Shown: in pieces, positions 1 to 50,080 of the stretch
Numbering within the stretch: position 1 is the stretch's first letter
How the letters are laid out: the number at the start of each line of letters is the position of its first letter
Assembly (NCBI RefSeq): GCF_025175675.1
Contig: NZ_JANIOA010000031.1
Location: 1-50,080 of the forward strand
Length of the DNA: 50,080 nucleotides
Direction: 5' to 3'
Source of the DNA: Sedimenticola hydrogenitrophicus
GTDB taxonomy: Bacteria > Pseudomonadota > Gammaproteobacteria > Chromatiales > Chromatiaceae
Translations under genes and position numbers: made by a program
Notes under the pieces: model-generated
Told to the model about the DNA's origin: nothing
What the model saw: only the letters and a program-made list of their open reading frames with translations
Database searches by the model: none

Positions 1-96
1 CGAGTTTGGGCAGGCGCTGAAAATGGGGCCGGATTCGAGGAGATAAGCCATCGTGTGAGGCCGGCAAGGCAGGCCAATCACCCCGTGAGTAGTTAC
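1..96. repeat. Family A inverted-repeat element, truncated by window edge
   Basis: This is the right-hand part of a long family-A element. It ends in GTGAGTAGTTAC and carries the internal blocks GGCCGGATTCGAGG and CAAGGCAGGCCAATCA seen in the full copies at 3385, 10792 and 35663. No protein is encoded. The rest of the element lies outside the window. Confidence 0.8.
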
Positions 97-154
97 TCAC
101 CCGGAAGCTATTCACCCAATATCGGAAATAGCGCCAGAATCTGACAAAGTGGAA

Positions 155-1339
155 TCAGCCACCAGCGGCGGTCTCGATCAGCTCCCGCGACGCCTTGGTC
201 AGAATCTCGTTGCCCGCGCTGCCGATCAGCACGGTGTCCTCTATTTTGACCACTCCGGCGCGCTTGTCCAGCATGTGCATCTCGATCGCCAGCACGCAGT
301 TGTCGGGAATGGTGGCGCGGTTGTTGGCAATCAGTACCGGCGGCTCGTTCACCTCGATGCCGACACCGTGGCCGATCAGCCGGCAGCGGCTGTCGCCGGT
401 GAAGCGCAGGAACTGCTCCTGTACCCGCATCTCGGTCGCCTTCTGCAGCGCCAGGTCATACACCTGGTCGCAGCCCATGCCCGGGCGGATAGAATCGATC
501 ACGTAGTCGGAGATCTCCCGTAGATCGGCGTACAGCCCCTTCAGGCGCGGACTCGCCTTGCCGGCCACATAGGTGCGGGACTGATCGGCGTGGTAGCCGT
601 TGACCATGCTGGGGATGTCCACCACCACGGCGTCGCCGTCATCGATGCTCCGGTTGGAGGGGCCGATGGGCAGGGCGGCACTGAGACCGACCCCGGTGAC
701 GGAGTAAACGATACCGGTAAAGTCTGCCAGGTTGGCGCCGGAGCTGATCGGGCCCATGCCCAGCGGCAGGTCGGGATGGCGCAGGAAGATGCCCCCCTCG
801 TGCCCGGCCAGGCGGTGGCTGTTCTCGATAATGGCCGAGAGTTCCAGTTCGGAGATGCCGGGCCGCAGTCCCTGCTGGATCGCCTGCTGTCCCGCCTCCA
901 CCACCCGGCAGGCGCGGCGGATCTGTTCTATCTCGTAGGCACTCTTCACCGTCCGCTGCTGCAGGATCAGCGGCGAGACATCCTGCAGCTCGAAGCCCTG
1001 GAACAGCTTCTGGTAGACCAGGTAGTTGTTGGCCGGTAGCAGATCCAGTTCGATCCCCAGGCGCTTGTTCCAGAGGTACGAGAAGTACTCCTGGTAAATG
1101 AAGTCGAGACGCCGCTCCTCGCTGATTTGGGAGGCCTCGATCCCGGCGGTCTGCACGGCGTAGGGATAGCCGCTACGCACAAACAGCCGGTAGTCGTCGG
1201 GAAACACGGCCAGAAAGGCCGGCTGGGCGATGCCGGTGTAGTAGAAGATATCCCGTGAGTAGAAGAGCAGGGCGCCGCCCAGCCCCTGGTTGACCAGCTC
1301 GCGCTGGAAGATCCTGATGCGCTCCAGATGTCGGCTCAT
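155..1339 (-). CDS. M24 family metallopeptidase (Xaa-Pro dipeptidase/aminopeptidase-like)
   Basis: This 394-aa protein has the two-domain M24 layout: an N-terminal creatinase-like domain (about residues 1-150) and a C-terminal pita-bread metallopeptidase domain. All five expected dimetal ligands are visible: Asp in VVDI, Asp in HADQSRTY, His in GHGVGIEVNEPP, Glu in AIEMH and Glu in KIEDTV. It should therefore be an active cytoplasmic peptidase or amidohydrolase, but the substrate cannot be told from sequence. I chose the ATG at 1339 because a good Shine-Dalgarno (ACAGGAGA) precedes it; the open frame runs further upstream but would cover the operator at 1415-1428. It lies downstream of, and in the same direction as, a TetR gene, and that operator sits in the gap between them, so this gene is probably repressed by that TetR protein. 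Confidence 0.85.
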   Translation of the reverse strand: MSRHLERIRIFQRELVNQGLGGALLFYSRDIFYYTGIAQPAFLAVFPDDYRLFVRSGYPYAVQTAGIEASQISEERRLDFIYQEYFSYLWNKRLGIELDLLPANNYLVYQKLFQGFELQDVSPLILQQRTVKSAYEIEQIRRACRVVEAGQQAIQQGLRPGISELELSAIIENSHRLAGHEGGIFLRHPDLPLGMGPISSGANLADFTGIVYSVTGVGLSAALPIGPSNRSIDDGDAVVVDIPSMVNGYHADQSRTYVAGKASPRLKGLYADLREISDYVIDSIRPGMGCDQVYDLALQKATEMRVQEQFLRFTGDSRCRLIGHGVGIEVNEPPVLIANNRATIPDNCVLAIEMHMLDKRAGVVKIEDTVLIGSAGNEILTKASRELIETAAGG

Positions 1340-1414
1340 GGCAATCTCCTGTCGGCGAATGTCTCGGTAGGTCGCGGCGTCGCTGGCTGCGCCACCGACG
1401 GTTTCGTAATAAAT

Positions 1415-1428
1415 ATACCGATCGGTAT
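1415..1428. promoter_or_regulatory. TetR-type operator, copy 1
   Basis: The perfect 14-bp palindrome ATACCGATCGGTAT lies 76 bp upstream of the M24 peptidase start and 39 bp beyond the TetR stop. The same 14-mer recurs at 2078-2091 just upstream of the TetR gene. Two identical palindromes framing a TetR gene and its downstream neighbour are what a self-regulating repressor with a linked target would show. Confidence 0.8.
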
Positions 1429-1467
1429 GTTTTTGGCTGTCGCCGCTTCTGTAGCGCCTTTCATCGG

Positions 1468-2064
1468 TCAGGCCTGCAACTGTCGTAGATAGTGGTGCAG
1501 CTGGGATTTGGTCTGTTCGAGCACGCTCAGGTCCCGGGTGACGGCATAGAGGGCGGCGGCGCCGTTCAGGGAGATGAAGATGAAGTTGGCGATCTCGCGA
1601 TGCTGCAGCCCGGCCCGGATCAGTCCGCCCGACTCCGCCTCCACCAGCCACTGCTGCAGCAGTTTGGAGAAGCGGATAAAGCCGCGCAGCATGTGCCGGC
1701 TCATCTCCGGCGACTGGCCGGAGAGTTCCACCAGGGCATTGAGGAAGAAACAGCCGCCCTCGAATATATCCCCGCCCAGGTAGTTCATCAGGTCGTTCTC
1801 GATCACCTTCTCGATGCGCCGCAACGGGTCGGCGATGTCGCTCACCCCGGCGAATACCACCCGGTGCCAGCGTTTTACCGCCTCGTCATACACGGCATAC
1901 CAGACCGCCTCCTTGCTCTGGAAGTGGCCATACAGCCCCCCCTTGGTCAGGTGGGTCGCCTCCAGGATATTGTTGATGGAGGTGCTGTGATAACCCTTTA
2001 GCGAAAAAAGCTGCAGTGATTTCTCAATAATGAGCTGGTGTGTGCGTGCGCCTTTGGTTTCCAT
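1468..2064 (-). CDS. TetR/AcrR family transcriptional repressor
   Basis: This 198-aa protein (from METKGART) has a typical N-terminal TetR helix-turn-helix: a first helix with IIEKSLQLF, then GYHSTSINNIL and the recognition region THLTKGGLYGHFQSKEAVW. The remaining about 140 residues form a helical ligand-binding domain I cannot assign to a ligand. The open frame extends to 2100, but that would place the palindrome at 2074-2095 inside the coding region, so I prefer the ATG at 2064. Neither start has a strong ribosome binding site. The gene sits directly upstream of the M24 peptidase, and operator palindromes precede both. It likely represses itself and the peptidase. The inducer is unknown. 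Confidence 0.9.
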   Translation of the reverse strand: METKGARTHQLIIEKSLQLFSLKGYHSTSINNILEATHLTKGGLYGHFQSKEAVWYAVYDEAVKRWHRVVFAGVSDIADPLRRIEKVIENDLMNYLGGDIFEGGCFFLNALVELSGQSPEMSRHMLRGFIRFSKLLQQWLVEAESGGLIRAGLQHREIANFIFISLNGAAALYAVTRDLSVLEQTKSQLHHYLRQLQA

Positions 2065-2073
2065 GTCCGGAAA

Positions 2074-2095
2074 AAATATACCGATCGGTATATTT
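2074..2095. promoter_or_regulatory. TetR-type operator, copy 2 (autoregulatory)
   Basis: A perfect 22-bp palindrome whose 14-bp core, ATACCGATCGGTAT (2078-2091), is identical to the site at 1415-1428. Its edge is 10 bp upstream of the preferred TetR start, where it would overlap the promoter or 5' leader. Confidence 0.85.
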
Positions 2096-2197
2096 ACCAT
2101 AGCCCAGAGTATGAAACCGGGTCAATCAGTTGTTGGGATATTCTCCCGGGACCCTTAGAATGCCCCTACGGCGCGGCTGTGGAAATGAACAGGCACG

Positions 2198-3031
2198 ATG
2201 GATTATACAAGACGATTTGGCGGCATTGCCCGGCTCTACGGCGAGGCGGGGCTCGACAGGTTTGCGCAGGCCCACGTCTGCGTCGTGGGGATCGGCGGGG
2301 TTGGTTCCTGGGTGGCGGAGGCGCTGGCGCGTAGCGGGGTCGGAACCCTCACCCTGATCGACCTGGACAACGTGGCGGAATCCAACGTCAACCGCCAGAT
2401 CCACGCCCTGGAGAGCCAGTTCGGCCGCCCCAAGGTGGATGCCATGGCCGGGCGTATCCGCGAGATCAATCCGCAGTGTACCCTCATCACCCGCGAGGAG
2501 TTTGTCGAGCCGGACAACCTGGAACGCCTGATCGGAGGCCAGTTTGATTACCTGGTGGACTGTATCGACGCCTACAAGACCAAGGCGGCCCTGATTGCCC
2601 ACTGCCGCCGGCACAAGATCCGCATCATCACCGTGGGCGGCGCCGGTGGCCAGAGCGATCCGTTGAAGATCCGCCTGGCCGATCTCTCCAAGACCCAGCA
2701 TGATCCGCTGCTGGCCAAGACCCGGAAACTGCTGCGCAAGAGCTATCGCTTTCCGAAAAACCCACAACGGCGCTTCGACATCTCCTGCGTCTACTCCGAC
2801 GAGCAGCAGGTTTACCCGGACGGCCAGGGCGCGGTGTGCAGCGTGAAGCCGGAAGCGGGTAGCCCCGGTCACGGCCTGCACTGCGGCGGTTTTGGCTCGG
2901 CCATGACGGTGACGGCGACCTTCGCCATGGTGGCTGCCGCCCATGTGCTGAAAAAACTGTCGGCGGGGCGGCGGTCACTCCGTGGCGGGCATGAGGTCCC
3001 CGCGGCCGAGGCCAGCGAAGAGGTGGAGTGA
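2198..3031 (+). CDS. tcdA: tRNA threonylcarbamoyladenosine dehydratase TcdA (CsdL)
   Basis: This 277-aa E1-like enzyme is expected to use ATP to dehydrate t6A37 on ANN-decoding tRNAs to cyclic ct6A. The N-terminus RRFGGIARLYG and the nucleotide-binding GIGGVGSWVAEALARSG followed by LIDLD, NVNRQ and the downstream DAYKTK segment match the TcdA/ThiF family well. The length (E. coli about 268 aa) is normal. The C-terminus carries a short acidic tail. The usual E. coli partners CsdA and CsdE are not adjacent. It runs divergently from the TetR gene, with about 100 bp between the TetR operator and this start. The ATG at 2198 precedes the first conserved residues. Confidence 0.95.
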   Translation: MDYTRRFGGIARLYGEAGLDRFAQAHVCVVGIGGVGSWVAEALARSGVGTLTLIDLDNVAESNVNRQIHALESQFGRPKVDAMAGRIREINPQCTLITREEFVEPDNLERLIGGQFDYLVDCIDAYKTKAALIAHCRRHKIRIITVGGAGGQSDPLKIRLADLSKTQHDPLLAKTRKLLRKSYRFPKNPQRRFDISCVYSDEQQVYPDGQGAVCSVKPEAGSPGHGLHCGGFGSAMTVTATFAMVAAAHVLKKLSAGRRSLRGGHEVPAAEASEEVE

Positions 3032-3384
3032 CCGGCCTGATTAAGGGCCCACGCAAGAATAATCTCGCAGTACCGAGGACGTTACCGGGTCGCGCCGGGA
3101 AGGCGCCGGCAGAATCTGTTGCCATCTGGCAACAGTGAGTCTGGTTGGATACCAGCACATTGATCCGTAGCGATTTTTCCTGTTGCCGGTCGGCGACAGC
3201 TTCCCGGGGCAACCCCCGTTACATTTCCTCGATAAATCTCTACGGTAAATCACCAGGGTAATCCCCCGGCTCAGCCGGGGGGGCGCGTTGGGTGTGACCT
3301 GGGCATGGGGTGAGCGTCTCTGGATGAGAGATGGCAAATGGACTCTCGCCAAGACGCCAAGCACGCAAAGATTAAAGCCAGGAT
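3032..3384. other. Intergenic stretch with hairpins, no convincing gene
   Basis: This stretch contains a fragment related to family C (CGCAAGAATAA near 3052), an 8-bp-stem hairpin CCCCCGGC/GCCGGGGG at 3263-3281 whose twin is at 15918-15936, and the left arm of the inverted repeat that encloses the family-A copy at 3385. Open frames here lack homology-like content or ribosome binding sites. Confidence 0.6.
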
Positions 3385-3688
3385 TAACTACTCACGGGGT
3401 GATTGGCCTGCCTTGCCGGCGACGTGAACGGATTCACTAATGCCGCGGGGGCAGGGATGCCCAGGAGCGGCCTCACACGATGGCTTGTTTCCTCGAATCC
3501 GGCCTCTTTTTCAGCGCCTGTCCAAACTCGCTTCGCTCAGACAAGGGCAGGCTTGAATCTGAAAAAGAGGCCGGATTCGAGGCGCCATCGAGATCGACCA
3601 ACAAGGCAGGCCAATCACTTACAGACCGGGTGAGTAGTTACAGGTAGGAATTGGTTTTACTTGGCGCGCTTGGCGTCTTGGCGAGAGT
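3342..3688. repeat. Outer inverted repeat enclosing a family A element
   Basis: The arms, ACTCTCGCCAAGACGCCAAG at the left and CTTGGCGTCTTGGCGAGAGT at the right, are exact reverse complements over 20 bp. The family-A element 3385-3640 sits between them, so an older hairpin appears to have received a second element in or near its loop. Confidence 0.8.
3385..3640. repeat. Family A long element with a ~50-bp extra insert
   Basis: Terminal inverted repeats TAACTACTCAC/GTGAGTAGTTA bound a nested palindrome (TGATTGGCCTGCCTTG ... CAAGGCAGGCCAATCA, and inside it CCTCGAATCCGGCC ... GGCCGGATTCGAGG). Relative to the other copies it has an extra block of about 50 bp at roughly 3419-3469 with ATGCCGCGG and GAGCGGCC, which resembles an insert in the family-C copy at 27445. 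Confidence 0.8.
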
Positions 3689-3856
3689 GATGATCCTTTA
3701 CCGGTCCGGGACCGGAAAGGCACCGTGGGTACGGAAAGTTGTTCGGCCGCCTTGGGTGGCCCAGCTTTTGCGGCGCCCAACAAGCCCCCGGGTTTGCCGG
3801 TAGCTAAACTGGGCCGCGTCTATCCGGCGCTCTTGCAAGTGCGCCGGGCTGACTGA

Positions 3857-4243
3857 TCAGACCGCCTTGGTTACCTGTTCCCGGGTGTAGAAACGGCCCG
3901 AGCGCAGGAAACCGGCCACCACGCCGGGTCGTGCCGAGGCCACGTGACCGGCTGCGTCATAGCGGCTTACCCACTCTTCCGGCAGGCTGTCCAGCATATG
4001 GATCGGCGCCGGGCTGCCGTCGGCGTAGCGGGAGATGACGCTGCGCCCCGACCGGGTGTCATGGAAGGCCGGGACAAAGCCCTGGCCACGGTTTTGGCGA
4101 CTGACCCCGGGGCTACCCGCGTAGGCCCGGTTCTGTCCCGCCAGTGTCCGTTGACTCAACACGCCCTGCTGTTGGCTTGTCCGCTCTTGGGCCCGCGTTG
4201 CAGGGGCTGGCGGTTCCGTCATTTGTCCAGTTATCTGTTTCAT
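3857..4243 (-). CDS. Conserved uncharacterised protein
   Basis: From the ATG at 4243 (preceded by ATGGAG, spacing about 9) this is 128 aa. The first about 60 residues are rich in Gln, Thr, Pro and Arg and look disordered. The C-terminal half is compact and conserved-looking, with GFVPAFHDTRSG, ADGSPAPIHMLDSLPEEWV and GFLRSGRFYTREQV. I recall small proteobacterial hypothetical proteins with this GFVPAF/ADGxPAPxHxLDxLPEE/GRFYTREE pattern, but no function. The frame is open to 4399, but the upstream part is implausible as protein and lacks a ribosome binding site. It has no obvious operon partner; the cupin gene lies 225 bp upstream on the same strand. Confidence 0.7.
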   Translation of the reverse strand: MKQITGQMTEPPAPATRAQERTSQQQGVLSQRTLAGQNRAYAGSPGVSRQNRGQGFVPAFHDTRSGRSVISRYADGSPAPIHMLDSLPEEWVSRYDAAGHVASARPGVVAGFLRSGRFYTREQVTKAV

Positions 4244-4468
4244 TGTCACTGCTCCATTCCTACTTGCCAGAAACGGTGCATGACTCATGCCAATAAAATA
4301 AATAACCAACAAAAACAGTCGGATATAATTTTGGCCCGATGACGTGGGGTGGAAGGCTGTAACTATTTGTAAAGTTAGCTTAACAGTTCGTTGCACCAAC
4401 TCGGGGTCGGCGACGTTGCGGGAAGCGGTATCGGGCGACCGGAATTCCTCGCGGCCGCGGTCCGGAGA

Positions 4469-4813
4469 TCACTCGTAGGCGCTGGGTACCATGCACATGA
4501 ATACCAGCGGGCTGTCGCCGGTGTTGCGATACTGGTGCACCTCGTGAGGCTTGACCAGCAGATAGTCGCCCTGGCGTATCGGGTGGGGGGTATCCCCCAC
4601 CATGGCCACGCCGCTGCCCTCGAGTATGTAGTTCAGGTGCTCGCTTTCGTGGGCGTGGTGCGGAGTGTGCCCTCCCGGTTCCAGGGTGAAGACCCGGATG
4701 GAGAAGTTGGGGGCGCCGTCCGCCTTACCGATCGGCACCTGTTTGACCACCCCCTTGATGCCCTCCATGTTGACCGGAGTGGTTTCGCACGCGTTCAGTC
4801 GGGTGATCTTCAT
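4469..4813 (-). CDS. Small single-domain cupin protein
   Basis: This 114-aa protein is almost entirely one cupin beta-barrel. Motif 1 is visible as GGHTPHHAHESEHLNYILEGSG (His, His, Glu and His metal ligands, residues about 47-68) and motif 2 as GDYLLVKPHEVHQYRNTG (about 82-99). It should bind one metal ion in the cytoplasm. Small cupins of this type include enzymes and sensors, so a specific role cannot be named. It lies 29 bp downstream of the YdcH-like gene on the same strand and the two may share a transcript. The ATG at 4813 has AGGATCC upstream as a modest ribosome binding site. Confidence 0.85.
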   Translation of the reverse strand: MKITRLNACETTPVNMEGIKGVVKQVPIGKADGAPNFSIRVFTLEPGGHTPHHAHESEHLNYILEGSGVAMVGDTPHPIRQGDYLLVKPHEVHQYRNTGDSPLVFMCMVPSAYE

Positions 4814-4842
4814 GGCTCGGATCCTGCGGTAGGCTTCGATAA

Positions 4843-5055
4843 TCAGGCGTCCAGATCGGGGATCAACTCATCCTCGAGCTTGGCGATGGCGTCTTTCAAC
4901 AGCAGCTTGCGCTTTTTCAGGCGTTTCAGTTGTAGCTCATTTTTGTAACCGCCCTCCGACAGGGCGGCGATGGCAACATCCAGATCCCGGTGCAGTTGCC
5001 GGATTTCGAACAGCCGGTTTCTCAACTCTTCGTGTTGCTCGTCAATGGAGATCAT
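4843..5055 (-). CDS. YdcH family (DUF465) small coiled-coil protein
   Basis: This 70-aa, highly charged, all-helical protein begins MISIDEQHEELRNRL and contains LKRLKKRKLLLKDAIAKLEDEL, the Lys-rich helix typical of DUF465/YdcH proteins. It probably forms a helical hairpin or coiled coil. No biochemical role is established for the family. It lies about 100 bp downstream of valS on the same strand, separated by a hairpin at 5097-5143, and 29 bp upstream of the cupin gene. Confidence 0.85.
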   Translation of the reverse strand: MISIDEQHEELRNRLFEIRQLHRDLDVAIAALSEGGYKNELQLKRLKKRKLLLKDAIAKLEDELIPDLDA

Positions 5056-5096
5056 AGGCCGGTACTTAGTGGCTCAAACGGTATGTAAAGTTTAGT

Positions 5097-5143
5097 GGTC
5101 GCGGACCGTAGTGCAAACATTGTCGTTGCCTCGGCCCGCGACC
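5097..5143 (-). terminator. Hairpin downstream of valS
   Basis: The arms GGTCGCGG (5097-5104) and CCGCGACC (5136-5143) can pair exactly, 12 nt beyond the valS stop. No U-run follows on the minus strand, so it is a weak terminator candidate or an mRNA 3' stabiliser. Confidence 0.4.
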
Positions 5144-5155
5144 GTTCGCGTTGCG

Positions 5156-7981
5156 TTACAGGGCCTTGATCCTGGCCAGTTGGTGCTCTAGCTTTTCCAG
5201 CGCGGCAATCTCGTCCGCCAGCTTGTCGCGCTCTTTCTGTACCACGGCGTCGGGGGCCTTATCAACAAACTTCGGATTGTTCAGTTTTCCCTCGATACGA
5301 GCGATATTCTCCTTCAGTTTGCCGATCTCCTTGTGCAGGCGGCCCAGTTCGGCCTCCTTGTCGATCAGTCCGGCCATCGGGATCAGCAGCTTCATGCCGC
5401 CCACCAGGGCCATGGCCGATTCCGGGGCCTCTTCGTCACTGCCCAGCAGGGTGGCCGATTCGAGCCGCGCCAGGAAGTCCAGGTAGTGGCGGTTGCGCGC
5501 CAGGCGCGCCCGGTCCTCCGCGTCCGCGTTTTGCAGCAGCACCGGCAGCGGCTTGCTGGGGGCGATGTTCATCTCGCCCTTGATCTTGCGGATGCCGAGG
5601 ATGAACTGCATCACCCACTCCATCTCCGCTACCGCCGCCGGGTCCGTCAGGGCATCGTCCCGCACCGGGTACGGCTGGGTCATGATGGTCTCGCCGGATA
5701 CCCCCGCCAGTGGGGCGACGCGCTGCCAGATCTCCTCGGTGATATAGGGCATGATCGGGTGGGCCAGGCGTAACAGGCTCTCCAGCACCGTGACCAGGGT
5801 GTGGCGGGTGCCGCGCCGGGCCGCCTCGCTACTGCTGTCGCCGGTCAGCACCGGCTTGGAGAGCTCCAGATACCAGTCGCAGTATTCGTTCCAGGTGAAC
5901 TCGTAGATCGCCTTGGCGGCGTGATCAAAGCGGTAGCCATCGGTGGCCTCGGCCACCGTGCCGATGGTGGACTGCAGGCGGGCGAGGATCCAGCGGTCCG
6001 CCATGCTCAGTTCCAGCTCGCCCCCGGACTGGCCGCAGTCCTGTTGCTCGGTGTTCATCAGTACATAACGGGCGGCATTCCACAGCTTGTTGCAGAAGTT
6101 GCGGTAGCCCTCGATGCGTCCCATGTCGAACTTGATGTCGCGGCCGGTGGTGGCCTGGGAGGCGAAGGTGAAGCGCAGGGCGTCGGTGCCGAAGCTGGGG
6201 ATGCCGTCCGGGAACTCCTTGCGTGTCGCCTGCTCGATCTTCCTCGCCAGTCTAGGCTGCATCATGCCGCTGGTGCGCTTGCCGACCAGGGCCTCCAGCT
6301 CGATGCCGTCGATCAGGTCGATCGGATCCAGCACGTTACCCTTGGACTTGGACATCTTGTCGCCGTGGCTGTCACGTACCAGGCCGTGCACATAGACCTC
6401 CTTGAACGGCACGTCACCCATGAACTTGATGCCCATCATGATCATGCGGGCGACCCAGAAGAAGATGATGTCGAAGCCGGTTACCAGCACGCTGGTGGGG
6501 TAGAAGGTCTGGACCCGCTCGGTCTGCGCCGGCCAGCCCAGGGTGGAGAAGGGCCACAGGGCGGAGCTGAACCAGGTGTCCAGCACATCCTCGTCCTGGG
6601 TCAGGGGGTACTCTTCGGCCAGCTGGTGCTTGGCGCGCACCTCGGCCTCGGAGCGGCCAACGTAGACATTGCCCTCGTTATCGTACCAGGCGGGGATGCG
6701 GTGTCCCCACCAGATCTGGCGGCTGATGCACCAGTCCTCGATGTTGCGCATCCATTCGTAATAGGTGTTCTTCCAGTTGTCCGGCACAAACTTGATGCTG
6801 CCGTTCTCCACCGCCTCGATGGCCGGCTTGGCCAGTGGCGCCACCTTGACGTACCACTGGTCGGTGAGGAAGGGCTCGATCACCGAGCCGGAGCGGTCGC
6901 CGCGCGGCACCATCAGCTTGTGGTCGTCGATCTTCTCCAGCAGCCCCTGGGACTGCAGGTCGGCGACCACGCGCTTGCGGGCCTCGAAGCGGTCCTGGCC
7001 GATATAGGCGGCCGGGATAATCTTCTCCTCCTCTTCTTCGTGATCGCGGATCGCCGCGTCGCTGGTGAAGATGTTGATCAGGCCGCCGTGGGGCTGCTCG
7101 GCGATCGCCTTTTCGTCCCGGTGCCTGAGCCAGACCTGGTAGTCGTTGAAGTCGTGCGCCGGGGTGATCTTGACGCACCCGGTACCGAACTCCGGGTCGA
7201 CATAGTCGTCGGCGATGATGGGGATGCACCGCCCGGTCAGGGGCAGCTCCACGAACTCGCCCAGCAGGTGCTTGTAGCGCTCGTCACCGGGATGCACCGC
7301 CACCGCGCAGTCGCCCAGCATGGTCTCGGGGCGGGTGGTGGCCACCACCAGGTGACCCTGGCCGTTGCTCAGCGGGTAGCGCATGTGCCAGAGGAAGCCG
7401 TTCTCCTCCTCGGACAGCACCTCCAGGTCGGAGACGGCGGTGTGCAGTTTCGGGTCCCAGTTGACCAGTCGCTTGCCGCGATAGATCAACCCCTCCTCGA
7501 ACAGCCGAACAAACACCTCCTTGACCGCGTCCGAGAGGCCCTCGTCCATGGTGAAGCGCTCGTTCTCCCAATCCAGCGAGGCGCCCATGCGCCGCAGCTG
7601 GTTGGTGATGGTGCCGCCGGACTGGGCCTTCCACTCCCACACCTTTTCGAGGAACCGCTCGCGGCCATAATCGTGCCGGGTCTTGCCCTCGGCGTTGATC
7701 AGCCGCTCCACCACCATCTGGGTGGCGATACCGGCATGGTCGGACCCGGCCTGCCACAAGGTCTTGTCACCCTTCATGCGGTGATAACGGGTCAGGGCGT
7801 CCATGATGGTGTCCTGGAAGGCGTGACCCATGTGCAGGCTGCCGGTGACATTGGGCGGCGGGATCATGATGCAGTAGGGTTGCTGGCTGTCGGCGGCAGC
7901 GGAAGGGGCGAAATAACCGCGCTCCTCCCAGGTCTGATACCAACGCTTTTCCAGGCTGTGGGGGTCGTAAGTCTTTTCCAT
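5156..7981 (-). CDS. valS: Valine--tRNA ligase
   Basis: This 941-aa class I aminoacyl-tRNA synthetase charges tRNA-Val in the cytoplasm. The HIGH signature reads HMGH within [15 protein letters not shown] (residues 50-53). The KMSKS loop reads [20 protein letters not shown]. The CP1 editing domain is present ([17 protein letters not shown]). A C-terminal coiled-coil arm covers the last about 65 residues ([25 protein letters not shown]). Length is normal for gammaproteobacterial ValS. The ATG at 7981 fits the MEKTYDP start. A -10-like TATAAT on the minus strand at 8033-8038 could be its promoter. The long open frame on the plus strand across this gene is a high-GC shadow. Confidence 0.98.
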
Positions 7982-8032
7982 GGATCGTCAGGCTGTCTTG
8001 GTTCGGGTTAATCGGCAGGGATGAAACGGGGC

Positions 8033-8038
8033 ATTATA
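8033..8038 (-). promoter_or_regulatory. Putative -10 box for valS
   Basis: TATAAT on the minus strand, 52 nt upstream of the valS start. I see no good -35 at 16-18 bp, so this is tentative. Confidence 0.35.
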
Positions 8039-8219
8039 ACGCAAGCCTACCGGTTGAATTGCATATTTATCCCCCCATTCCAGGAGAATTTTTCTTGAGC
8101 CCTTGCTGAATATTCTGGGCTGGGAGGCGTAGTAGCCGCAAATATACGCCAATGAACGCGAATCAGCCTGTTGGGGTTTACCGGCTCACCCCAACGACTA
8201 CAAACCATGATGCCCATGG

Positions 8220-8296
8220 GTAGGATGCCGGTGAGGCACGAACCGCATCAAGCCTTACCTTGAATGATGCGGTTCGCAAGCTCACCAGCATCCTAC
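8220..8296. repeat. REP-like hairpin (TAGGATGCCGGTGAG family)
   Basis: An inverted repeat with GTAGGATGCCGGTGAG at the left and CTCACCAGCATCCTAC at the right, with GAACCGCATC/GATGCGGTTC inside. Related copies are at 15731-15820 and 37409-37487. Confidence 0.8.
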
Positions 8297-8362
8297 ATCG
8301 CCGGCAAGCACCTTAGCCTTGATGCACTCGCTATTTCCTCAGCTGGATAAACCGATCCATTT

Positions 8363-8506
8363 GCGTTCATTCCATCCTTAGGTCCGTAAACGGTGCATTG
8401 CATCCTCGGCTCCGTTTTCGGTACATGGCATCCTCGGCTCCGTAAACGGTACATCCGAGTACCACTCCTCCTTTACCACTCCTCTTGCACCACTCCTCGC
8501 GGCTGA
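8363..8506. repeat. Family B repeat with internal duplication
   Basis: This copy begins TGCGTTCATTCCATCC, continues through TTAGGTCCGTAAACGGTGCA and ends CACTCCTCGCGGCTGA. The blocks GCATCCTCGGCTCCG and ACCACTCCTC are repeated inside it, making it longer than the copies at 34001, 35922 and 37669. It lies between valS and the divergent oxidoreductase gene. Confidence 0.8.
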
Positions 8507-8618
8507 TTTTCATAAGGCAGCGACGTAAGAAAATCAGTTAAGATTGGGCGGACCGAAAGAAAAAGAGTCGTAGTGCGGTCAATTGCCATAAGAAACGTTA
8601 ATGATCCAGGGGAGTAAG

Positions 8619-10757
8619 ATGAACCGCAAACGGATAGTGACGCTGATTGTGCTGGTGCTGGCAATCGGCCTGTTTTTTATTTTCGATCTCGGGCAGTACC
8701 TCAATCTCGACTATTTGAAATCGCAGCAGGCGGCGCTGCAGGAGTACCGCCAGGCCCATCCCCTGCTGACCGCGGCGGTCGCGTTTGTGATCTATGTGCT
8801 GGTGACGGCGCTCTCCCTGCCGGGCGCTACGGTGATGACCCTGGGGGTGGGGGCCATCTTCGGGTTGTTCTGGGGCACCGTGCTGGTCTCCTTCGCCTCC
8901 ACCCTGGGTGCGACCCTGGCGTTCCTCATCTCACGCTTCCTGTTGCGTGGCCTGGTGCAGAACCGCTTCGGCGACAAGTTGAAGGCGATCAATACGGGCA
9001 TCGAGAAGGACGGGGCCTTCTACCTGTTCGGCCTGCGCCTGGTGCCGCTGTTCCCCTTTTTCGTCATCAACCTGGCGATGGGGCTCACCACCCTTAAGAC
9101 CCTCACCTTCGCCAGGGTCAGCCAGCTGGGCATGCTGCTGGGCACCCTGGTCTATGTCAATGCCGGCACCCAGTTGGGCCAGCTCGAGTCGCTCTCCGGC
9201 ATTTTGTCACCGGGCCTGATCTCCTCTTTTGTCTTGCTGGGGCTGTTTCCCCTCATCGCCCACAAGACGCTCGATGCCCTCAAGGCACGCAAGGCGCTCA
9301 AGGCCTACCCGAAACCCGCCCGGTTTGACCGTAACCTGGTGGTCATCGGCGCCGGCTCCGGCGGACTGGTGTCGGCCTATATCGCGGCGGCGGTCAAGGC
9401 CAAGGTGACCCTGATTGAAAAGCATAAAATGGGCGGCGACTGCCTGAATACCGGCTGTGTCCCCTCCAAGGCACTGATCCGCTCGGCCCGTTTTCTGGCC
9501 CAGACGCGACGCGCGGCGGAGTTCGGGTTCATATCGGCCAGCGCGGAGTTCGATTTTTCGCAGATCATGGAGCGGGTGCGGCGGGTGATCGAAACGGTGG
9601 AGCCCCATGACTCGGTGGAGCGCTACAGCGGATTGGGTGTGGAGGTGATCGAGGGGGAGGCGATGATCCGCTCCCCTTATGAGGTCGAGGTGAACGGACA
9701 GACCCTGACCACGCGGAATATTATCGTCGCCACCGGGGCACGCCCGTTTGTGCCACCGATCCCCGGTCTGGAGCGGATTGATTATCTCACCTCGGATAAC
9801 CTCTGGGAGTTGCGTGAACTGCCCGGCCGGTTGCTGGTGCTGGGGGGCGGTCCGATCGGCTGTGAACTGGCCCAGTGCTTTGCCCGTTTTGGTTCCCGAG
9901 TGACCATTGTGGAGATGGCGCCGCGGCTGTTAATCCGTGAGGATGAAGATGTGGCGGCGCGGGTGACGGCGCAATTCCAGGCGGAAGGGATCAATGTCCT
10001 GGCAGGCCATACCGCCAAATCGTTTGAAACCGTGGATGGCCAGGGGGTCCTGACGGCCGAGTACCGGGGCGAAGCCGTCCCGATCCCCTTCGACCGGGTG
10101 CTGGTGGCGGTGGGCCGACTGGCCAATACCAGCGGCTTCGGCCTGGAGGCATTGGGGGTGCGCATCAGCGCACGCCGCACGGTGGAGGCCAACGAGTTCC
10201 TGCAGACCAATTTCCCCAACATCTATGTCTGCGGTGATGTCACCGGACCCTATCAGTTCACCCACGTCGCGGCCCACCAGGCCTGGTATGCCGCGGTCAA
10301 CGCCCTGTTCGGCCTGTTTCGCAAGTTCAAGGTGGATTACTCGGTGATCCCCTTTGCCACCTTTACCGATCCGGAAGTGGCGCGGGTGGGGCTGAATGAG
10401 CTGGAGGCAAAAGAGCAGGGGGTCGCCTATGAGGTGACCAGCTACGGCCTGGATGACCTGGACCGGGCCATTGCCGATGGCGAGGCGCACGGTTTCGTCA
10501 AGGTGCTGACCGTACCGGGCAAGGACCGGATTCTGGGTGCCACTATCGTCGGGGAACACGCCGGCGACCTGATCGCCGAGTTTGTTACCGCCATGCGCTA
10601 CCGTCTGGGACTGAACAAGATCCTCGGCACCATCCACATCTATCCCACCTGGACCGAGGCCAACAAATACGCCGCCGGCAACTGGAAGCGGGCCCATGCC
10701 CCGGAGCGGGTGCTGCGTTGGGTCGAACGATTCCACGCCTGGCGGCGCGGAGAGTGA
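8619..10757 (+). CDS. Membrane VTT-domain / FAD pyridine nucleotide-disulfide oxidoreductase fusion
   Basis: This 712-aa fusion has an N-terminal TVP38/TMEM64 (VTT, DedA-like) membrane domain of about 225 residues. A first transmembrane helix is near residues 5-23, and GATVMTLGVGAIFGLFWG and FFVINLAMGL are visible. The rest is a complete mercuric-reductase/lipoamide-dehydrogenase-like flavoprotein: FAD site VVIGAGSGGLVSAY, redox-active disulfide CLNTGC, NAD(P)-site LVLGGGPIGCELAQCF, second FAD contact YVCGDV, and a dimerisation domain with TFTDPEVARVG and IYPTWTEANKYA. No N-terminal heavy-metal domain or C-terminal Cys pair of true MerA is seen. It probably moves electrons from NAD(P)H to a disulfide or quinone-like acceptor at the inner membrane; the substrate is unknown. 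The ATG at 8619 has an ideal AGGGGAG 5 nt upstream. Confidence 0.92.
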   Translation: MNRKRIVTLIVLVLAIGLFFIFDLGQYLNLDYLKSQQAALQEYRQAHPLLTAAVAFVIYVLVTALSLPGATVMTLGVGAIFGLFWGTVLVSFASTLGATLAFLISRFLLRGLVQNRFGDKLKAINTGIEKDGAFYLFGLRLVPLFPFFVINLAMGLTTLKTLTFARVSQLGMLLGTLVYVNAGTQLGQLESLSGILSPGLISSFVLLGLFPLIAHKTLDALKARKALKAYPKPARFDRNLVVIGAGSGGLVSAYIAAAVKAKVTLIEKHKMGGDCLNTGCVPSKALIRSARFLAQTRRAAEFGFISASAEFDFSQIMERVRRVIETVEPHDSVERYSGLGVEVIEGEAMIRSPYEVEVNGQTLTTRNIIVATGARPFVPPIPGLERIDYLTSDNLWELRELPGRLLVLGGGPIGCELAQCFARFGSRVTIVEMAPRLLIREDEDVAARVTAQFQAEGINVLAGHTAKSFETVDGQGVLTAEYRGEAVPIPFDRVLVAVGRLANTSGFGLEALGVRISARRTVEANEFLQTNFPNIYVCGDVTGPYQFTHVAAHQAWYAAVNALFGLFRKFKVDYSVIPFATFTDPEVARVGLNELEAKEQGVAYEVTSYGLDDLDRAIADGEAHGFVKVLTVPGKDRILGATIVGEHAGDLIAEFVTAMRYRLGLNKILGTIHIYPTWTEANKYAAGNWKRAHAPERVLRWVERFHAWRRGE

Positions 10758-10791
10758 GTGGGGGCAAAGCCGCTACCGGCCATCCCTGGAC

Positions 10792-10997
10792 GTACCTACT
10801 CAGGGGGGGATTGGCCTACCTTGTTGGCCGATCTTGATGGCGCCTCGAATCCGGCCCCTTTTTCAGATTAAAGCCTGCCCTTGTTTGAGCGAAGCGAGTT
10901 TGGGCAGGCGCTGAAAAGGGGGCCGGATTCGGGAAACAAGCCATCGTGTGAGGCCGGCAAGGCAGGCCAATCACTTACAGACCGCGTGAGTAGTTAC
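10792..10997. repeat. Family A long element (reverse internal orientation)
   Basis: It starts GTACCTACTCA and ends GTGAGTAGTTAC, with the nested blocks GATTGGCCTACCTTG, CCTCGAATCCGG, CAAGCC and GGCCGGATTCG in the opposite internal order to the copies at 3385 and 35663. It begins 34 bp after the stop of the oxidoreductase fusion. Confidence 0.8.
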
Positions 10998-11005
10998 CCC
11001 TGGAC

Positions 11006-11045
11006 AAAACAAAGGGTTGACAGTTTCCTGTCAACCCTTTGTTTT
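11006..11045 (-). terminator. Rho-independent terminator of tRNA-Glu
   Basis: A perfect 18-bp stem (AAAACAAAGGGTTGACAG, loop TTTC, then its exact complement). On the minus strand the 3' arm ends CCCTTTGTTTT. It begins 10 nt past the tRNA CCA end and may also serve transcripts arriving on the plus strand. Confidence 0.85.
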
Positions 11046-11055
11046 CTCACGTATT

Positions 11056-11131
11056 TGGTACTCCCTAGGGGACTCGAACCCCTGTTGCCGCCGTGAGAGG
11101 GCGGAGTCCTAGGCCACTAGACGAAGGGAGC
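11056..11131 (-). tRNA. tRNA-Glu (anticodon CTC)
   Basis: The 76-nt gene has a 7-bp acceptor stem (GCTCCCT with AGGGAGT, including a G-U first pair), a D-arm reading TCGTCTAGTGGCC, an anticodon stem CCGCC/GGCGG with loop CTCTCAC (anticodon CTC), and a T-arm with GGGGTTCGAGTCCCC. The 3' CCA is encoded. A strong terminator follows at 11006-11045 and a TATAAT/TTGAGC promoter precedes it. Confidence 0.96.
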
Positions 11132-11151
11132 AGTGCACTCGGGCGTGGCGT

Positions 11152-11179
11152 ATTATACCCACAGTTTGTTTTGGCTCAA
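11152..11179 (-). promoter_or_regulatory. Sigma-70 promoter of tRNA-Glu
   Basis: On the minus strand TTGAGC (11174-11179) and TATAAT (11152-11157) are separated by 16 bp, about 20 nt before the tRNA 5' end. The region between the -10 and the tRNA is GC-rich, like the discriminators of growth-rate-controlled stable RNA promoters. Confidence 0.65.
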
Positions 11180-11264
11180 GCCGTAATGACCATTTTTTTT
11201 AGTTGCGTGATTCTGTACACTCTGGGCGCCGCAATCTTTTTGAAGTGCATAAGGAATATTTAAC

Positions 11265-12569
11265 ATAGCTACCCTGCAAATCATTCCCCGCCCCGAACAC
11301 AACATCTCCAGGGCGAATATCAGCGAACATGCCACCAAGGTGCTCTATCGCCTGAAGGCGGCCGGCTTTCAATCCTATCTGGTCGGCGGTGGCGTGCGTG
11401 ATCTGCTGCTGGGCCGTGAGCCCAAGGATTTCGACGTGGCTACCGATGCCACGCCGGAACAGGTCAAGGAGGTGTTTCGCAACTGCCGCCTGATCGGGCG
11501 CCGGTTCCGCCTCGCCCATGTTCACTTCGGCCGCGAGATCATCGAAGTCGCCACTTTCCGCAGCATGCAGGACGCCGCCGAACCGGGAGACCGGGAGACC
11601 GAAAACGGGATGCTGGTGCGGGACAACATCTACGGCACCATCGAAGAGGACGCCGTGCGGCGTGATTTCACCATCAATGCCCTCTATTACAATATAGAAG
11701 ACTTCTCGGTGGTGGATTATGCCGGTGGCATTGAGGATTTGCGCGCGGGTGTGCTGCGGCTCCTGGGTGACCCCGAGACCCGCTACCGCGAGGATCCGGT
11801 GCGCATGCTGCGGGCCGTGCGGTTTGCCGCCAAGCTTGGGTTCATCATCAATCCGGCCTGTGAAAGGCCCCTGCTTGAACTGGGATCGCTGCTCCAGAGT
11901 GTGCCGGCGGCACGCCTGTTTGAGGAGGTGCTGAAGCTGTTCATGGCGGGCGTTGCGCTGCACAGCTTTGAAAAGCTGCGCCACTACGGGCTGTTTGGTG
12001 AGCTGTTCCCGGAGACCGAAGAGTGTCTGGCCCATGAGGATCATGAGTTTCCCATCACCTTTGTCACCCGGGGGATGCAGAATACCGACAGCCGGATCCG
12101 CGAGGGCAAGCCGGTAACCCCCGCCTTCCTGTTCGCGGTGCTACTGTGGGAGCCGGTGCGGCAGCTGGCGGAACACCTCCAGGAGGCCGGCGAGGCACCC
12201 CTGCCGGCGATCCAGCAGGCGGGCAATGATGTCCTCATGACCCAACTGGAGCGGGTGTCGATACCCAAACGGTTCAGTATCCCGATGCGGGAGATCTGGA
12301 ACCTGCAGCACCGTTTCGAACAACGCGCGGGCAAGCGCCCCCATCGCCTGCTGACCCATCCCCGTTTTCGCGCCGCCTATGATTTTCTCCTGTTGCGTGC
12401 GGAAGCGGGCGAGGTCGATCAGGAGCTGGCAGACTGGTGGACCGCTTTCCAGGAGCAGGATGGCGAGGAGCGCAACCAGATGGTGCGCCAGGCGAACGGC
12501 AGTGGTGAGAAACCCCAGCGGCGCCGGCGCAGACGCAGACGCCCCTCCAAGCCGGCCGGCCAGGGCTAG
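11265..12569 (+). CDS. pcnB: Poly(A) polymerase I, apparently with a rare start codon
   Basis: PcnB adds poly(A) tails to RNA 3' ends and so promotes RNA decay. The nucleotidyltransferase signature LVGGGVRDLLLGREPKDFDV, RRFRLAHVHFG and RRDFTINALYY are intact, and the C-terminus is the Arg/Lys-rich tail expected of PcnB (RRRRRRRRPSK). Homology to E. coli PcnB begins well upstream of the first ordinary start codon: the frame reads IIPRPEHNISRANISEHATKV before the GTG at 11340. The frame opens at 11253 and contains no ATG, GTG or TTG before 11340. The AAGGA at 11251-11255 is well spaced from the ATA at 11265; CTG 11274, ATC 11280 and ATT 11283 are alternatives. E. coli pcnB is known to start at AUU. 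Product confidence is high; the exact start is uncertain. Confidence 0.9.
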   Translation: MATLQIIPRPEHNISRANISEHATKVLYRLKAAGFQSYLVGGGVRDLLLGREPKDFDVATDATPEQVKEVFRNCRLIGRRFRLAHVHFGREIIEVATFRSMQDAAEPGDRETENGMLVRDNIYGTIEEDAVRRDFTINALYYNIEDFSVVDYAGGIEDLRAGVLRLLGDPETRYREDPVRMLRAVRFAAKLGFIINPACERPLLELGSLLQSVPAARLFEEVLKLFMAGVALHSFEKLRHYGLFGELFPETEECLAHEDHEFPITFVTRGMQNTDSRIREGKPVTPAFLFAVLLWEPVRQLAEHLQEAGEAPLPAIQQAGNDVLMTQLERVSIPKRFSIPMREIWNLQHRFEQRAGKRPHRLLTHPRFRAAYDFLLLRAEAGEVDQELADWWTAFQEQDGEERNQMVRQANGSGEKPQRRRRRRRRPSKPAGQG

Positions 12570-12605
12570 CCCCGGACTATCCTCCCGGGACGATTCAGAG
12601 CAACG

Positions 12606-13109
12606 ATGCAGGCGCATGCCGACAAACTCGTGATCAAGGCCTACATCGGGCTGGGCAGTAACCTGGCGGAACCGGTGGAGCAGATTCGAAAAGCCTGCGC
12701 GGCGCTGAAGCAGCTGCCGGAAAGCGTACTGCGGCAATGCTCCAGCCTCTATCTCAGTCCGCCCTTGGGACCGGCCGATCAGCCCGACTATATCAATGCC
12801 GTGGCGGCCCTCGATACCAGGCTCGCACCCCATCATTTGCTGGCCGAACTGCAGCGCATCGAGCAGGCCCAGGGGCGTACCCGCGGGGTGCGCTGGGGTG
12901 CCCGTACACTGGATCTGGATCTGCTGGTTTATGGCGACCTGATCATTAGCGACGCGGCGCTGAGCGTGCCCCATCCCGGTTTGCCTGAACGGGCGTTCGT
13001 ACTCTATCCACTGCAGGAGATTGCGCCCATGCTGGAGCTACCGGGGCTGGGTCCACTGGCGACACTGGTGGCCAATTGCCCGCAGGATGGTCTGAAACGT
13101 TATGCCTGA
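12606..13109 (+). CDS. folK: 2-amino-4-hydroxy-6-hydroxymethyldihydropteridine pyrophosphokinase
   Basis: This 167-aa cytoplasmic enzyme transfers pyrophosphate from ATP to 6-hydroxymethyl-7,8-dihydropterin in folate synthesis. Conserved segments include AYIGLGSNL, SSLYLSPPLGPADQPDYINAVAAL, RWGARTLDLDLLVYG and PHPGLPERAFVLYPL. It starts 36 bp after pcnB, the same pcnB-folK order as in E. coli, and its 3' end overlaps the deoxynucleoside kinase start by 8 bp. A later GTG at 12630 is possible, but the ATG at 12606 gives the more usual spacing. Confidence 0.96.
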   Translation: MQAHADKLVIKAYIGLGSNLAEPVEQIRKACAALKQLPESVLRQCSSLYLSPPLGPADQPDYINAVAALDTRLAPHHLLAELQRIEQAQGRTRGVRWGARTLDLDLLVYGDLIISDAALSVPHPGLPERAFVLYPLQEIAPMLELPGLGPLATLVANCPQDGLKRYA

Positions 13110-13761
13110 CACAGCCGCCACACCACCTGGCTACATCGTGGTGGAGGGACCCATCGGTGTCGGCAAGACCAGTCTGGTGAAGCGTCTGGCGCAGAGCTTT
13201 GCAGCCGAAACCCTGCTGGAAGCGGTGGAGGAGAACCCGTTCCTGGAGCGTTTCTACAACGATGGCAGGGAAGCCGCCTTTCCGACCCAGCTGTTTTTCC
13301 TGTTTCAGCGCAGCCGGCAACTGACCGGGTTGCGTCAGCAGGACCTGTTCCGGCGCGCCCTGGTGGCGGACTATATGCTGGAAAAAGACCGGCTGTTTGC
13401 CGCAATCAACCTGGATGCGCAGGAACTGGACCTGTATGAACAGGTTTACGAGCGACTCTCGATGGAGGCGCCCGCGCCGGATCTGGTGGTCTATCTCCAG
13501 GCGCCGGTCGAGGTGCTGCTGGCGCGGATTCAGAAGCGTGGCCGCCCCCAGGAGCGGCGCATGGAGGCCGCTTACCTGAAGCGGCTGAGCGACGCCTACA
13601 CCGATTTCTTCTACCATTATGATAAGTCCCCCTTGTTGATTATTAATGCGGCCGAGATCAATCCCATCGAACGGGAGCGCGATTATCAGATGCTGCTGCA
13701 ACGGATCTGCAGCGTGCGCAGCGGTAAACATTATTTCAATCCGGCACCACTCTTGTTGTAA
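13102..13761 (+). CDS. Deoxynucleoside kinase family protein
   Basis: This 219-aa protein belongs to the deoxyadenosine/deoxyguanosine kinase family (dNK), which phosphorylates deoxynucleosides in salvage. It has the P-loop GPIGVGKTS (residues about 16-24), the family's EENPFLERFYND segment, the DR pair in EKDRLF, and a lid with QKRGRPQERRM. The conserved C-terminal NPIERERDYQMLLQRI is also seen. It overlaps folK by 8 bp, so translation is probably coupled, which places it in a pcnB-folK-dNK-panBC housekeeping group. Which nucleoside it prefers cannot be read from sequence. Confidence 0.9.
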   Translation: MPDTAATPPGYIVVEGPIGVGKTSLVKRLAQSFAAETLLEAVEENPFLERFYNDGREAAFPTQLFFLFQRSRQLTGLRQQDLFRRALVADYMLEKDRLFAAINLDAQELDLYEQVYERLSMEAPAPDLVVYLQAPVEVLLARIQKRGRPQERRMEAAYLKRLSDAYTDFFYHYDKSPLLIINAAEINPIERERDYQMLLQRICSVRSGKHYFNPAPLLL

Positions 13762-13795
13762 TATTGCGCTGCACAATGCGGGTTATCCGATTCCT

Positions 13796-13856
13796 GGGAG
13801 CCTGTCGGGCTTGACCGCGGTGGATAAGCGTTAAGTCCGACAGACTCCTGGCAACA
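13796..13856. repeat. Inverted repeat between dNK and panB
   Basis: CTGTCGGGCTT and AAGTCCGACAG form an imperfect stem around a loop of about 20 nt. It lies in the 126-bp gap before panB and may slow or terminate transcripts. No U-run follows. Confidence 0.5.
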
Positions 13857-13887
13857 GTGGAAAGAGAGAAAACGGGGTAAAAAAATC

Positions 13888-14685
13888 ATGTCCCATGTGA
13901 CAACCGCAACACTGATACAGATGAAACAACAGCATGAAAAGATTGCTGTTTTGACCAGTTACGATGCCAGCTTCACCAGCCTGATCGAAGACGCAGGCGT
14001 GGAGGTGATCCTGGTCGGTGATTCGCTCGGGATGGTGATTCAGGGGCAGGAGAGCACGCTGCCGGTGGATGTGGAGGAGATGGTCTATCACACCCAGTGC
14101 GTGGCCCGCGGCCGCCGCAAGGCGCTGTTGATCGCCGATATGCCGTTCATGAGCTACAGCTCGGCCGAGCAGGCATTGGGGACCGCCGGACGGCTGATGA
14201 AGGATGGCGGTGCCCACATGGTCAAGCTGGAAGGCGGCGCCACCCAACTGGAGACGGTGCGGCAGCTGACCGCCAACGGCATTCCGGTCTGCGCCCATCT
14301 GGGCCTGTTGCCCCAGTCGGTGCATAAACTGGGCGGTTACCGGGTGCAGGGACGGGACGACGAGTCCGCACAGATCATGAAAGAGGATGCCCTGGCGCTG
14401 GAGGCGGCCGGTGCCCAGATGCTGGTGCTGGAGTGTGTCCCCAGCGGCCTGGCGCGCGAGATCAGCGAAGCGCTGGTGATCCCGGTGATCGGTATCGGTG
14501 CCGGTCCGGACTGCGATGGTCAGGTGCTGGTGGTGTATGACATGCTCGGTATCACCCCGCGTCAGGCGCCCCGTTTCGTGAAGAATTTCCTGCAGGATGC
14601 GCACTCGATCGCCGAGGCGATCGGTGGTTATGTCAAGGCGGTCAAGGACGGTAGCTTCCCCGGTGAGGAGCACAGCTTTAAATGA
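13888..14685 (+). CDS. panB: 3-methyl-2-oxobutanoate hydroxymethyltransferase
   Basis: This 265-aa enzyme converts 2-oxoisovalerate and 5,10-methylene-THF to ketopantoate, the first committed step of pantothenate and coenzyme A synthesis. The (beta/alpha)8 signature residues are clear: LTSYDASFTSLIEDAGVEVILVGDSLGMV, LIADMPFMSY, GGAHMVKLEGG, PVCAHLGLLPQSVHKLGGY, LECVPSGLA and VIGIGAGPDCDGQVLV. The length is typical. Its stop is separated from panC only by a family-A short element, so panB and panC should be one transcript. Confidence 0.97.
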   Translation: MSHVTTATLIQMKQQHEKIAVLTSYDASFTSLIEDAGVEVILVGDSLGMVIQGQESTLPVDVEEMVYHTQCVARGRRKALLIADMPFMSYSSAEQALGTAGRLMKDGGAHMVKLEGGATQLETVRQLTANGIPVCAHLGLLPQSVHKLGGYRVQGRDDESAQIMKEDALALEAAGAQMLVLECVPSGLAREISEALVIPVIGIGAGPDCDGQVLVVYDMLGITPRQAPRFVKNFLQDAHSIAEAIGGYVKAVKDGSFPGEEHSFK

Positions 14686-14687
14686 TT

Positions 14688-14795
14688 GTAACTACGCATG
14701 GGGTGATTGGTCTGCCTCGCCGGCCTCACATGATGGCTGGATCAAGATCGGCCAACAAGGCAGACCAATCACTCACCGACCGGGAGAGTAGTTCC
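14688..14795. repeat. Family A short element filling the panB-panC gap
   Basis: This about 108-bp copy starts GTAACTACGCA two bases after the panB stop and ends GAGAGTAGTTCC two bases before the panC ATG. The large inner palindrome of the long copies is absent; the arms TGATTGGTCTGCCT and AGGCAGACCAATCA remain and pair exactly, keeping compensating changes. Its right end reads GACCGGGAGAGTAGTTCC, so it provides the GGGAGAG that can serve as the panC Shine-Dalgarno. Confidence 0.85.
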
Positions 14796-14797
14796 AA

Positions 14798-15649
14798 ATG
14801 ATTACCGTCGAAACCGTTGCCGATCTGCGTCATACCATCGCCCGTTGGCGGGCGGCCGGCGAACGGGTGGCGCTGGTGCCCACCATGGGCAACCTGCATG
14901 AAGGTCATCTGGATCTGGTAAGGAAGGCGCGCTCGCTGGCGGATCGGGTGGTGGTCTCCATCTTCGTCAATCCGTTGCAGTTTGGCGAAGGCGAGGATTT
15001 CGCCGCTTATCCGCGTACCCTGCTCGATGACTCCGACAAGCTCAGCGCGGTGGCCGCCGACCTGCTGTTCACCCCGCCGGTGGACGAGGTGTACAGACGA
15101 CCCCGGTCGGAGCAGACCCGGATCGAGGTTCCAGGTTTGTCCGGTCAGTTCTGCGGTGCCTCGCGTCCGGGACACTTTGTCGGTGTCGCCACCGTGGTCT
15201 GCAAGTTGTTCAACATGGTCCAGCCCGACCTGGCACTGTTCGGCGAAAAGGATTACCAGCAGTTGCTGGTGATCCGCCGGATGGTCGAGGACCTGGCGAT
15301 CCCGGTGACCATCCATGGCCTGCCGACGGTGCGCGAGGTGGACGGCCTGGCGCGCAGCTCCCGGAACGGTTACCTGAGCGACGCGGAGCGCACTATTGCC
15401 CCCGTGCTCTACCGGCAACTGCAACAGACCGTGGCCGACATCAAACAGCGCAAGCACGATTTAGCCGCGCTGGAACGCCAGGCGCTGAGCCGGCTGGAGG
15501 CGGAAGGCTTCACGCCCGACTACTATGCCATTCGCCGCGCCGCCGATCTGGCCGAACCCGGTCCCGACGACAAATCCCTGGTGATCCTGGCGGCGGCCTA
15601 TCTGGGCAAGGCACGGCTGATCGACAATATCCAGTTGGACCTCGAATAA
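14798..15649 (+). CDS. panC: Pantothenate synthetase (pantoate--beta-alanine ligase)
   Basis: This 283-aa ATP-dependent ligase joins pantoate and beta-alanine through a pantoyl-adenylate. The HIGH-like motif is in VPTMGNLHEGHLDLV. VVSIFVNPLQFGEGEDF, RPGHFVGVATVVCKLFN, FGEKDYQQL and REVDGLARSSRNGYLS are the expected active-site segments. The ATG at 14798 has only the GGGAGAG contributed by the upstream repeat as ribosome binding site (spacing about 9 nt). It is in an operon with panB. Confidence 0.97.
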   Translation: MITVETVADLRHTIARWRAAGERVALVPTMGNLHEGHLDLVRKARSLADRVVVSIFVNPLQFGEGEDFAAYPRTLLDDSDKLSAVAADLLFTPPVDEVYRRPRSEQTRIEVPGLSGQFCGASRPGHFVGVATVVCKLFNMVQPDLALFGEKDYQQLLVIRRMVEDLAIPVTIHGLPTVREVDGLARSSRNGYLSDAERTIAPVLYRQLQQTVADIKQRKHDLAALERQALSRLEAEGFTPDYYAIRRAADLAEPGPDDKSLVILAAAYLGKARLIDNIQLDLE

Positions 15650-15730
15650 AAGGCACTGACTTAAGCCCAGATGTAGATACCACCTCTCCCTTACCTCCGC
15701 CAATGGCCACTAGGCCAACAGCGGAGTTTC

Positions 15731-15820
15731 GTAGGATGCGGTGAGTAAAACGAACCGCATCAAGGCGGTGGCCGTTTCCAGCGGGGCTTGGTGCGGTTCG
15801 CCGGCTCACCGGCAGCCTAC
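15731..15820. repeat. REP-like hairpin (TAGGATGC family)
   Basis: GTAGGATGCGGTGAG at the left and CTCACCGGCAGCCTAC at the right enclose a GAACCGCATC/GGTGCGGTTC inner pair. It lies between the convergent panC and gabD ends and may help bound both transcripts. Confidence 0.75.
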
Positions 15821-15917
15821 GTCAAGGTCAGGATGTAGATTGAGTGGGTTAGCGTTTTTTGTGTAACCCAACCGGCCTCCGCCGGGGTCGCGCGGTGCAT
15901 GGCTCAAACTGAATCGT

Positions 15918-15936
15918 CCCCCGGCAGCGCCGGGGG
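15918..15936. terminator. GC-rich hairpin between panC and gabD
   Basis: CCCCCGGC-AGC-GCCGGGGG is a perfect 8-bp stem about 15 bp past the gabD stop (minus strand). It lacks a U-run on the minus strand. A twin hairpin occurs at 3263-3281, so it may be repeat-derived. Confidence 0.45.
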
Positions 15937-15950
15937 ATTGGCTCGGTGTA

Positions 15951-17399
15951 TTAGCCCAGGCCGCCCATGCACAGGTACTTCACCTCGATGAACTCCTCCA
16001 GGCCGTAGCGCGAGCCCTCGCGGCCGATACCGGACTCCTTGACGCCGCCGAACGGCGCCACCGCAGTGGAGATGATTCCCTCGTTGATGCCGATCATGCC
16101 GCTCTCCAGGGCCTCCGCCACCCGCCAGACGCGGCCGATGTCGCGGGCATAGAAGTAGGCGGCCAGTCCGAACGGCGTGTCGTTGGCCAGTTCGATCGCC
16201 TCCTGCTCGGTTTTGAATCTGAACAGTGGGGCGACCGGTCCGAAGGTCTCTTCGCGGGCGATGCGCATGTTGCGGGTGACGTCGGCCAGGATGGTCGGCT
16301 GATAGAAGGTGCCCCCCAACTCATGCAGCTTGCCGCCGGTCATCAGCCGGGCACCCTTGGCCATGGCGTCGTCCACATGCCGCTGCACCTTGTCCACCGC
16401 CGCCTGGTTGATCAGCGGACCCTGCTGGGTATCGCTGGTCAGTGCCGGTCCGACCTGCAGTGCCTCGACCGCCTTGGCCAGCTTTTCGGCAAACTCATCA
16501 TAGATGCTGTCCTGGATCAGGAAGCGATTGGTACAGACGCAGGTCTGGCCGCTGTTGCGGTATTTTGAGGCCAGCGCACCGGCCACGGCGGCGTCGATAT
16601 CAGCGTCATCGAATACCAGGAAGGGCGCGTTGCCGCCCAATTCGAGTGATACCTTTTTAACCGTACCGGCGCACTGGGCCATGAGCAGTTTGCCGACCGC
16701 GGTGGAGCCGGTGAACGAGAGCTTGCGCACCAGCGGGTTGCCGGTCAGCTCGGCCCCCACCGCTGTCGCATCATCGGTGGGCAGGACGTTGAACACCCCC
16801 GGCGGTATCCCGGCCTCCTCGGCCAGTGCTGCCAAGGCCAGGGCGGAGAGCGGGGTGTCCGGTGCCGGTTTGATCACCACGGTGCAGCCGGCTGCCATGG
16901 CCGGCGCGCATTTGCGGGTGATCATGGCGTTGGGGAAATTCCACGGGGTGATTGCGGCCACCACGCCGATCGGCTGTTTGATCACCACAAAGCGCCGGTC
17001 GGCGGGGGCGGGGATCACATCGCCATAGACCCGCTTGGCCTCTTCGGCGAACCACTCGATAAAACTGGCCCCGTAGGCGATCTCGCCGCGACTTTCCGCC
17101 AGCGGCTTGCCCTGCTCCAGGCTGAGCAGTTGGGCCAGCGCCTCCTGGTTCTCCATGATCAGTTCGAACCAGCGCCGCAGCAGGCTGCTGCGCTCCTGGG
17201 CGGCGCGCTGGCGCCAGCCGCGGAAGGCCCGTTCCGCCAGCTCGATGGCACGCCGGGTCTCGACCCCGCCGAGCGCGGGCACCCGGGTGATTTCGCTGTG
17301 GTTCGCAGGATTGGTCACGGCGAAGGTGCGCCCGTCGTCGGCCGCCACCCATTCGCCGTTGATATAGGCTTGATTCTTCAGCAGATTGGAGATTGTCAT
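15951..17399 (-). CDS. gabD: NAD(P)-dependent succinate-semialdehyde dehydrogenase family protein
   Basis: This 482-aa aldehyde dehydrogenase has all catalytic features: TPWNFPNAMITRKCAPAMAAGCTVVIKPAPDTPL (cofactor site), the general base Glu in SLELGGNAPF, and the nucleophile Cys in NSGQTCVCTNR. The KEVEWFAEEAKRVYGD-like segment (here IEWFAEEAKRVYGDVIPA) and C-terminal FGGVKESGIGREGSRYGLEEF are typical of GabD, which oxidises succinate semialdehyde to succinate. Close relatives act on other semialdehydes such as glutarate semialdehyde, so the exact substrate is inferred. It appears monocistronic; there is no gabT nearby. The ATG at 17399 has a poor ribosome binding site. Confidence 0.9.
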   Translation of the reverse strand: MTISNLLKNQAYINGEWVAADDGRTFAVTNPANHSEITRVPALGGVETRRAIELAERAFRGWRQRAAQERSSLLRRWFELIMENQEALAQLLSLEQGKPLAESRGEIAYGASFIEWFAEEAKRVYGDVIPAPADRRFVVIKQPIGVVAAITPWNFPNAMITRKCAPAMAAGCTVVIKPAPDTPLSALALAALAEEAGIPPGVFNVLPTDDATAVGAELTGNPLVRKLSFTGSTAVGKLLMAQCAGTVKKVSLELGGNAPFLVFDDADIDAAVAGALASKYRNSGQTCVCTNRFLIQDSIYDEFAEKLAKAVEALQVGPALTSDTQQGPLINQAAVDKVQRHVDDAMAKGARLMTGGKLHELGGTFYQPTILADVTRNMRIAREETFGPVAPLFRFKTEQEAIELANDTPFGLAAYFYARDIGRVWRVAEALESGMIGINEGIISTAVAPFGGVKESGIGREGSRYGLEEFIEVKYLCMGGLG

Positions 17400-17579
17400 C
17401 TGGTTATACCGCCCTGATTTCGTTGTGATAGTGGGTTCAACCTAAATTTACCTGATTACCCATCCAACTTAACAGTAGTCAGGAAAAATAGGCGCCGCGA
17501 ATGAATGCGGATAAGTCTGTTGGGGTTCGTCCTTCACCCCAACCTACGCTACAGCGATGTGGGCGGGAGGGTGTGCTGC

Positions 17580-19088
17580 TCAGGCGAGCAGACTGGCGGC
17601 GGGATGATCGATTGCCGCGCGATAACGCTGCAGATAGTGCTGCGCGGTTTCGCTCGCGGGAAAACTGCGGGACATGCCCTGCAGGGCCAGTTTCTGCCAC
17701 CAGATGGGTGGTTTGGCATGGAATGCGCTGACCCGGGCGATAACATCGGCCAGCTGTTCGGGGGTGGCCGGTTGATAGAGAAAACCGCTGGCGGCGCCAT
17801 GCAGCAGGTTGGCCGGCGTGGCATCCGTCACGGTCTCCCGCATCGAGGGTGTGGCGTGGGCGATGGGCACCGTCCCGTAGGCCAGGCCACACTGCGCCTG
17901 GTATGCCGAGGGGTAGTGCCGGGCGGGCAACAGCAGACAGTCGCAGGCGGCGAGGATCCGGTGCCAGCCTGGCTCATCTGTCGCCAGCTGCAGGCTGAGC
18001 CGGCGTGGCCGCTGTCGGGCCAGTTCGAGCAGTGGTTCGAGCGCCGGTTCTGCCGCTCCGGCGGCGATCAGCAGGTGCAGCGGGAGGTCGGGATCGGCTG
18101 CCGCCAGCAGTGCGTGCAGTTGCCGCACCTCGGTATCGTCGGGGGCGGTTGCGAGATAACCGATCAGCAGATCCCGTTCGTCCAGCGGGAGTCCCAGGTC
18201 GGCCTGCAGGTGCTGCCGATTGAGGCGTTTCAGTTCGAACGACGAACTGTCGTACTGCTGATGAATATAGGGATCGGTGGCCGGGTTCCAGCGTCGGTAA
18301 TCGACCCCGGAGGCGATGCCGCTCAGGCGACCGGCACGTTCCGCCAGCAGCCTCGCCAGGGGGTGCAGCGCGGGATCACTCAGGAGCGCCCCTCGATAAC
18401 CGGCGCTGGGCAGTGCCAGTTCATCGGCCATCAGGATCGCCCCCTTTTCGAACGAGAGCCTGCCCGCCATCTCCAGGGCGCCCGATTTGAGCAGTTCGAC
18501 CGGGAGCGCAAGCTGGCGAACCTGTTCTCCCGTAAAACTCCGGTGATCGGTGTCATGCAGGGTATAGAGTGTCGCCGGGCGACTCCATTCGTCGGCCAGC
18601 AGGGGGATGGCCAGTGCCGTCTGCCAGCCGTTACAGTGCAGCAGCTCCGGCTGCCAGTTGAGCCCCGCGCGGTTGACCGCCATCAGCGACACGACACGGC
18701 TGAACACGCCAGCGCGGATGGCGGATTCGGTAGCCGCCTGGGCCGACTCCTGCTGCGCGGATGGTGGCGGTTGATCGAACAGACCGGGAATATCCACCAG
18801 ATACAGGCGGACGTTCTGCTCCAGCCGACGCTCCAGAATACGTGCCTCCCGTCCGCTCCCCGGCAGGCGGATCCTGGAGACCGGGAGCAACCCGTCAGCC
18901 TGCGACAGCAGTGCCGGATAGCCCGGCCTGATCAGCCGGATATCGTGCCCCATCGAACCGAGCGTGGCGGTCAGGGTGGTGGTGAACTCCGCCAGGTCAT
19001 GGTTGCCACCGGGCGGGGGTATCGCATCCGAGGCGAACAGAATCCGCTGGGGTGTCATTGACGGGTCGCAGGTTGTGGCATTCAACAA
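17580..19088 (-). CDS. Glycogen synthase-like (GT5 fold) protein lacking catalytic residues
   Basis: This 502-aa protein follows the GlgA layout from end to end: ILFASDAIPPPGG ... GHDIRLIRPGYP at the N-terminus, LYLVDIPGLFD, LLHCNGWQTALAIPLL, SGIASGVDYRRWNPATDPYI, LAYGTVPIAHA, and ASGFLYQPAT near the end. However, the residues GlgA uses for catalysis are gone. The N-terminal KTGGL motif is replaced by PGGNHDL. HAHDWH is replaced by HCNGWQ. The SRLTSQKG region with its Arg and Lys reads LATAPDDT. The FEPCGL Glu region reads YPSAYQAQCGL. It is therefore probably a pseudo-glycosyltransferase or an enzyme of altered specificity. The likely start is TTG (19088 or 19085) after GGAGAG; an ATG at 19058 lacks a ribosome binding site. 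Confidence 0.8.
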   Translation of the reverse strand: MLNATTCDPSMTPQRILFASDAIPPPGGNHDLAEFTTTLTATLGSMGHDIRLIRPGYPALLSQADGLLPVSRIRLPGSGREARILERRLEQNVRLYLVDIPGLFDQPPPSAQQESAQAATESAIRAGVFSRVVSLMAVNRAGLNWQPELLHCNGWQTALAIPLLADEWSRPATLYTLHDTDHRSFTGEQVRQLALPVELLKSGALEMAGRLSFEKGAILMADELALPSAGYRGALLSDPALHPLARLLAERAGRLSGIASGVDYRRWNPATDPYIHQQYDSSSFELKRLNRQHLQADLGLPLDERDLLIGYLATAPDDTEVRQLHALLAAADPDLPLHLLIAAGAAEPALEPLLELARQRPRRLSLQLATDEPGWHRILAACDCLLLPARHYPSAYQAQCGLAYGTVPIAHATPSMRETVTDATPANLLHGAASGFLYQPATPEQLADVIARVSAFHAKPPIWWQKLALQGMSRSFPASETAQHYLQRYRAAIDHPAASLLA

Positions 19089-19179
19089 GGGTGCTCTCCG
19101 GTCATTCGCGCAGAGTTTGGCAACGCGTCGCCGTTACCGGGCGATCGGGCGAAGCCTGTGGCCGGGTCAAAAAATTAAC

Positions 19180-19355
19180 GGCTCTGAGTACAATGCTACT
19201 TAGTTAAGCTTAAAACTCCCGTCATTCCGGCGCAGGCCGGAATCCAGAGAAGCGACCACCATTGGTGGAAATGGATCCCGGCCTGCGCCGGAATGACGAT
19301 CCACTTACTTTCACGGGAATAGACTGCCTAATTAAGTGCCATTCGGCTCTGAGTA
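19180..19355. mobile_element. Element D copy 1 with flanking direct repeats
   Basis: The element body is about 19191-19343. It has imperfect terminal inverted repeats (AATGCTACTTAGTTAAG at the left; AATGGCACTTAATTAGG read from the right) and an inner palindrome CGTCATTCCGGCGCAGGCCG ... CGGCCTGCGCCGGAATGACG. It is flanked on both sides by CGGCTCTGAGTA (19179-19190 and 19344-19355), the pattern of a target-site duplication. No protein is encoded, so it is a MITE-like non-autonomous element. Confidence 0.8.
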
Positions 19356-19368
19356 TATACATAATTCT

Positions 19369-20322
19369 TCAGTCGGGCGAATTTCCATCCTGATCAGGAA
19401 TCAGGCCGTGTAGCGTGCGCAGCCAGGCGCGGGCGATATTCGCCCGGTTGTAGCCGCCGCCACCCAGGGCCAGGATGCGGCCGCCGCAGGTGGCCTGGGC
19501 GTAGTCGCGGACGCGTTTCGCCGTCTGGTAATGCACCTGGTCACTGAACTGCAGATGGGTGATCGGATCACCGGCCAGACTGTCGGCACCGCACTGCAGG
19601 ATGATGAATTCAGGATGATGCCGTTCCATGACCCCGGCGATTTTCGGCCAGTGGCTGAAAAACAGCTCGTCCGTCGCGCCGGGCGGCAGGGGGATATTCA
19701 GTTTGGACCCGCGCGCCGCGCCGCTACCGCATTCGTTCTCACTGCCGGTACCCGGATAGAGGTAGCGGCCATCCTCATGCACATCGATAAACAGCAGATC
19801 GGGGTCCTGCTCAAAGGCATAAAAGACGCCGTCGGCATGGTGGGCGTCGATATCGATATAGAGTATCCGGCGGACCCGGTGCCGTTGGCGCAGCGCCTCA
19901 ATGGCAATACCGCAGTCGTTGAATACGCAGAACCCGGCCGAGGAGGTGCGGCTGGCATGGTGCAGCCCGGCGATGGGCACGAACGCCTCCGCCGTATGAC
20001 CCTGCATGATCTCGTTCACTGCATCCAGTACCGTGCCGACCACCACCAGGGCGGTTTCATATATTCCGGGGAATATGGGTGTATCCGGGTCCAGCATGCC
20101 CACGCCCAGCTCGGACAGCAGACGTACCCGGCGTACATATTCGGCGCTGTGGAACAGCCGTGCATCTTCGGCGGTTCCCTGGACCGGGGCCTTTATGCTG
20201 CAGCGCCCGACCAGGTCCGAGTGCTGGAAGGCCTGCCAGAAGGCGTTGAAGCGATCGGGCCCCAGCGGATGACCCTCGCCGAAGCCGTAGCGTGCAAGTG
20301 CGTCACCGGCATAGATATACAT
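19369..20322 (-). CDS. Histone deacetylase family protein (AcuC-like)
   Basis: This 317-aa zinc-dependent deacylase fold has the tandem His in AGLHHAS, the zinc-binding DxH in YIDIDAHHADGV, the second zinc Asp in CGADSLAGDP, and the C-terminal LALGGGGYN. DVHEDGRYLYPGTG matches the AcuC/HDAC class. It should remove acyl groups from protein lysines or from small acyl-polyamines in the cytoplasm; the target is unknown. The next gene downstream on the same strand is the glycogen-synthase-like one, with a D element between them. An AcuA acetyltransferase is not seen in the window. The ATG at 20322 begins MYIYAGDALARYGFGEGHPLGPDR, matching the family N-terminus. Confidence 0.9.
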   Translation of the reverse strand: MYIYAGDALARYGFGEGHPLGPDRFNAFWQAFQHSDLVGRCSIKAPVQGTAEDARLFHSAEYVRRVRLLSELGVGMLDPDTPIFPGIYETALVVVGTVLDAVNEIMQGHTAEAFVPIAGLHHASRTSSAGFCVFNDCGIAIEALRQRHRVRRILYIDIDAHHADGVFYAFEQDPDLLFIDVHEDGRYLYPGTGSENECGSGAARGSKLNIPLPPGATDELFFSHWPKIAGVMERHHPEFIILQCGADSLAGDPITHLQFSDQVHYQTAKRVRDYAQATCGGRILALGGGGYNRANIARAWLRTLHGLIPDQDGNSPD

Positions 20323-20447
20323 GGTGGCACGTTCGCAGGGCGGTGGATGAAGCAGCGGCCGAAGCGACGAGGTACGCGGGCTGGCGTGAAACCGTCGCCG
20401 GCCCGGTGCGCGGAATGCTGTCGCTGATCACAGGCATCGACGCATCG

Positions 20448-22244
20448 CTAGGAGAAGAGGCGGCCGAGCCAGGAGCGTTTTCTCTCCGCCGTGGGGGTGT
20501 GAACTTTGTGAGGATGCAACTGCATCGGGCGCTTGATGACCCCCTTGAGACACTGATTGCAGATTTCGTTATACAGGGCGCGCGACTCCTTCAGCAGCGC
20601 CTCTTTGTCCCGCACGAAGTAGTCGCTGACGCCGGAGTTGAAGGCGTCGACGATATCCTGGAATCCGGCGAAGGTCTCGGCTATGACGAACTGGGCCGAC
20701 TCGTTCTTCAGGAACACCAGTTCATCGATCATCTCCCGTAGCGACTTCTCCTTCTGTTTGTCATGGTCCATCAGACCCTGTAGTTTTATTCTCAGGACAT
20801 CGCTGAACTGTTTGAAGTGGGAGACTTTCTCGTCATCGGGAACCAGGATGGAGCGATCCACCACCACCTTCAGTTGGGCGATATTCTGGATCAGGTGATA
20901 GGTGGTGAGGTCGGAAATCAGGCCGCGCATCTTTTCCAGTTCTATTTCACGCTCCTTGGTCATAATGGCCCGGCTGTGTGACAGCAGGGTGGCATTGGAA
21001 AAGAGGATGGAATAGATCTTGATCCAGCTGGCCAGCTGGGTCGGACTCAGGGCGGTGGAGATGCTGAAGGCGGCACGCTCCAACTCGGCGAAGGGCTTGG
21101 TGGCCGCATTCTGCATTTGCCGGGTGGAAAGTTCGAACACCTCCTTCAGGCAGACCAGCTTCTCCAGGGCAATCTTGACCTTTGCCTCATGCTCCTCCGA
21201 GAGTTTGTCGGCGGTGGGGGCAATCTGTTTCAGGAATTCGTTGGTAAAGGCCAGTTCGGATTCGATCATCCGATGGCGGATGCGCATCTGCTCTTCGGCG
21301 CAGAGATATTCGTCGACAAAGGTGGCAGCCAGTTTCCGGAGTATGGCCGGTTCATCCCTGTTGATCTGTTCCAGCAGTTCGTCGAACATCTTGCGGGCCT
21401 TAGGCGACAGGTTCTCGGAACCTTTGTATTGCAGCACATAAGTGACCTGACTGGCGATTTCCGTGTAATCCTCATCCGCCAGCAGTTGATGCTTTTTGAT
21501 GTACTTCATCAGGTTCATGAATGCCAGATGCAGCGAGACCTGGGTTGCCAGCGTGGGTTCGATGCCGCTCGACTTGTAGTGCCTGAACAGGTTGAACTCC
21601 GCCTGTTCCGATTCCGCCGTCGGGCTGTTCTCCTGGCCATGCACTTCCCCCCCCATCAACTGGACGATCTTCATCAGGTAGGGTTTGACCGAAAGATACT
21701 TGTAATTCGATCGCAGCTGGTTGTACAGGGTGTTGAACTGGGCATTGAGGATTGTGGCGTTTTTCAGCGGGAAATTGCTGTAGGGTTGCAGCAGATCAGA
21801 GATGGTTCGGCGACCTTTCTCGATGCGGATGAGGGCGTTCTTGTACTCATCCACCAGATCGTCGGAGAGTTTCTTGCTGTCGCCATGTTCCGGATTCTGG
21901 CGGATGGCGGTGAGGAAATCGTCCGGCATTTTCGACGCCAGAAAGACCTCGGTGGCCGCTTCGCCGAATTTTTTCCTGATCTGTTCGCCGATCTCGAAAT
22001 AGTTGGCCTGGATGGATCGCTCGGGACTGGATCTGAGGATATCCTCCAGTTCGCTGATCAGAGCGGCCGCCAACTGCTCCTGCTTGACCGAGGAGGATGA
22101 CAATTTACCCTTCGCGAGCAGCCGCCGATAAGTCGCCATATAGTCAGGGGCGCTCTTGACCTGATCGACCAGACGGATGAGCCCCAACACGTCCTGACGG
22201 TCGTATTTCTCCAGCAGTGCTGCTTGCTGCGCAGATAGTTCCAT
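20448..22244 (-). CDS. Large helical protein of unknown function
   Basis: I do not recognise this 598-aa protein. It is predicted to be almost all alpha-helix, highly charged, with no signal peptide, no transmembrane segment and no nucleotide-binding motif. Long helical runs with coiled-coil character occur around RAIMTKEREIELEKMRGL and KQKEKSLREMIDELVFLKNE. A low-complexity region with SSSSVKQ is near residue 50. The C-terminus is basic then hydrophobic (ERKRSWLGRLFS), which could be an amphipathic membrane or partner-docking tail. The ATG at 22244 has only a weak ribosome binding site upstream. It is divergent from cheV, which might hint at a role in signalling or motility, but nothing in the sequence proves this. 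Confidence 0.85.
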   Translation of the reverse strand: MELSAQQAALLEKYDRQDVLGLIRLVDQVKSAPDYMATYRRLLAKGKLSSSSVKQEQLAAALISELEDILRSSPERSIQANYFEIGEQIRKKFGEAATEVFLASKMPDDFLTAIRQNPEHGDSKKLSDDLVDEYKNALIRIEKGRRTISDLLQPYSNFPLKNATILNAQFNTLYNQLRSNYKYLSVKPYLMKIVQLMGGEVHGQENSPTAESEQAEFNLFRHYKSSGIEPTLATQVSLHLAFMNLMKYIKKHQLLADEDYTEIASQVTYVLQYKGSENLSPKARKMFDELLEQINRDEPAILRKLAATFVDEYLCAEEQMRIRHRMIESELAFTNEFLKQIAPTADKLSEEHEAKVKIALEKLVCLKEVFELSTRQMQNAATKPFAELERAAFSISTALSPTQLASWIKIYSILFSNATLLSHSRAIMTKEREIELEKMRGLISDLTTYHLIQNIAQLKVVVDRSILVPDDEKVSHFKQFSDVLRIKLQGLMDHDKQKEKSLREMIDELVFLKNESAQFVIAETFAGFQDIVDAFNSGVSDYFVRDKEALLKESRALYNEICNQCLKGVIKRPMQLHPHKVHTPTAERKRSWLGRLFS

Positions 22245-22693
22245 AGTTGTCCTGATCGGCTAATCGCCCACGGTGGTCACCTTTATACATAGGATAGCCA
22301 GATAGCGGCAATTCAAGGTTAAAATTTAACGTATTGGTTCGCAATATTCCCTGCCGTGCATGACCCATGCAGCGCCCGGACGCGTACGCTCCCCCCCGGT
22401 TATCCACCATGGCGACGGGTCGCTGATCAGGCCGATTCACCGGTTATAGTCACAGGGCGCCCCGTGGGCGCCGCCGGCGGGCACAGCCCGCCCTTCAGGG
22501 AGGGCCTGAAACCGGGGGTTACATTGGGTATTCAATAGTAAAAACAGTGATTTAACTAATGCAGTAGGGGGGAAGTAGATTCAACTAAAGCAATCCTCTG
22601 TGCGGCCGCTATGTTAACCATCTGGAGTTAAAACCAGGGGCCTTTCAGGCACGACTAGGCAAAGCACTTCAACCCATTGATCGGCGGTAAGTA
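22245..22693. other. Divergent intergenic region upstream of cheV
   Basis: The region between the 598-aa gene and cheV holds a FliA-like promoter at 22586-22612, GC-rich inverted repeats at about 22455-22485 (GGCGCCCCGTGGGCGCC) and CGGGCACAGCCCG, and no convincing ORF. Confidence 0.6.
22586..22612 (+). promoter_or_regulatory. FliA (sigma-28)-type promoter for cheV
   Basis: TAAAGCAA, an 11-bp spacer and GCCGCTAT match the flagellar sigma-28 layout TAAAGTTT-N11-GCCGATAA at 11 of 16 positions, including the key TAAAG and GCCG. It lies 82 bp upstream of cheV and points toward it. This fits the known FliA control of chemotaxis genes. Confidence 0.6.
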
Positions 22694-23638
22694 ATGGCAA
22701 ATTTCATTGATTCTGTAGACAGTCGCACACAACTGGCGGGCACCAATCGGCTGGAGGTGCTGTTGTTCAGCCTGGGGCGCGATGCGGTCACTGGCAGAGA
22801 GGAGACTTTCGGAGTCAATGTCTTCAAGGTGCGGGAAGTGATGCATATACCGGAGATCACCCGGGCACCGGACATGCCTGCCTCGGTAGAGGGCATGGTG
22901 AGCCTGCGCGGTAACATGATCCCGATTATCAACCTGCCGAAATTCTGTGGCGTTAATTCCGAGGAGAAACCCAGCATCCTGATTGTGACCGAATACAACA
23001 AGAACGTGCAGGGCTTTCTGGTGCACTCGGTGGACAATATCGTGCGGCTCGCCTGGGAGGACGTGAAGGTCCCGCCCAATATGATGGCCCAGCGGCATGG
23101 CGGACTGGTCACGGCGGTGACCGAACTTTCCGACAAGCGCATCGTCATGATCATGGATGTGGAGATGGTATTGGCCAAGACCTCTGGCTTCGGTGAAGGT
23201 GAGGAGCTGTTTGAAGGCATCGAGAAGATCGCCCGGGACGACGTAACGGTGCTGTTTGCGGATGATTCCGCGGTGGCCCGGGATCAGATCGTCAGGACTC
23301 TGAACCATATCGGCGTCAAGCACCTGAGCGCGTCCAACGGCGCCGAGGCGTGGGAGAAGATCCAAGACCTGGCCGACCGGGCCACGGCCGCGGGCCGCAA
23401 GGTCAGTGACTACATACAGATCATTCTTACCGACGTGGAGATGCCGGAAATGGACGGCTATGTCCTGACCAAGAACATCAAGCAGGATCCTCGACTGGCG
23501 GATATCCCGGTCATTATGCACTCCTCGCTTTCCGCCGATGCCAACCAGGAGCTGGGGCGTGGCGTGGGTGCCGACGCCTATGTGCCGAAATTCGAGCCGG
23601 CCGAGCTGGCGGCCAAGCTGCAGGAAATTCTGAAATAG
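22694..23638 (+). CDS. cheV: Chemotaxis coupling/response regulator CheV
   Basis: This 314-aa protein combines an N-terminal CheW-like domain (about 18-165, with VFKVREVMHIPEITRAPDMPASVEGMVSLRGNMIPIINL) and a C-terminal receiver domain (about 184-314). The receiver keeps its acidic pair (ADDS, 189-192), phospho-acceptor Asp247 in LTDVEMPEMDG, the conserved Ser/Thr position (HSSLS) and Lys299. CheV links chemoreceptors to CheA and can be phosphorylated to tune signalling at the inner-membrane receptor arrays. It is preceded by a FliA-like promoter and followed by a gene for a membrane-anchored protein 68 bp downstream. No other che or flagellar gene is in the window. Confidence 0.96.
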   Translation: MANFIDSVDSRTQLAGTNRLEVLLFSLGRDAVTGREETFGVNVFKVREVMHIPEITRAPDMPASVEGMVSLRGNMIPIINLPKFCGVNSEEKPSILIVTEYNKNVQGFLVHSVDNIVRLAWEDVKVPPNMMAQRHGGLVTAVTELSDKRIVMIMDVEMVLAKTSGFGEGEELFEGIEKIARDDVTVLFADDSAVARDQIVRTLNHIGVKHLSASNGAEAWEKIQDLADRATAAGRKVSDYIQIILTDVEMPEMDGYVLTKNIKQDPRLADIPVIMHSSLSADANQELGRGVGADAYVPKFEPAELAAKLQEILK

Positions 23639-23706
23639 TCTTAACAGGATGATGGCGGCCGGATATCCGCCTGCGCATCGTTGCTGTTTTTGATCGAAAC
23701 GACTCA

Positions 23707-24450
23707 GTGGGCGTTACGCCGATGCTGGATTTGCTACCCGACCATCTGCGCCTGTTCATAGCGATTGGTGGACTGCTGCTAGTGTTGTTGCTGGTTGGCA
23801 GTCTGGCACAGAAGTATGAGCAGTATATGGCCGCCAAGCGTCTTGCGGTTCAACGCCTGATGATCGGTATACGACAGATCGAGGAGGCGCTGGACAAGGC
23901 CCGCGGCGGTGGTCTTCCCAGCGGCATGGGCAAGCTGTTGCGTAACGAACTGCTCGCCCGCTACATCACGATTCGACAGATTTATTCCCGGCAATCCGGG
24001 ATCAACCGGCAGGTCATGCAGGCGGAAGAGCTGGCCCGGAGCGAACCGGAGGGCGCCACCTCGGTCAATTCCGCCGCCATCACCTCGGTTGATTCGTTTA
24101 ACCGCTATGTGATAGGCCTGAACGAGATTTACGGCCTGCTCAATGGTCAGACCCTGGGGCGCGTGTCGGCTTCGGAGCGAACCGCATTGCAACAGAAAAT
24201 CATAGATTTTCAGCTCACGGCCGCCAGTCGCTATTTCACCGGGGTGGCATTGGAGTATGCCCGCAAGGGGGAGTGGCCGAATGCCACCCGCGCGGCGCGT
24301 GCATTGGACTCCTTTCTTGTCACCCGGCCCAGAGGTACCGCGTTGGCCACGCAGCTGCGGAATGAGTCCAGGGAGCTGCTGCTGGCGATCGGCGAGCAGC
24401 GTCTGCCGGGTAGTCAACCCGCAGCTTCGGCTGCGCGGCAGGATGCCTGA
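23707..24450 (+). CDS. Membrane-anchored protein of unknown function downstream of cheV
   Basis: This protein (247 aa from GTG 23707; 242 aa from ATG 23722) has one N-terminal transmembrane helix ([17 protein letters not shown], residues about 17-33) followed by a mostly helical region of about 210 residues. That region includes [40 protein letters not shown] and [21 protein letters not shown] do not recognise a family. The gap to cheV is only 68 bp with no terminator visible, so it may be expressed with cheV from the FliA-like promoter. The ATG at 23722 looks the more natural start, but neither has a good ribosome binding site. Confidence 0.75.
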
Positions 24451-24501
24451 ACGCTACTGCGCCGCCCCGCGCCGCCGCGGATTTTCCAGGGGCGCCCCTC
24501 G

Positions 24502-24530
24502 CTGACCCTTGCCAATCCTCCGTGTATAAT
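24502..24530 (+). promoter_or_regulatory. Sigma-70 promoter of asnS
   Basis: CTGACC (24502-24507) and a perfect TATAAT (24525-24530) are separated by 17 bp, about 73 bp upstream of the preferred asnS start. Confidence 0.65.
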
Positions 24531-24602
24531 CCTGAAATCCCCACCCGCGGGATGCGCAAAAAACATCGACACGACTTCACCCAGATCATGCGGAAGATGA
24601 CA

Positions 24603-26000
24603 ATGGACAATCGCAATATCAAATCCCTGCTTGCAGGTAACACAGCCATCGGCAGTGACGTGACCGTGCGCGGCTGGGTGCGCTCGCGGCGCGACTCCAA
24701 GGCCGGCATCTCCTTCGTCAATGTCTACGACGGCTCCTGTTTCGATGCCATCCAGGCGGTGGTGCCCAGCAGCTTGCCGAATTACACCGGCGAGGTGCTG
24801 AAGATCACCACCGGCTGCGCCGTCGAGATCAGCGGTGTGCTCAGCGAGTCGGCCGGCAAGGGACAGGCCCTGGAGATCCAGGCCACCGCCCTGTCCGTCG
24901 TCGGCTGGGTGGACGACCCCGATACCTACCCCGTGGCCAAGAAGCGCCACACCTTCGAGTACCTGCGCCAGGTGGCCCATTTGCGGCCCCGCACCAACGC
25001 CTTCGGCGCCATCTCCCGGGTGCGCACGACGCTGGCAAACGCCATCCATCGCTACTTCCATGAACGGGGATACCACTGGGTCAACACCCCCATTATCACC
25101 GCCAGTGACTGTGAGGGGGCGGGCGAGCTGTTTCGGGTCAGTACCCTGGATCTGAACAATCTGCCGAGAGGCGCGGGCGGCGCGGTCGATTTCGAGCGGG
25201 ATTTCTTCGGCCGCGAGGCGTTTCTGACCGTCTCCGGCCAGCTCAATGCCGAGGCCTATGCCCTGGCGCTGAGCAAGGTCTACACCTTCGGCCCCACCTT
25301 CCGCGCGGAGAATTCCAATACCAGCCGGCACCTGGCCGAGTTCTGGATGGTGGAGCCGGAGGTCGCCTTCGCCGATCTGCACGACAACGCCCGGCTGGCC
25401 GAGGATTTCCTCAAATACATCTTCCAATCGGTGCTGGATGAACGCCAGGATGACATAGCCTTCTTCGCCCAACGCATCGATCCGCAGGCCATAGAACGGC
25501 TAGAGTCGGTGGTGCAGAGCGATTTTGAGTACATGGAGTATAGCGATGCCATCGACATCCTGTGCAGCAGCGGACAGGCATTTGAGTTCCCCCTCGAATG
25601 GGGACTGGATCTGCAGTCGGAACATGAGCAGTACCTGGCGGAGCGGCATGTCGGCCGGCCGGTGATCCTGATGAACTACCCGGCCGCCATCAAGGCGTTC
25701 TACATGCGCCTCAATGACGACGAGAAGACGGTGGCGGCCATGGATGTGCTGGTCCCGGGCATCGGCGAGATCATCGGCGGCAGTCAGCGCGAGGAGCGCC
25801 TGGAGGTGCTGGACCGGCGGATTGCCCAGCTTGGCATCCAGGGGGATATGGAGTGGTACCGGGATCTGCGCCGCTACGGCACCGTGCCCCATGCCGGTTT
25901 CGGCATGGGCTTCGAACGGGTGGTCAACTATGTGACCGGCATGGAGAACATCCGCGACGCCATCCCGTTTCCCCGGACACCCAAACATGCGCCATTCTAG
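24603..26000 (+). CDS. asnS: Asparagine--tRNA ligase
   Basis: This 465-aa class IIb synthetase has the N-terminal OB-fold anticodon-binding domain ([26 protein letters not shown]) and catalytic motifs 1 to 3: motif 2 in [26 protein letters not shown] and motif 3 in [21 protein letters not shown]. Length matches E. coli AsnS (466 aa). Three in-frame ATG codons lie close together (24522, 24597, 24603). I prefer 24603 because GGAAG precedes it by 6 nt and [10 protein letters not shown] matches family N-termini. A clear sigma-70 promoter overlaps the codon at 24522, which rules out the longest reading. Confidence 0.97.
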
Positions 26001-26049
26001 CCGCTGGCGGCCTGAACCCGATGTCGTATACGAAGATGATGTGAGCTTC

Positions 26050-26086
26050 GTAGGGTGGCATGCGCTGTCGCTTATCCACCCTTGTA
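26050..26086. repeat. Short repeat GTAGGGTGG...CCACCC
   Basis: GTAGGGTGGCATGCG and CGCTTATCCACCCT form an imperfect hairpin related to those at 29627-29696 and 34203-34232. It lies at the convergent ends of asnS and the next gene. Confidence 0.6.
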
Positions 26087-26107
26087 CTTTATCAAATTGA
26101 AGTAGTA

Positions 26108-26479
26108 CTAATGTTCGGTCTTGTCGGTTTTCTGCCCCTCCCGGGCGGCGATATCATTGGCCCATTGCTGCAGGAAGATCAGCAGGACCGTGTGCAGGAC
26201 CGCGAGAATGACACCGATGCTCGCGGCGATGGCCAGGAGTGGGAACGGCAGCAGGCTGGCGAACAGCAGCGAGGCGACGAAGCAGCCCACGACCAGTTGA
26301 CCGGATCGGAAGATATAACACCGCATTAACGGGCGGATCTGCAGCAGGTTGATGCGACGAACCCGCTCCCGCTCGCCCCGGCTGGCGTGCCTTTCGGGAA
26401 CCTGGCGAGGCAGTGCAAAGGGCGAATAGTAGCGGGCGATAATCTGTATCAGTGAGCTGTCTGTCGGGTCCACATCCAC
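26108..26479 (-). CDS. Small inner-membrane protein of unknown function
   Basis: This 123-aa protein has a soluble basic N-terminal half (ARYYSPFALPRQVPERHASRGERERVRRINL) and then two transmembrane helices, about residues 56-76 (GQLVVGCFVASLLFASLL) and 82-104 (LLAIAASIGVILAVLHTVLLIFL). It ends in a charged tail (AAREGQKTDKTEH). I do not recognise the family. Two in-frame GTG codons (26479 and 26473) follow AGGA; the second has the better spacing. It stands alone on the minus strand between asnS and the NRDE gene. Confidence 0.65.
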   Translation of the reverse strand: MDVDPTDSSLIQIIARYYSPFALPRQVPERHASRGERERVRRINLLQIRPLMRCYIFRSGQLVVGCFVASLLFASLLPFPLLAIAASIGVILAVLHTVLLIFLQQWANDIAAREGQKTDKTEH

Positions 26480-26653
26480 GTCCTCGGGGATCGGTCTTGG
26501 TCTCTTTTTTTAACTATAGTTGCGATTTATCCGGGTTGGGCGCGGACGGCGATCGATCGACAGCTGGTTGCTCCAGATCAACCGCAAAGCGTCCACCTGG
26601 TTCCGGAAGCATGAAACTGCCCTGGAGGTCGCCGGGGCGAGCTGGCGCCACGC

Positions 26654-27415
26654 TCACTCCGTCATCCGCACCGGCGAAAACTCCGCCCGATCCGGCGCGC
26701 CGTCGGCATAGTGCCAGACCGGGCGTTCCCGGCCCGCTGACCGGGGGAGGGCTATCAGGGAGCAGGAGACGGTGGCGAAGCCGGTGGGCAGGTCCATGTT
26801 CATGGCGGCATGGGGATGGGCCAGTCGGGTATTCAGGCGGCCGGCGAGCAGCTGTATCCATTCGCCCCACGCCTGCTGTTCCGGTACCGGTGGCATGGCC
26901 GAGCGGAACAGGGGCAGCCAGAACTGGATGCGTGGATGGCTGGTGTCATCCAGCTCCCTGGAACAGAGCATGTGCAGTCCCGGCTCGATGGGAAAGGCCT
27001 CCAGACGATCGCTCTCCGCGGCGTCCCGGTTACGCAGCCAGTAACAGCGCCGCCGGTCGCCGACAAACAGGTTAAAGGCGCGATAGTTGCCGGGGTCGAT
27101 CGACTGCAGTGCCTGCAACGCCTTTTTCGCCGTGGCATGCCGCAGCGCCTGCAGTACCAGATCGCCACGGCTCCTCTTTCCTTCCGCCGGCCCCAGGGTG
27201 CCCTCCCGGTTCATTACCGTGGCCACCACCCCCTCCCGGTTGATCCCCAACCAGGTGCCGCCCCCCAGGTGGTCCAGGCCGGCTATCACCCCCGGTTGCG
27301 CCGGCCAGTGGCGGCCGGGCGGGGCGGAGGGGCGATCGCGCATCTCGTCGCGATTGCCAGCGAGCAGCAGCGGCCAGCGCTGTTCGGGGCGAAACAGGAT
27401 TACCAGGGTGCACAT
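26654..27415 (-). CDS. NRDE family protein (TANGO2-like)
   Basis: From ATG 27415 this 253-aa protein begins MCTLVILFRPEQRWPLLLAGNRDEMRDRP. It therefore has the N-terminal Cys2 and the NRDE motif that name the family, followed by GGTWLGINREGVVATVMNR. The fold is that of Ntn-hydrolases with a catalytic N-terminal Cys. Bacterial members are poorly characterised; the animal relative TANGO2 is linked to lipid or heme handling. The open frame extends to 27535, but the upstream part runs into a family-C repeat and would bury the essential N-terminal Cys. It seems to be a single gene. Confidence 0.88.
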   Translation of the reverse strand: MCTLVILFRPEQRWPLLLAGNRDEMRDRPSAPPGRHWPAQPGVIAGLDHLGGGTWLGINREGVVATVMNREGTLGPAEGKRSRGDLVLQALRHATAKKALQALQSIDPGNYRAFNLFVGDRRRCYWLRNRDAAESDRLEAFPIEPGLHMLCSRELDDTSHPRIQFWLPLFRSAMPPVPEQQAWGEWIQLLAGRLNTRLAHPHAAMNMDLPTGFATVSCSLIALPRSAGRERPVWHYADGAPDRAEFSPVRMTE

Positions 27416-27444
27416 GTGGTCATTCCCATCGGGTATGGAACTAA

Positions 27445-27655
27445 GGACCCGCGCAAGAATAAGTTCCGGTATTTGGTCGCCCCTGGACCCCGCTGGCGGC
27501 GTTACGCTTTTTGGCAAGGAAACAGCTTTGTCCAAGGATGGACTTATGCCGCGGAGGCCATGGATGGCCGGGAGCGGCCATTGCCTGCAAAGCGTGCCTT
27601 GCCAGCGGGGTCCAGGAACGCCCTCGGTACTACGGAATTATTCTTGCGCGAGCCC
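27445..27655. repeat. Family C inverted-repeat element, long form
   Basis: Terminal blocks GGACCCGCGCAAGAATAAG and TTATTCTTGCGCGAGCCC are near-perfect inverted repeats. Inside, CCCCTGGACCCCGCTGGC pairs with GCCAGCGGGGTCCAGG. Compared with the copy at 39107 it carries about 50 extra bases (about 27527-27580) with ATGCCGCGG and GGGAGCGGCC, resembling the insert in the family-A copy at 3385. It lies between divergent NRDE and DnaJ-related genes. Confidence 0.85.
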
Positions 27656-27667
27656 TAAGTTGAAAGT

Positions 27668-28279
27668 ATGGATAATAGCACCATGCATAACAACCCGCTG
27701 ATTACCCCCATCCTGTCGCTGCTGCGAGACTCGCCCGCGGGTTTGAGCGAGCATGAACTGATCAAACGATTGCAGCGGCGGGATGCGGCCTTTGCCGGGA
27801 AGGGGACGGCAAAGGGGACTGATCTGGCGCTGTTCCGCAAACACTTCCTGGTGATGAATGCCCTCTACCAGTTACAGGGGCTGCTGCGGGAAGAGGGCCT
27901 GGTCCTGCGGATCGATCCGCTGTTGATTGTGCTGGTAGCCGGTGCGGAGCGTGACGGCCCTGCCGAGGGGGAGCTTGCCAGCGACGAGGCGCTGCGCCGT
28001 TATTACCTGGACTGGGACAATCTGCATCAGACCTCGGCGGCCGACGTGGCCGCCCTGCTACAGGGGTTCTGGGATCGCTACCACGCCGTCGACCGCCAGG
28101 CCGAGGCGTTGGCCCTGCTTGGACTGGCCGGGTGCGAGACGATCACCTGGGCAGGCATCCAGCGCCGATACCGGCAACTGATTACCCTGCACCACCCCGA
28201 CAAGGGGGGCGAGCCGGGGCGCTTCATCGAGATCCGCGAGGCCTATGAACTGCTCAGGCGACTTCATGCGCGCGATTAG
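27668..28279 (+). CDS. DnaJ-related protein with C-terminal J domain
   Basis: This 203-aa protein has an N-terminal winged-helix-like region found in DNA-J related proteins (NPLITPILSLLRDSPAGLSEHELIKRLQ, LFRKHFLVMNALYQLQ) and a C-terminal J domain with the essential HPD (LHHPDKGGEPGRFIEIREAYELLR). A J domain lets it stimulate the ATPase of an Hsp70. The J domain at the end rather than the start sets it apart from DnaJ and DjlA; its client is unknown. The ATG at 27668 is 12 bp after the family-C element; an in-frame ATG at 27683 is an alternative. Confidence 0.85.
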   Translation: MDNSTMHNNPLITPILSLLRDSPAGLSEHELIKRLQRRDAAFAGKGTAKGTDLALFRKHFLVMNALYQLQGLLREEGLVLRIDPLLIVLVAGAERDGPAEGELASDEALRRYYLDWDNLHQTSAADVAALLQGFWDRYHAVDRQAEALALLGLAGCETITWAGIQRRYRQLITLHHPDKGGEPGRFIEIREAYELLRRLHARD

Positions 28280-28324
28280 TTGACTCGCCGCGGCGCCAAC
28301 CCCCCGACTCCGCAGCCGCCAGAC

Positions 28325-28396
28325 GGTGGGTTACGGCGCGCGCGCAGTGCAATGCAAACGGCCACCCCTGAGCAGGGCGCGCCTAACCCACCCTAC
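28325..28396. repeat. GTGGGTTACGGCGCGC hairpin, copy 1
   Basis: GTGGGTTACGGCGCGC and GCGCGCCTAACCCACCC pair around CAATGCAAACGGCC. A close copy is at 46936-47014. Lying between the convergent DnaJ-related and kbl genes, it may act as a bidirectional transcript boundary. Confidence 0.75.
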
Positions 28397-28410
28397 GAAC
28401 GTGCTTTCTC

Positions 28411-29601
28411 CTAAATACCCATCTCCGTCTTGACCCGGCTGAACGCCGCGATGGCGAACTCCAGGTCTTCCGTGGTATGGGCCGCCGAGATCTGGGTGCG
28501 GATGCGCGCCCGGCCTTGCGGGACCACCGGGTAGGAGAAGGCCACCACGTAGATCCCCTGATCCAGCATGCGGCGGGCAAACTCCGCTGCCTTGGGTGCC
28601 TCGTAGAGCATGATCGGGACGATCGGGTGGCTGCCCGGCAACAGATCGAATCCGGCGCGTTCCAGGCCGTCGCGGAACAGGCGGGTGTTCTGCTGCAGCC
28701 GCTCGCGCAGTTCGCCGGACTCCTCCAGCAGGTCGAGGGCGGCGATGGCGCCGGCCACCACCGGCGGGGCCACGGTGTTGGAAAACAGGTAGGGACGGGA
28801 GCGCTGGCGCAGCAGTTCCACGATCTCGCGACGGCCGCTGGTATAGCCGCCGCTGGCGCCCCCCAGGGCCTTGCCCAGAGTACCGGTGGTGATATCCACC
28901 CGCTCCATGCAGCGGCAGTGCTCGTGACTGCCGCGCCCGCGCTCGCCGACAAAGCCGACGGCATGGCTGTCATCGAAATGCACCAGCGCCGGGTAGCGCT
29001 CCGCCAGGTCGCAGATCTTGTCCAGCTGGGCGTAGTAGCCGTCCATGGAGAAGACGCCGTCGGTGGTGATCAGCTTGAAGCGGGCACCATCGGCCTCCGC
29101 CCGGCGCAGCTGCCGCTCCAGATCTTCCATGTCGTTGTTCTTGTAGCGGTAGCGCCGGGCGCGGCAGAGCCGGACGCCGTCGATGATCGAGGCGTGGTTC
29201 AGCTCGTCGGAGATCACCGCATCCTCCTCGCCCAGCAGGGTCTCGAACAGGCCGCCGTTGGCGTCGAAGCAGGAGGGGTAGAGGATGGTCTCCTGCATGC
29301 CGAGGAAGCGGCTCAGCCGCTGTTCCAGGGTCTTGTGGATGGTCTGGGTGCCGCAGATGAAGCGCACCGAGGCGAGCCCGTAACCCCAGGTCTCCAGCCC
29401 CCGGGCGGCGGCCTCGCGGATCCTCGGGTGCTGGGCCAGGCCCAGGTAGTTGTTGGCGCACAGGTTGATGATCTCGGCGCCCTGCTCGACCGAGACATGG
29501 GCCCCCTGGGGTGAGGAGATGATCCGTTCGTCCTTGTACAGTCCGGCGGTGCGGATCGCGTCGAGCTGCTGCTGCAGATGTTGCTGAAATTGTCCGTACA
29601 T
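28411..29601 (-). CDS. kbl: Glycine C-acetyltransferase (2-amino-3-ketobutyrate CoA ligase)
   Basis: This 396-aa PLP enzyme splits 2-amino-3-oxobutanoate with CoA to glycine and acetyl-CoA, completing threonine catabolism begun by Tdh. The alpha-oxoamine synthase signatures are complete: [48 protein letters not shown], and the PLP Lys in [15 protein letters not shown]. It is 398 aa in E. coli, so the ATG at 29601 (with GGAGCAGGAGAC ahead) gives the right length; the frame is open further upstream through a repeat. It lies 119 bp downstream of tdh on the same strand, separated by a hairpin repeat. Confidence 0.97.
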
Positions 29602-29626
29602 GATGTCTCCTGCTCCTCCCGGTTTT

Positions 29627-29696
29627 GTAGGGTGGATAAGCCGGTAGGCGCATCCACCAATGCCGCGGTGGATGCGCTGTCGCTTATCCACTCTAC
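29627..29696. repeat. Hairpin repeat between tdh and kbl
   Basis: GTAGGGTGGATAAGC at the left pairs with GCTTATCCACTCTAC at the right, and GCGCATCCACC pairs with GGTGGATGCGC inside. As an intra-operon hairpin it could alter the tdh:kbl expression ratio. Confidence 0.75.
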
Positions 29697-29720
29697 AATC
29701 AGATCGATTGGGAAGGTGAC

Positions 29721-30752
29721 CTACTGGTCTTCCCAGTTCAGTATCACCTTGCCCGACTGGCCTGACAGCATGGCGTCGAAGCCGGCCTGGAAATCCGTGT
29801 AGGGGTAGTGGTGGGTGATCACCGGAGAGATATCCAGTCCCGCCTCGATGAAAACAGACATCTTGTACCAGGTCTCGTACATCTCCCGGCCATACACCCC
29901 CTTGATGGTGAGCATGTTGAAGATCACCGTGTTCCAGTCGATTCGGGTCTCTTCACCGACGATCCCCAGCAGGGCGATCTTGCCGCCGTGGCACATGTGA
30001 CTGATCATCTGGTTAAAGGCGTCGGCATTGCCGGACATCTCCAGCCCCACGTCGAAGCCCTCGCTCATGTTCAGCTCCTGTTTCACCTGCTCCAGGCTCT
30101 CGTGGCGCACATCCACCGTGCGGTCCGCTCCCAGCCGTTTCGCCAGTTCCAGGCGCCAGGGGTTGACGTCGGTAATCACCACGTGGCGGGCGCCGGCATG
30201 CTTGCAGACGGCCGCCGCCATGGCGCCGATCGGTCCGGCCCCGGTGATCAGCACATCCTCGCCCAGCAAGTCGAACTGCAGGGCGGTGTGCACCGCGTTG
30301 CCGAACGGGTCGAAGATGGCGGCCACGTCCAGATCGATGCCGGGGCGGTGTTCCCAGACATTGGACATGGGCAGGGCCAGGTACTCGGCGAAGGCGCCGG
30401 TGCGGTTGACCCCCACGCCGCTGGTGTGGGCGCACAGGTGGCGGCGGCCGGCCATGCAGTTGCGGCAGCGTCCGCACACCACATGGCCCTCGCCGGAGAC
30501 GATCTCCCCCGGCTTGAAGTCATTGACATTGCTCCCCACCTCGACGATCTCGCCGACGAACTCGTGGCCTACCACCATGGGTACCGGGATGGTTTTTTGC
30601 GCCCAGCTGTCCCAGTTGTAGATATGGATATCGGTGCCGCAGATGGCGGTGCGCTTTATCCTGATTAGTACGTCATTGATCCCGACCTTGGGCAGGGGCA
30701 CCTCCTGCAGCCAGATGCCGGGTTTTGCCTCTGCCTTGACCAACGCCTTCAT
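29721..30752 (-). CDS. tdh: L-threonine 3-dehydrogenase
   Basis: This 343-aa zinc-dependent medium-chain dehydrogenase oxidises threonine to 2-amino-3-oxobutanoate with NAD. Catalytic zinc ligands are in [11 protein letters not shown] and [10 protein letters not shown], the structural zinc site is [15 protein letters not shown], and the NAD fold is [18 protein letters not shown]. The ATG at 30752 gives [15 protein letters not shown], matching E. coli Tdh (341 aa). An ATG three codons upstream (30761) is possible. The reading to 31064 runs through repeats and is rejected. The 5' end of this gene and its leader are duplicated at 31152-31257. Confidence 0.97.
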
Positions 30753-30828
30753 CGTGTTCATGTGGATCCCGGAATCAAGTTCTATGATGAAATCAGTATA
30801 GCGCCCGGTTTGGTACGCGTTTCCACGC

Positions 30829-30947
30829 GGAGCGTGGGAACGAGGAAACCACGGATTCACACAGATAAACACGGATTCAGAACTCTGATCTCCTATCTGT
30901 GTGAATCTGTGTCTATCCGTGGTTCCTGTGACTCGTTCCCACGCTCC
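30829..30947. repeat. Family E inverted repeat (GGAGCGTGGGAACGAG)
   Basis: GGAGCGTGGGAACGAG (30829-30844) and CTCGTTCCCACGCTCC (30932-30947) are exact complements. Inside, AACCACGGATTCACACAGAT pairs with ATCTGTGTGAATCTGTG and ATCCGTGGTT. The last bases of the window (about 50063-50080, CTCGTTCCCATGCTCC) look like the edge of another copy. Confidence 0.8.
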
Positions 30948-31073
30948 GAGACTGTGAAAGTATTCAGGCTGATCAACGCGGCAAAAAAATTGACCGCCTG
31001 AGAAGCCCGTAGTAAGGCGATCGCCATCTCGGGAAGGGTTTGGGTACCCCCCTTTTCGCGTCATTTGGCAATT

Positions 31074-31100
31074 CTTTCACAGTCTCAGAGCGTGGGAATG
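31074..31100. repeat. Right arm of a second inverted repeat in the tdh-msrP gap
   Basis: CTTTCACAGTCTC followed by AGAGCGTGGGAATG is the inverted counterpart of 30934-30960 (CGTTCCCACGCTCCGAGACTGTGAAAG split as two blocks). The two arms bound about 113 bp of unique-looking sequence. Confidence 0.7.
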
Positions 31101-31119
31101 CATACCACGTTATAACAGC

Positions 31120-31142
31120 GTGGGCACAGAAGACGTGCCCAC
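31120..31142. repeat. GTGGGCAC/GTGCCCAC hairpin, copy 1
   Basis: GTGGGCAC and GTGCCCAC are separated by 7 bases and followed by TCTACGAAGC. A close relative lies at 48260-48282 followed by CCTACCAAGC. Confidence 0.6.
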
Positions 31143-31151
31143 TCTACGAAG

Positions 31152-31257
31152 CTTGACCAGCGCTTTCATGGTGTTTATGTGTATTCACGAATCGAATTTC
31201 GTGAAAGTCAGTGTAGCGCCCGGTTTGGTACGCGTTTCCACGCGGAGCGTGGGAACG
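31152..31257 (-). pseudogene. Duplicated tdh leader and first codons
   Basis: Read on the minus strand, this segment repeats the tdh 5' region (30735-30842): a 44-nt block (31214-31257) is identical to 30799-30842, and the part nearest the start has diverged. It includes ATGAAAGCGCTGGTCAAG, the equivalent of the first six tdh codons (M K A L V K), after which similarity stops. It is a truncated copy with no functional gene behind it. It may still carry a tdh-like promoter directed away from msrP. Confidence 0.75.
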
Positions 31258-31423
31258 TGGAACTCCTCACGGCTAAAACAACGGACCCGGACAGAACGGT
31301 ATTGCTCGCCAAACGGCGATGTTATCAAATTGTGATCATTGGGTGATGTCCGCGTCATTCGTTTTCCGCATAGTCTCCCCCATACTTGATTAAACACCGG
31401 CTCACCGATATGGGAATGATAAT

Positions 31424-32389
31424 ATGCTGATCAAAAGACCCGAGGCCATCAAACCTTCCGAGATCACCGACCAGGCCACCTACCTGGAGCGCCGCCGGTT
31501 CATCCGTGACAGCGGTCTGTTGGGGGTCGGTGTCGCAGCGACGCTGGCCGGTCTGCCCTGGGCGAAAAACTCCTGGGCCGAGGCGCCCGACCGCCGACCA
31601 TTCCCCGAACTGCGCAAGAGCCCGTTCAGCATCGATGAGAAACTGACCGAATACGAGGACGCCACCAGTTACAACAACTTTTACGAATTCGGCACCGGCA
31701 AGAGCGACCCGAAGGAGAATGCTCAGTCCTTCGTCCCCCGGCCCTGGTCGGTGGTGGTGGACGGAGCTTGTGAAAAGCCCGGCAGCTATGACCTGGAGGA
31801 CTTTCTGCGCCCCCATCCCCTGGAGGAGCGCATCTACCGGCTGCGCTGTGTCGAGGCCTGGTCGATGGTGATCCCCTGGGTGGGGTTCTCCCTGGGGGAC
31901 GCGCTGAAGCGCTTCCAGCCTACCTCCAGGGCGAAGTATGTGGCCTTTTATACCCTGCACGATCCTGAGCGGATGCCCGGGCAGAAGCGCCAGGTACTCA
32001 AGTGGCCCTATCGCGAGGGGTTGCGCATGGACGAGGCGATGCATCCGCTGGCGATGCTGGCAGTCGGCATGTACGGTGCCGAATTGCCGAATCAAAACGG
32101 TGCGCCGCTGCGCCTGGTGGTACCCTGGAAGTACGGCTTCAAGAGCATCAAGTCGATCGTGCGTATCAGCTTCACCGAGGAGCAGCCGGTCTGTACCTGG
32201 AATCAGGTGCAGCCGAACGAGTATGGTTTCTACTCCAATGTGAACCCCAACGTGGATCACCTGCGCTGGAGCCAGAAGAAGGAGCGGCGCATCGGCAACT
32301 GGCTGAAGCAGGAGACCCTGATGTTCAACGGCTACGCCGAGCAGGTGGCGTCGCTCTACAGCGGCATGGATCTGAAGCAATATTTTTGA
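31424..32389 (+). CDS. msrP: Protein-methionine-sulfoxide reductase catalytic subunit MsrP
   Basis: This 321-aa periplasmic molybdoenzyme (YedY) reduces methionine sulfoxide in envelope proteins. A Tat signal is visible: [25 protein letters not shown], with a cleavage region near SWAEAPDRR. The sulfite-oxidase-type fold has the molybdenum ligand Cys in [19 protein letters not shown]-terminal [14 protein letters not shown] is also family-typical. MsrQ follows after 15 bp, as expected. The ATG at 31424 gives a normal-length leader before the twin arginines. Confidence 0.96.
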
Positions 32390-32404
32390 TAGAGACCGGC
32401 TACT

Positions 32405-33067
32405 ATGACGCGTGCACAGATCATCACCCGGCTGCTCAAGCCGGCCCTGTTTGTCCTGCTGCTGGTACCCCTGGCGCTGCTGACAGGGCGCGGCATCACG
32501 GACAATCTGGGGGCCAACCCGGTGGAGACCATCACCTACCAGACCGGCCTCTGGGCGTTGCGCCTGCTGCTGCTCACCCTGGCCATCACGCCGCTCTGCA
32601 AGGTAACTGGAATCAATGAGTTTGTGCGCCTGCGGCGCATGACCGGCCTCTACAGCTTTTTTTATGCCTTGCTCCATTTCGCCACCTACGCCGTGCTGGA
32701 CCACAGTCTTGATTTGGCCGCGATCCTGGCGGATGTGGTCAAGCGTCCCTATGTGACGGTCGGATTCAGCGCCTTTGTGCTGCTGATTCCCCTGGCGGCC
32801 ACCTCGCACAACCGGATCATCCGGCTGCTCGGTGGCAAGCGCTGGAAGCGGCTGCACCGGCTGGTCTATCTGTGCGGTCTCGGCGGGGTGCTGCACTACC
32901 TCTGGCTGGTGAAGGCGGATACCCTGTCGCCGCTGCTCTACCTGGCGCTGTTCCTGGGCCTGATGTTGTTCAGGATTCCACCTCGGACCCGGGCGAAACT
33001 GGGAGACCTGCTGCGGCGGCTCGTGCCGATCCAGCGCGCGCAGCGGCTGCTGAAGGAGGAGCGCTGA
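32405..33067 (+). CDS. msrQ: Protein-methionine-sulfoxide reductase heme-binding subunit MsrQ
   Basis: This 220-aa polytopic membrane protein (YedZ) passes electrons to MsrP. It has about six transmembrane helices, for example ALFVLLLVPLALLTGRGI, LRLLLLTLAITPL and YVTVGFSAFVLLIPLAATS. Candidate heme ligands are His in YALLHFATYAVLDH and in LHRLVYLCGLGGVLHYLW. TGLWALRLLLLTLAITPLCK and RRMTGLYSFFYALLH match the ferric-reductase-like family. It starts 15 bp after msrP. Its stop is followed two bases later by a family-A short element. Confidence 0.95.
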   Translation: MTRAQIITRLLKPALFVLLLVPLALLTGRGITDNLGANPVETITYQTGLWALRLLLLTLAITPLCKVTGINEFVRLRRMTGLYSFFYALLHFATYAVLDHSLDLAAILADVVKRPYVTVGFSAFVLLIPLAATSHNRIIRLLGGKRWKRLHRLVYLCGLGGVLHYLWLVKADTLSPLLYLALFLGLMLFRIPPRTRAKLGDLLRRLVPIQRAQRLLKEER

Positions 33068-33069
33068 TG

Positions 33070-33178
33070 GTAACTACTCATGGGGTGATTGGCCTACCTT
33101 GCCGGCCTCACGTGATGGCTGGGTCAAGATCGGCCAACAAGGCAGGCCAATCACTTACAGACCGGGGGAGTAAGTTAC
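33070..33178. repeat. Family A short element filling the msrQ-DUF1223 gap
   Basis: This 109-bp copy starts GTAACTACTCA two bases after the msrQ stop and ends GAGTAAGTTAC two bases before the next ATG. Arms TGATTGGCCTACCTTG and CAAGGCAGGCCAATCA remain; the inner palindrome of long copies is missing, as in the copy at 14688. Its GACCGGGGGAGTAAG end gives a GGGGGAG that could serve as the ribosome binding site of the next gene. Confidence 0.85.
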
Positions 33179-33180
33179 CG

Positions 33181-33951
33181 ATGATGAAGATAAAGGCGTG
33201 GACCGGAGCCGGGCTGCTGGTGGCGACCCTGCTCGCGGGTATGGCGCTCGCGGGTACGGCACTGGCGGCCGACACCCTGCGGATCGCCAGTGGTGAACGA
33301 CGGGTCAACCTGGTGGAGCTCTACACCTCCGAAGGCTGCAGCAGTTGTCCGCCGGCGGAGGCTTGGCTGAATGGGTTTCTCCAGGAGAAGGGGCTGTGGA
33401 GTCGGGTGATCCCGCTGGCCTTTCATGTGGACTACTGGGACTACATCGGCTGGAAAGATCGTTTCGCCGAGGCACGTTTTTCCGATCGCCAGTACCGCTA
33501 TCAGCGGGAGGGCGGCATCCGCACCGTCTATACACCGGGGATGCTGCTGAACGGCAAGGAGTGGCGGCGCTGGTTGAACCAACGGCCGGCGGAGGCGGAT
33601 GAGCGGGTGGGCTCGCTGTCACTGGAACTGGACGGGGATCGGATCAGGGCCCGCTTCGAAGCGCTGGGACAACCGCCCGGGGCCTTGCGCCTGCACCTGG
33701 CGGTCCTGGCCTTCGGCCTGACCAGCGAGGTGGCGGCCGGGGAGAACCGGGGCCGTGAACTGGCCCATGAGTTTGTCGTGGTCGGGCTGAATGCAAGCGA
33801 CTCCGCGGATCTCAGCTGGCAGGCGTCACTGCCGGAGATTCGGCCGACCGGGGCCACTCGCCATGCCCTGGTCGCCTGGGTCAGCGAACCGGACAGCCAA
33901 CGCCCGTTGCAGGCCACTGGTGGCTGGCTGCCAAAGAGCCCGGGGCGGTAG
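33181..33951 (+). CDS. DUF1223 family thioredoxin-like secreted protein
   Basis: This 256-aa protein starts with a signal peptide (MMKIKAWTGAGLLVATLLAGMALAGTALAAD, cleavage probably after ALAA). The mature part begins with VNLVELYTSEGCSSCPPAEAWL, the CxxC-containing motif of DUF1223, on a thioredoxin-like fold, followed by FHVDYWDYIGWKDRFA. It should act in the periplasm as a thiol-disulfide or related protein. Lying directly behind msrPQ, it could help envelope oxidative repair, but this is inference. Its start is set by the family-A element that ends 2 bp upstream; the longer open frame runs through msrQ in another frame and is rejected. Confidence 0.9.
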   Translation: MMKIKAWTGAGLLVATLLAGMALAGTALAADTLRIASGERRVNLVELYTSEGCSSCPPAEAWLNGFLQEKGLWSRVIPLAFHVDYWDYIGWKDRFAEARFSDRQYRYQREGGIRTVYTPGMLLNGKEWRRWLNQRPAEADERVGSLSLELDGDRIRARFEALGQPPGALRLHLAVLAFGLTSEVAAGENRGRELAHEFVVVGLNASDSADLSWQASLPEIRPTGATRHALVAWVSEPDSQRPLQATGGWLPKSPGR

Positions 33952-34000
33952 GAGACCATGCCGCGCCAGGGGAGGGGGCATTCGGGCAGGAGAGTATTCC

Positions 34001-34086
34001 CGTTCATTCCATCCTTAGGTCCGTAAACGGTGCATTGCATCCTCGGCTCCGTTATCGGTACATCCCTGTACCACTCCTCGCGGCCG
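34001..34086. repeat. Family B repeat
   Basis: It runs from CGTTCATTCCATCCTTAGGT through CCGTAAACGGTGCATTGCAT to CCACTCCTCGCGGCCGA. It is a near copy, in the same orientation, of 8363-8506 without the internal duplication, and the reverse of 35922-36014. CCGTAAACGG is itself a short palindrome. Confidence 0.8.
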
Positions 34087-34202
34087 ACAACGCTGCCCGA
34101 CCGTCCTGGGTCCACAGAAACTTTCGGTTGGTTTGTTATTAACCCGGTCATGGTAAAAATCGACCTGTAGGAGCGGCGCCTCGCAGCGATATCGGCCCGG
34201 GG

Positions 34203-34232
34203 GCGGTGGATGCGCAAGCTTATCCACCCTAC
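34203..34232. repeat. Short GGTGGATGCG...ATCCACC repeat
   Basis: GCGGTGGATGCGCAAGC followed by TTATCCACCCTAC is a partial copy of the hairpin at 29627-29696. Confidence 0.5.
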
Positions 34233-34327
34233 AAGTACTAGCATTAACCATCAGTTTAGTGGGTGATTGAACCCGCCGGCGGGTGCCTATGGTATCATCT
34301 GCAACAAACCTGGATTGGGATGTTGTC

Positions 34328-35662
34328 ATGCGTGATGCCGTAACTGCCGTACTAGTACATGGGGATGAGGTGTTTGTCATCAGACGCCAGGACTACCTGC
34401 GCGCCTTTCCCGGCTATTACGCCTTTCCCGGCGGCAAGGTGGACGAGGAGGATGCCGGTTTCAGTTACAGTCACCCGCACCTTGCCGGGTTTCGACCGGA
34501 ACGCATCCGTGCCCTGATACGGGAACTGGACGAGGAATTGTCTTTCGACCTGGAACAGGCTCTCGAACAGGATCAAGTGGAGCGAATCGAGTTGATTGGG
34601 ATCGCCGCCACTCCATCTTTCGAACCGGTGCGCTTCCACGCCCACTACTACAAGATTGTGCTACGCTCCAAGCCGACGTTTACGCCAGCCAGCGACGAGA
34701 TTGCCTGGTCGGACTGGCTGCACCGCGAGGCGTTCCTGGAGCGCTACGAGACCGGCCAGGGGATGATGGTGGTGCCGATCATGCGCACCGCCCGGGCACT
34801 GGCCGAGGACATCACCACCAGCGTGATCGAGCCGTTCAGCCTCGACTACGATGAACAGCGCGAACTGGCCTACCTGGAGATGATCCGCGGTCTCGGTTAC
34901 ATACCCACCCGCTCCAACACCCTGCCGCCGGCCGAATATACCTATGCCCTGATCGTCGGTGACGGCGGGGCGCCGCGCTATCTGGTGGACCCGGCCCCGG
35001 CCTCGGACGAGGTGCTGGGACTGCTGTTCAATACCCTGGAGCGCTATCCGGTGGATGGCATCCTGATCACTCACCACCACCGGGATCATCATGAACGTTC
35101 ACCCGAGATTGCCCGGCGCTTGGGGCTGCCGATGCTCATCTCGGTCAAAACCCGCGAGTACCTGCTGCAGCATAACGGTGCCGACTACCTGGACGGCATC
35201 GAGTTCGTACCCGTGGAGGAGGGGACCCGGCTGACCCGCTGGCTGGGGCGGGATGTGCACTGCTACGAACTGCCCGGACACGATGACGGCATGATCGGGC
35301 TGGCACCCACGGACATGTCCTGGTTCTTCGTGGCGGACCTGGTACAACCGCTGGCCACGGTGGTGATCCCCGAACCGGAAGGCAATATGCAGGACTACTT
35401 CGATACCCTGCAGCGCATTATCGACCTGCAGCCCCGGGCGATCGTCTCGTCCCATGGCATCCCGATCGGCGGTACCCATCTGCTGGAGAAGACCCTGCAG
35501 CATCGCCGGGAGCGGGAGGCGCAGATCCAGGCGCTGATGGAGCAGGGAGATGACCTGGATCGGATCGTCAAGAGTCTCTACCGTGGCATCAACCGGAAAC
35601 TGATACCCTTGGCCGAGCAGAATGTGCGACAGCATCTGCGCAAGCTGGGACATCGGCTATAG
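34328..35662 (+). CDS. Nudix hydrolase / metallo-beta-lactamase fold fusion protein
   Basis: This 444-aa protein has an N-terminal Nudix domain (about residues 1-190) and a C-terminal metallo-beta-lactamase domain (about 200-420). The Nudix box is AFPGGKVDEED then, after an insertion of about 25 residues, ALIRELDEELSFDL, so REUXEE is intact. This spaced Nudix box recalls the NUDT19-like CoA-diphosphatase type. The MBL domain has the metal-binding ITHHHRDHHERS (HxHxDH), HCYELPGHDDGMIGL (third His), FFVADLV (bridging Asp) and SSHGIPIGG (last His), similar to the LACTB2 group. Substrates are unknown. Starts are GTG 34283, ATG 34289 and ATG 34328; MRDAVTAVLVHGDEVFVIRR fits best. Confidence 0.88.
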   Translation: MRDAVTAVLVHGDEVFVIRRQDYLRAFPGYYAFPGGKVDEEDAGFSYSHPHLAGFRPERIRALIRELDEELSFDLEQALEQDQVERIELIGIAATPSFEPVRFHAHYYKIVLRSKPTFTPASDEIAWSDWLHREAFLERYETGQGMMVVPIMRTARALAEDITTSVIEPFSLDYDEQRELAYLEMIRGLGYIPTRSNTLPPAEYTYALIVGDGGAPRYLVDPAPASDEVLGLLFNTLERYPVDGILITHHHRDHHERSPEIARRLGLPMLISVKTREYLLQHNGADYLDGIEFVPVEEGTRLTRWLGRDVHCYELPGHDDGMIGLAPTDMSWFFVADLVQPLATVVIPEPEGNMQDYFDTLQRIIDLQPRAIVSSHGIPIGGTHLLEKTLQHRREREAQIQALMEQGDDLDRIVKSLYRGINRKLIPLAEQNVRQHLRKLGHRL

Positions 35663-35868
35663 GTAACTACTCACCCGGTCTGTAAGTGATTGGCCTGCCT
35701 TGCCGGCCTCACACGATGGCTTGCCTCCTCGAATCCGGCCCATTTTTCAGCGCCTGCCCAAACTCGCTTCGCTCAGACAAGGGCAGGCTTGAATCTGAAA
35801 AAAGGGTCGGATTCGAGGCGCCATCAAGATCGGCCAGCAAGGCAGGCCAATCATCCCGTGAGTAGTTA
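35663..35868. repeat. Family A long element immediately after the Nudix-MBL stop
   Basis: GTAACTACTCACCCGG begins at the base right after the TAG stop, and the element ends GTGAGTAGTTA. The nested palindromes GATTGGCCTGCCTTG/CAAGGCAGGCCAATC and CCTCGAATCCGGCC/GGTCGGATTCGAGG are present, with the central CAAACTCGCTTCGCTCAG. Confidence 0.85.
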
Positions 35869-35921
35869 TGGCTATTGGGACATACTTGATCACCCGTTGG
35901 CCAGGCCATATCGCGAAATTG

Positions 35922-36014
35922 TCAGCCGCGAGGAGTGGTACAGGGATGTACCGATAACGGAGCCGAGGATGCAATGCACCGTTTACGGACCTAAGGATGG
36001 AATGAACGCAAATG
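35922..36014. repeat. Family B repeat, inverted orientation
   Basis: TCAGCCGCGAGGAGTGGTAC ... ACCGTTTACGGACC ... GGATGGAATGAACGCA is the reverse complement of the copy at 34001. Together they flank the Nudix-MBL gene in opposite orientation. Confidence 0.8.
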
Positions 36015-36088
36015 AATACGGATAGTCTTTTGGAGACTTTCGTGTCTTTCGCGGTTCAATAACGAATTTCAGGCCCGTTGGGGTTCCA

Positions 36089-37192
36089 TCATAACTGGTC
36101 AGGCAGCCACTCCACACTCTCCCCATCCCCGATCTCCAGCAGTCGATGGGGCAGGCGGCAGGGCGCACCGTTGATCCAGGCCGGATACGCCGGTTCCCAA
36201 TCATTCAGCAGTCCCCGGGCCTCCACCTGCGGGTGGTGCTTCGCCTGATCCAGGGTGGGGATGGTCTCAAAACAGCAGTCGACGTCACCCAGCAGATGTT
36301 GCCAGTGTTCCAGCGGCTGGGAGAGGAACAGCTCGCTCAGTTCGCCGATCAGCGCGGTCTGGGGCATGGTCTCCAACTGCCGGGGGATCCAGGCCGAACG
36401 ATCCACCGCCTCGCAGAAAGCGCGCCAGAACTTGGCCTCCAGCGGTGCCAGGGCGAGGAACTGGTTGTCCGCCGTCTGGTAGATGTTGTAGCAGGCGGCA
36501 CCGCCGTTCAGCAGCAACCGTTCCCGTTGCGTACCGGCCTTCTCTTCCGCTTCGCTCAATCCGAGATATTGCCAGGCCATGGCCGAATCGAACAGGCTGA
36601 TGTCAATGAACGCCCCCTTGCCGCTGTTGGCCCGCCCCAACAGGGCCGACTGGATCGCCGTCACCGCCTGCATGGCCCCGGCATGATCCGCGAGCGGCGG
36701 AAAGATGATCATCGGCTGGTCGAGGGTGCCGGTGGCGCTCAGCGCACCGCTGGCCGCGCAATAGGTCAGGTCGTGTCCGGCGTGATCGCGGTAGGGGCCG
36801 TTCTGTCCGAACCCGGAGAGGGCGCAATGGACCAGTTGCGGATTCAGCAGTTCCAGCCGGGTGCGGTCAAAACCGAGACGGTCCATCACCCCGGGACGGA
36901 ACGATTCCAACAATACATCGGCCTGTTTCAGCAACCGGCTCAGTTCGGCCTTGCCCTGATCCGATTTCAGATCCAGCCGGACCACCCGCTTGCCGCGATT
37001 CAGGTGCCGATAGAGCGCCGAAGGGGTGGCGTTGTCCGAGAGCATGAAGTTGCGCATCGGATCGCCGCGAGGCGGTTCCACCTTGATCACGTCGGCACCC
37101 AGGTCGGAGAGCATCCGGGTGGCGAACGGGCCGGGGATATACTGGGACAGATCCAGCACCCGATAGCCGGCGAGAAAGCTTTGGTTTTTCAT
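36089..37192 (-). CDS. CaiB/BaiF family CoA-transferase
   Basis: This 367-aa class III CoA-transferase has the typical N-terminus YRVLDLSQYIPGPFATRMLSDLGADVIKVEPPRGDPMR, then NRGKRVVRLDLKS, and the likely catalytic Asp in GHDLTYCAASGAL. Members move CoA between organic acids, or epimerise 2-methylacyl-CoA (alpha-methylacyl-CoA racemase). With 367 aa and this DLTY-type region, a racemase-like member is possible. Its stop lies about 75 bp beyond the family-B repeat. It is on the same strand as the PaaK-like and ABC cluster but separated from it by 570 bp of repeats, so functional linkage is only suggestive. Confidence 0.9.
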   Translation of the reverse strand: MKNQSFLAGYRVLDLSQYIPGPFATRMLSDLGADVIKVEPPRGDPMRNFMLSDNATPSALYRHLNRGKRVVRLDLKSDQGKAELSRLLKQADVLLESFRPGVMDRLGFDRTRLELLNPQLVHCALSGFGQNGPYRDHAGHDLTYCAASGALSATGTLDQPMIIFPPLADHAGAMQAVTAIQSALLGRANSGKGAFIDISLFDSAMAWQYLGLSEAEEKAGTQRERLLLNGGAACYNIYQTADNQFLALAPLEAKFWRAFCEAVDRSAWIPRQLETMPQTALIGELSELFLSQPLEHWQHLLGDVDCCFETIPTLDQAKHHPQVEARGLLNDWEPAYPAWINGAPCRLPHRLLEIGDGESVEWLPDQL

Positions 37193-37408
37193 TGCGCCAT
37201 TTTGCCAGAAAAATAGTCAGCCTGTACTTTTATTGCAGTGCAATGAATATATCAACCCTACATTCGGTGTGAGACAAGAACCGCCGGATGCCATGATTCC
37301 ACCCCTGCCTGGTTTTACCAGTGGGGAGTATTTCACCATGGTCCTTAATTCATGGTGGAGGGGCTGGCACCCGCCCCTCCGGACAAACATGTAATGCTCC
37401 CAACCACT

Positions 37409-37487
37409 GTAGGATGCCGGTGAGCTTGCGAACCGCATCACCCCAAAGGCCGGCGAACGATGCGGTTCGTGCCTCACCGGCATCCTG
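37409..37487. repeat. REP-like hairpin (TAGGATGCCGGTGAG family)
   Basis: GTAGGATGCCGGTGAGC and GCCTCACCGGCATCCTG pair, with GCGAACCGCATC/GATGCGGTTCG inside. It is close to an inverted copy of 8220-8296. Confidence 0.8.
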
Positions 37488-37555
37488 TCGGTTGTTTCTG
37501 TTTGGGCGGTGGCGGTCGCATCCGGGCCGCCACCTATCTGCCGTGGGAACAATTC

Positions 37556-37773
37556 GGCTCAGTCGTGAATGGCACTTAATTAGGCAGGCTATTCCCCTGA
37601 AAGCAAGTGGATCGTCATTCCGGCGCAGGCCGGAATCCAGAGAAGCGACCACCATTGGTGGATATGGATGCCATTCTTAGGTCCGTAAACGGTGCATCCC
37701 TGCACCACTCCTCCGGCCTGCGCCGGGATGACGGGAGTTTTACCCTTAACTAAGTAGTATTGGGCTCAGTCGT
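37556..37773. mobile_element. Element D copy 2 with flanking direct repeats and a family B insert
   Basis: The body (37567-37762, 196 bp) is in reverse orientation to the copy at 19191. It is flanked by GGCTCAGTCGT at 37556-37566 and 37763-37773, an 11-bp direct repeat. About 43 bp of family B (37669-37712, with TTAGGTCCGTAAACGGTGCA) interrupt the inner palindrome exactly where copy 1 is continuous. The stop codon of the PaaK-like gene (37766-37768) lies within the right flanking repeat, so insertion happened at the end of that gene. Confidence 0.85.
37669..37712. repeat. Family B short copy inserted in element D
   Basis: GCCATTCTTAGGTCCGTAAA and GGTGCATCCCTGCACCACTC lie between ATGGAT and CCGGCCTGCGCC of the D palindrome, which are nearly adjacent in copy 1. 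Confidence 0.8.
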
Positions 37774-39001
37774 ATTTCCGGATGTCGTCTATCACCTTGC
37801 CGTCGTTTGGCAGGCTATTGGGGGACATGCAGCGGGTTTCGCCGCGGACTTTGCAAATATCCCGGATACTCTCGGCGATCGCCTTGTCAAGTTCCGGCGA
37901 TGGGCTCTCCGCTTCGTACTGCAGGGTGATCTGGTCGCTCTCATTGACCCAGTCGACCAGCAGGCGCGCCTTGCGGATCTGCGGGTGGCGCTTGATCACC
38001 CGATCCACCTGCTCCGGATGGATGAACATGCCCCGCACCTTGGCGGTCTGATCGGCGCGACCCATCCAGCCCTTGATGCGCCGGTTGGTGCGGCCACAGG
38101 GGCTGATTCCCGGCAGGATGGCCGAGAGATCGCCGGTGGCGAAGCGGATCAGCGGATAGTCCGGGTTGAGGCTGGTGACCACCACCTCGCCCACATCGCC
38201 ATCGGCCACCGGTTCACCGGTGCCGGGACGGACGATCTCCACATAGACCCCCTCATCGATCACCAGACCCTCCATGGCCTCGGTTTCATAGGCAATGACG
38301 CCAAGATCGGCGGTGGCGTAGCACTGCAGGACCTGGATGCCCCGTTTGTTGAATCCCGCGCGTAATGGCGGCGGCAACGCCTCGCCCGAGACCAGCGCCT
38401 TCTTCAGGCTGCTGACGTCCGCCCCCATCTCATCCGCCTTTTCCAGGATGATCTTGAGAAACGAGGGGGTACCCACGTAGCCGTCCGGCCGCAGGTCGGC
38501 GATGGTCTGCACCTGCAGCTCTGTCTGGCCGACCCCGGCGGGGATTACCGTGCAACCCAGGGCGTGGGCGCCGCTGTCGAGCATGGCGCCGGCCGGAACG
38601 AAATGGTAGGAGAAGCAGTTATGCACCAACTCGCCGGTGCGGAATCCGGCGGCAAACAGGGCCCGCGCGAAACGCCAGGAGTCGTGCCGTTTCGAGCCCG
38701 GCTCGTAAATCGGACCCGGAGAGGCGAACAGATAGGCCAGGTTGGGTGACTTGATCGCCGCCATGCCGCCCAAAGGCCTGGTACTCTGCTGCAGCTCAAT
38801 CAGCGATGACTTGCGGGTAAGCGGCAACCGGGCCACCGCTTCCGCTGAGGTGATTTCGGCCGGATCAAAATCGGCCAGGATCCGGCCATAGGCCGGGGCC
38901 TCGGCCTTGGCATGGTCGACCTGCGCGGCGACCGACTTGATCAGTGCCCGCTGCCGTGTCCGGGGATCCCGGGTTTCCAGTTCATCGTAATAGTTTGTCA
39001 T
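37766..39001 (-). CDS. PaaK-like adenylate-forming enzyme (phenylacetate--CoA ligase family)
   Basis: From ATG 39001 this is 411 aa, slightly shorter than PaaK (about 430-440). It aligns with the family through AHALGCTVIPAGVGQTELQ, GYVGTPSFLKIILEKADEMG, YATADLGVIAYE, RFATGDLSAI, GRADQTAKVRGMFIHPEQV and the C-terminal catalytic-Lys region PNDGKVIDDIRKYD. The usual nucleotide P-loop SSGTTGKPT is replaced by LFASPGPIYEPGSKR, so ATP handling may differ. The product may activate an aromatic or other carboxylic acid to its CoA ester. It is at the 3' end of the ABC-transporter cluster, 319 bp downstream of livF with a family-C repeat in between. Its stop codon sits in the direct repeat of element D. 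Confidence 0.85.
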   Translation of the reverse strand: MTNYYDELETRDPRTRQRALIKSVAAQVDHAKAEAPAYGRILADFDPAEITSAEAVARLPLTRKSSLIELQQSTRPLGGMAAIKSPNLAYLFASPGPIYEPGSKRHDSWRFARALFAAGFRTGELVHNCFSYHFVPAGAMLDSGAHALGCTVIPAGVGQTELQVQTIADLRPDGYVGTPSFLKIILEKADEMGADVSSLKKALVSGEALPPPLRAGFNKRGIQVLQCYATADLGVIAYETEAMEGLVIDEGVYVEIVRPGTGEPVADGDVGEVVVTSLNPDYPLIRFATGDLSAILPGISPCGRTNRRIKGWMGRADQTAKVRGMFIHPEQVDRVIKRHPQIRKARLLVDWVNESDQITLQYEAESPSPELDKAIAESIRDICKVRGETRCMSPNSLPNDGKVIDDIRKYD

Positions 39002-39106
39002 GGTACTGCCTGCCTGGTGTGATTTTCCGATCAGGGCAAACGACCTTTGCATTTGCCGCGGGCTGCCTTGGGCGCTGTGGCGGGTATCCATGCCACATAC
39101 CGCTAA

Positions 39107-39265
39107 GCGCTCGCGCAAGAATAAGTTCCTGTATTCGATCGCCCCTGGACCCCGCTGGCGGCGTTACGCTTTTTGCCAAGGGAACAGCCATTGCCTGCAA
39201 AGCGTGTCTTGCCAGCGGGGTCCAGGAACGCCCTCGGTACTACGGATTTATTCTTGCGCGAACCC
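39107..39265. repeat. Family C inverted-repeat element, short form
   Basis: Ends GCGCTCGCGCAAGAATAAG and TTATTCTTGCGCGAACCC; inside, CCCCTGGACCCCGCTGGC pairs with GCCAGCGGGGTCCAGG. It is the copy of 27445-27655 that lacks the about 50-bp insert. It lies between livF and the PaaK-like gene. Confidence 0.85.
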
Positions 39266-39320
39266 TACAATTGTCTCCGATGGATTCCGTGGCGATCACG
39301 CGCCGCCACGCCGATATCGG

Positions 39321-40136
39321 CTATGCCAGCCAGCGCTTACGGCGGCGGTAGTTCTTGACGTCGCGGAAGCTCTTGCGACCCTCGCTGGAGAGGCCCAGAT
39401 AGAACTCCTTGACATCCTCATTCTCGCCGAGCTCTTTGGCGTTGCCTTCCATGACCACGCGCCCGTTTTCCATGATGTAGCCATAGTCGGAATAACGCAG
39501 GGCGACATTGGTATTCTGTTCGGCCAGCAGGAAGCTGACCCCTTCGTTTTGATTCAATTTCTTGACGATCTCGAAGATCTCTTCCACCAGCTGGGGCGCC
39601 AGCCCCATGGAGGGTTCGTCCAGCAGAATCATCTCCGGTTGCGCCAGCATGGCGCGGCCGATGGCGCACATCTGTTGCTCGCCGCCGGAGGTGTAACCGG
39701 CCTGACTGCTGCGGCGTTCGCGCAGTCGGGGAAAATAGTTGTAGATCAGTTCCAGGCTCTGGGCGATCGCCTTGCGCCCGTCACGGCGGGTATAGGCGCC
39801 GGTGAGCAGATTCTCTTCAATGGTCAGGTGTTCGAAGCAGTGACGCCCCTCCATCACCTGAATGACGCCGCGTTTTACCAGGTCCGAAGGATTCAGGCTC
39901 TCGACCGCCTCCCCCTTGTAGAGGATGTTGCCCTTGGTGACATCCCCGCGTTCCGCGCCAAGCAGGTTGGATATCGCCTTGAGAGTGGTGGACTTGCCCG
40001 CACCGTTGGCACCGAGCAGGGCGACGATGCCACCTTTCGGCACCTCCAGGGAGACCCCCTTCAGCACCAGGATGACGTGATCGTAGATCACCTCGATGTT
40101 GTTGACCTCTAAAAAGGCAGTTGCTTTGTCAGTCAT
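39321..40136 (-). CDS. Branched-chain-type ABC transporter ATP-binding protein (LivF-like)
   Basis: This 271-aa ATPase has Walker A GANGAGKST, a Q-loop region near IQVMEGRHCFEHLT, the signature YTSGGEQQMCAIGRA (a variant of LSGGE), Walker B MILLDEPSMGLAP and the switch His region replaced by LLAEQN as in LivF proteins. The C-terminus is about 30 residues longer than LivF, with KEFYLGLSSEGRKSFRDVKNYRRRKRW, an extension seen in importers associated with aromatic or organic acids. It should power the importer with the LivG-like protein. It follows the binding-protein gene after a 98-bp gap containing two strong hairpins. The ATG at 40136 was chosen over earlier in-frame codons that lack a ribosome binding site. 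Confidence 0.93.
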   Translation of the reverse strand: MTDKATAFLEVNNIEVIYDHVILVLKGVSLEVPKGGIVALLGANGAGKSTTLKAISNLLGAERGDVTKGNILYKGEAVESLNPSDLVKRGVIQVMEGRHCFEHLTIEENLLTGAYTRRDGRKAIAQSLELIYNYFPRLRERRSSQAGYTSGGEQQMCAIGRAMLAQPEMILLDEPSMGLAPQLVEEIFEIVKKLNQNEGVSFLLAEQNTNVALRYSDYGYIMENGRVVMEGNAKELGENEDVKEFYLGLSSEGRKSFRDVKNYRRRKRWLA

Positions 40137-40170
40137 GCCGTGCCTGTTCAATCTCTGTGTGTGGGGAGAT

Positions 40171-40225
40171 GTCCCCGCGGCCGTCACGGCCGCGGGGACC
40201 TCGTGCGGTGGAATTACGCCACCGC
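40171..40225 (-). promoter_or_regulatory. Tandem hairpins after the binding-protein gene
   Basis: GTCCCCGCGGCCG-TCA-CGGCCGCGGGGAC is a perfect 13-bp stem (40171-40199), and GCGGTGG-AATTACG-CCACCGC is a 7-bp stem (40205-40225). Both lie between the binding-protein stop and livF. Without a U-run they are more likely 3' stabilisers or partial attenuators that keep binding-protein mRNA above the rest. Confidence 0.6.
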
Positions 40226-40234
40226 TAACCGCGA

Positions 40235-41563
40235 TCAGTTACACGCACGCGGGGTGATGCCTTTCTCCTTGGCGTAGGCCGCCGCGGATTCCTTGTACAT
40301 GGCGCCAAGCATCTCGTTGTTAGGCTCGATCCAGTCGCTGATCGCCTTCCACTGGGTACCATCCCACTGGGTCATCTTGGCGCGTCCCTTGCCCAGATGG
40401 TCGGCACAGCTCAGCTTGATCGGGTCGAACAGACCCTCGGCGCCGATCGCCTTCAGGCGTGCCTCGTCGATGTCGAGACGATCCAGGGCCCACTGTACCT
40501 GTTCACCGGTGACCGGTTTGTTGCCAAACTCGTTCATGGCGCCCTGCAGGGCCTCGGTAAGGATGACCGCACTCTGTACGCCCCGGTTGTAGGCCACCTC
40601 ACCGATACCCGCCTCGGACTTGGCGGAACCCTTGCCGTTGGCGTAGAGCACCTGCTTGATCATCTTGTGCACATCGAAGTCAGCACCTACACCGTTGAAC
40701 TGCAGGGATTTGTAACCCACCGCCGCGTCGCCGGCCGGCACCATGTCGGCATCGTTGCCTGACCACCAGACACCGATGAATTTCTCACGCGGAAAATTGA
40801 CCGCCGCCGCCTCCTTGATGGCGGTGGCGTTCATCACGCCCCAGCCCCACATCAGGACATAGTCCGGACGCAGCTGCCGACCGATCTTCAGCCAGGTCGA
40901 TTTCTGTTCCAGTCCGGGGTGCGGTACCGGGAACAGGGTGAGGTTGAAGCCATGCTGGGCAGCCAACGCTTCGAGGGTCTTGATCGGCTCCTTGCCATAG
41001 GCGGAGTCATGGTAGACCAGGGCGATCTTCTTGCCCTTCAGGTTGCCGTACCCGCCTTCCTGCTGGGAGATGTAGTTGATGGCAATATCCGCGCCACCCC
41101 AGTAAGTTGCCGGCGGTACGAAGACGTAAGGGAAGATGGTCCCATCGGAACCGTCAGCACGGCCGTAACCGGAAGTGATGAGCGGGATCTTGTCGGCCAC
41201 CACGCGGTCCAGCAGGGCATAGGTGATACCGGTGGAGAGCGGCATCACCGCCGGCATCCCGGTGGGTCCGTTGCCCTTCAGCCGTTCATAACACTCCACG
41301 CCCTTGTCGGTGTTGTAGGCGGTGTCGCACTCTTCCAGATTGAGCTTGACGCCGTTGATGCCACCATCACGCTCGTTGAGCAGGTTGATGTAATCGGCGA
41401 AGCCATCAGCCCAGGGGATACCGCCCGGCGCATAGGGGCCGGTGCGATAGACCAGAGAACCGATGAACTGGCTCTCCGCGGCCATGACAGCCGGCGTGGA
41501 TACCAGGCAGGCCATGCCTACGGCGGCAGCGATAATACCGGTTTTAACTTTTTTAATATTCAC
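40235..41563 (-). CDS. Periplasmic substrate-binding protein of a Liv-type ABC transporter
   Basis: The GTG at 41563, preceded by GGAGG at good spacing, gives 442 aa beginning VNIKKVKTGIIAAAVGMACLVSTPAVMAAES, a signal peptide with cleavage probably after VMA. The mature protein is a type I periplasmic-binding fold: FIGSLVYRTGPYAPGGIPWADGFADYINLLNERDGGINGVKLNLEECDTAYNTDKGVECYERLK. This is the class-I binding protein layout found with amide, urea, branched-chain and aromatic-acid importers. The ligand cannot be named. It lies between livM and livF in the transport cluster. The longer TTG-start reading to 41587 would skip the good ribosome binding site. Confidence 0.92.
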   Translation of the reverse strand: MNIKKVKTGIIAAAVGMACLVSTPAVMAAESQFIGSLVYRTGPYAPGGIPWADGFADYINLLNERDGGINGVKLNLEECDTAYNTDKGVECYERLKGNGPTGMPAVMPLSTGITYALLDRVVADKIPLITSGYGRADGSDGTIFPYVFVPPATYWGGADIAINYISQQEGGYGNLKGKKIALVYHDSAYGKEPIKTLEALAAQHGFNLTLFPVPHPGLEQKSTWLKIGRQLRPDYVLMWGWGVMNATAIKEAAAVNFPREKFIGVWWSGNDADMVPAGDAAVGYKSLQFNGVGADFDVHKMIKQVLYANGKGSAKSEAGIGEVAYNRGVQSAVILTEALQGAMNEFGNKPVTGEQVQWALDRLDIDEARLKAIGAEGLFDPIKLSCADHLGKGRAKMTQWDGTQWKAISDWIEPNNEMLGAMYKESAAAYAKEKGITPRACN

Positions 41564-41639
41564 TCGTTGTTTCCTCCATCTGAACAATCACAAGTTATCC
41601 TGATCGGATTGTTGAACTTGCATGTCTAAAGACCCTTTA

Positions 41640-42719
41640 TCAGTAAGGGAACGGCCAGAGCCGCAGTTTTTCCTTGGTAATCTGCCAGAGCCGGGCGAGA
41701 CCATGCGGCTCGACAATCAGGAAAAAGATAATCAACGCACCGAATACCATCGCTTCGATGTGTGAAATGAGATCCACCGGGATATCGAGTCCGAACCAGT
41801 GGGGTGCATTGGAGAGGAAGATCGGCAACAGCACGATAAAGGCCGAACCCAGAAAGGCGCCCATGATGGAGCCGAGACCGCCAATGATGATCATAAACAG
41901 GATCTGGAACGAGCGGTTCACATCGAACGCCAGCGGCTCCACCGATCCGGTATGTACAAAGGCCCAGAGCGCGCCGGCAATCCCGCACAGGAAGGAACTA
42001 TAGGCGAAAGCCTTCAGCTTGGTGGGCAACATCTTGATGCCGATGATCTCCGCGGCGATATCCATGTCGCGCACCGCCATCCACTCGCGACCGATGTTGG
42101 AACGCACCAGATTCTTGGTGATCAGGGCGAGCAGGGTGACGATGCTCAGGGCAAACAGGTACTTGGCCGTCACGGTGGCATGCGCCCCGGTCACCAGCAC
42201 GTCGCCGATGGCGGTCATGGGCGGCGCGCTGATCACGCCGGAGGAGCTGTAGTTGGTGAACCAGCCGAACTTGTTGAACATCCAGATCAGGAAGAACTGG
42301 GACGCCAGGGTGGCCACCGCCAGATAGAAGCCCTTGATGCGCAGCGACGGGATACCGAACAGGATGCCGACGCCGGCGGTGATGGTGCCGGAGAACAGCA
42401 GCACCAACAGGATGTGCATGCCCGGGAACATGGTAGCCAGTTTGTAAGCGGCAAAGGCGCCGGTGGCCATGAAGCCGCCGGTACCGAGGCTCAGCTGTCC
42501 GGCGTAGCCGGTCAGCACGTTGAGGCCGATCGCGGCCAGCGCCAGGATCAGGAACGGCAACATGATGGTGCCCAGCCAGTAATCGCTCGAAACGGCGGGG
42601 ATCACCAGGAAGGCGACGGCCAATATGGCCCATATGAACCAGCGATCCTGACGGATGGGCAGGATCGCCTGATCCGCCTTGTAGGATGCCTTGAACTCTC
42701 CAGCTTCACGGTAAAACAT
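41640..42719 (-). CDS. ABC transporter permease (LivM-like)
   Basis: This 359-aa inner-membrane permease has a hydrophilic N-terminal extension of about 25 residues and eight to ten transmembrane helices. Family segments include LAALAAIGLNVLTGYAGQLSLGTGGFMATGAF, PSLRIKGFYLAVATLASQF and the cytoplasmic EAA-like loop NIGREWMAVRDMDIAAEIIGIKMLPTKLKAFAYSSFLCGIAGAL. IIGGLGSIMGAFLGSAFIVLLP is also typical of LivM. It should pair with the LivH-like permease to form the channel. It starts 3 bp after the livH stop, so the two are translationally coupled. Confidence 0.95.
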   Translation of the reverse strand: MFYREAGEFKASYKADQAILPIRQDRWFIWAILAVAFLVIPAVSSDYWLGTIMLPFLILALAAIGLNVLTGYAGQLSLGTGGFMATGAFAAYKLATMFPGMHILLVLLFSGTITAGVGILFGIPSLRIKGFYLAVATLASQFFLIWMFNKFGWFTNYSSSGVISAPPMTAIGDVLVTGAHATVTAKYLFALSIVTLLALITKNLVRSNIGREWMAVRDMDIAAEIIGIKMLPTKLKAFAYSSFLCGIAGALWAFVHTGSVEPLAFDVNRSFQILFMIIIGGLGSIMGAFLGSAFIVLLPIFLSNAPHWFGLDIPVDLISHIEAMVFGALIIFFLIVEPHGLARLWQITKEKLRLWPFPY

Positions 42720-42722
42720 GCG

Positions 42723-43715
42723 TTACACCCTCTCGATGATCTTTTCGCCGAACAGCCCCTGTGGACGGAATACCAGGAAGGCCAGCGCCAGCATGTAGGC
42801 GAACCAGTCCTCGATGCCGCCGCCTATCATCGGCGCGATGAATACCTCCGCCAGCTTCTCGCCCGCGCCGATCAGCAGGCCGCCGATAATGGCACCCGGA
42901 ATCGAGGTGAATCCGCCCAGGATCAGCACCGGCAGGGCCTTCAGGGCGATCAGTGCCAGGGAGAACTGCACCCCCAGTTTGCTGCCCCACATGATGCCGG
43001 CGACCAGCGCCACAATGCCTGCCACGGCCCAGACGATGACCCAGATATGTTTCAGCGGGATGCCGACGCTGAGGGCCGCCTGGTGATCATCGGCAACGGC
43101 ACGCAGGGCGCGGCCGATGCGGGTGTACTGAAAGAACAGGGCCAGCACTATCACCAGTATGCCGGCGATGACGGCGGCGATCAGATCGAAATCATTAATC
43201 AGAATCAGGCCGCCGAAGTAGAAGTCCGGGTTCTGGGAAAAGCCGAGATCCAGGATTTTCACCTCGGAGCCCCAGATGGTCTGGCCGAAGCCGTCGAGGA
43301 AGTAGGCGATGCCGATGGTGGCCATGAACAGGATGATGTGTTCCTGATTGACCAGGGAACGCAGCACAACCCGCTCGATGGCCATGGCCAGCACCAGCAT
43401 CACGATAAGGGTGGCGATGATGGCCAGCCACATCGGCAGCCCCATCTCGTTCAGGCCGACCAGGGTCAGGGCGGCGAACAGCACCATGGCGCCCTGGGCG
43501 AAGTTGAACACGCCGGAGGCCTTGAAAATCAGTACGAAGCCCAGCGCAACCAGTGAATACATGACACCGGACAACAGACCGCCGATGGCCACTTCGAAGA
43601 AGAAGGGCCACTCAAAGAAGATTTCCTCCGACAGCAAGCCGGCCGTCCAGGGGATGGCCACCATCAGCAGGAGTGAAGCAAGGATGATGTAGAAGACATC
43701 ACGTTCGAGGCGCAT
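42723..43715 (-). CDS. ABC transporter permease (LivH-like)
   Basis: This 330-aa permease has an N-terminal hydrophobic segment (FYIILASLLLMVAIPWTAGLL), then the LivH core: GLLSGVMYSLVALGFVLIFKASGVFNFAQGAMVLFAAL, RSLVNQEHIILFMATIGIAYFLDGFGQTIWG, and the EAA-like loop TRIGRALRAVADDHQAALSVGIPLKHIWVIVWAVAGIVALVAGIMW. It forms the channel with LivM. It precedes livM by 3 bp and follows livG after 175 bp that hold a long hairpin at 43781-43845. Confidence 0.95.
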   Translation of the reverse strand: MRLERDVFYIILASLLLMVAIPWTAGLLSEEIFFEWPFFFEVAIGGLLSGVMYSLVALGFVLIFKASGVFNFAQGAMVLFAALTLVGLNEMGLPMWLAIIATLIVMLVLAMAIERVVLRSLVNQEHIILFMATIGIAYFLDGFGQTIWGSEVKILDLGFSQNPDFYFGGLILINDFDLIAAVIAGILVIVLALFFQYTRIGRALRAVADDHQAALSVGIPLKHIWVIVWAVAGIVALVAGIMWGSKLGVQFSLALIALKALPVLILGGFTSIPGAIIGGLLIGAGEKLAEVFIAPMIGGGIEDWFAYMLALAFLVFRPQGLFGEKIIERV

Positions 43716-43780
43716 TATTTCTCTCCAGAATTAGGCGATTGCCGGAAATGAATATTCCGGATTGCGTAGGATTTTTGTTT

Positions 43781-43845
43781 CCCTGCAAGGCGCCCCAGGC
43801 GAAGCATAGTCGGACTATGTGATGCCTGGGGCAACGCCGCAGGGG
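43781..43845 (-). promoter_or_regulatory. Long hairpin between livG and livH
   Basis: CCCTGCAAGGCGCCCCAGGC at the left pairs, with bulges, with GCCTGGGGC-GCCGCAGGG at the right, and CATAGT-CGG-ACTATG forms the apex. It falls in the intra-cluster gap and could attenuate or process the transcript. Confidence 0.6.
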
Positions 43846-43890
43846 GACGAAAAGACCAGCAAGTTGGGATGTTCATTGACAGAAATCGCC

Positions 43891-44676
43891 TTAGTGTGGA
43901 ACGCCAAGATAGGCATCGATCACGTCCTGGTTGTTGCGCACCACATCGGGTGTGCCATCGGCAAGTTGGCGGCCATAGTCGAGCACCACCACGCGATCGG
44001 AGATATCCATCACCACACCCATATCATGTTCGATCAATACGATGGTGGTACCGAACTCGTCATTGATGTCGAGCACAAAGCGCGACATATCCTCCTTCTC
44101 TTCCACGTTCATGCCGGCCATCGGTTCGTCCAGCAGCAGGATCTCGGGTTCGGCCGCCAGCGCCCGGCCCAGTTCCACCCGCTTCTGCATGCCGTAGGGG
44201 AGGCGGCCGACCGGGGTCTTGCGGATCGCCTGAATCTCCAGGAAGTCGATGATCTCTTCCACCTTCTTGCGATGTTCGATCTCTTCCTTTTGCGCCTTGC
44301 CCCAGTAAATGGCCTGCCAAAACATATTGGACTTCATCTTCAGGTTGCGCCCGGTCATAATGTTGTCCAGGGTGCTCATGCCCTTGAACAGGGCGATGTT
44401 CTGGAAGGTGCGGGCGATGCCGAACCCCGCCGCCTCATGTACCTTCATCTCCTTGCGTACCTCGCCCCGGAAGGTGATTTCACCCTCCTGCGGATGATAG
44501 ACACCGTTGATCACGTTGAGCATCGAGCTCTTGCCGGCGCCGTTGGGCCCGATGATGGAGCGGATCTCGCCCTTGCGGACATTGAAACTGATGTTGTTCA
44601 GTACCCGCATGGCGCCGAACGAGAGCGAGATGCCCTTGAGGTCGAGGATCACTTCCCCAAACTTGCGTTCATACAT
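43891..44676 (-). CDS. Branched-chain-type ABC transporter ATP-binding protein (LivG-like)
   Basis: This 261-aa ATPase has Walker A GPNGAGKSS, the LivG-specific region HEAAGFGIARTFQNIALFKGMSTLDNIMTG (Q-loop), a signature region PYGMQKRVELGRALA (variant LSGGQ), Walker B ILLLDEPMAGMN and the switch His in TIVLIEHDMGVVMDISDRVVVLDYG. It is the partner of the LivF-like ATPase. It starts 16 bp after the acyl-CoA synthetase stop, so the two are probably co-transcribed. Confidence 0.94.
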   Translation of the reverse strand: MYERKFGEVILDLKGISLSFGAMRVLNNISFNVRKGEIRSIIGPNGAGKSSMLNVINGVYHPQEGEITFRGEVRKEMKVHEAAGFGIARTFQNIALFKGMSTLDNIMTGRNLKMKSNMFWQAIYWGKAQKEEIEHRKKVEEIIDFLEIQAIRKTPVGRLPYGMQKRVELGRALAAEPEILLLDEPMAGMNVEEKEDMSRFVLDINDEFGTTIVLIEHDMGVVMDISDRVVVLDYGRQLADGTPDVVRNNQDVIDAYLGVPH

Positions 44677-44692
44677 AATTGACTCCTGATCC

Positions 44693-46669
44693 TCAGCTGA
44701 CCGCTTTGACGGGGGTGAAGGTTTTGGTGTCGCGGACCTTGACGTCGGCGGTCAGAATGCCGCTGCGCCCATCCTCGAACTTCACCTGGGTCTCCACATG
44801 CTTTACGTCAACATCCGAGTAGAGGGCGTCCATCAGGGGGCCATAACGCTCGGCGATGAAGTTGCGGCGTACCTTGCGGGTACGGGTCAGCTCACCGTCA
44901 TCGGGGTCCAGCTCCTTGTGCAGGATGAGGAAACGTTTTATCTGGGAATCGGCCAGCAGCGGGTCCTTGGAGAGATCCCTGTTCACCTGTTCCACGCACT
45001 CCTGGATCATGTCGTAGATCACATCCTGATTGGCCAGGTCGGTATAACCGGAGTAGGCGAGGTTGCGCCGCTCGGCCCAGTTGCCCACCGCCTCCAGGTC
45101 GATATTGATGAATACCGCCGCGTAGTCACGCGCATTGCCGAAGGCCACCACCTCCTTGATGAAGGAGAAGAACTTCAGTTTGTTCTCGATATACTTGGGC
45201 GCGAACAGGGTGCCGTCGTTGAGCTTGCCGACATCCTTGGCGCGGTCGATGATCTTCAGGTGGCCGTTCTCGGCGAAGTAGCCGGCGTCGCCGGTGTAGA
45301 CCCAGCCATCCTCGGTCTTGGTCTTGGCGGTCGACTCGGGATTCTTGTAATAGGAGTGGAATACCCCGGGGCTGCGGTAGAGCACCTCGCCGCTGTCATC
45401 GATTCGGATCTCCACATCGATGGCCGGGGTACCGACCGTATCGGCGTAGACCTCGCCATCCGGCTGTACGCAGATGAACACCATGCCCTCGGTCTGGCCG
45501 TAGAGCTGCTTGATGTTGATGCCCAGTGAGCGATAGAAGTCGAAGATTTCCGGGCCGATCGCCTCGCCGGCGGTGTAGGCCAGCTTGATTCGGCCCAGCC
45601 CGAGCACGTCGCGCAACGGGCCGTAGACGAAGAAGTTGCCCAGCTTGTAGAGCAGCCGGTCCATGAAGCTGACCGGCTTGCCGTCCAGGATGCGGGTGCC
45701 GGTGCCCTTCGCATGCTCCATGAAATAGTGGAACAGGCGCTGTTTGATCTTGCTGGCGTCCTCCATGCGGATCATCACCTGGGTCAGCATGTTCTCGTAG
45801 ACGCGTGGCGGGGCGAAATAGTAGGTGGGGCCGATCTCGCGCAGGTCGGTCATCACCGTGGCGCCGCTTTCGGGGCAGTTGATGGTGAAGCCGGCCACGT
45901 AGGACTGGGCGTAGGAGAACAGGTTGTCACCCACCCAGGCCATCGGCAGGTAGGCCAGTACCTCTTCATTCTCGGTCAACCCCTCGCGGATGATGCCGTT
46001 GCGCGCGGTGATGATGACATTGTCGTTGGTCAGCACCACGCCCTTGGGATTGCCGGTGGTGCCGGAGGTGTAGAGCATGATGCAGATGTCGCTGCCGCTG
46101 GTGGAACCGGCCATCTTCTCAAAGAAGCCGGGGTGCTCCAGGTCATAGGCGCGTCCCAGCTCCTGGGCCTTGTCGATGCTGGTGAGGAAGGGGTATTCGT
46201 AGTGGCGCAGGCCGCGCGGGTCGTCAAACAGGATATGCTCGATCTTCGGCGACTGCTCCCGGGCCTCCAGCAGCTTGTCCACCTGCTCCTGGTCCTCGAC
46301 CACGGCAAAACGGACATCGGCGTTGTCCAGCACGAAGACCATCTCCTCGGCAACCGCATCCTGGTACAGCGGAATCGGGATGCCGCCCAGGCACTGGGCC
46401 GCCGCCATCGACCAGTAGAGGCGGGGGCGGTTGTCGCCGACGATCGCCAGTTTGTCGCCGGGCTGGAAACCCAGGGCGGCCAGTCCGCAGGCCAGCGCCC
46501 GGACTTCCTCGGCCACTTGCGACCAGCTCCATGACTGCCAGATGCCGAGATCCTTTTCACGCATTGCCACCTTGTTGCCGCGAACCCGGGCGTGGTTCAG
46601 CAGCAGCTTCGGAAAGGTATCGAGCGCTACGCTCTGTTGCCCTTCCGTTTGGTTTGGGGGTAATAACAT
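44693..46669 (-). CDS. AMP-dependent acyl-CoA synthetase (long-chain-type) heading an ABC-transporter cluster
   Basis: This 658-aa adenylate-forming enzyme converts a carboxylic acid, ATP and CoA to an acyl-CoA. The P-loop is CIMLYTSGTTGNPKGVVLTNDN. Later motifs are LYGQTEGMVFICVQ (A5), GWVYTGDAGYFAENGHLKIIDRAKDVGKLNDGTLFAPKYIEN (A7-A8). The long-chain ligase layout is clear, but neighbours suggest the real substrate may be aromatic or branched. The ATG at 46669 is preceded by GAGGAG-TTGAGGGA. It is the first gene of the cluster and is preceded by two ACGT palindromes at 46800-46848. A longer reading to 46741 has no ribosome binding site. Confidence 0.9.
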   Translation of the reverse strand: MLLPPNQTEGQQSVALDTFPKLLLNHARVRGNKVAMREKDLGIWQSWSWSQVAEEVRALACGLAALGFQPGDKLAIVGDNRPRLYWSMAAAQCLGGIPIPLYQDAVAEEMVFVLDNADVRFAVVEDQEQVDKLLEAREQSPKIEHILFDDPRGLRHYEYPFLTSIDKAQELGRAYDLEHPGFFEKMAGSTSGSDICIMLYTSGTTGNPKGVVLTNDNVIITARNGIIREGLTENEEVLAYLPMAWVGDNLFSYAQSYVAGFTINCPESGATVMTDLREIGPTYYFAPPRVYENMLTQVMIRMEDASKIKQRLFHYFMEHAKGTGTRILDGKPVSFMDRLLYKLGNFFVYGPLRDVLGLGRIKLAYTAGEAIGPEIFDFYRSLGINIKQLYGQTEGMVFICVQPDGEVYADTVGTPAIDVEIRIDDSGEVLYRSPGVFHSYYKNPESTAKTKTEDGWVYTGDAGYFAENGHLKIIDRAKDVGKLNDGTLFAPKYIENKLKFFSFIKEVVAFGNARDYAAVFINIDLEAVGNWAERRNLAYSGYTDLANQDVIYDMIQECVEQVNRDLSKDPLLADSQIKRFLILHKELDPDDGELTRTRKVRRNFIAERYGPLMDALYSDVDVKHVETQVKFEDGRSGILTADVKVRDTKTFTPVKAVS

Positions 46670-46799
46670 TCCCTCAACTCCTCTCACGGTCAATAGTCCG
46701 GCGACTCTCGCGCCGGTAGATTTGTTATCTGCAACGCCCAACTCGGGCGTTAAATGGGCATCGGATCTTGCTGTAATTCGTTATTTTTATTTAACACAG

Positions 46800-46815
46800 T
46801 TTACGTGGACGTCAA
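46800..46815. promoter_or_regulatory. ACGT-N2-ACGT operator, site 1
   Basis: TTTACGTGGACGTCAA is an imperfect 16-bp palindrome of the form TTnACGT-NN-ACGTnAA, about 131 bp upstream of the acyl-CoA synthetase start. Confidence 0.6.
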
Positions 46816-46832
46816 TTTATAATTATTTTCCG

Positions 46833-46848
46833 TTTACGTAAACGTAAA
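46833..46848. promoter_or_regulatory. ACGT-N2-ACGT operator, site 2
   Basis: TTTACGTAAACGTAAA shares the TTTACGT-NN-ACGTAAA arrangement with site 1, and its outer seven bases on each side are exact complements. It lies 17 bp from site 1, about 164 bp upstream of the acyl-CoA synthetase start. A related site is upstream of uspA at 48002-48022. Confidence 0.65.
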
Positions 46849-46935
46849 CTTTATCCCACCCTAAATAAAAACTTTTGAATGGTCAATACGGTTCCGCTGT
46901 TTTTTATCGCCGCGGCTGGCCGCATTGCCCGTAAT

Positions 46936-47014
46936 CGTAGGGTGGGTTACGGCGCGCATACGGTGCAATGCAAACGGCCGCCCCCTGTGCGGGGCGCGCC
47001 TAAACCACCCTACG
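46936..47014. repeat. GTGGGTTACGGCGCGC hairpin, copy 2
   Basis: CGTAGGGTGGGTTACGGCGC and GCGCGCCTAAACCACCCTAC pair around GTGCAATGCAAACGGCC. It is a close copy of 28325-28396 and lies just beyond the uspA stop. Confidence 0.75.
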
Positions 47015-47068
47015 GGAGCCGGGCAGGTGCCAAACCTTCAGCTGTCATTGCCAAGCCTAGGCATCAGT

Positions 47069-47902
47069 TTAGTGCGACATCAGTACCGGTGTGGTCATGT
47101 GGTCGAATATCTTCTGGGTGACGCCGCCCAGGATCAGCTCCCGAAAACGGTGATGACCGTAGGCGCCCATCACCAGGAGGTCGGCACGTTCGTCGGAGAG
47201 GCAGTTGAGGATCAGATTGCCCTCATCCACGCCCCGGGTGGTGAACTGATCGCTCTCCACCTTGATGCCGTGGCGGGCCAGGTGGGCAGCCGCCTGTTCC
47301 ACAGAGACACTGGACGGTTGCTTGGTTTTTTTATTTGGATTGATGGCCACGACCTTGACCTTTTTTGCCTCCCGCATCAATGGGATAGCATCATTGAGCG
47401 CGCGCACGGATTCACGCCCGGTAGTCCAGGCAACGACCACCTTCTTACCCACGGTCTTGAAATCTCCGGCGTAGGGGATGATCAGCACCGGACGCCCGGT
47501 CTCCAGCACCAGATGCTCGGGCATATCTCCCGGCACAGTGCCTCCGGCGTTCTTTTCATCATACTGGCCAACGATGATCATGTCGGCCTGCTGGGCTTGC
47601 TGGATCACCTGATTGATCAGCTGATCCAGGTTGCTCGGCAGCTTCGCCGTCAGCCAGGTCAGCACGACATTGGCCTTCTCGGCCAGCTTGGCATATTTGC
47701 CCTGGAGCTGCTCACTCAGCGCCTCGTGGTTTTGATGGCGCTTGGCCATGTTCGGCTCAAAGCCCTTCAGGGTGGGATCGACCTGGGCAAACAGCGCGGT
47801 CAGCCCCGCCTCGTTTTGCCTGGCGAGCTGGATGGCAATTTTGACCCGCTTATCGCAGTACGGCGTATTGTCGATATGAACAAGTATGTCTTTCAGTGCC
47901 AT
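47069..47902 (-). CDS. Universal stress protein with two UspA domains
   Basis: This 277-aa cytoplasmic protein is a tandem USP. Domain 1 is about 1-145 (KDILVHIDNTPYCDKRVKIAIQLARQNEAGLTALF ... GRPVLIIPYAG). Domain 2 is about 150-277 (KVVVAWTTGRESVRALNDAIPLMREAKKVKVVAI ... ADLLVMGAYGHHRFRELILGGVTQKIFDHMTTPVLMSH). The C-terminal GAYG-N9-GG region resembles the ATP-binding USP motif, so at least domain 2 may bind nucleotide. It lies upstream of, and in the same direction as, the acyl-CoA synthetase cluster. An ACGT-type operator about 100 bp upstream (48002-48022) links its control to that cluster. Confidence 0.93.
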   Translation of the reverse strand: MALKDILVHIDNTPYCDKRVKIAIQLARQNEAGLTALFAQVDPTLKGFEPNMAKRHQNHEALSEQLQGKYAKLAEKANVVLTWLTAKLPSNLDQLINQVIQQAQQADMIIVGQYDEKNAGGTVPGDMPEHLVLETGRPVLIIPYAGDFKTVGKKVVVAWTTGRESVRALNDAIPLMREAKKVKVVAINPNKKTKQPSSVSVEQAAAHLARHGIKVESDQFTTRGVDEGNLILNCLSDERADLLVMGAYGHHRFRELILGGVTQKIFDHMTTPVLMSH

Positions 47903-48001
47903 GGAGCTCTCTCCCCCTCATGCGAATGGCTATGCTGGTCGCCGGTCACCGCGATTGATTGTAAATATATTCGCGGTAACGAAAATAATCTGAAAAGAGA
48001 A

Positions 48002-48022
48002 TTACGTTTACGTAAACGTAAC
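48002..48022. promoter_or_regulatory. Tandem ACGT operator upstream of uspA
   Basis: TTACGTTTACGTAAACGTAAC contains three ACGT units at 6-bp steps, giving two overlapping palindromes (TTACGTTTACGTAA and TTTACGTAAACGTAAC). The second differs from site 2 at 46833-46848 only in its last base. Confidence 0.6.
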
Positions 48023-48259
48023 TCTGTAGCGAACACTAATTAAAAAATCACGGGTGGTCAACAAGTGAATTGGCCGGAATCATCTTTACTGCCGGATTTT
48101 CTGTTTTCGTCAGTGCTGCCGAGAGATATAGAGAGAGTGTAGACATCAGGCGTCCCGCAGTCGCCTGAGGTCGCGCGGGATCTGCTCGATCGCCATGACC
48201 GAACCACGGATTCACACGAATGGACGCAGATGGTTCACCGTGAACCTGCCGCCAGTGGC

Positions 48260-48282
48260 GTGGGCACAAAAAGCGTGCCCAC
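48260..48282. repeat. GTGGGCAC/GTGCCCAC hairpin, copy 2
   Basis: GTGGGCAC and GTGCCCAC flank a 7-base spacer; flanking CCTACCAAGC matches the setting of the copy at 31120. Confidence 0.55.
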
Positions 48283-48512
48283 CCTACCAAGCTGGAATGC
48301 ACAGGTGGACTTGATGGCCAGGCCGTAGGTTGGGGTGAGGAACGAACCCCAACATCAGCGTGTAGGATGCAGTCCGACCCGGGCAGGCACGGGGGCCTTC
48401 CCCTACGATCGGGTCGCCCGTACGGTGTTCAACGTCCCCGTAGGGGCAACCCCCCGTGGTTGCCCGAAACCTCCGGTTGCACCAACCCAGGCAAGCACGG
48501 AGCCCGCCGCGG

Positions 48513-49952
48513 TCAACCCTCGACCCGGTTACGGCCCATTCGCTTGGCTTCATACAACTGGGCATCGGCCCGGGTGAGCAGGGTTTCACAGGTGTCGTTG
48601 ACCTCGAATTCCGCCACGCCGACACTGATTGACAGCCGGAATTCGCTCTCCTCCTGGTTCAGGGTGGACTCTACGATCTGGCGTAACTTGTTCATCAGGC
48701 GCAGGGCGCTTTCCCTATCGCACTCCTGCAGCAGGATGACGAATTCATCGCCTCCCCAGCGGGCAATGACGTCGTTCTTGCGGATATGCTCACGCGCCAA
48801 AAGGGAGACCGAACGCAGGAACTGATCGCCGGCAAGGTGGCCGTCCCGGTCGTTCACCAACTTCAGGTTGTCCACATCGAACAGCGCCAGGGAGAGGCGG
48901 GTGGTGTGGCGGCCGACATTGTTCAGTACGTGGGCGAACAGGACGTCGAAGTACTGGCGGTTGAACAGGCCGGTGAGCTTGTCGGTACGGGCCATGGTCT
49001 CCAAACGCCCCTGGAAACGGTGCACGGTGAAGCCGCTGATCAGCAGCACCACCAGGGTGATGATCGCGCTGAACAGCAGGTTGAAGTAGAGGGCACGGCG
49101 TAACGGTTCCAGGGCCACGTCCTCCGGCTGCTCCACCAGCAGAAACCAGTCCAGTTCCGGGATATAGCGGTAGGAGAGCAGGATCGTGTCGTTCGCCCGC
49201 TCGTAGATCAGGAAACCGTCCTCTCCGTCCAACAGTTCCTGCGCCACGGAGGCGATACCCGGCGTCTTCAGGATATTGACGGTGTCGATCATCGACTCAT
49301 CGTGATGGCTTTTGATGAACCCCTTGCGGTCGACAAAATAGATGTCGCGTTGATAGCTCTCGGTATACCGGTTGATCATCTCGGCCACGTTCACCACGTC
49401 CAGGCCCAGCCCGGTCACGCCGATAAAATTGCCCTCGAAGTCATGCAGTTTGTGGTTGACGAAGATGGTCAGGTGATTGCGGTTGGCTTCGTTGGCATCC
49501 ACGTCCACCCGGTAATTGCCCGGATGGGACTCCATGCTGAAGAACCAGCTGTCCTTCGGCACGTTGGGGGAAACCGTCTTCAGAATCCCCTTGGTGTGGT
49601 AGTAGTGCCGGGTCTTGGTCGAAACCAGGAAGGTGGAGGCAACCTGGTATTTTTGCTGTATCTCGGTCAGGTAGCGGGTGATCTTGTCCAGATCCTTTTC
49701 GCCCTCTATCACCCAGTCCTTGAGGAAGGTGTCGTTGGCCATCAGCGAGGAGATGTAGATCGGTCTCAGCAGGCTGGTCTGGATTTCCGAGTAGATATTG
49801 TTGCTGGTCAGCGGCAGTTCATTGTTGATCAGCGCCGAGCGGATGGAGTTGCTGGAGACCAGGTAGTTGGCGATATTCACCACCACGAATCCTGCCACCA
49901 GGATCACACCCAGTATGGAGACCAGTTTCCAGCGTGAAGCGGTTCGAGGCAT
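48513..49952 (-). CDS. Membrane diguanylate cyclase with Cache sensor and GGDEF domain
   Basis: This 479-aa protein has a first transmembrane helix (about 9-32), a periplasmic double-Cache-like sensor (about 33-280, with YRVDVDANEANRNHLTIFVNHKL and GNFIGVTGLGLDV), a second transmembrane helix (about 288-308, LLFSAIITLVVLLISGFTV), and a C-terminal GGDEF domain. The active site is intact: TGLFNRQYF, FDVDNLKLVNDRDGHLAGD and ARWGGDEF. An RKND inhibitory-site motif lies five residues ahead of GGDEF. It should make cyclic di-GMP in response to an external ligand and be product-inhibited. No EAL or HD-GYP partner is in the window. The ATG at 49952 fits the transmembrane topology. Confidence 0.95.
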   Translation of the reverse strand: MPRTASRWKLVSILGVILVAGFVVVNIANYLVSSNSIRSALINNELPLTSNNIYSEIQTSLLRPIYISSLMANDTFLKDWVIEGEKDLDKITRYLTEIQQKYQVASTFLVSTKTRHYYHTKGILKTVSPNVPKDSWFFSMESHPGNYRVDVDANEANRNHLTIFVNHKLHDFEGNFIGVTGLGLDVVNVAEMINRYTESYQRDIYFVDRKGFIKSHHDESMIDTVNILKTPGIASVAQELLDGEDGFLIYERANDTILLSYRYIPELDWFLLVEQPEDVALEPLRRALYFNLLFSAIITLVVLLISGFTVHRFQGRLETMARTDKLTGLFNRQYFDVLFAHVLNNVGRHTTRLSLALFDVDNLKLVNDRDGHLAGDQFLRSVSLLAREHIRKNDVIARWGGDEFVILLQECDRESALRLMNKLRQIVESTLNQEESEFRLSISVGVAEFEVNDTCETLLTRADAQLYEAKRMGRNRVEG

Positions 49953-50080
49953 GGTTAAAAAGGCACGGCGTTCTTATTGTGGGAGATTGAACGTCAGATT
50001 AGACAGGAGTCGGCCGGAGGTGGCAAGGGCGGGGGTTGCAGAACGCTGGGGTCGGAGTCAATTCCTCGTTCCCATGCTCC
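49953..50080. other. Upstream region of the diguanylate cyclase, edge of a family E repeat
   Basis: The last about 18 bases (CCTCGTTCCCATGCTCC) match the arm of the family-E inverted repeat at 30829-30947. The rest shows no gene. Confidence 0.4.

Follow-up and report, generated by a model that had tools for sequence, protein, structure and literature searches.

The window analysed here, a 50,080-nucleotide stretch of a Sedimenticola genome, carries six copies of a palindromic repeat that we interpret as a MITE. All six copies named by a sequence-only reading are present, with three of its limits short by one base, and a search for the end with at most one mismatch gave 7 matches in the window against 0.06 expected. 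Copy c0 (1-96), with an exact end at 85-96, is truncated because the contig begins at window base 1. Copies c2 (10792-10997, 206 bp) and c5 (35663-35869, 207 bp) are of the long type, c3 (14688-14795, 108 bp) and c4 (33070-33178, 109 bp) are of the short type, and c1 (3384-3641, 258 bp) is a long copy with a nested insert. An 8-bp target duplication brackets c2 (CCCTGGAC, 10784-10791 and 10998-11005) and c3 (AAATGATT, 14680-14687 and 14796-14803), while the flanks of c4 (CGCTGATG/CGATGATG) match at 7 of 8 positions, those of c1 (AGCCAGGA/AGGTAGGA) match at 6 of 8, and c5 lies between GGCTATAG and GGCTATTG. The left duplication of c3 includes the TGA stop of the ORF ending at 14685, and the left flank of c5 includes the TAG stop of the ORF ending at 35662.

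In c5, the outer stem is formed by TGATTGGCCTGCCTTG (35687-35702, + strand) and CAAGGCAGGCCAATCA (35838-35853, + strand), the inner stem by CCTCGAATCCGGCC (35727-35740, + strand) and its partner arm at 35805-35818, and the terminal loop is AAACTCGCTTCGCTCAGACA (35760-35779, + strand), a string that is also a hairpin loop in unrelated genomes. The extra palindrome described for the long copies was found as CCTCGAATCCGGCC/GGCCGGATTCGAGG, with some mismatches, around CAAACTCGCTTCGCTCAG, and is missing from the short ones. The proposed two-level nesting holds and even understates the structure: c1 contains a two-hairpin repeat of about 50 bp (3421-3470), related to an insert in element L044 and lacking at the same site in the nearest relative, G082, and c1 itself sits in a larger palindromic repeat (3343-3687, CTCTCGCCAAGACGCCAAG.../...CTTGGCGTCTTGGCGAGAG), whose spacer is, by eye, inverted relative to G082. 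The copies are non-coding, as claimed, with the longest stop-free stretches at 36-76 aa across the five complete copies. A Pfam scan of 10 long window frames gave no transposase, and genome searches with PF03050 and PF01797 gave no match on the window's contig.

The family extends far beyond the window. The 4.7-Mb genome contains 174 exact occurrences of the 12-base end, 86 in forward and 88 in reverse orientation, compared with zero exact matches in either orientation for a reversed-control sequence; a count so far above six copies favours mobility. From the window and 80 fetched genome stretches we paired 72 elements, leaving 15 exact ends unpaired. Thirty-six of these elements measure 200-215 bp, 17 measure 237-314 bp and 10 measure 107-109 bp, and the remainder comprise five of 27-36 bp, three of 68-100 bp and one larger element. 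The earlier division into two sizes thus survives as two main modes, but not as a limit, with the full range being 27-418 bp. Short or long form, simple or composite end and nested insert occur in many combinations. Flanking 8-mers match at 7-8 of 8 positions in 52 of the 72 elements, a count somewhat inflated by the use of the duplication as a tie-break in pairing ends, versus 0 of 225 offset controls with a match of at least 6. The elements are short, non-coding, bounded by terminal inverted repeats and present in many copies; no matches to them were found on plasmids or phages.

Comparison with relatives points the same way. The c3 site is empty in all eight congeners searched, which again favours mobility, and in the two nearest, G082 and G083, the flank matches overlap by exactly 8 bp, i.e., a single target. 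Five further elements of this genome show the same 8-bp flank overlap in G082. The copies at 10792 and 33070 are shared with G082 and neither was found at its site in G083, whereas the copy at 35663 was found at its site in neither genome. Insertions are polymorphic between sister species.

The ends, GTAACTACTCAC, also bound IS66-family elements in other genera: L010 (2264 bp, target duplication 8/8), L011 (1712 bp, a single 488-aa ORF, no target duplication) and L012 (a 294-bp remnant, duplication 8/8). IS66 transposase is present in L010, L011 and remnants, PF03050 (DDE_Tnp_IS66) matches fall in the elements with MITE ends, and L011 also matches the NCBIfam IS66 model. GTAA tips accompany an 8/8 duplication in L010, L012, L151, L152 and L158, as against only 5/8 and 2/8 in the canonical GTAA-tipped IS66 elements L150 and L153, in a scripted ranking of candidate ends that itself drew partly on the duplication. 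We take the single-ORF IS66 group behind these ends to be the ISBst12-like one. This name appears as a table entry in the available part of PMC8024623. The single-ORF elements and the MITE have the ends in common, and an 8-bp duplication is seen in L010 and L012, but the MITE has neither the transposase nor the IS interior; as no internal IS sequence was seen in it, the link to a transposase is through the 12-bp ends alone. No match to the cognate transposase turned up at E 0.001 in any of nine Sedimenticola genomes, which makes the family look orphaned. Two nearer candidates were rejected: L005, a PF03050 remnant in the same genome, is unmatched by the GTAACT-lineage transposase at 1e-3 and has end-like sites at chance level, and the IS66 elements of G082 lack the MITE end at all four PF03050 loci (two mismatches allowed). 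L152, the only one of these four loci with recognised ends, has GTAAGCG ends.

The 8-bp target duplications, the single-target empty sites and the IS66-family elements with the same ends bear out the MITE reading. We consider it probable, at roughly 85%, that the repeats are non-autonomous MITEs whose ends are those of a single-ORF IS66-family element, that the family is now orphaned and that its palindromes are remodelled in place. An IS66-type transposase would have worked in trans on these ends, either within this Sedimenticola lineage or before it arose, and would have been lost afterwards; the insides are nested palindromes unrelated to the IS. Occasional arrival of a transposase could remobilise the copies.

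In REP/RAYT systems the RAYT gene is flanked by the repeats, and target duplications are not known. That the copies might instead be REP/REPIN-type palindromes mobilised by a RAYT (Y1 transposase), as had been suggested, would fit their intergenic position, palindromic form and high copy number, and the genome does have five Y1-transposase matches. Yet nine window repeats, both MITE sizes included, were not found in the DNA around four of the five Y1 loci, and the ends are IS66-type, with 8-bp duplications and single-target empty sites. We regard this explanation as extremely improbable.

At 12 of 20 sites common to this genome and the comparison genome S. hydrogenitrophicus the layout differs: elements are flipped, have collapsed to 35 or 100 bp, have exchanged the long form for the short or the reverse, or have taken up nested insertions. 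The same 207/35-bp difference, with the same junction, occurs reciprocally: at L092 our genome has 35 bp and G082 has 207 bp, and at L058 the reverse. Whole elements are flipped relative to G082 at L049 and L072, c1 is flipped together with its flanks, and at L056 the interior is flipped with a minority variant travelling along. The aligned flanks of shared sites mostly agree at 91-99%, falling to 84% on one side of c1. Both compared genomes are draft assemblies in about 120-132 contigs, so that misassembly may affect some of the 207-bp interiors; the 35- and 100-bp scars and the flips beside unique flank should be less exposed to this.

Slippage and template switching would, from the layouts compared, best explain this instability. 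Nested palindromes may extrude hairpins during replication, slippage from one short direct repeat to another at the base of the stem could collapse an element to a scar of some 35 bp, and a polymerase that switches from arm to arm, or copies that recombine with each other, could homogenise the arms, flip spacers or whole elements and exchange long interiors for short ones. Other tiny hairpin repeats may insert into the MITE loop. Template switching between repeat arms that homogenises the arms and inverts the spacer is described in the available text of PMC8604942, and template-switch remodelling of inverted repeats is also treated in what could be seen of PMC8794818. The former system, in the part seen, concerns coding repeats in yeast; arm homogenisation and spacer inversion are alike, but here the repeats form a multicopy mobile family and also collapse to scars flanked by target duplications.

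Size classes and flips might alternatively arise only by independent transposition of existing subfamilies and gene conversion, with no hairpin-driven replication errors. Modules recur in many combinations, and at the L039 site the short form in G082 has a variant haplotype in common with the L064 copy; conversion by another copy might account for the long/short swaps. Nor are the flip-tracking variants private (CTCACATGATGG is in 5 of the 72 elements, GTGACTGG in 2), so independent insertion or conversion could have produced them. Against this, conversion would less easily yield the 207/35-bp differences, which are reciprocal, share a junction and lie at different sites with their flanks intact, or an interior flip such as that at L056, in which the minority variant is kept. 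We therefore judge the alternative unlikely, though it deserves serious weight.

The arms had been read as keeping compensating base changes, suggesting maintained RNA pairing. The mirrored change at 14688 is real, and L041 differs from G082 by one change that both arms carry in mirrored form, but most changes are not of this kind. The case for maintained pairing is weak: mirrored changes number 7 against 1.2 and 9 against 2.7 expected from shuffles, a weak excess, while no mirror is seen for 33 of 40 and 42 of 51 changes in the left arm. Copying from arm to arm would produce the excess with no need for selection at the RNA level. The window copies have strong predicted hairpins; the sole window match at the Rfam gathering score is a tRNA, and Rfam matches on the MITE are weak and off-target.

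Gaps holding elements are convergent in 23 cases, tandem in 33 and divergent in 11, and in 18 of 56 cases the duplication centre is no more than 8 bp from a stop end, where 11.4 would be expected (34 of 5000 draws got as high). A reading in which the host retains the copies for a function, whether as structured RNA or as terminators at gene ends, could draw on this orientation and proximity, on the strong hairpins and on the excess of mirrored changes. However, most arm changes are unpaired, 12 of 20 shared sites are remodelled and several collapsed, insertions are polymorphic between sister species and the window's Rfam match is the tRNA alone; the position bias would also follow from purifying selection that removes insertions in genes and promoters. 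We thus find retention for function improbable, and the analyses here give no indication of a host function. Insertions would survive mainly between genes, somewhat more often near stop codons. Target preferences were weighed and rejected: enrichment at stop codons is modest and explicable by selection, empty sites have less structure than the sequence around them (mean -12.1 vs -16.6 kcal/mol; 15 of 52 lower), which argues against hairpins or terminators as targets, and there is a weak symmetric bias rather than a strict target sequence.

The loop of the long core, AACTCGCTNCGCTCARACA, also caps unrelated hairpins in other phyla. A survey gave 33 dissimilar contexts (52 before merging, with the window's own merged with the similar L238), and in 18 of these at least 7 of 8 stem pairs adjoin the loop, against 0.6% in the null; all four Watson-Crick pairs occur at 7 of 8 stem positions. 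A stem forms, among others, in plasmids of Aureibacter, Ilyobacter and Marinobacter, in other gammaproteobacterial families and in viral contigs, and in a Parabacteroides plasmid the stem pairs at another offset. The other 15 contexts, Butyrivibrio and phage pYD6-A among them, have fewer than 7 of 8 pairs, so that finding the loop string is not in itself diagnostic. A 35-base loop query had no match in E. coli, and in viral contigs the exact 20-base loop had none, while two looser 19-base forms matched. Rfam on nine loop carriers gave one match barely above the gathering score (TwoAYGGAY, L245 570-694) and otherwise weak ones; the TwoAYGGAY match lies beside, not on, the loop at 401-419. A tentative reading, to which we give somewhat less than an even chance, is that the long core belongs to a wide, undescribed class of nested hairpins, with the loop conserved across phyla, stems that pair without common sequence, and the IS66 ends merely its vehicle. 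That the loop is conserved while the stems vary freely suggests a protein that binds the loop, or a function in RNA or single-stranded DNA. Among the literature matches listed, the loop sequence appears only in a soil-bioremediation context, and its 15-mers in none.

Several MITEs are tied to a parent element in the same genome. In the portions available of the respective papers, MITEPsy1 (PMC3189936), MITECca01 (PMC9769881) and MITEPye1 (PMC11578231) are linked by their ends to an IS5-type (this type with a query), an IS982 and an IS1182 element, and MITEPsy3 (PMC6053426) to an IS630-type element. All four are, like the repeats here, short, non-coding and tied to an IS family, but their parents reside in the same genome, whereas here the IS66-type transposase was not found in the genus. 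A MITE with a 4-bp repeat appears in the accessible part of PMC12888890. No IS66-derived MITE was evident, and no Sedimenticola MITE found, among the literature matches listed, and the MITE end sequence occurred in an unrelated context only. Correia elements have ends that differ from those here, and their promoters and RNase III processing are known. They are palindromic MITEs of Neisseria for which element inversion is reported in the part of PMC10969869 seen; palindromic form and inversion are thus common to both, but the host differs.

The same insertions, marked by their 8-bp duplications and comparable between two sister species, offer a natural experiment on palindrome instability, in which it becomes directly testable how MITE size classes, and changes that look compensatory, arise. 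Compensatory changes in mobile hairpins should accordingly be taken with caution, as they do not prove that the RNA has a function. If it holds, the loop motif shared across phyla would be a new structured element to explain.

Six copies of one palindromic repeat lie within the window (contig C58, one of 132 in a genome of 4.7 Mb), at 1-96 (cut), 3384-3641, 10792-10997, 14688-14795, 33070-33178 and 35663-35869. By the sequence-only reading, a total of only six copies genome-wide would have argued against a mobile family; an exact pattern search of this genome found the end GTAACTACTCAC 86 times forward and 88 times in reverse, with 0 matches to the reversed-pattern control. Elements were sampled from the window and 80 stretches of the same genome, taken around those of the first 100 end matches listed that lie on other contigs and around ten strong repeat matches. 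Pairing of ends gave 72 elements of 27-418 bp (copy 33070 was added by hand) and left 15 exact ends without a partner. From outside to inside, the MITE layout comprises 12-bp ends, asymmetric spacers, the stem TGATTGGCCTGCCTTG and, in long copies, a second stem and a loop. Both interior orientations occur relative to the asymmetric ends (28 vs 18 in long copies, and 8 vs 6 in short copies of about 108 bp; n=60 with both arms recognised). Short or long interiors, simple or composite right ends, and repeats nested in the loop are found in numerous combinations, and quite different interiors occur in a few elements that share the MITE ends.

Other repeats were noted as well. A two-hairpin repeat of about 50 bp is inserted in the MITE at 3421-3470 and in the MITE loop of the elements L044 and L053; it was probably mobile recently, because it is present in L044 of this genome and missing at the same site in G082, one of the two nearest Sedimenticola genomes. 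A second small hairpin repeat, of the GGTACATCC...CACTCCTC type, lies at 8359-8470, 33996-34090 and 35919-36013, and is also nested in MITE copies. More dispersed repeat families occur at 19220-19279 and 37613-37672, at 30790-30847 and 31205-31262, and at 27441-27657 and 39103-39267.

The repeat family is a mobile element, as had been proposed. Its flanking 8-mers match at all eight positions in 30 of the 72 elements, at seven in 22, at six in 7 and at fewer in 13, so that 52/72 carry target-site duplications (TSDs) at 7-8 of 8, a fraction slightly favoured because the TSD match served as tie-break in end pairing; among offset controls, 0/225 exceeded 5 of 8. Copy 14688 is missing at the same place in all eight congeners, and in G082 and G083 (the other nearest genome) the flank alignments overlap there by exactly 8 bases, thus leaving a single target. 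Copies 10792 and 33070 are common to this genome and G082, the former not being found at the site in G083, and copy 35663 was found at its site in neither G082 nor G083, both of which also show a rearranged right flank. By heuristic gene calls, 23 elements lie in convergent, 33 in tandem and 11 in divergent gaps, 4 in weak frames and 1 at an edge. Proximity to stop codons is modestly enriched (18/56 elements vs 11.4 expected), and at 14688, 33070 and 35663 the upstream frame is kept because its stop codon falls within the left 8-mer.

The exact end was found in 23/210 genomes in a scan aimed at the order level, and two loci bounded by it encode proteins assigned to IS66 by Pfam, the second also by NCBIfam. 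L010 (2264 bp) has TSD AGATATTG twice and a transposase gene split over two frames, and L011 (1712 bp) has a single 488-aa ORF and no TSD; a third, L012, is a deleted copy of 294 bp flanked on both sides by TSD CTTCGATG. Matches to the L011 protein occur in 55/210 genomes and in 0 of the 9 Sedimenticola genomes searched. An insertion sequence sharing the ends, suggested earlier as a check, was found neither in this genome nor among the Sedimenticola genomes searched, and IS66 elements with the same ends exist elsewhere. Judged from these drafts, the family is an orphan: none of the 9 genomes of the genus gave a matching transposase. Two candidate sources were rejected: the single match in this genome to the IS66 profile PF03050 is a remnant belonging to another lineage, and none of the four PF03050 loci of G082 has the MITE end, the sole one with recognised ends carrying GTAAGCG. 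In the GTDB collection, an exact interior 24-mer was found only in Sedimenticola (39 stretches of S. hydrogenitrophicus and 1 of S. selenatireducens, with this genome possibly excluded). The same ends are numerous in other genera (64 in G027, 8 in G038), and in the stretches read there the interiors next to the ends differ from those of the MITE; L029 of G038 shows an 8-bp duplication at such an element, and G027 is absent among the transposase matches listed. The data suggest that the G027 and G038 elements are separate MITE families. Another MITE-like element, with GTAACTATTCAG ends and a AACTGAAC duplication, is nested in the L031 element (1024-1441 of that stretch), and L157 is an IS66 element with GTAACTATTCAG-like ends.

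To compare copies at the same site, 20 insertions shared with G082 were used: 15 from a first comparison, biased to shared sites because they came largely from G082 stretches selected for containing the repeat, and 5 from 26 later probes (covering 26 of the 41 elements left that had a good TSD; 20 G082 regions read). The first comparison found no element in G082 at the sites of copies 14688 and 35663; L048 was not comparable. The other 21 probes gave 5 single-target empty sites with 8-base overlap in G082 (L033, L036, L043, L050, L071), 7 without an element and with flanks altered or unclear (L031, L045, L046, L054, L063, L078, L079), 3 ambiguous cases (L034 with just one flank, L057 with an element whose close flanks differ, L070 with an unrelated insert) and 6 lacking a usable match (L032, L037, L038, L051, L065, L067). 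At the target holding the 35-bp scar L070 in this genome, G082 has an unrelated 141-bp insert (L225).

Layout was kept at 8/20 shared sites (copies 10792 and 33070, L059, L064, L066, L089, L094, and L060 save a nested repeat unit). Deletions distinguish five: L041 and L056 (100 bp here vs 207 bp in G082), L092 (35 vs 207 bp), L058 (207 vs 35 bp) and L076 (207 vs 186 bp). Four differ as long vs short (copy 3384, L049, L039, L040), two solely by nested inserts (L044, L053) and one solely by a flip (L072). Flips were seen in copy 3384 together with its flanks, in L049 and L072 as a whole, and in the interior of L056, where the string CTCACATGATGG switched sides along with the interior. This is support, short of proof, for a flip of the same L056 insertion in place, because CTCACATGATGG is a minority variant (5/72 elements here) and not private. 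The 35-bp forms of L092 and L070 here and of the L058 site in G082 have a single common junction, between stem-base TCAC repeats. The main caveat on remodelling is that the assemblies are drafts.

The distribution of the 20-base loop of the long copy is the least explained observation. The loop is also present outside the family, on a few plasmids of several phyla and one phage, and all 50 loop matches in the stretches examined from this genome appear to lie within the MITE. Besides this genome, 7/369 genomes of the class match some part of the long copy; at each of the five loci read among them the match falls on the loop, and one of the seven genomes (G569) matches outside it. Among viral contigs, the exact 20-mer was found in 0 stretches and two 19-base forms in 7 and at least 80. 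After merging of similar flanks (the window's context with L238), at least 7 of 8 positions beside the loop pair in 18/33 contexts (null 0.6%), the pairs varying freely, and 15/33 fall below 7 of 8. The loop AACTCGCTNCGCTCARACA (35760-35779 in the window; L238-L243, L245, L250-L321 elsewhere) caps hairpins with unrelated yet pairing stems in several phyla and viral contigs. On Marinobacter adhaerens plasmid pHP-187 (L245, 570-694), a TwoAYGGAY RNA match barely above the gathering score adjoins the loop hairpin.

Three kinds of change would be expected from slippage and template switching at inverted repeats: collapse across a hairpin between short direct repeats, arm homogenisation and spacer inversion; PMC8604942 names the latter two as such outcomes. 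Mirrored arm changes number 7 vs 1.2 expected in the outer stem (60 elements; 7 reached in 2/2000 shuffles) and 9 vs 2.7 in the inner stem (47 elements; reached in 0/2000). Mirrored changes, of the kind noted at 14688 from the sequence alone, exceed shuffles, but most arm changes in both stems are unmirrored. We take the excess of mirrored changes to reflect copying from arm to arm now and then. A further probable contribution is conversion between copies, judging from the short form at L039 in G082, whose haplotype is the same as that of L064.
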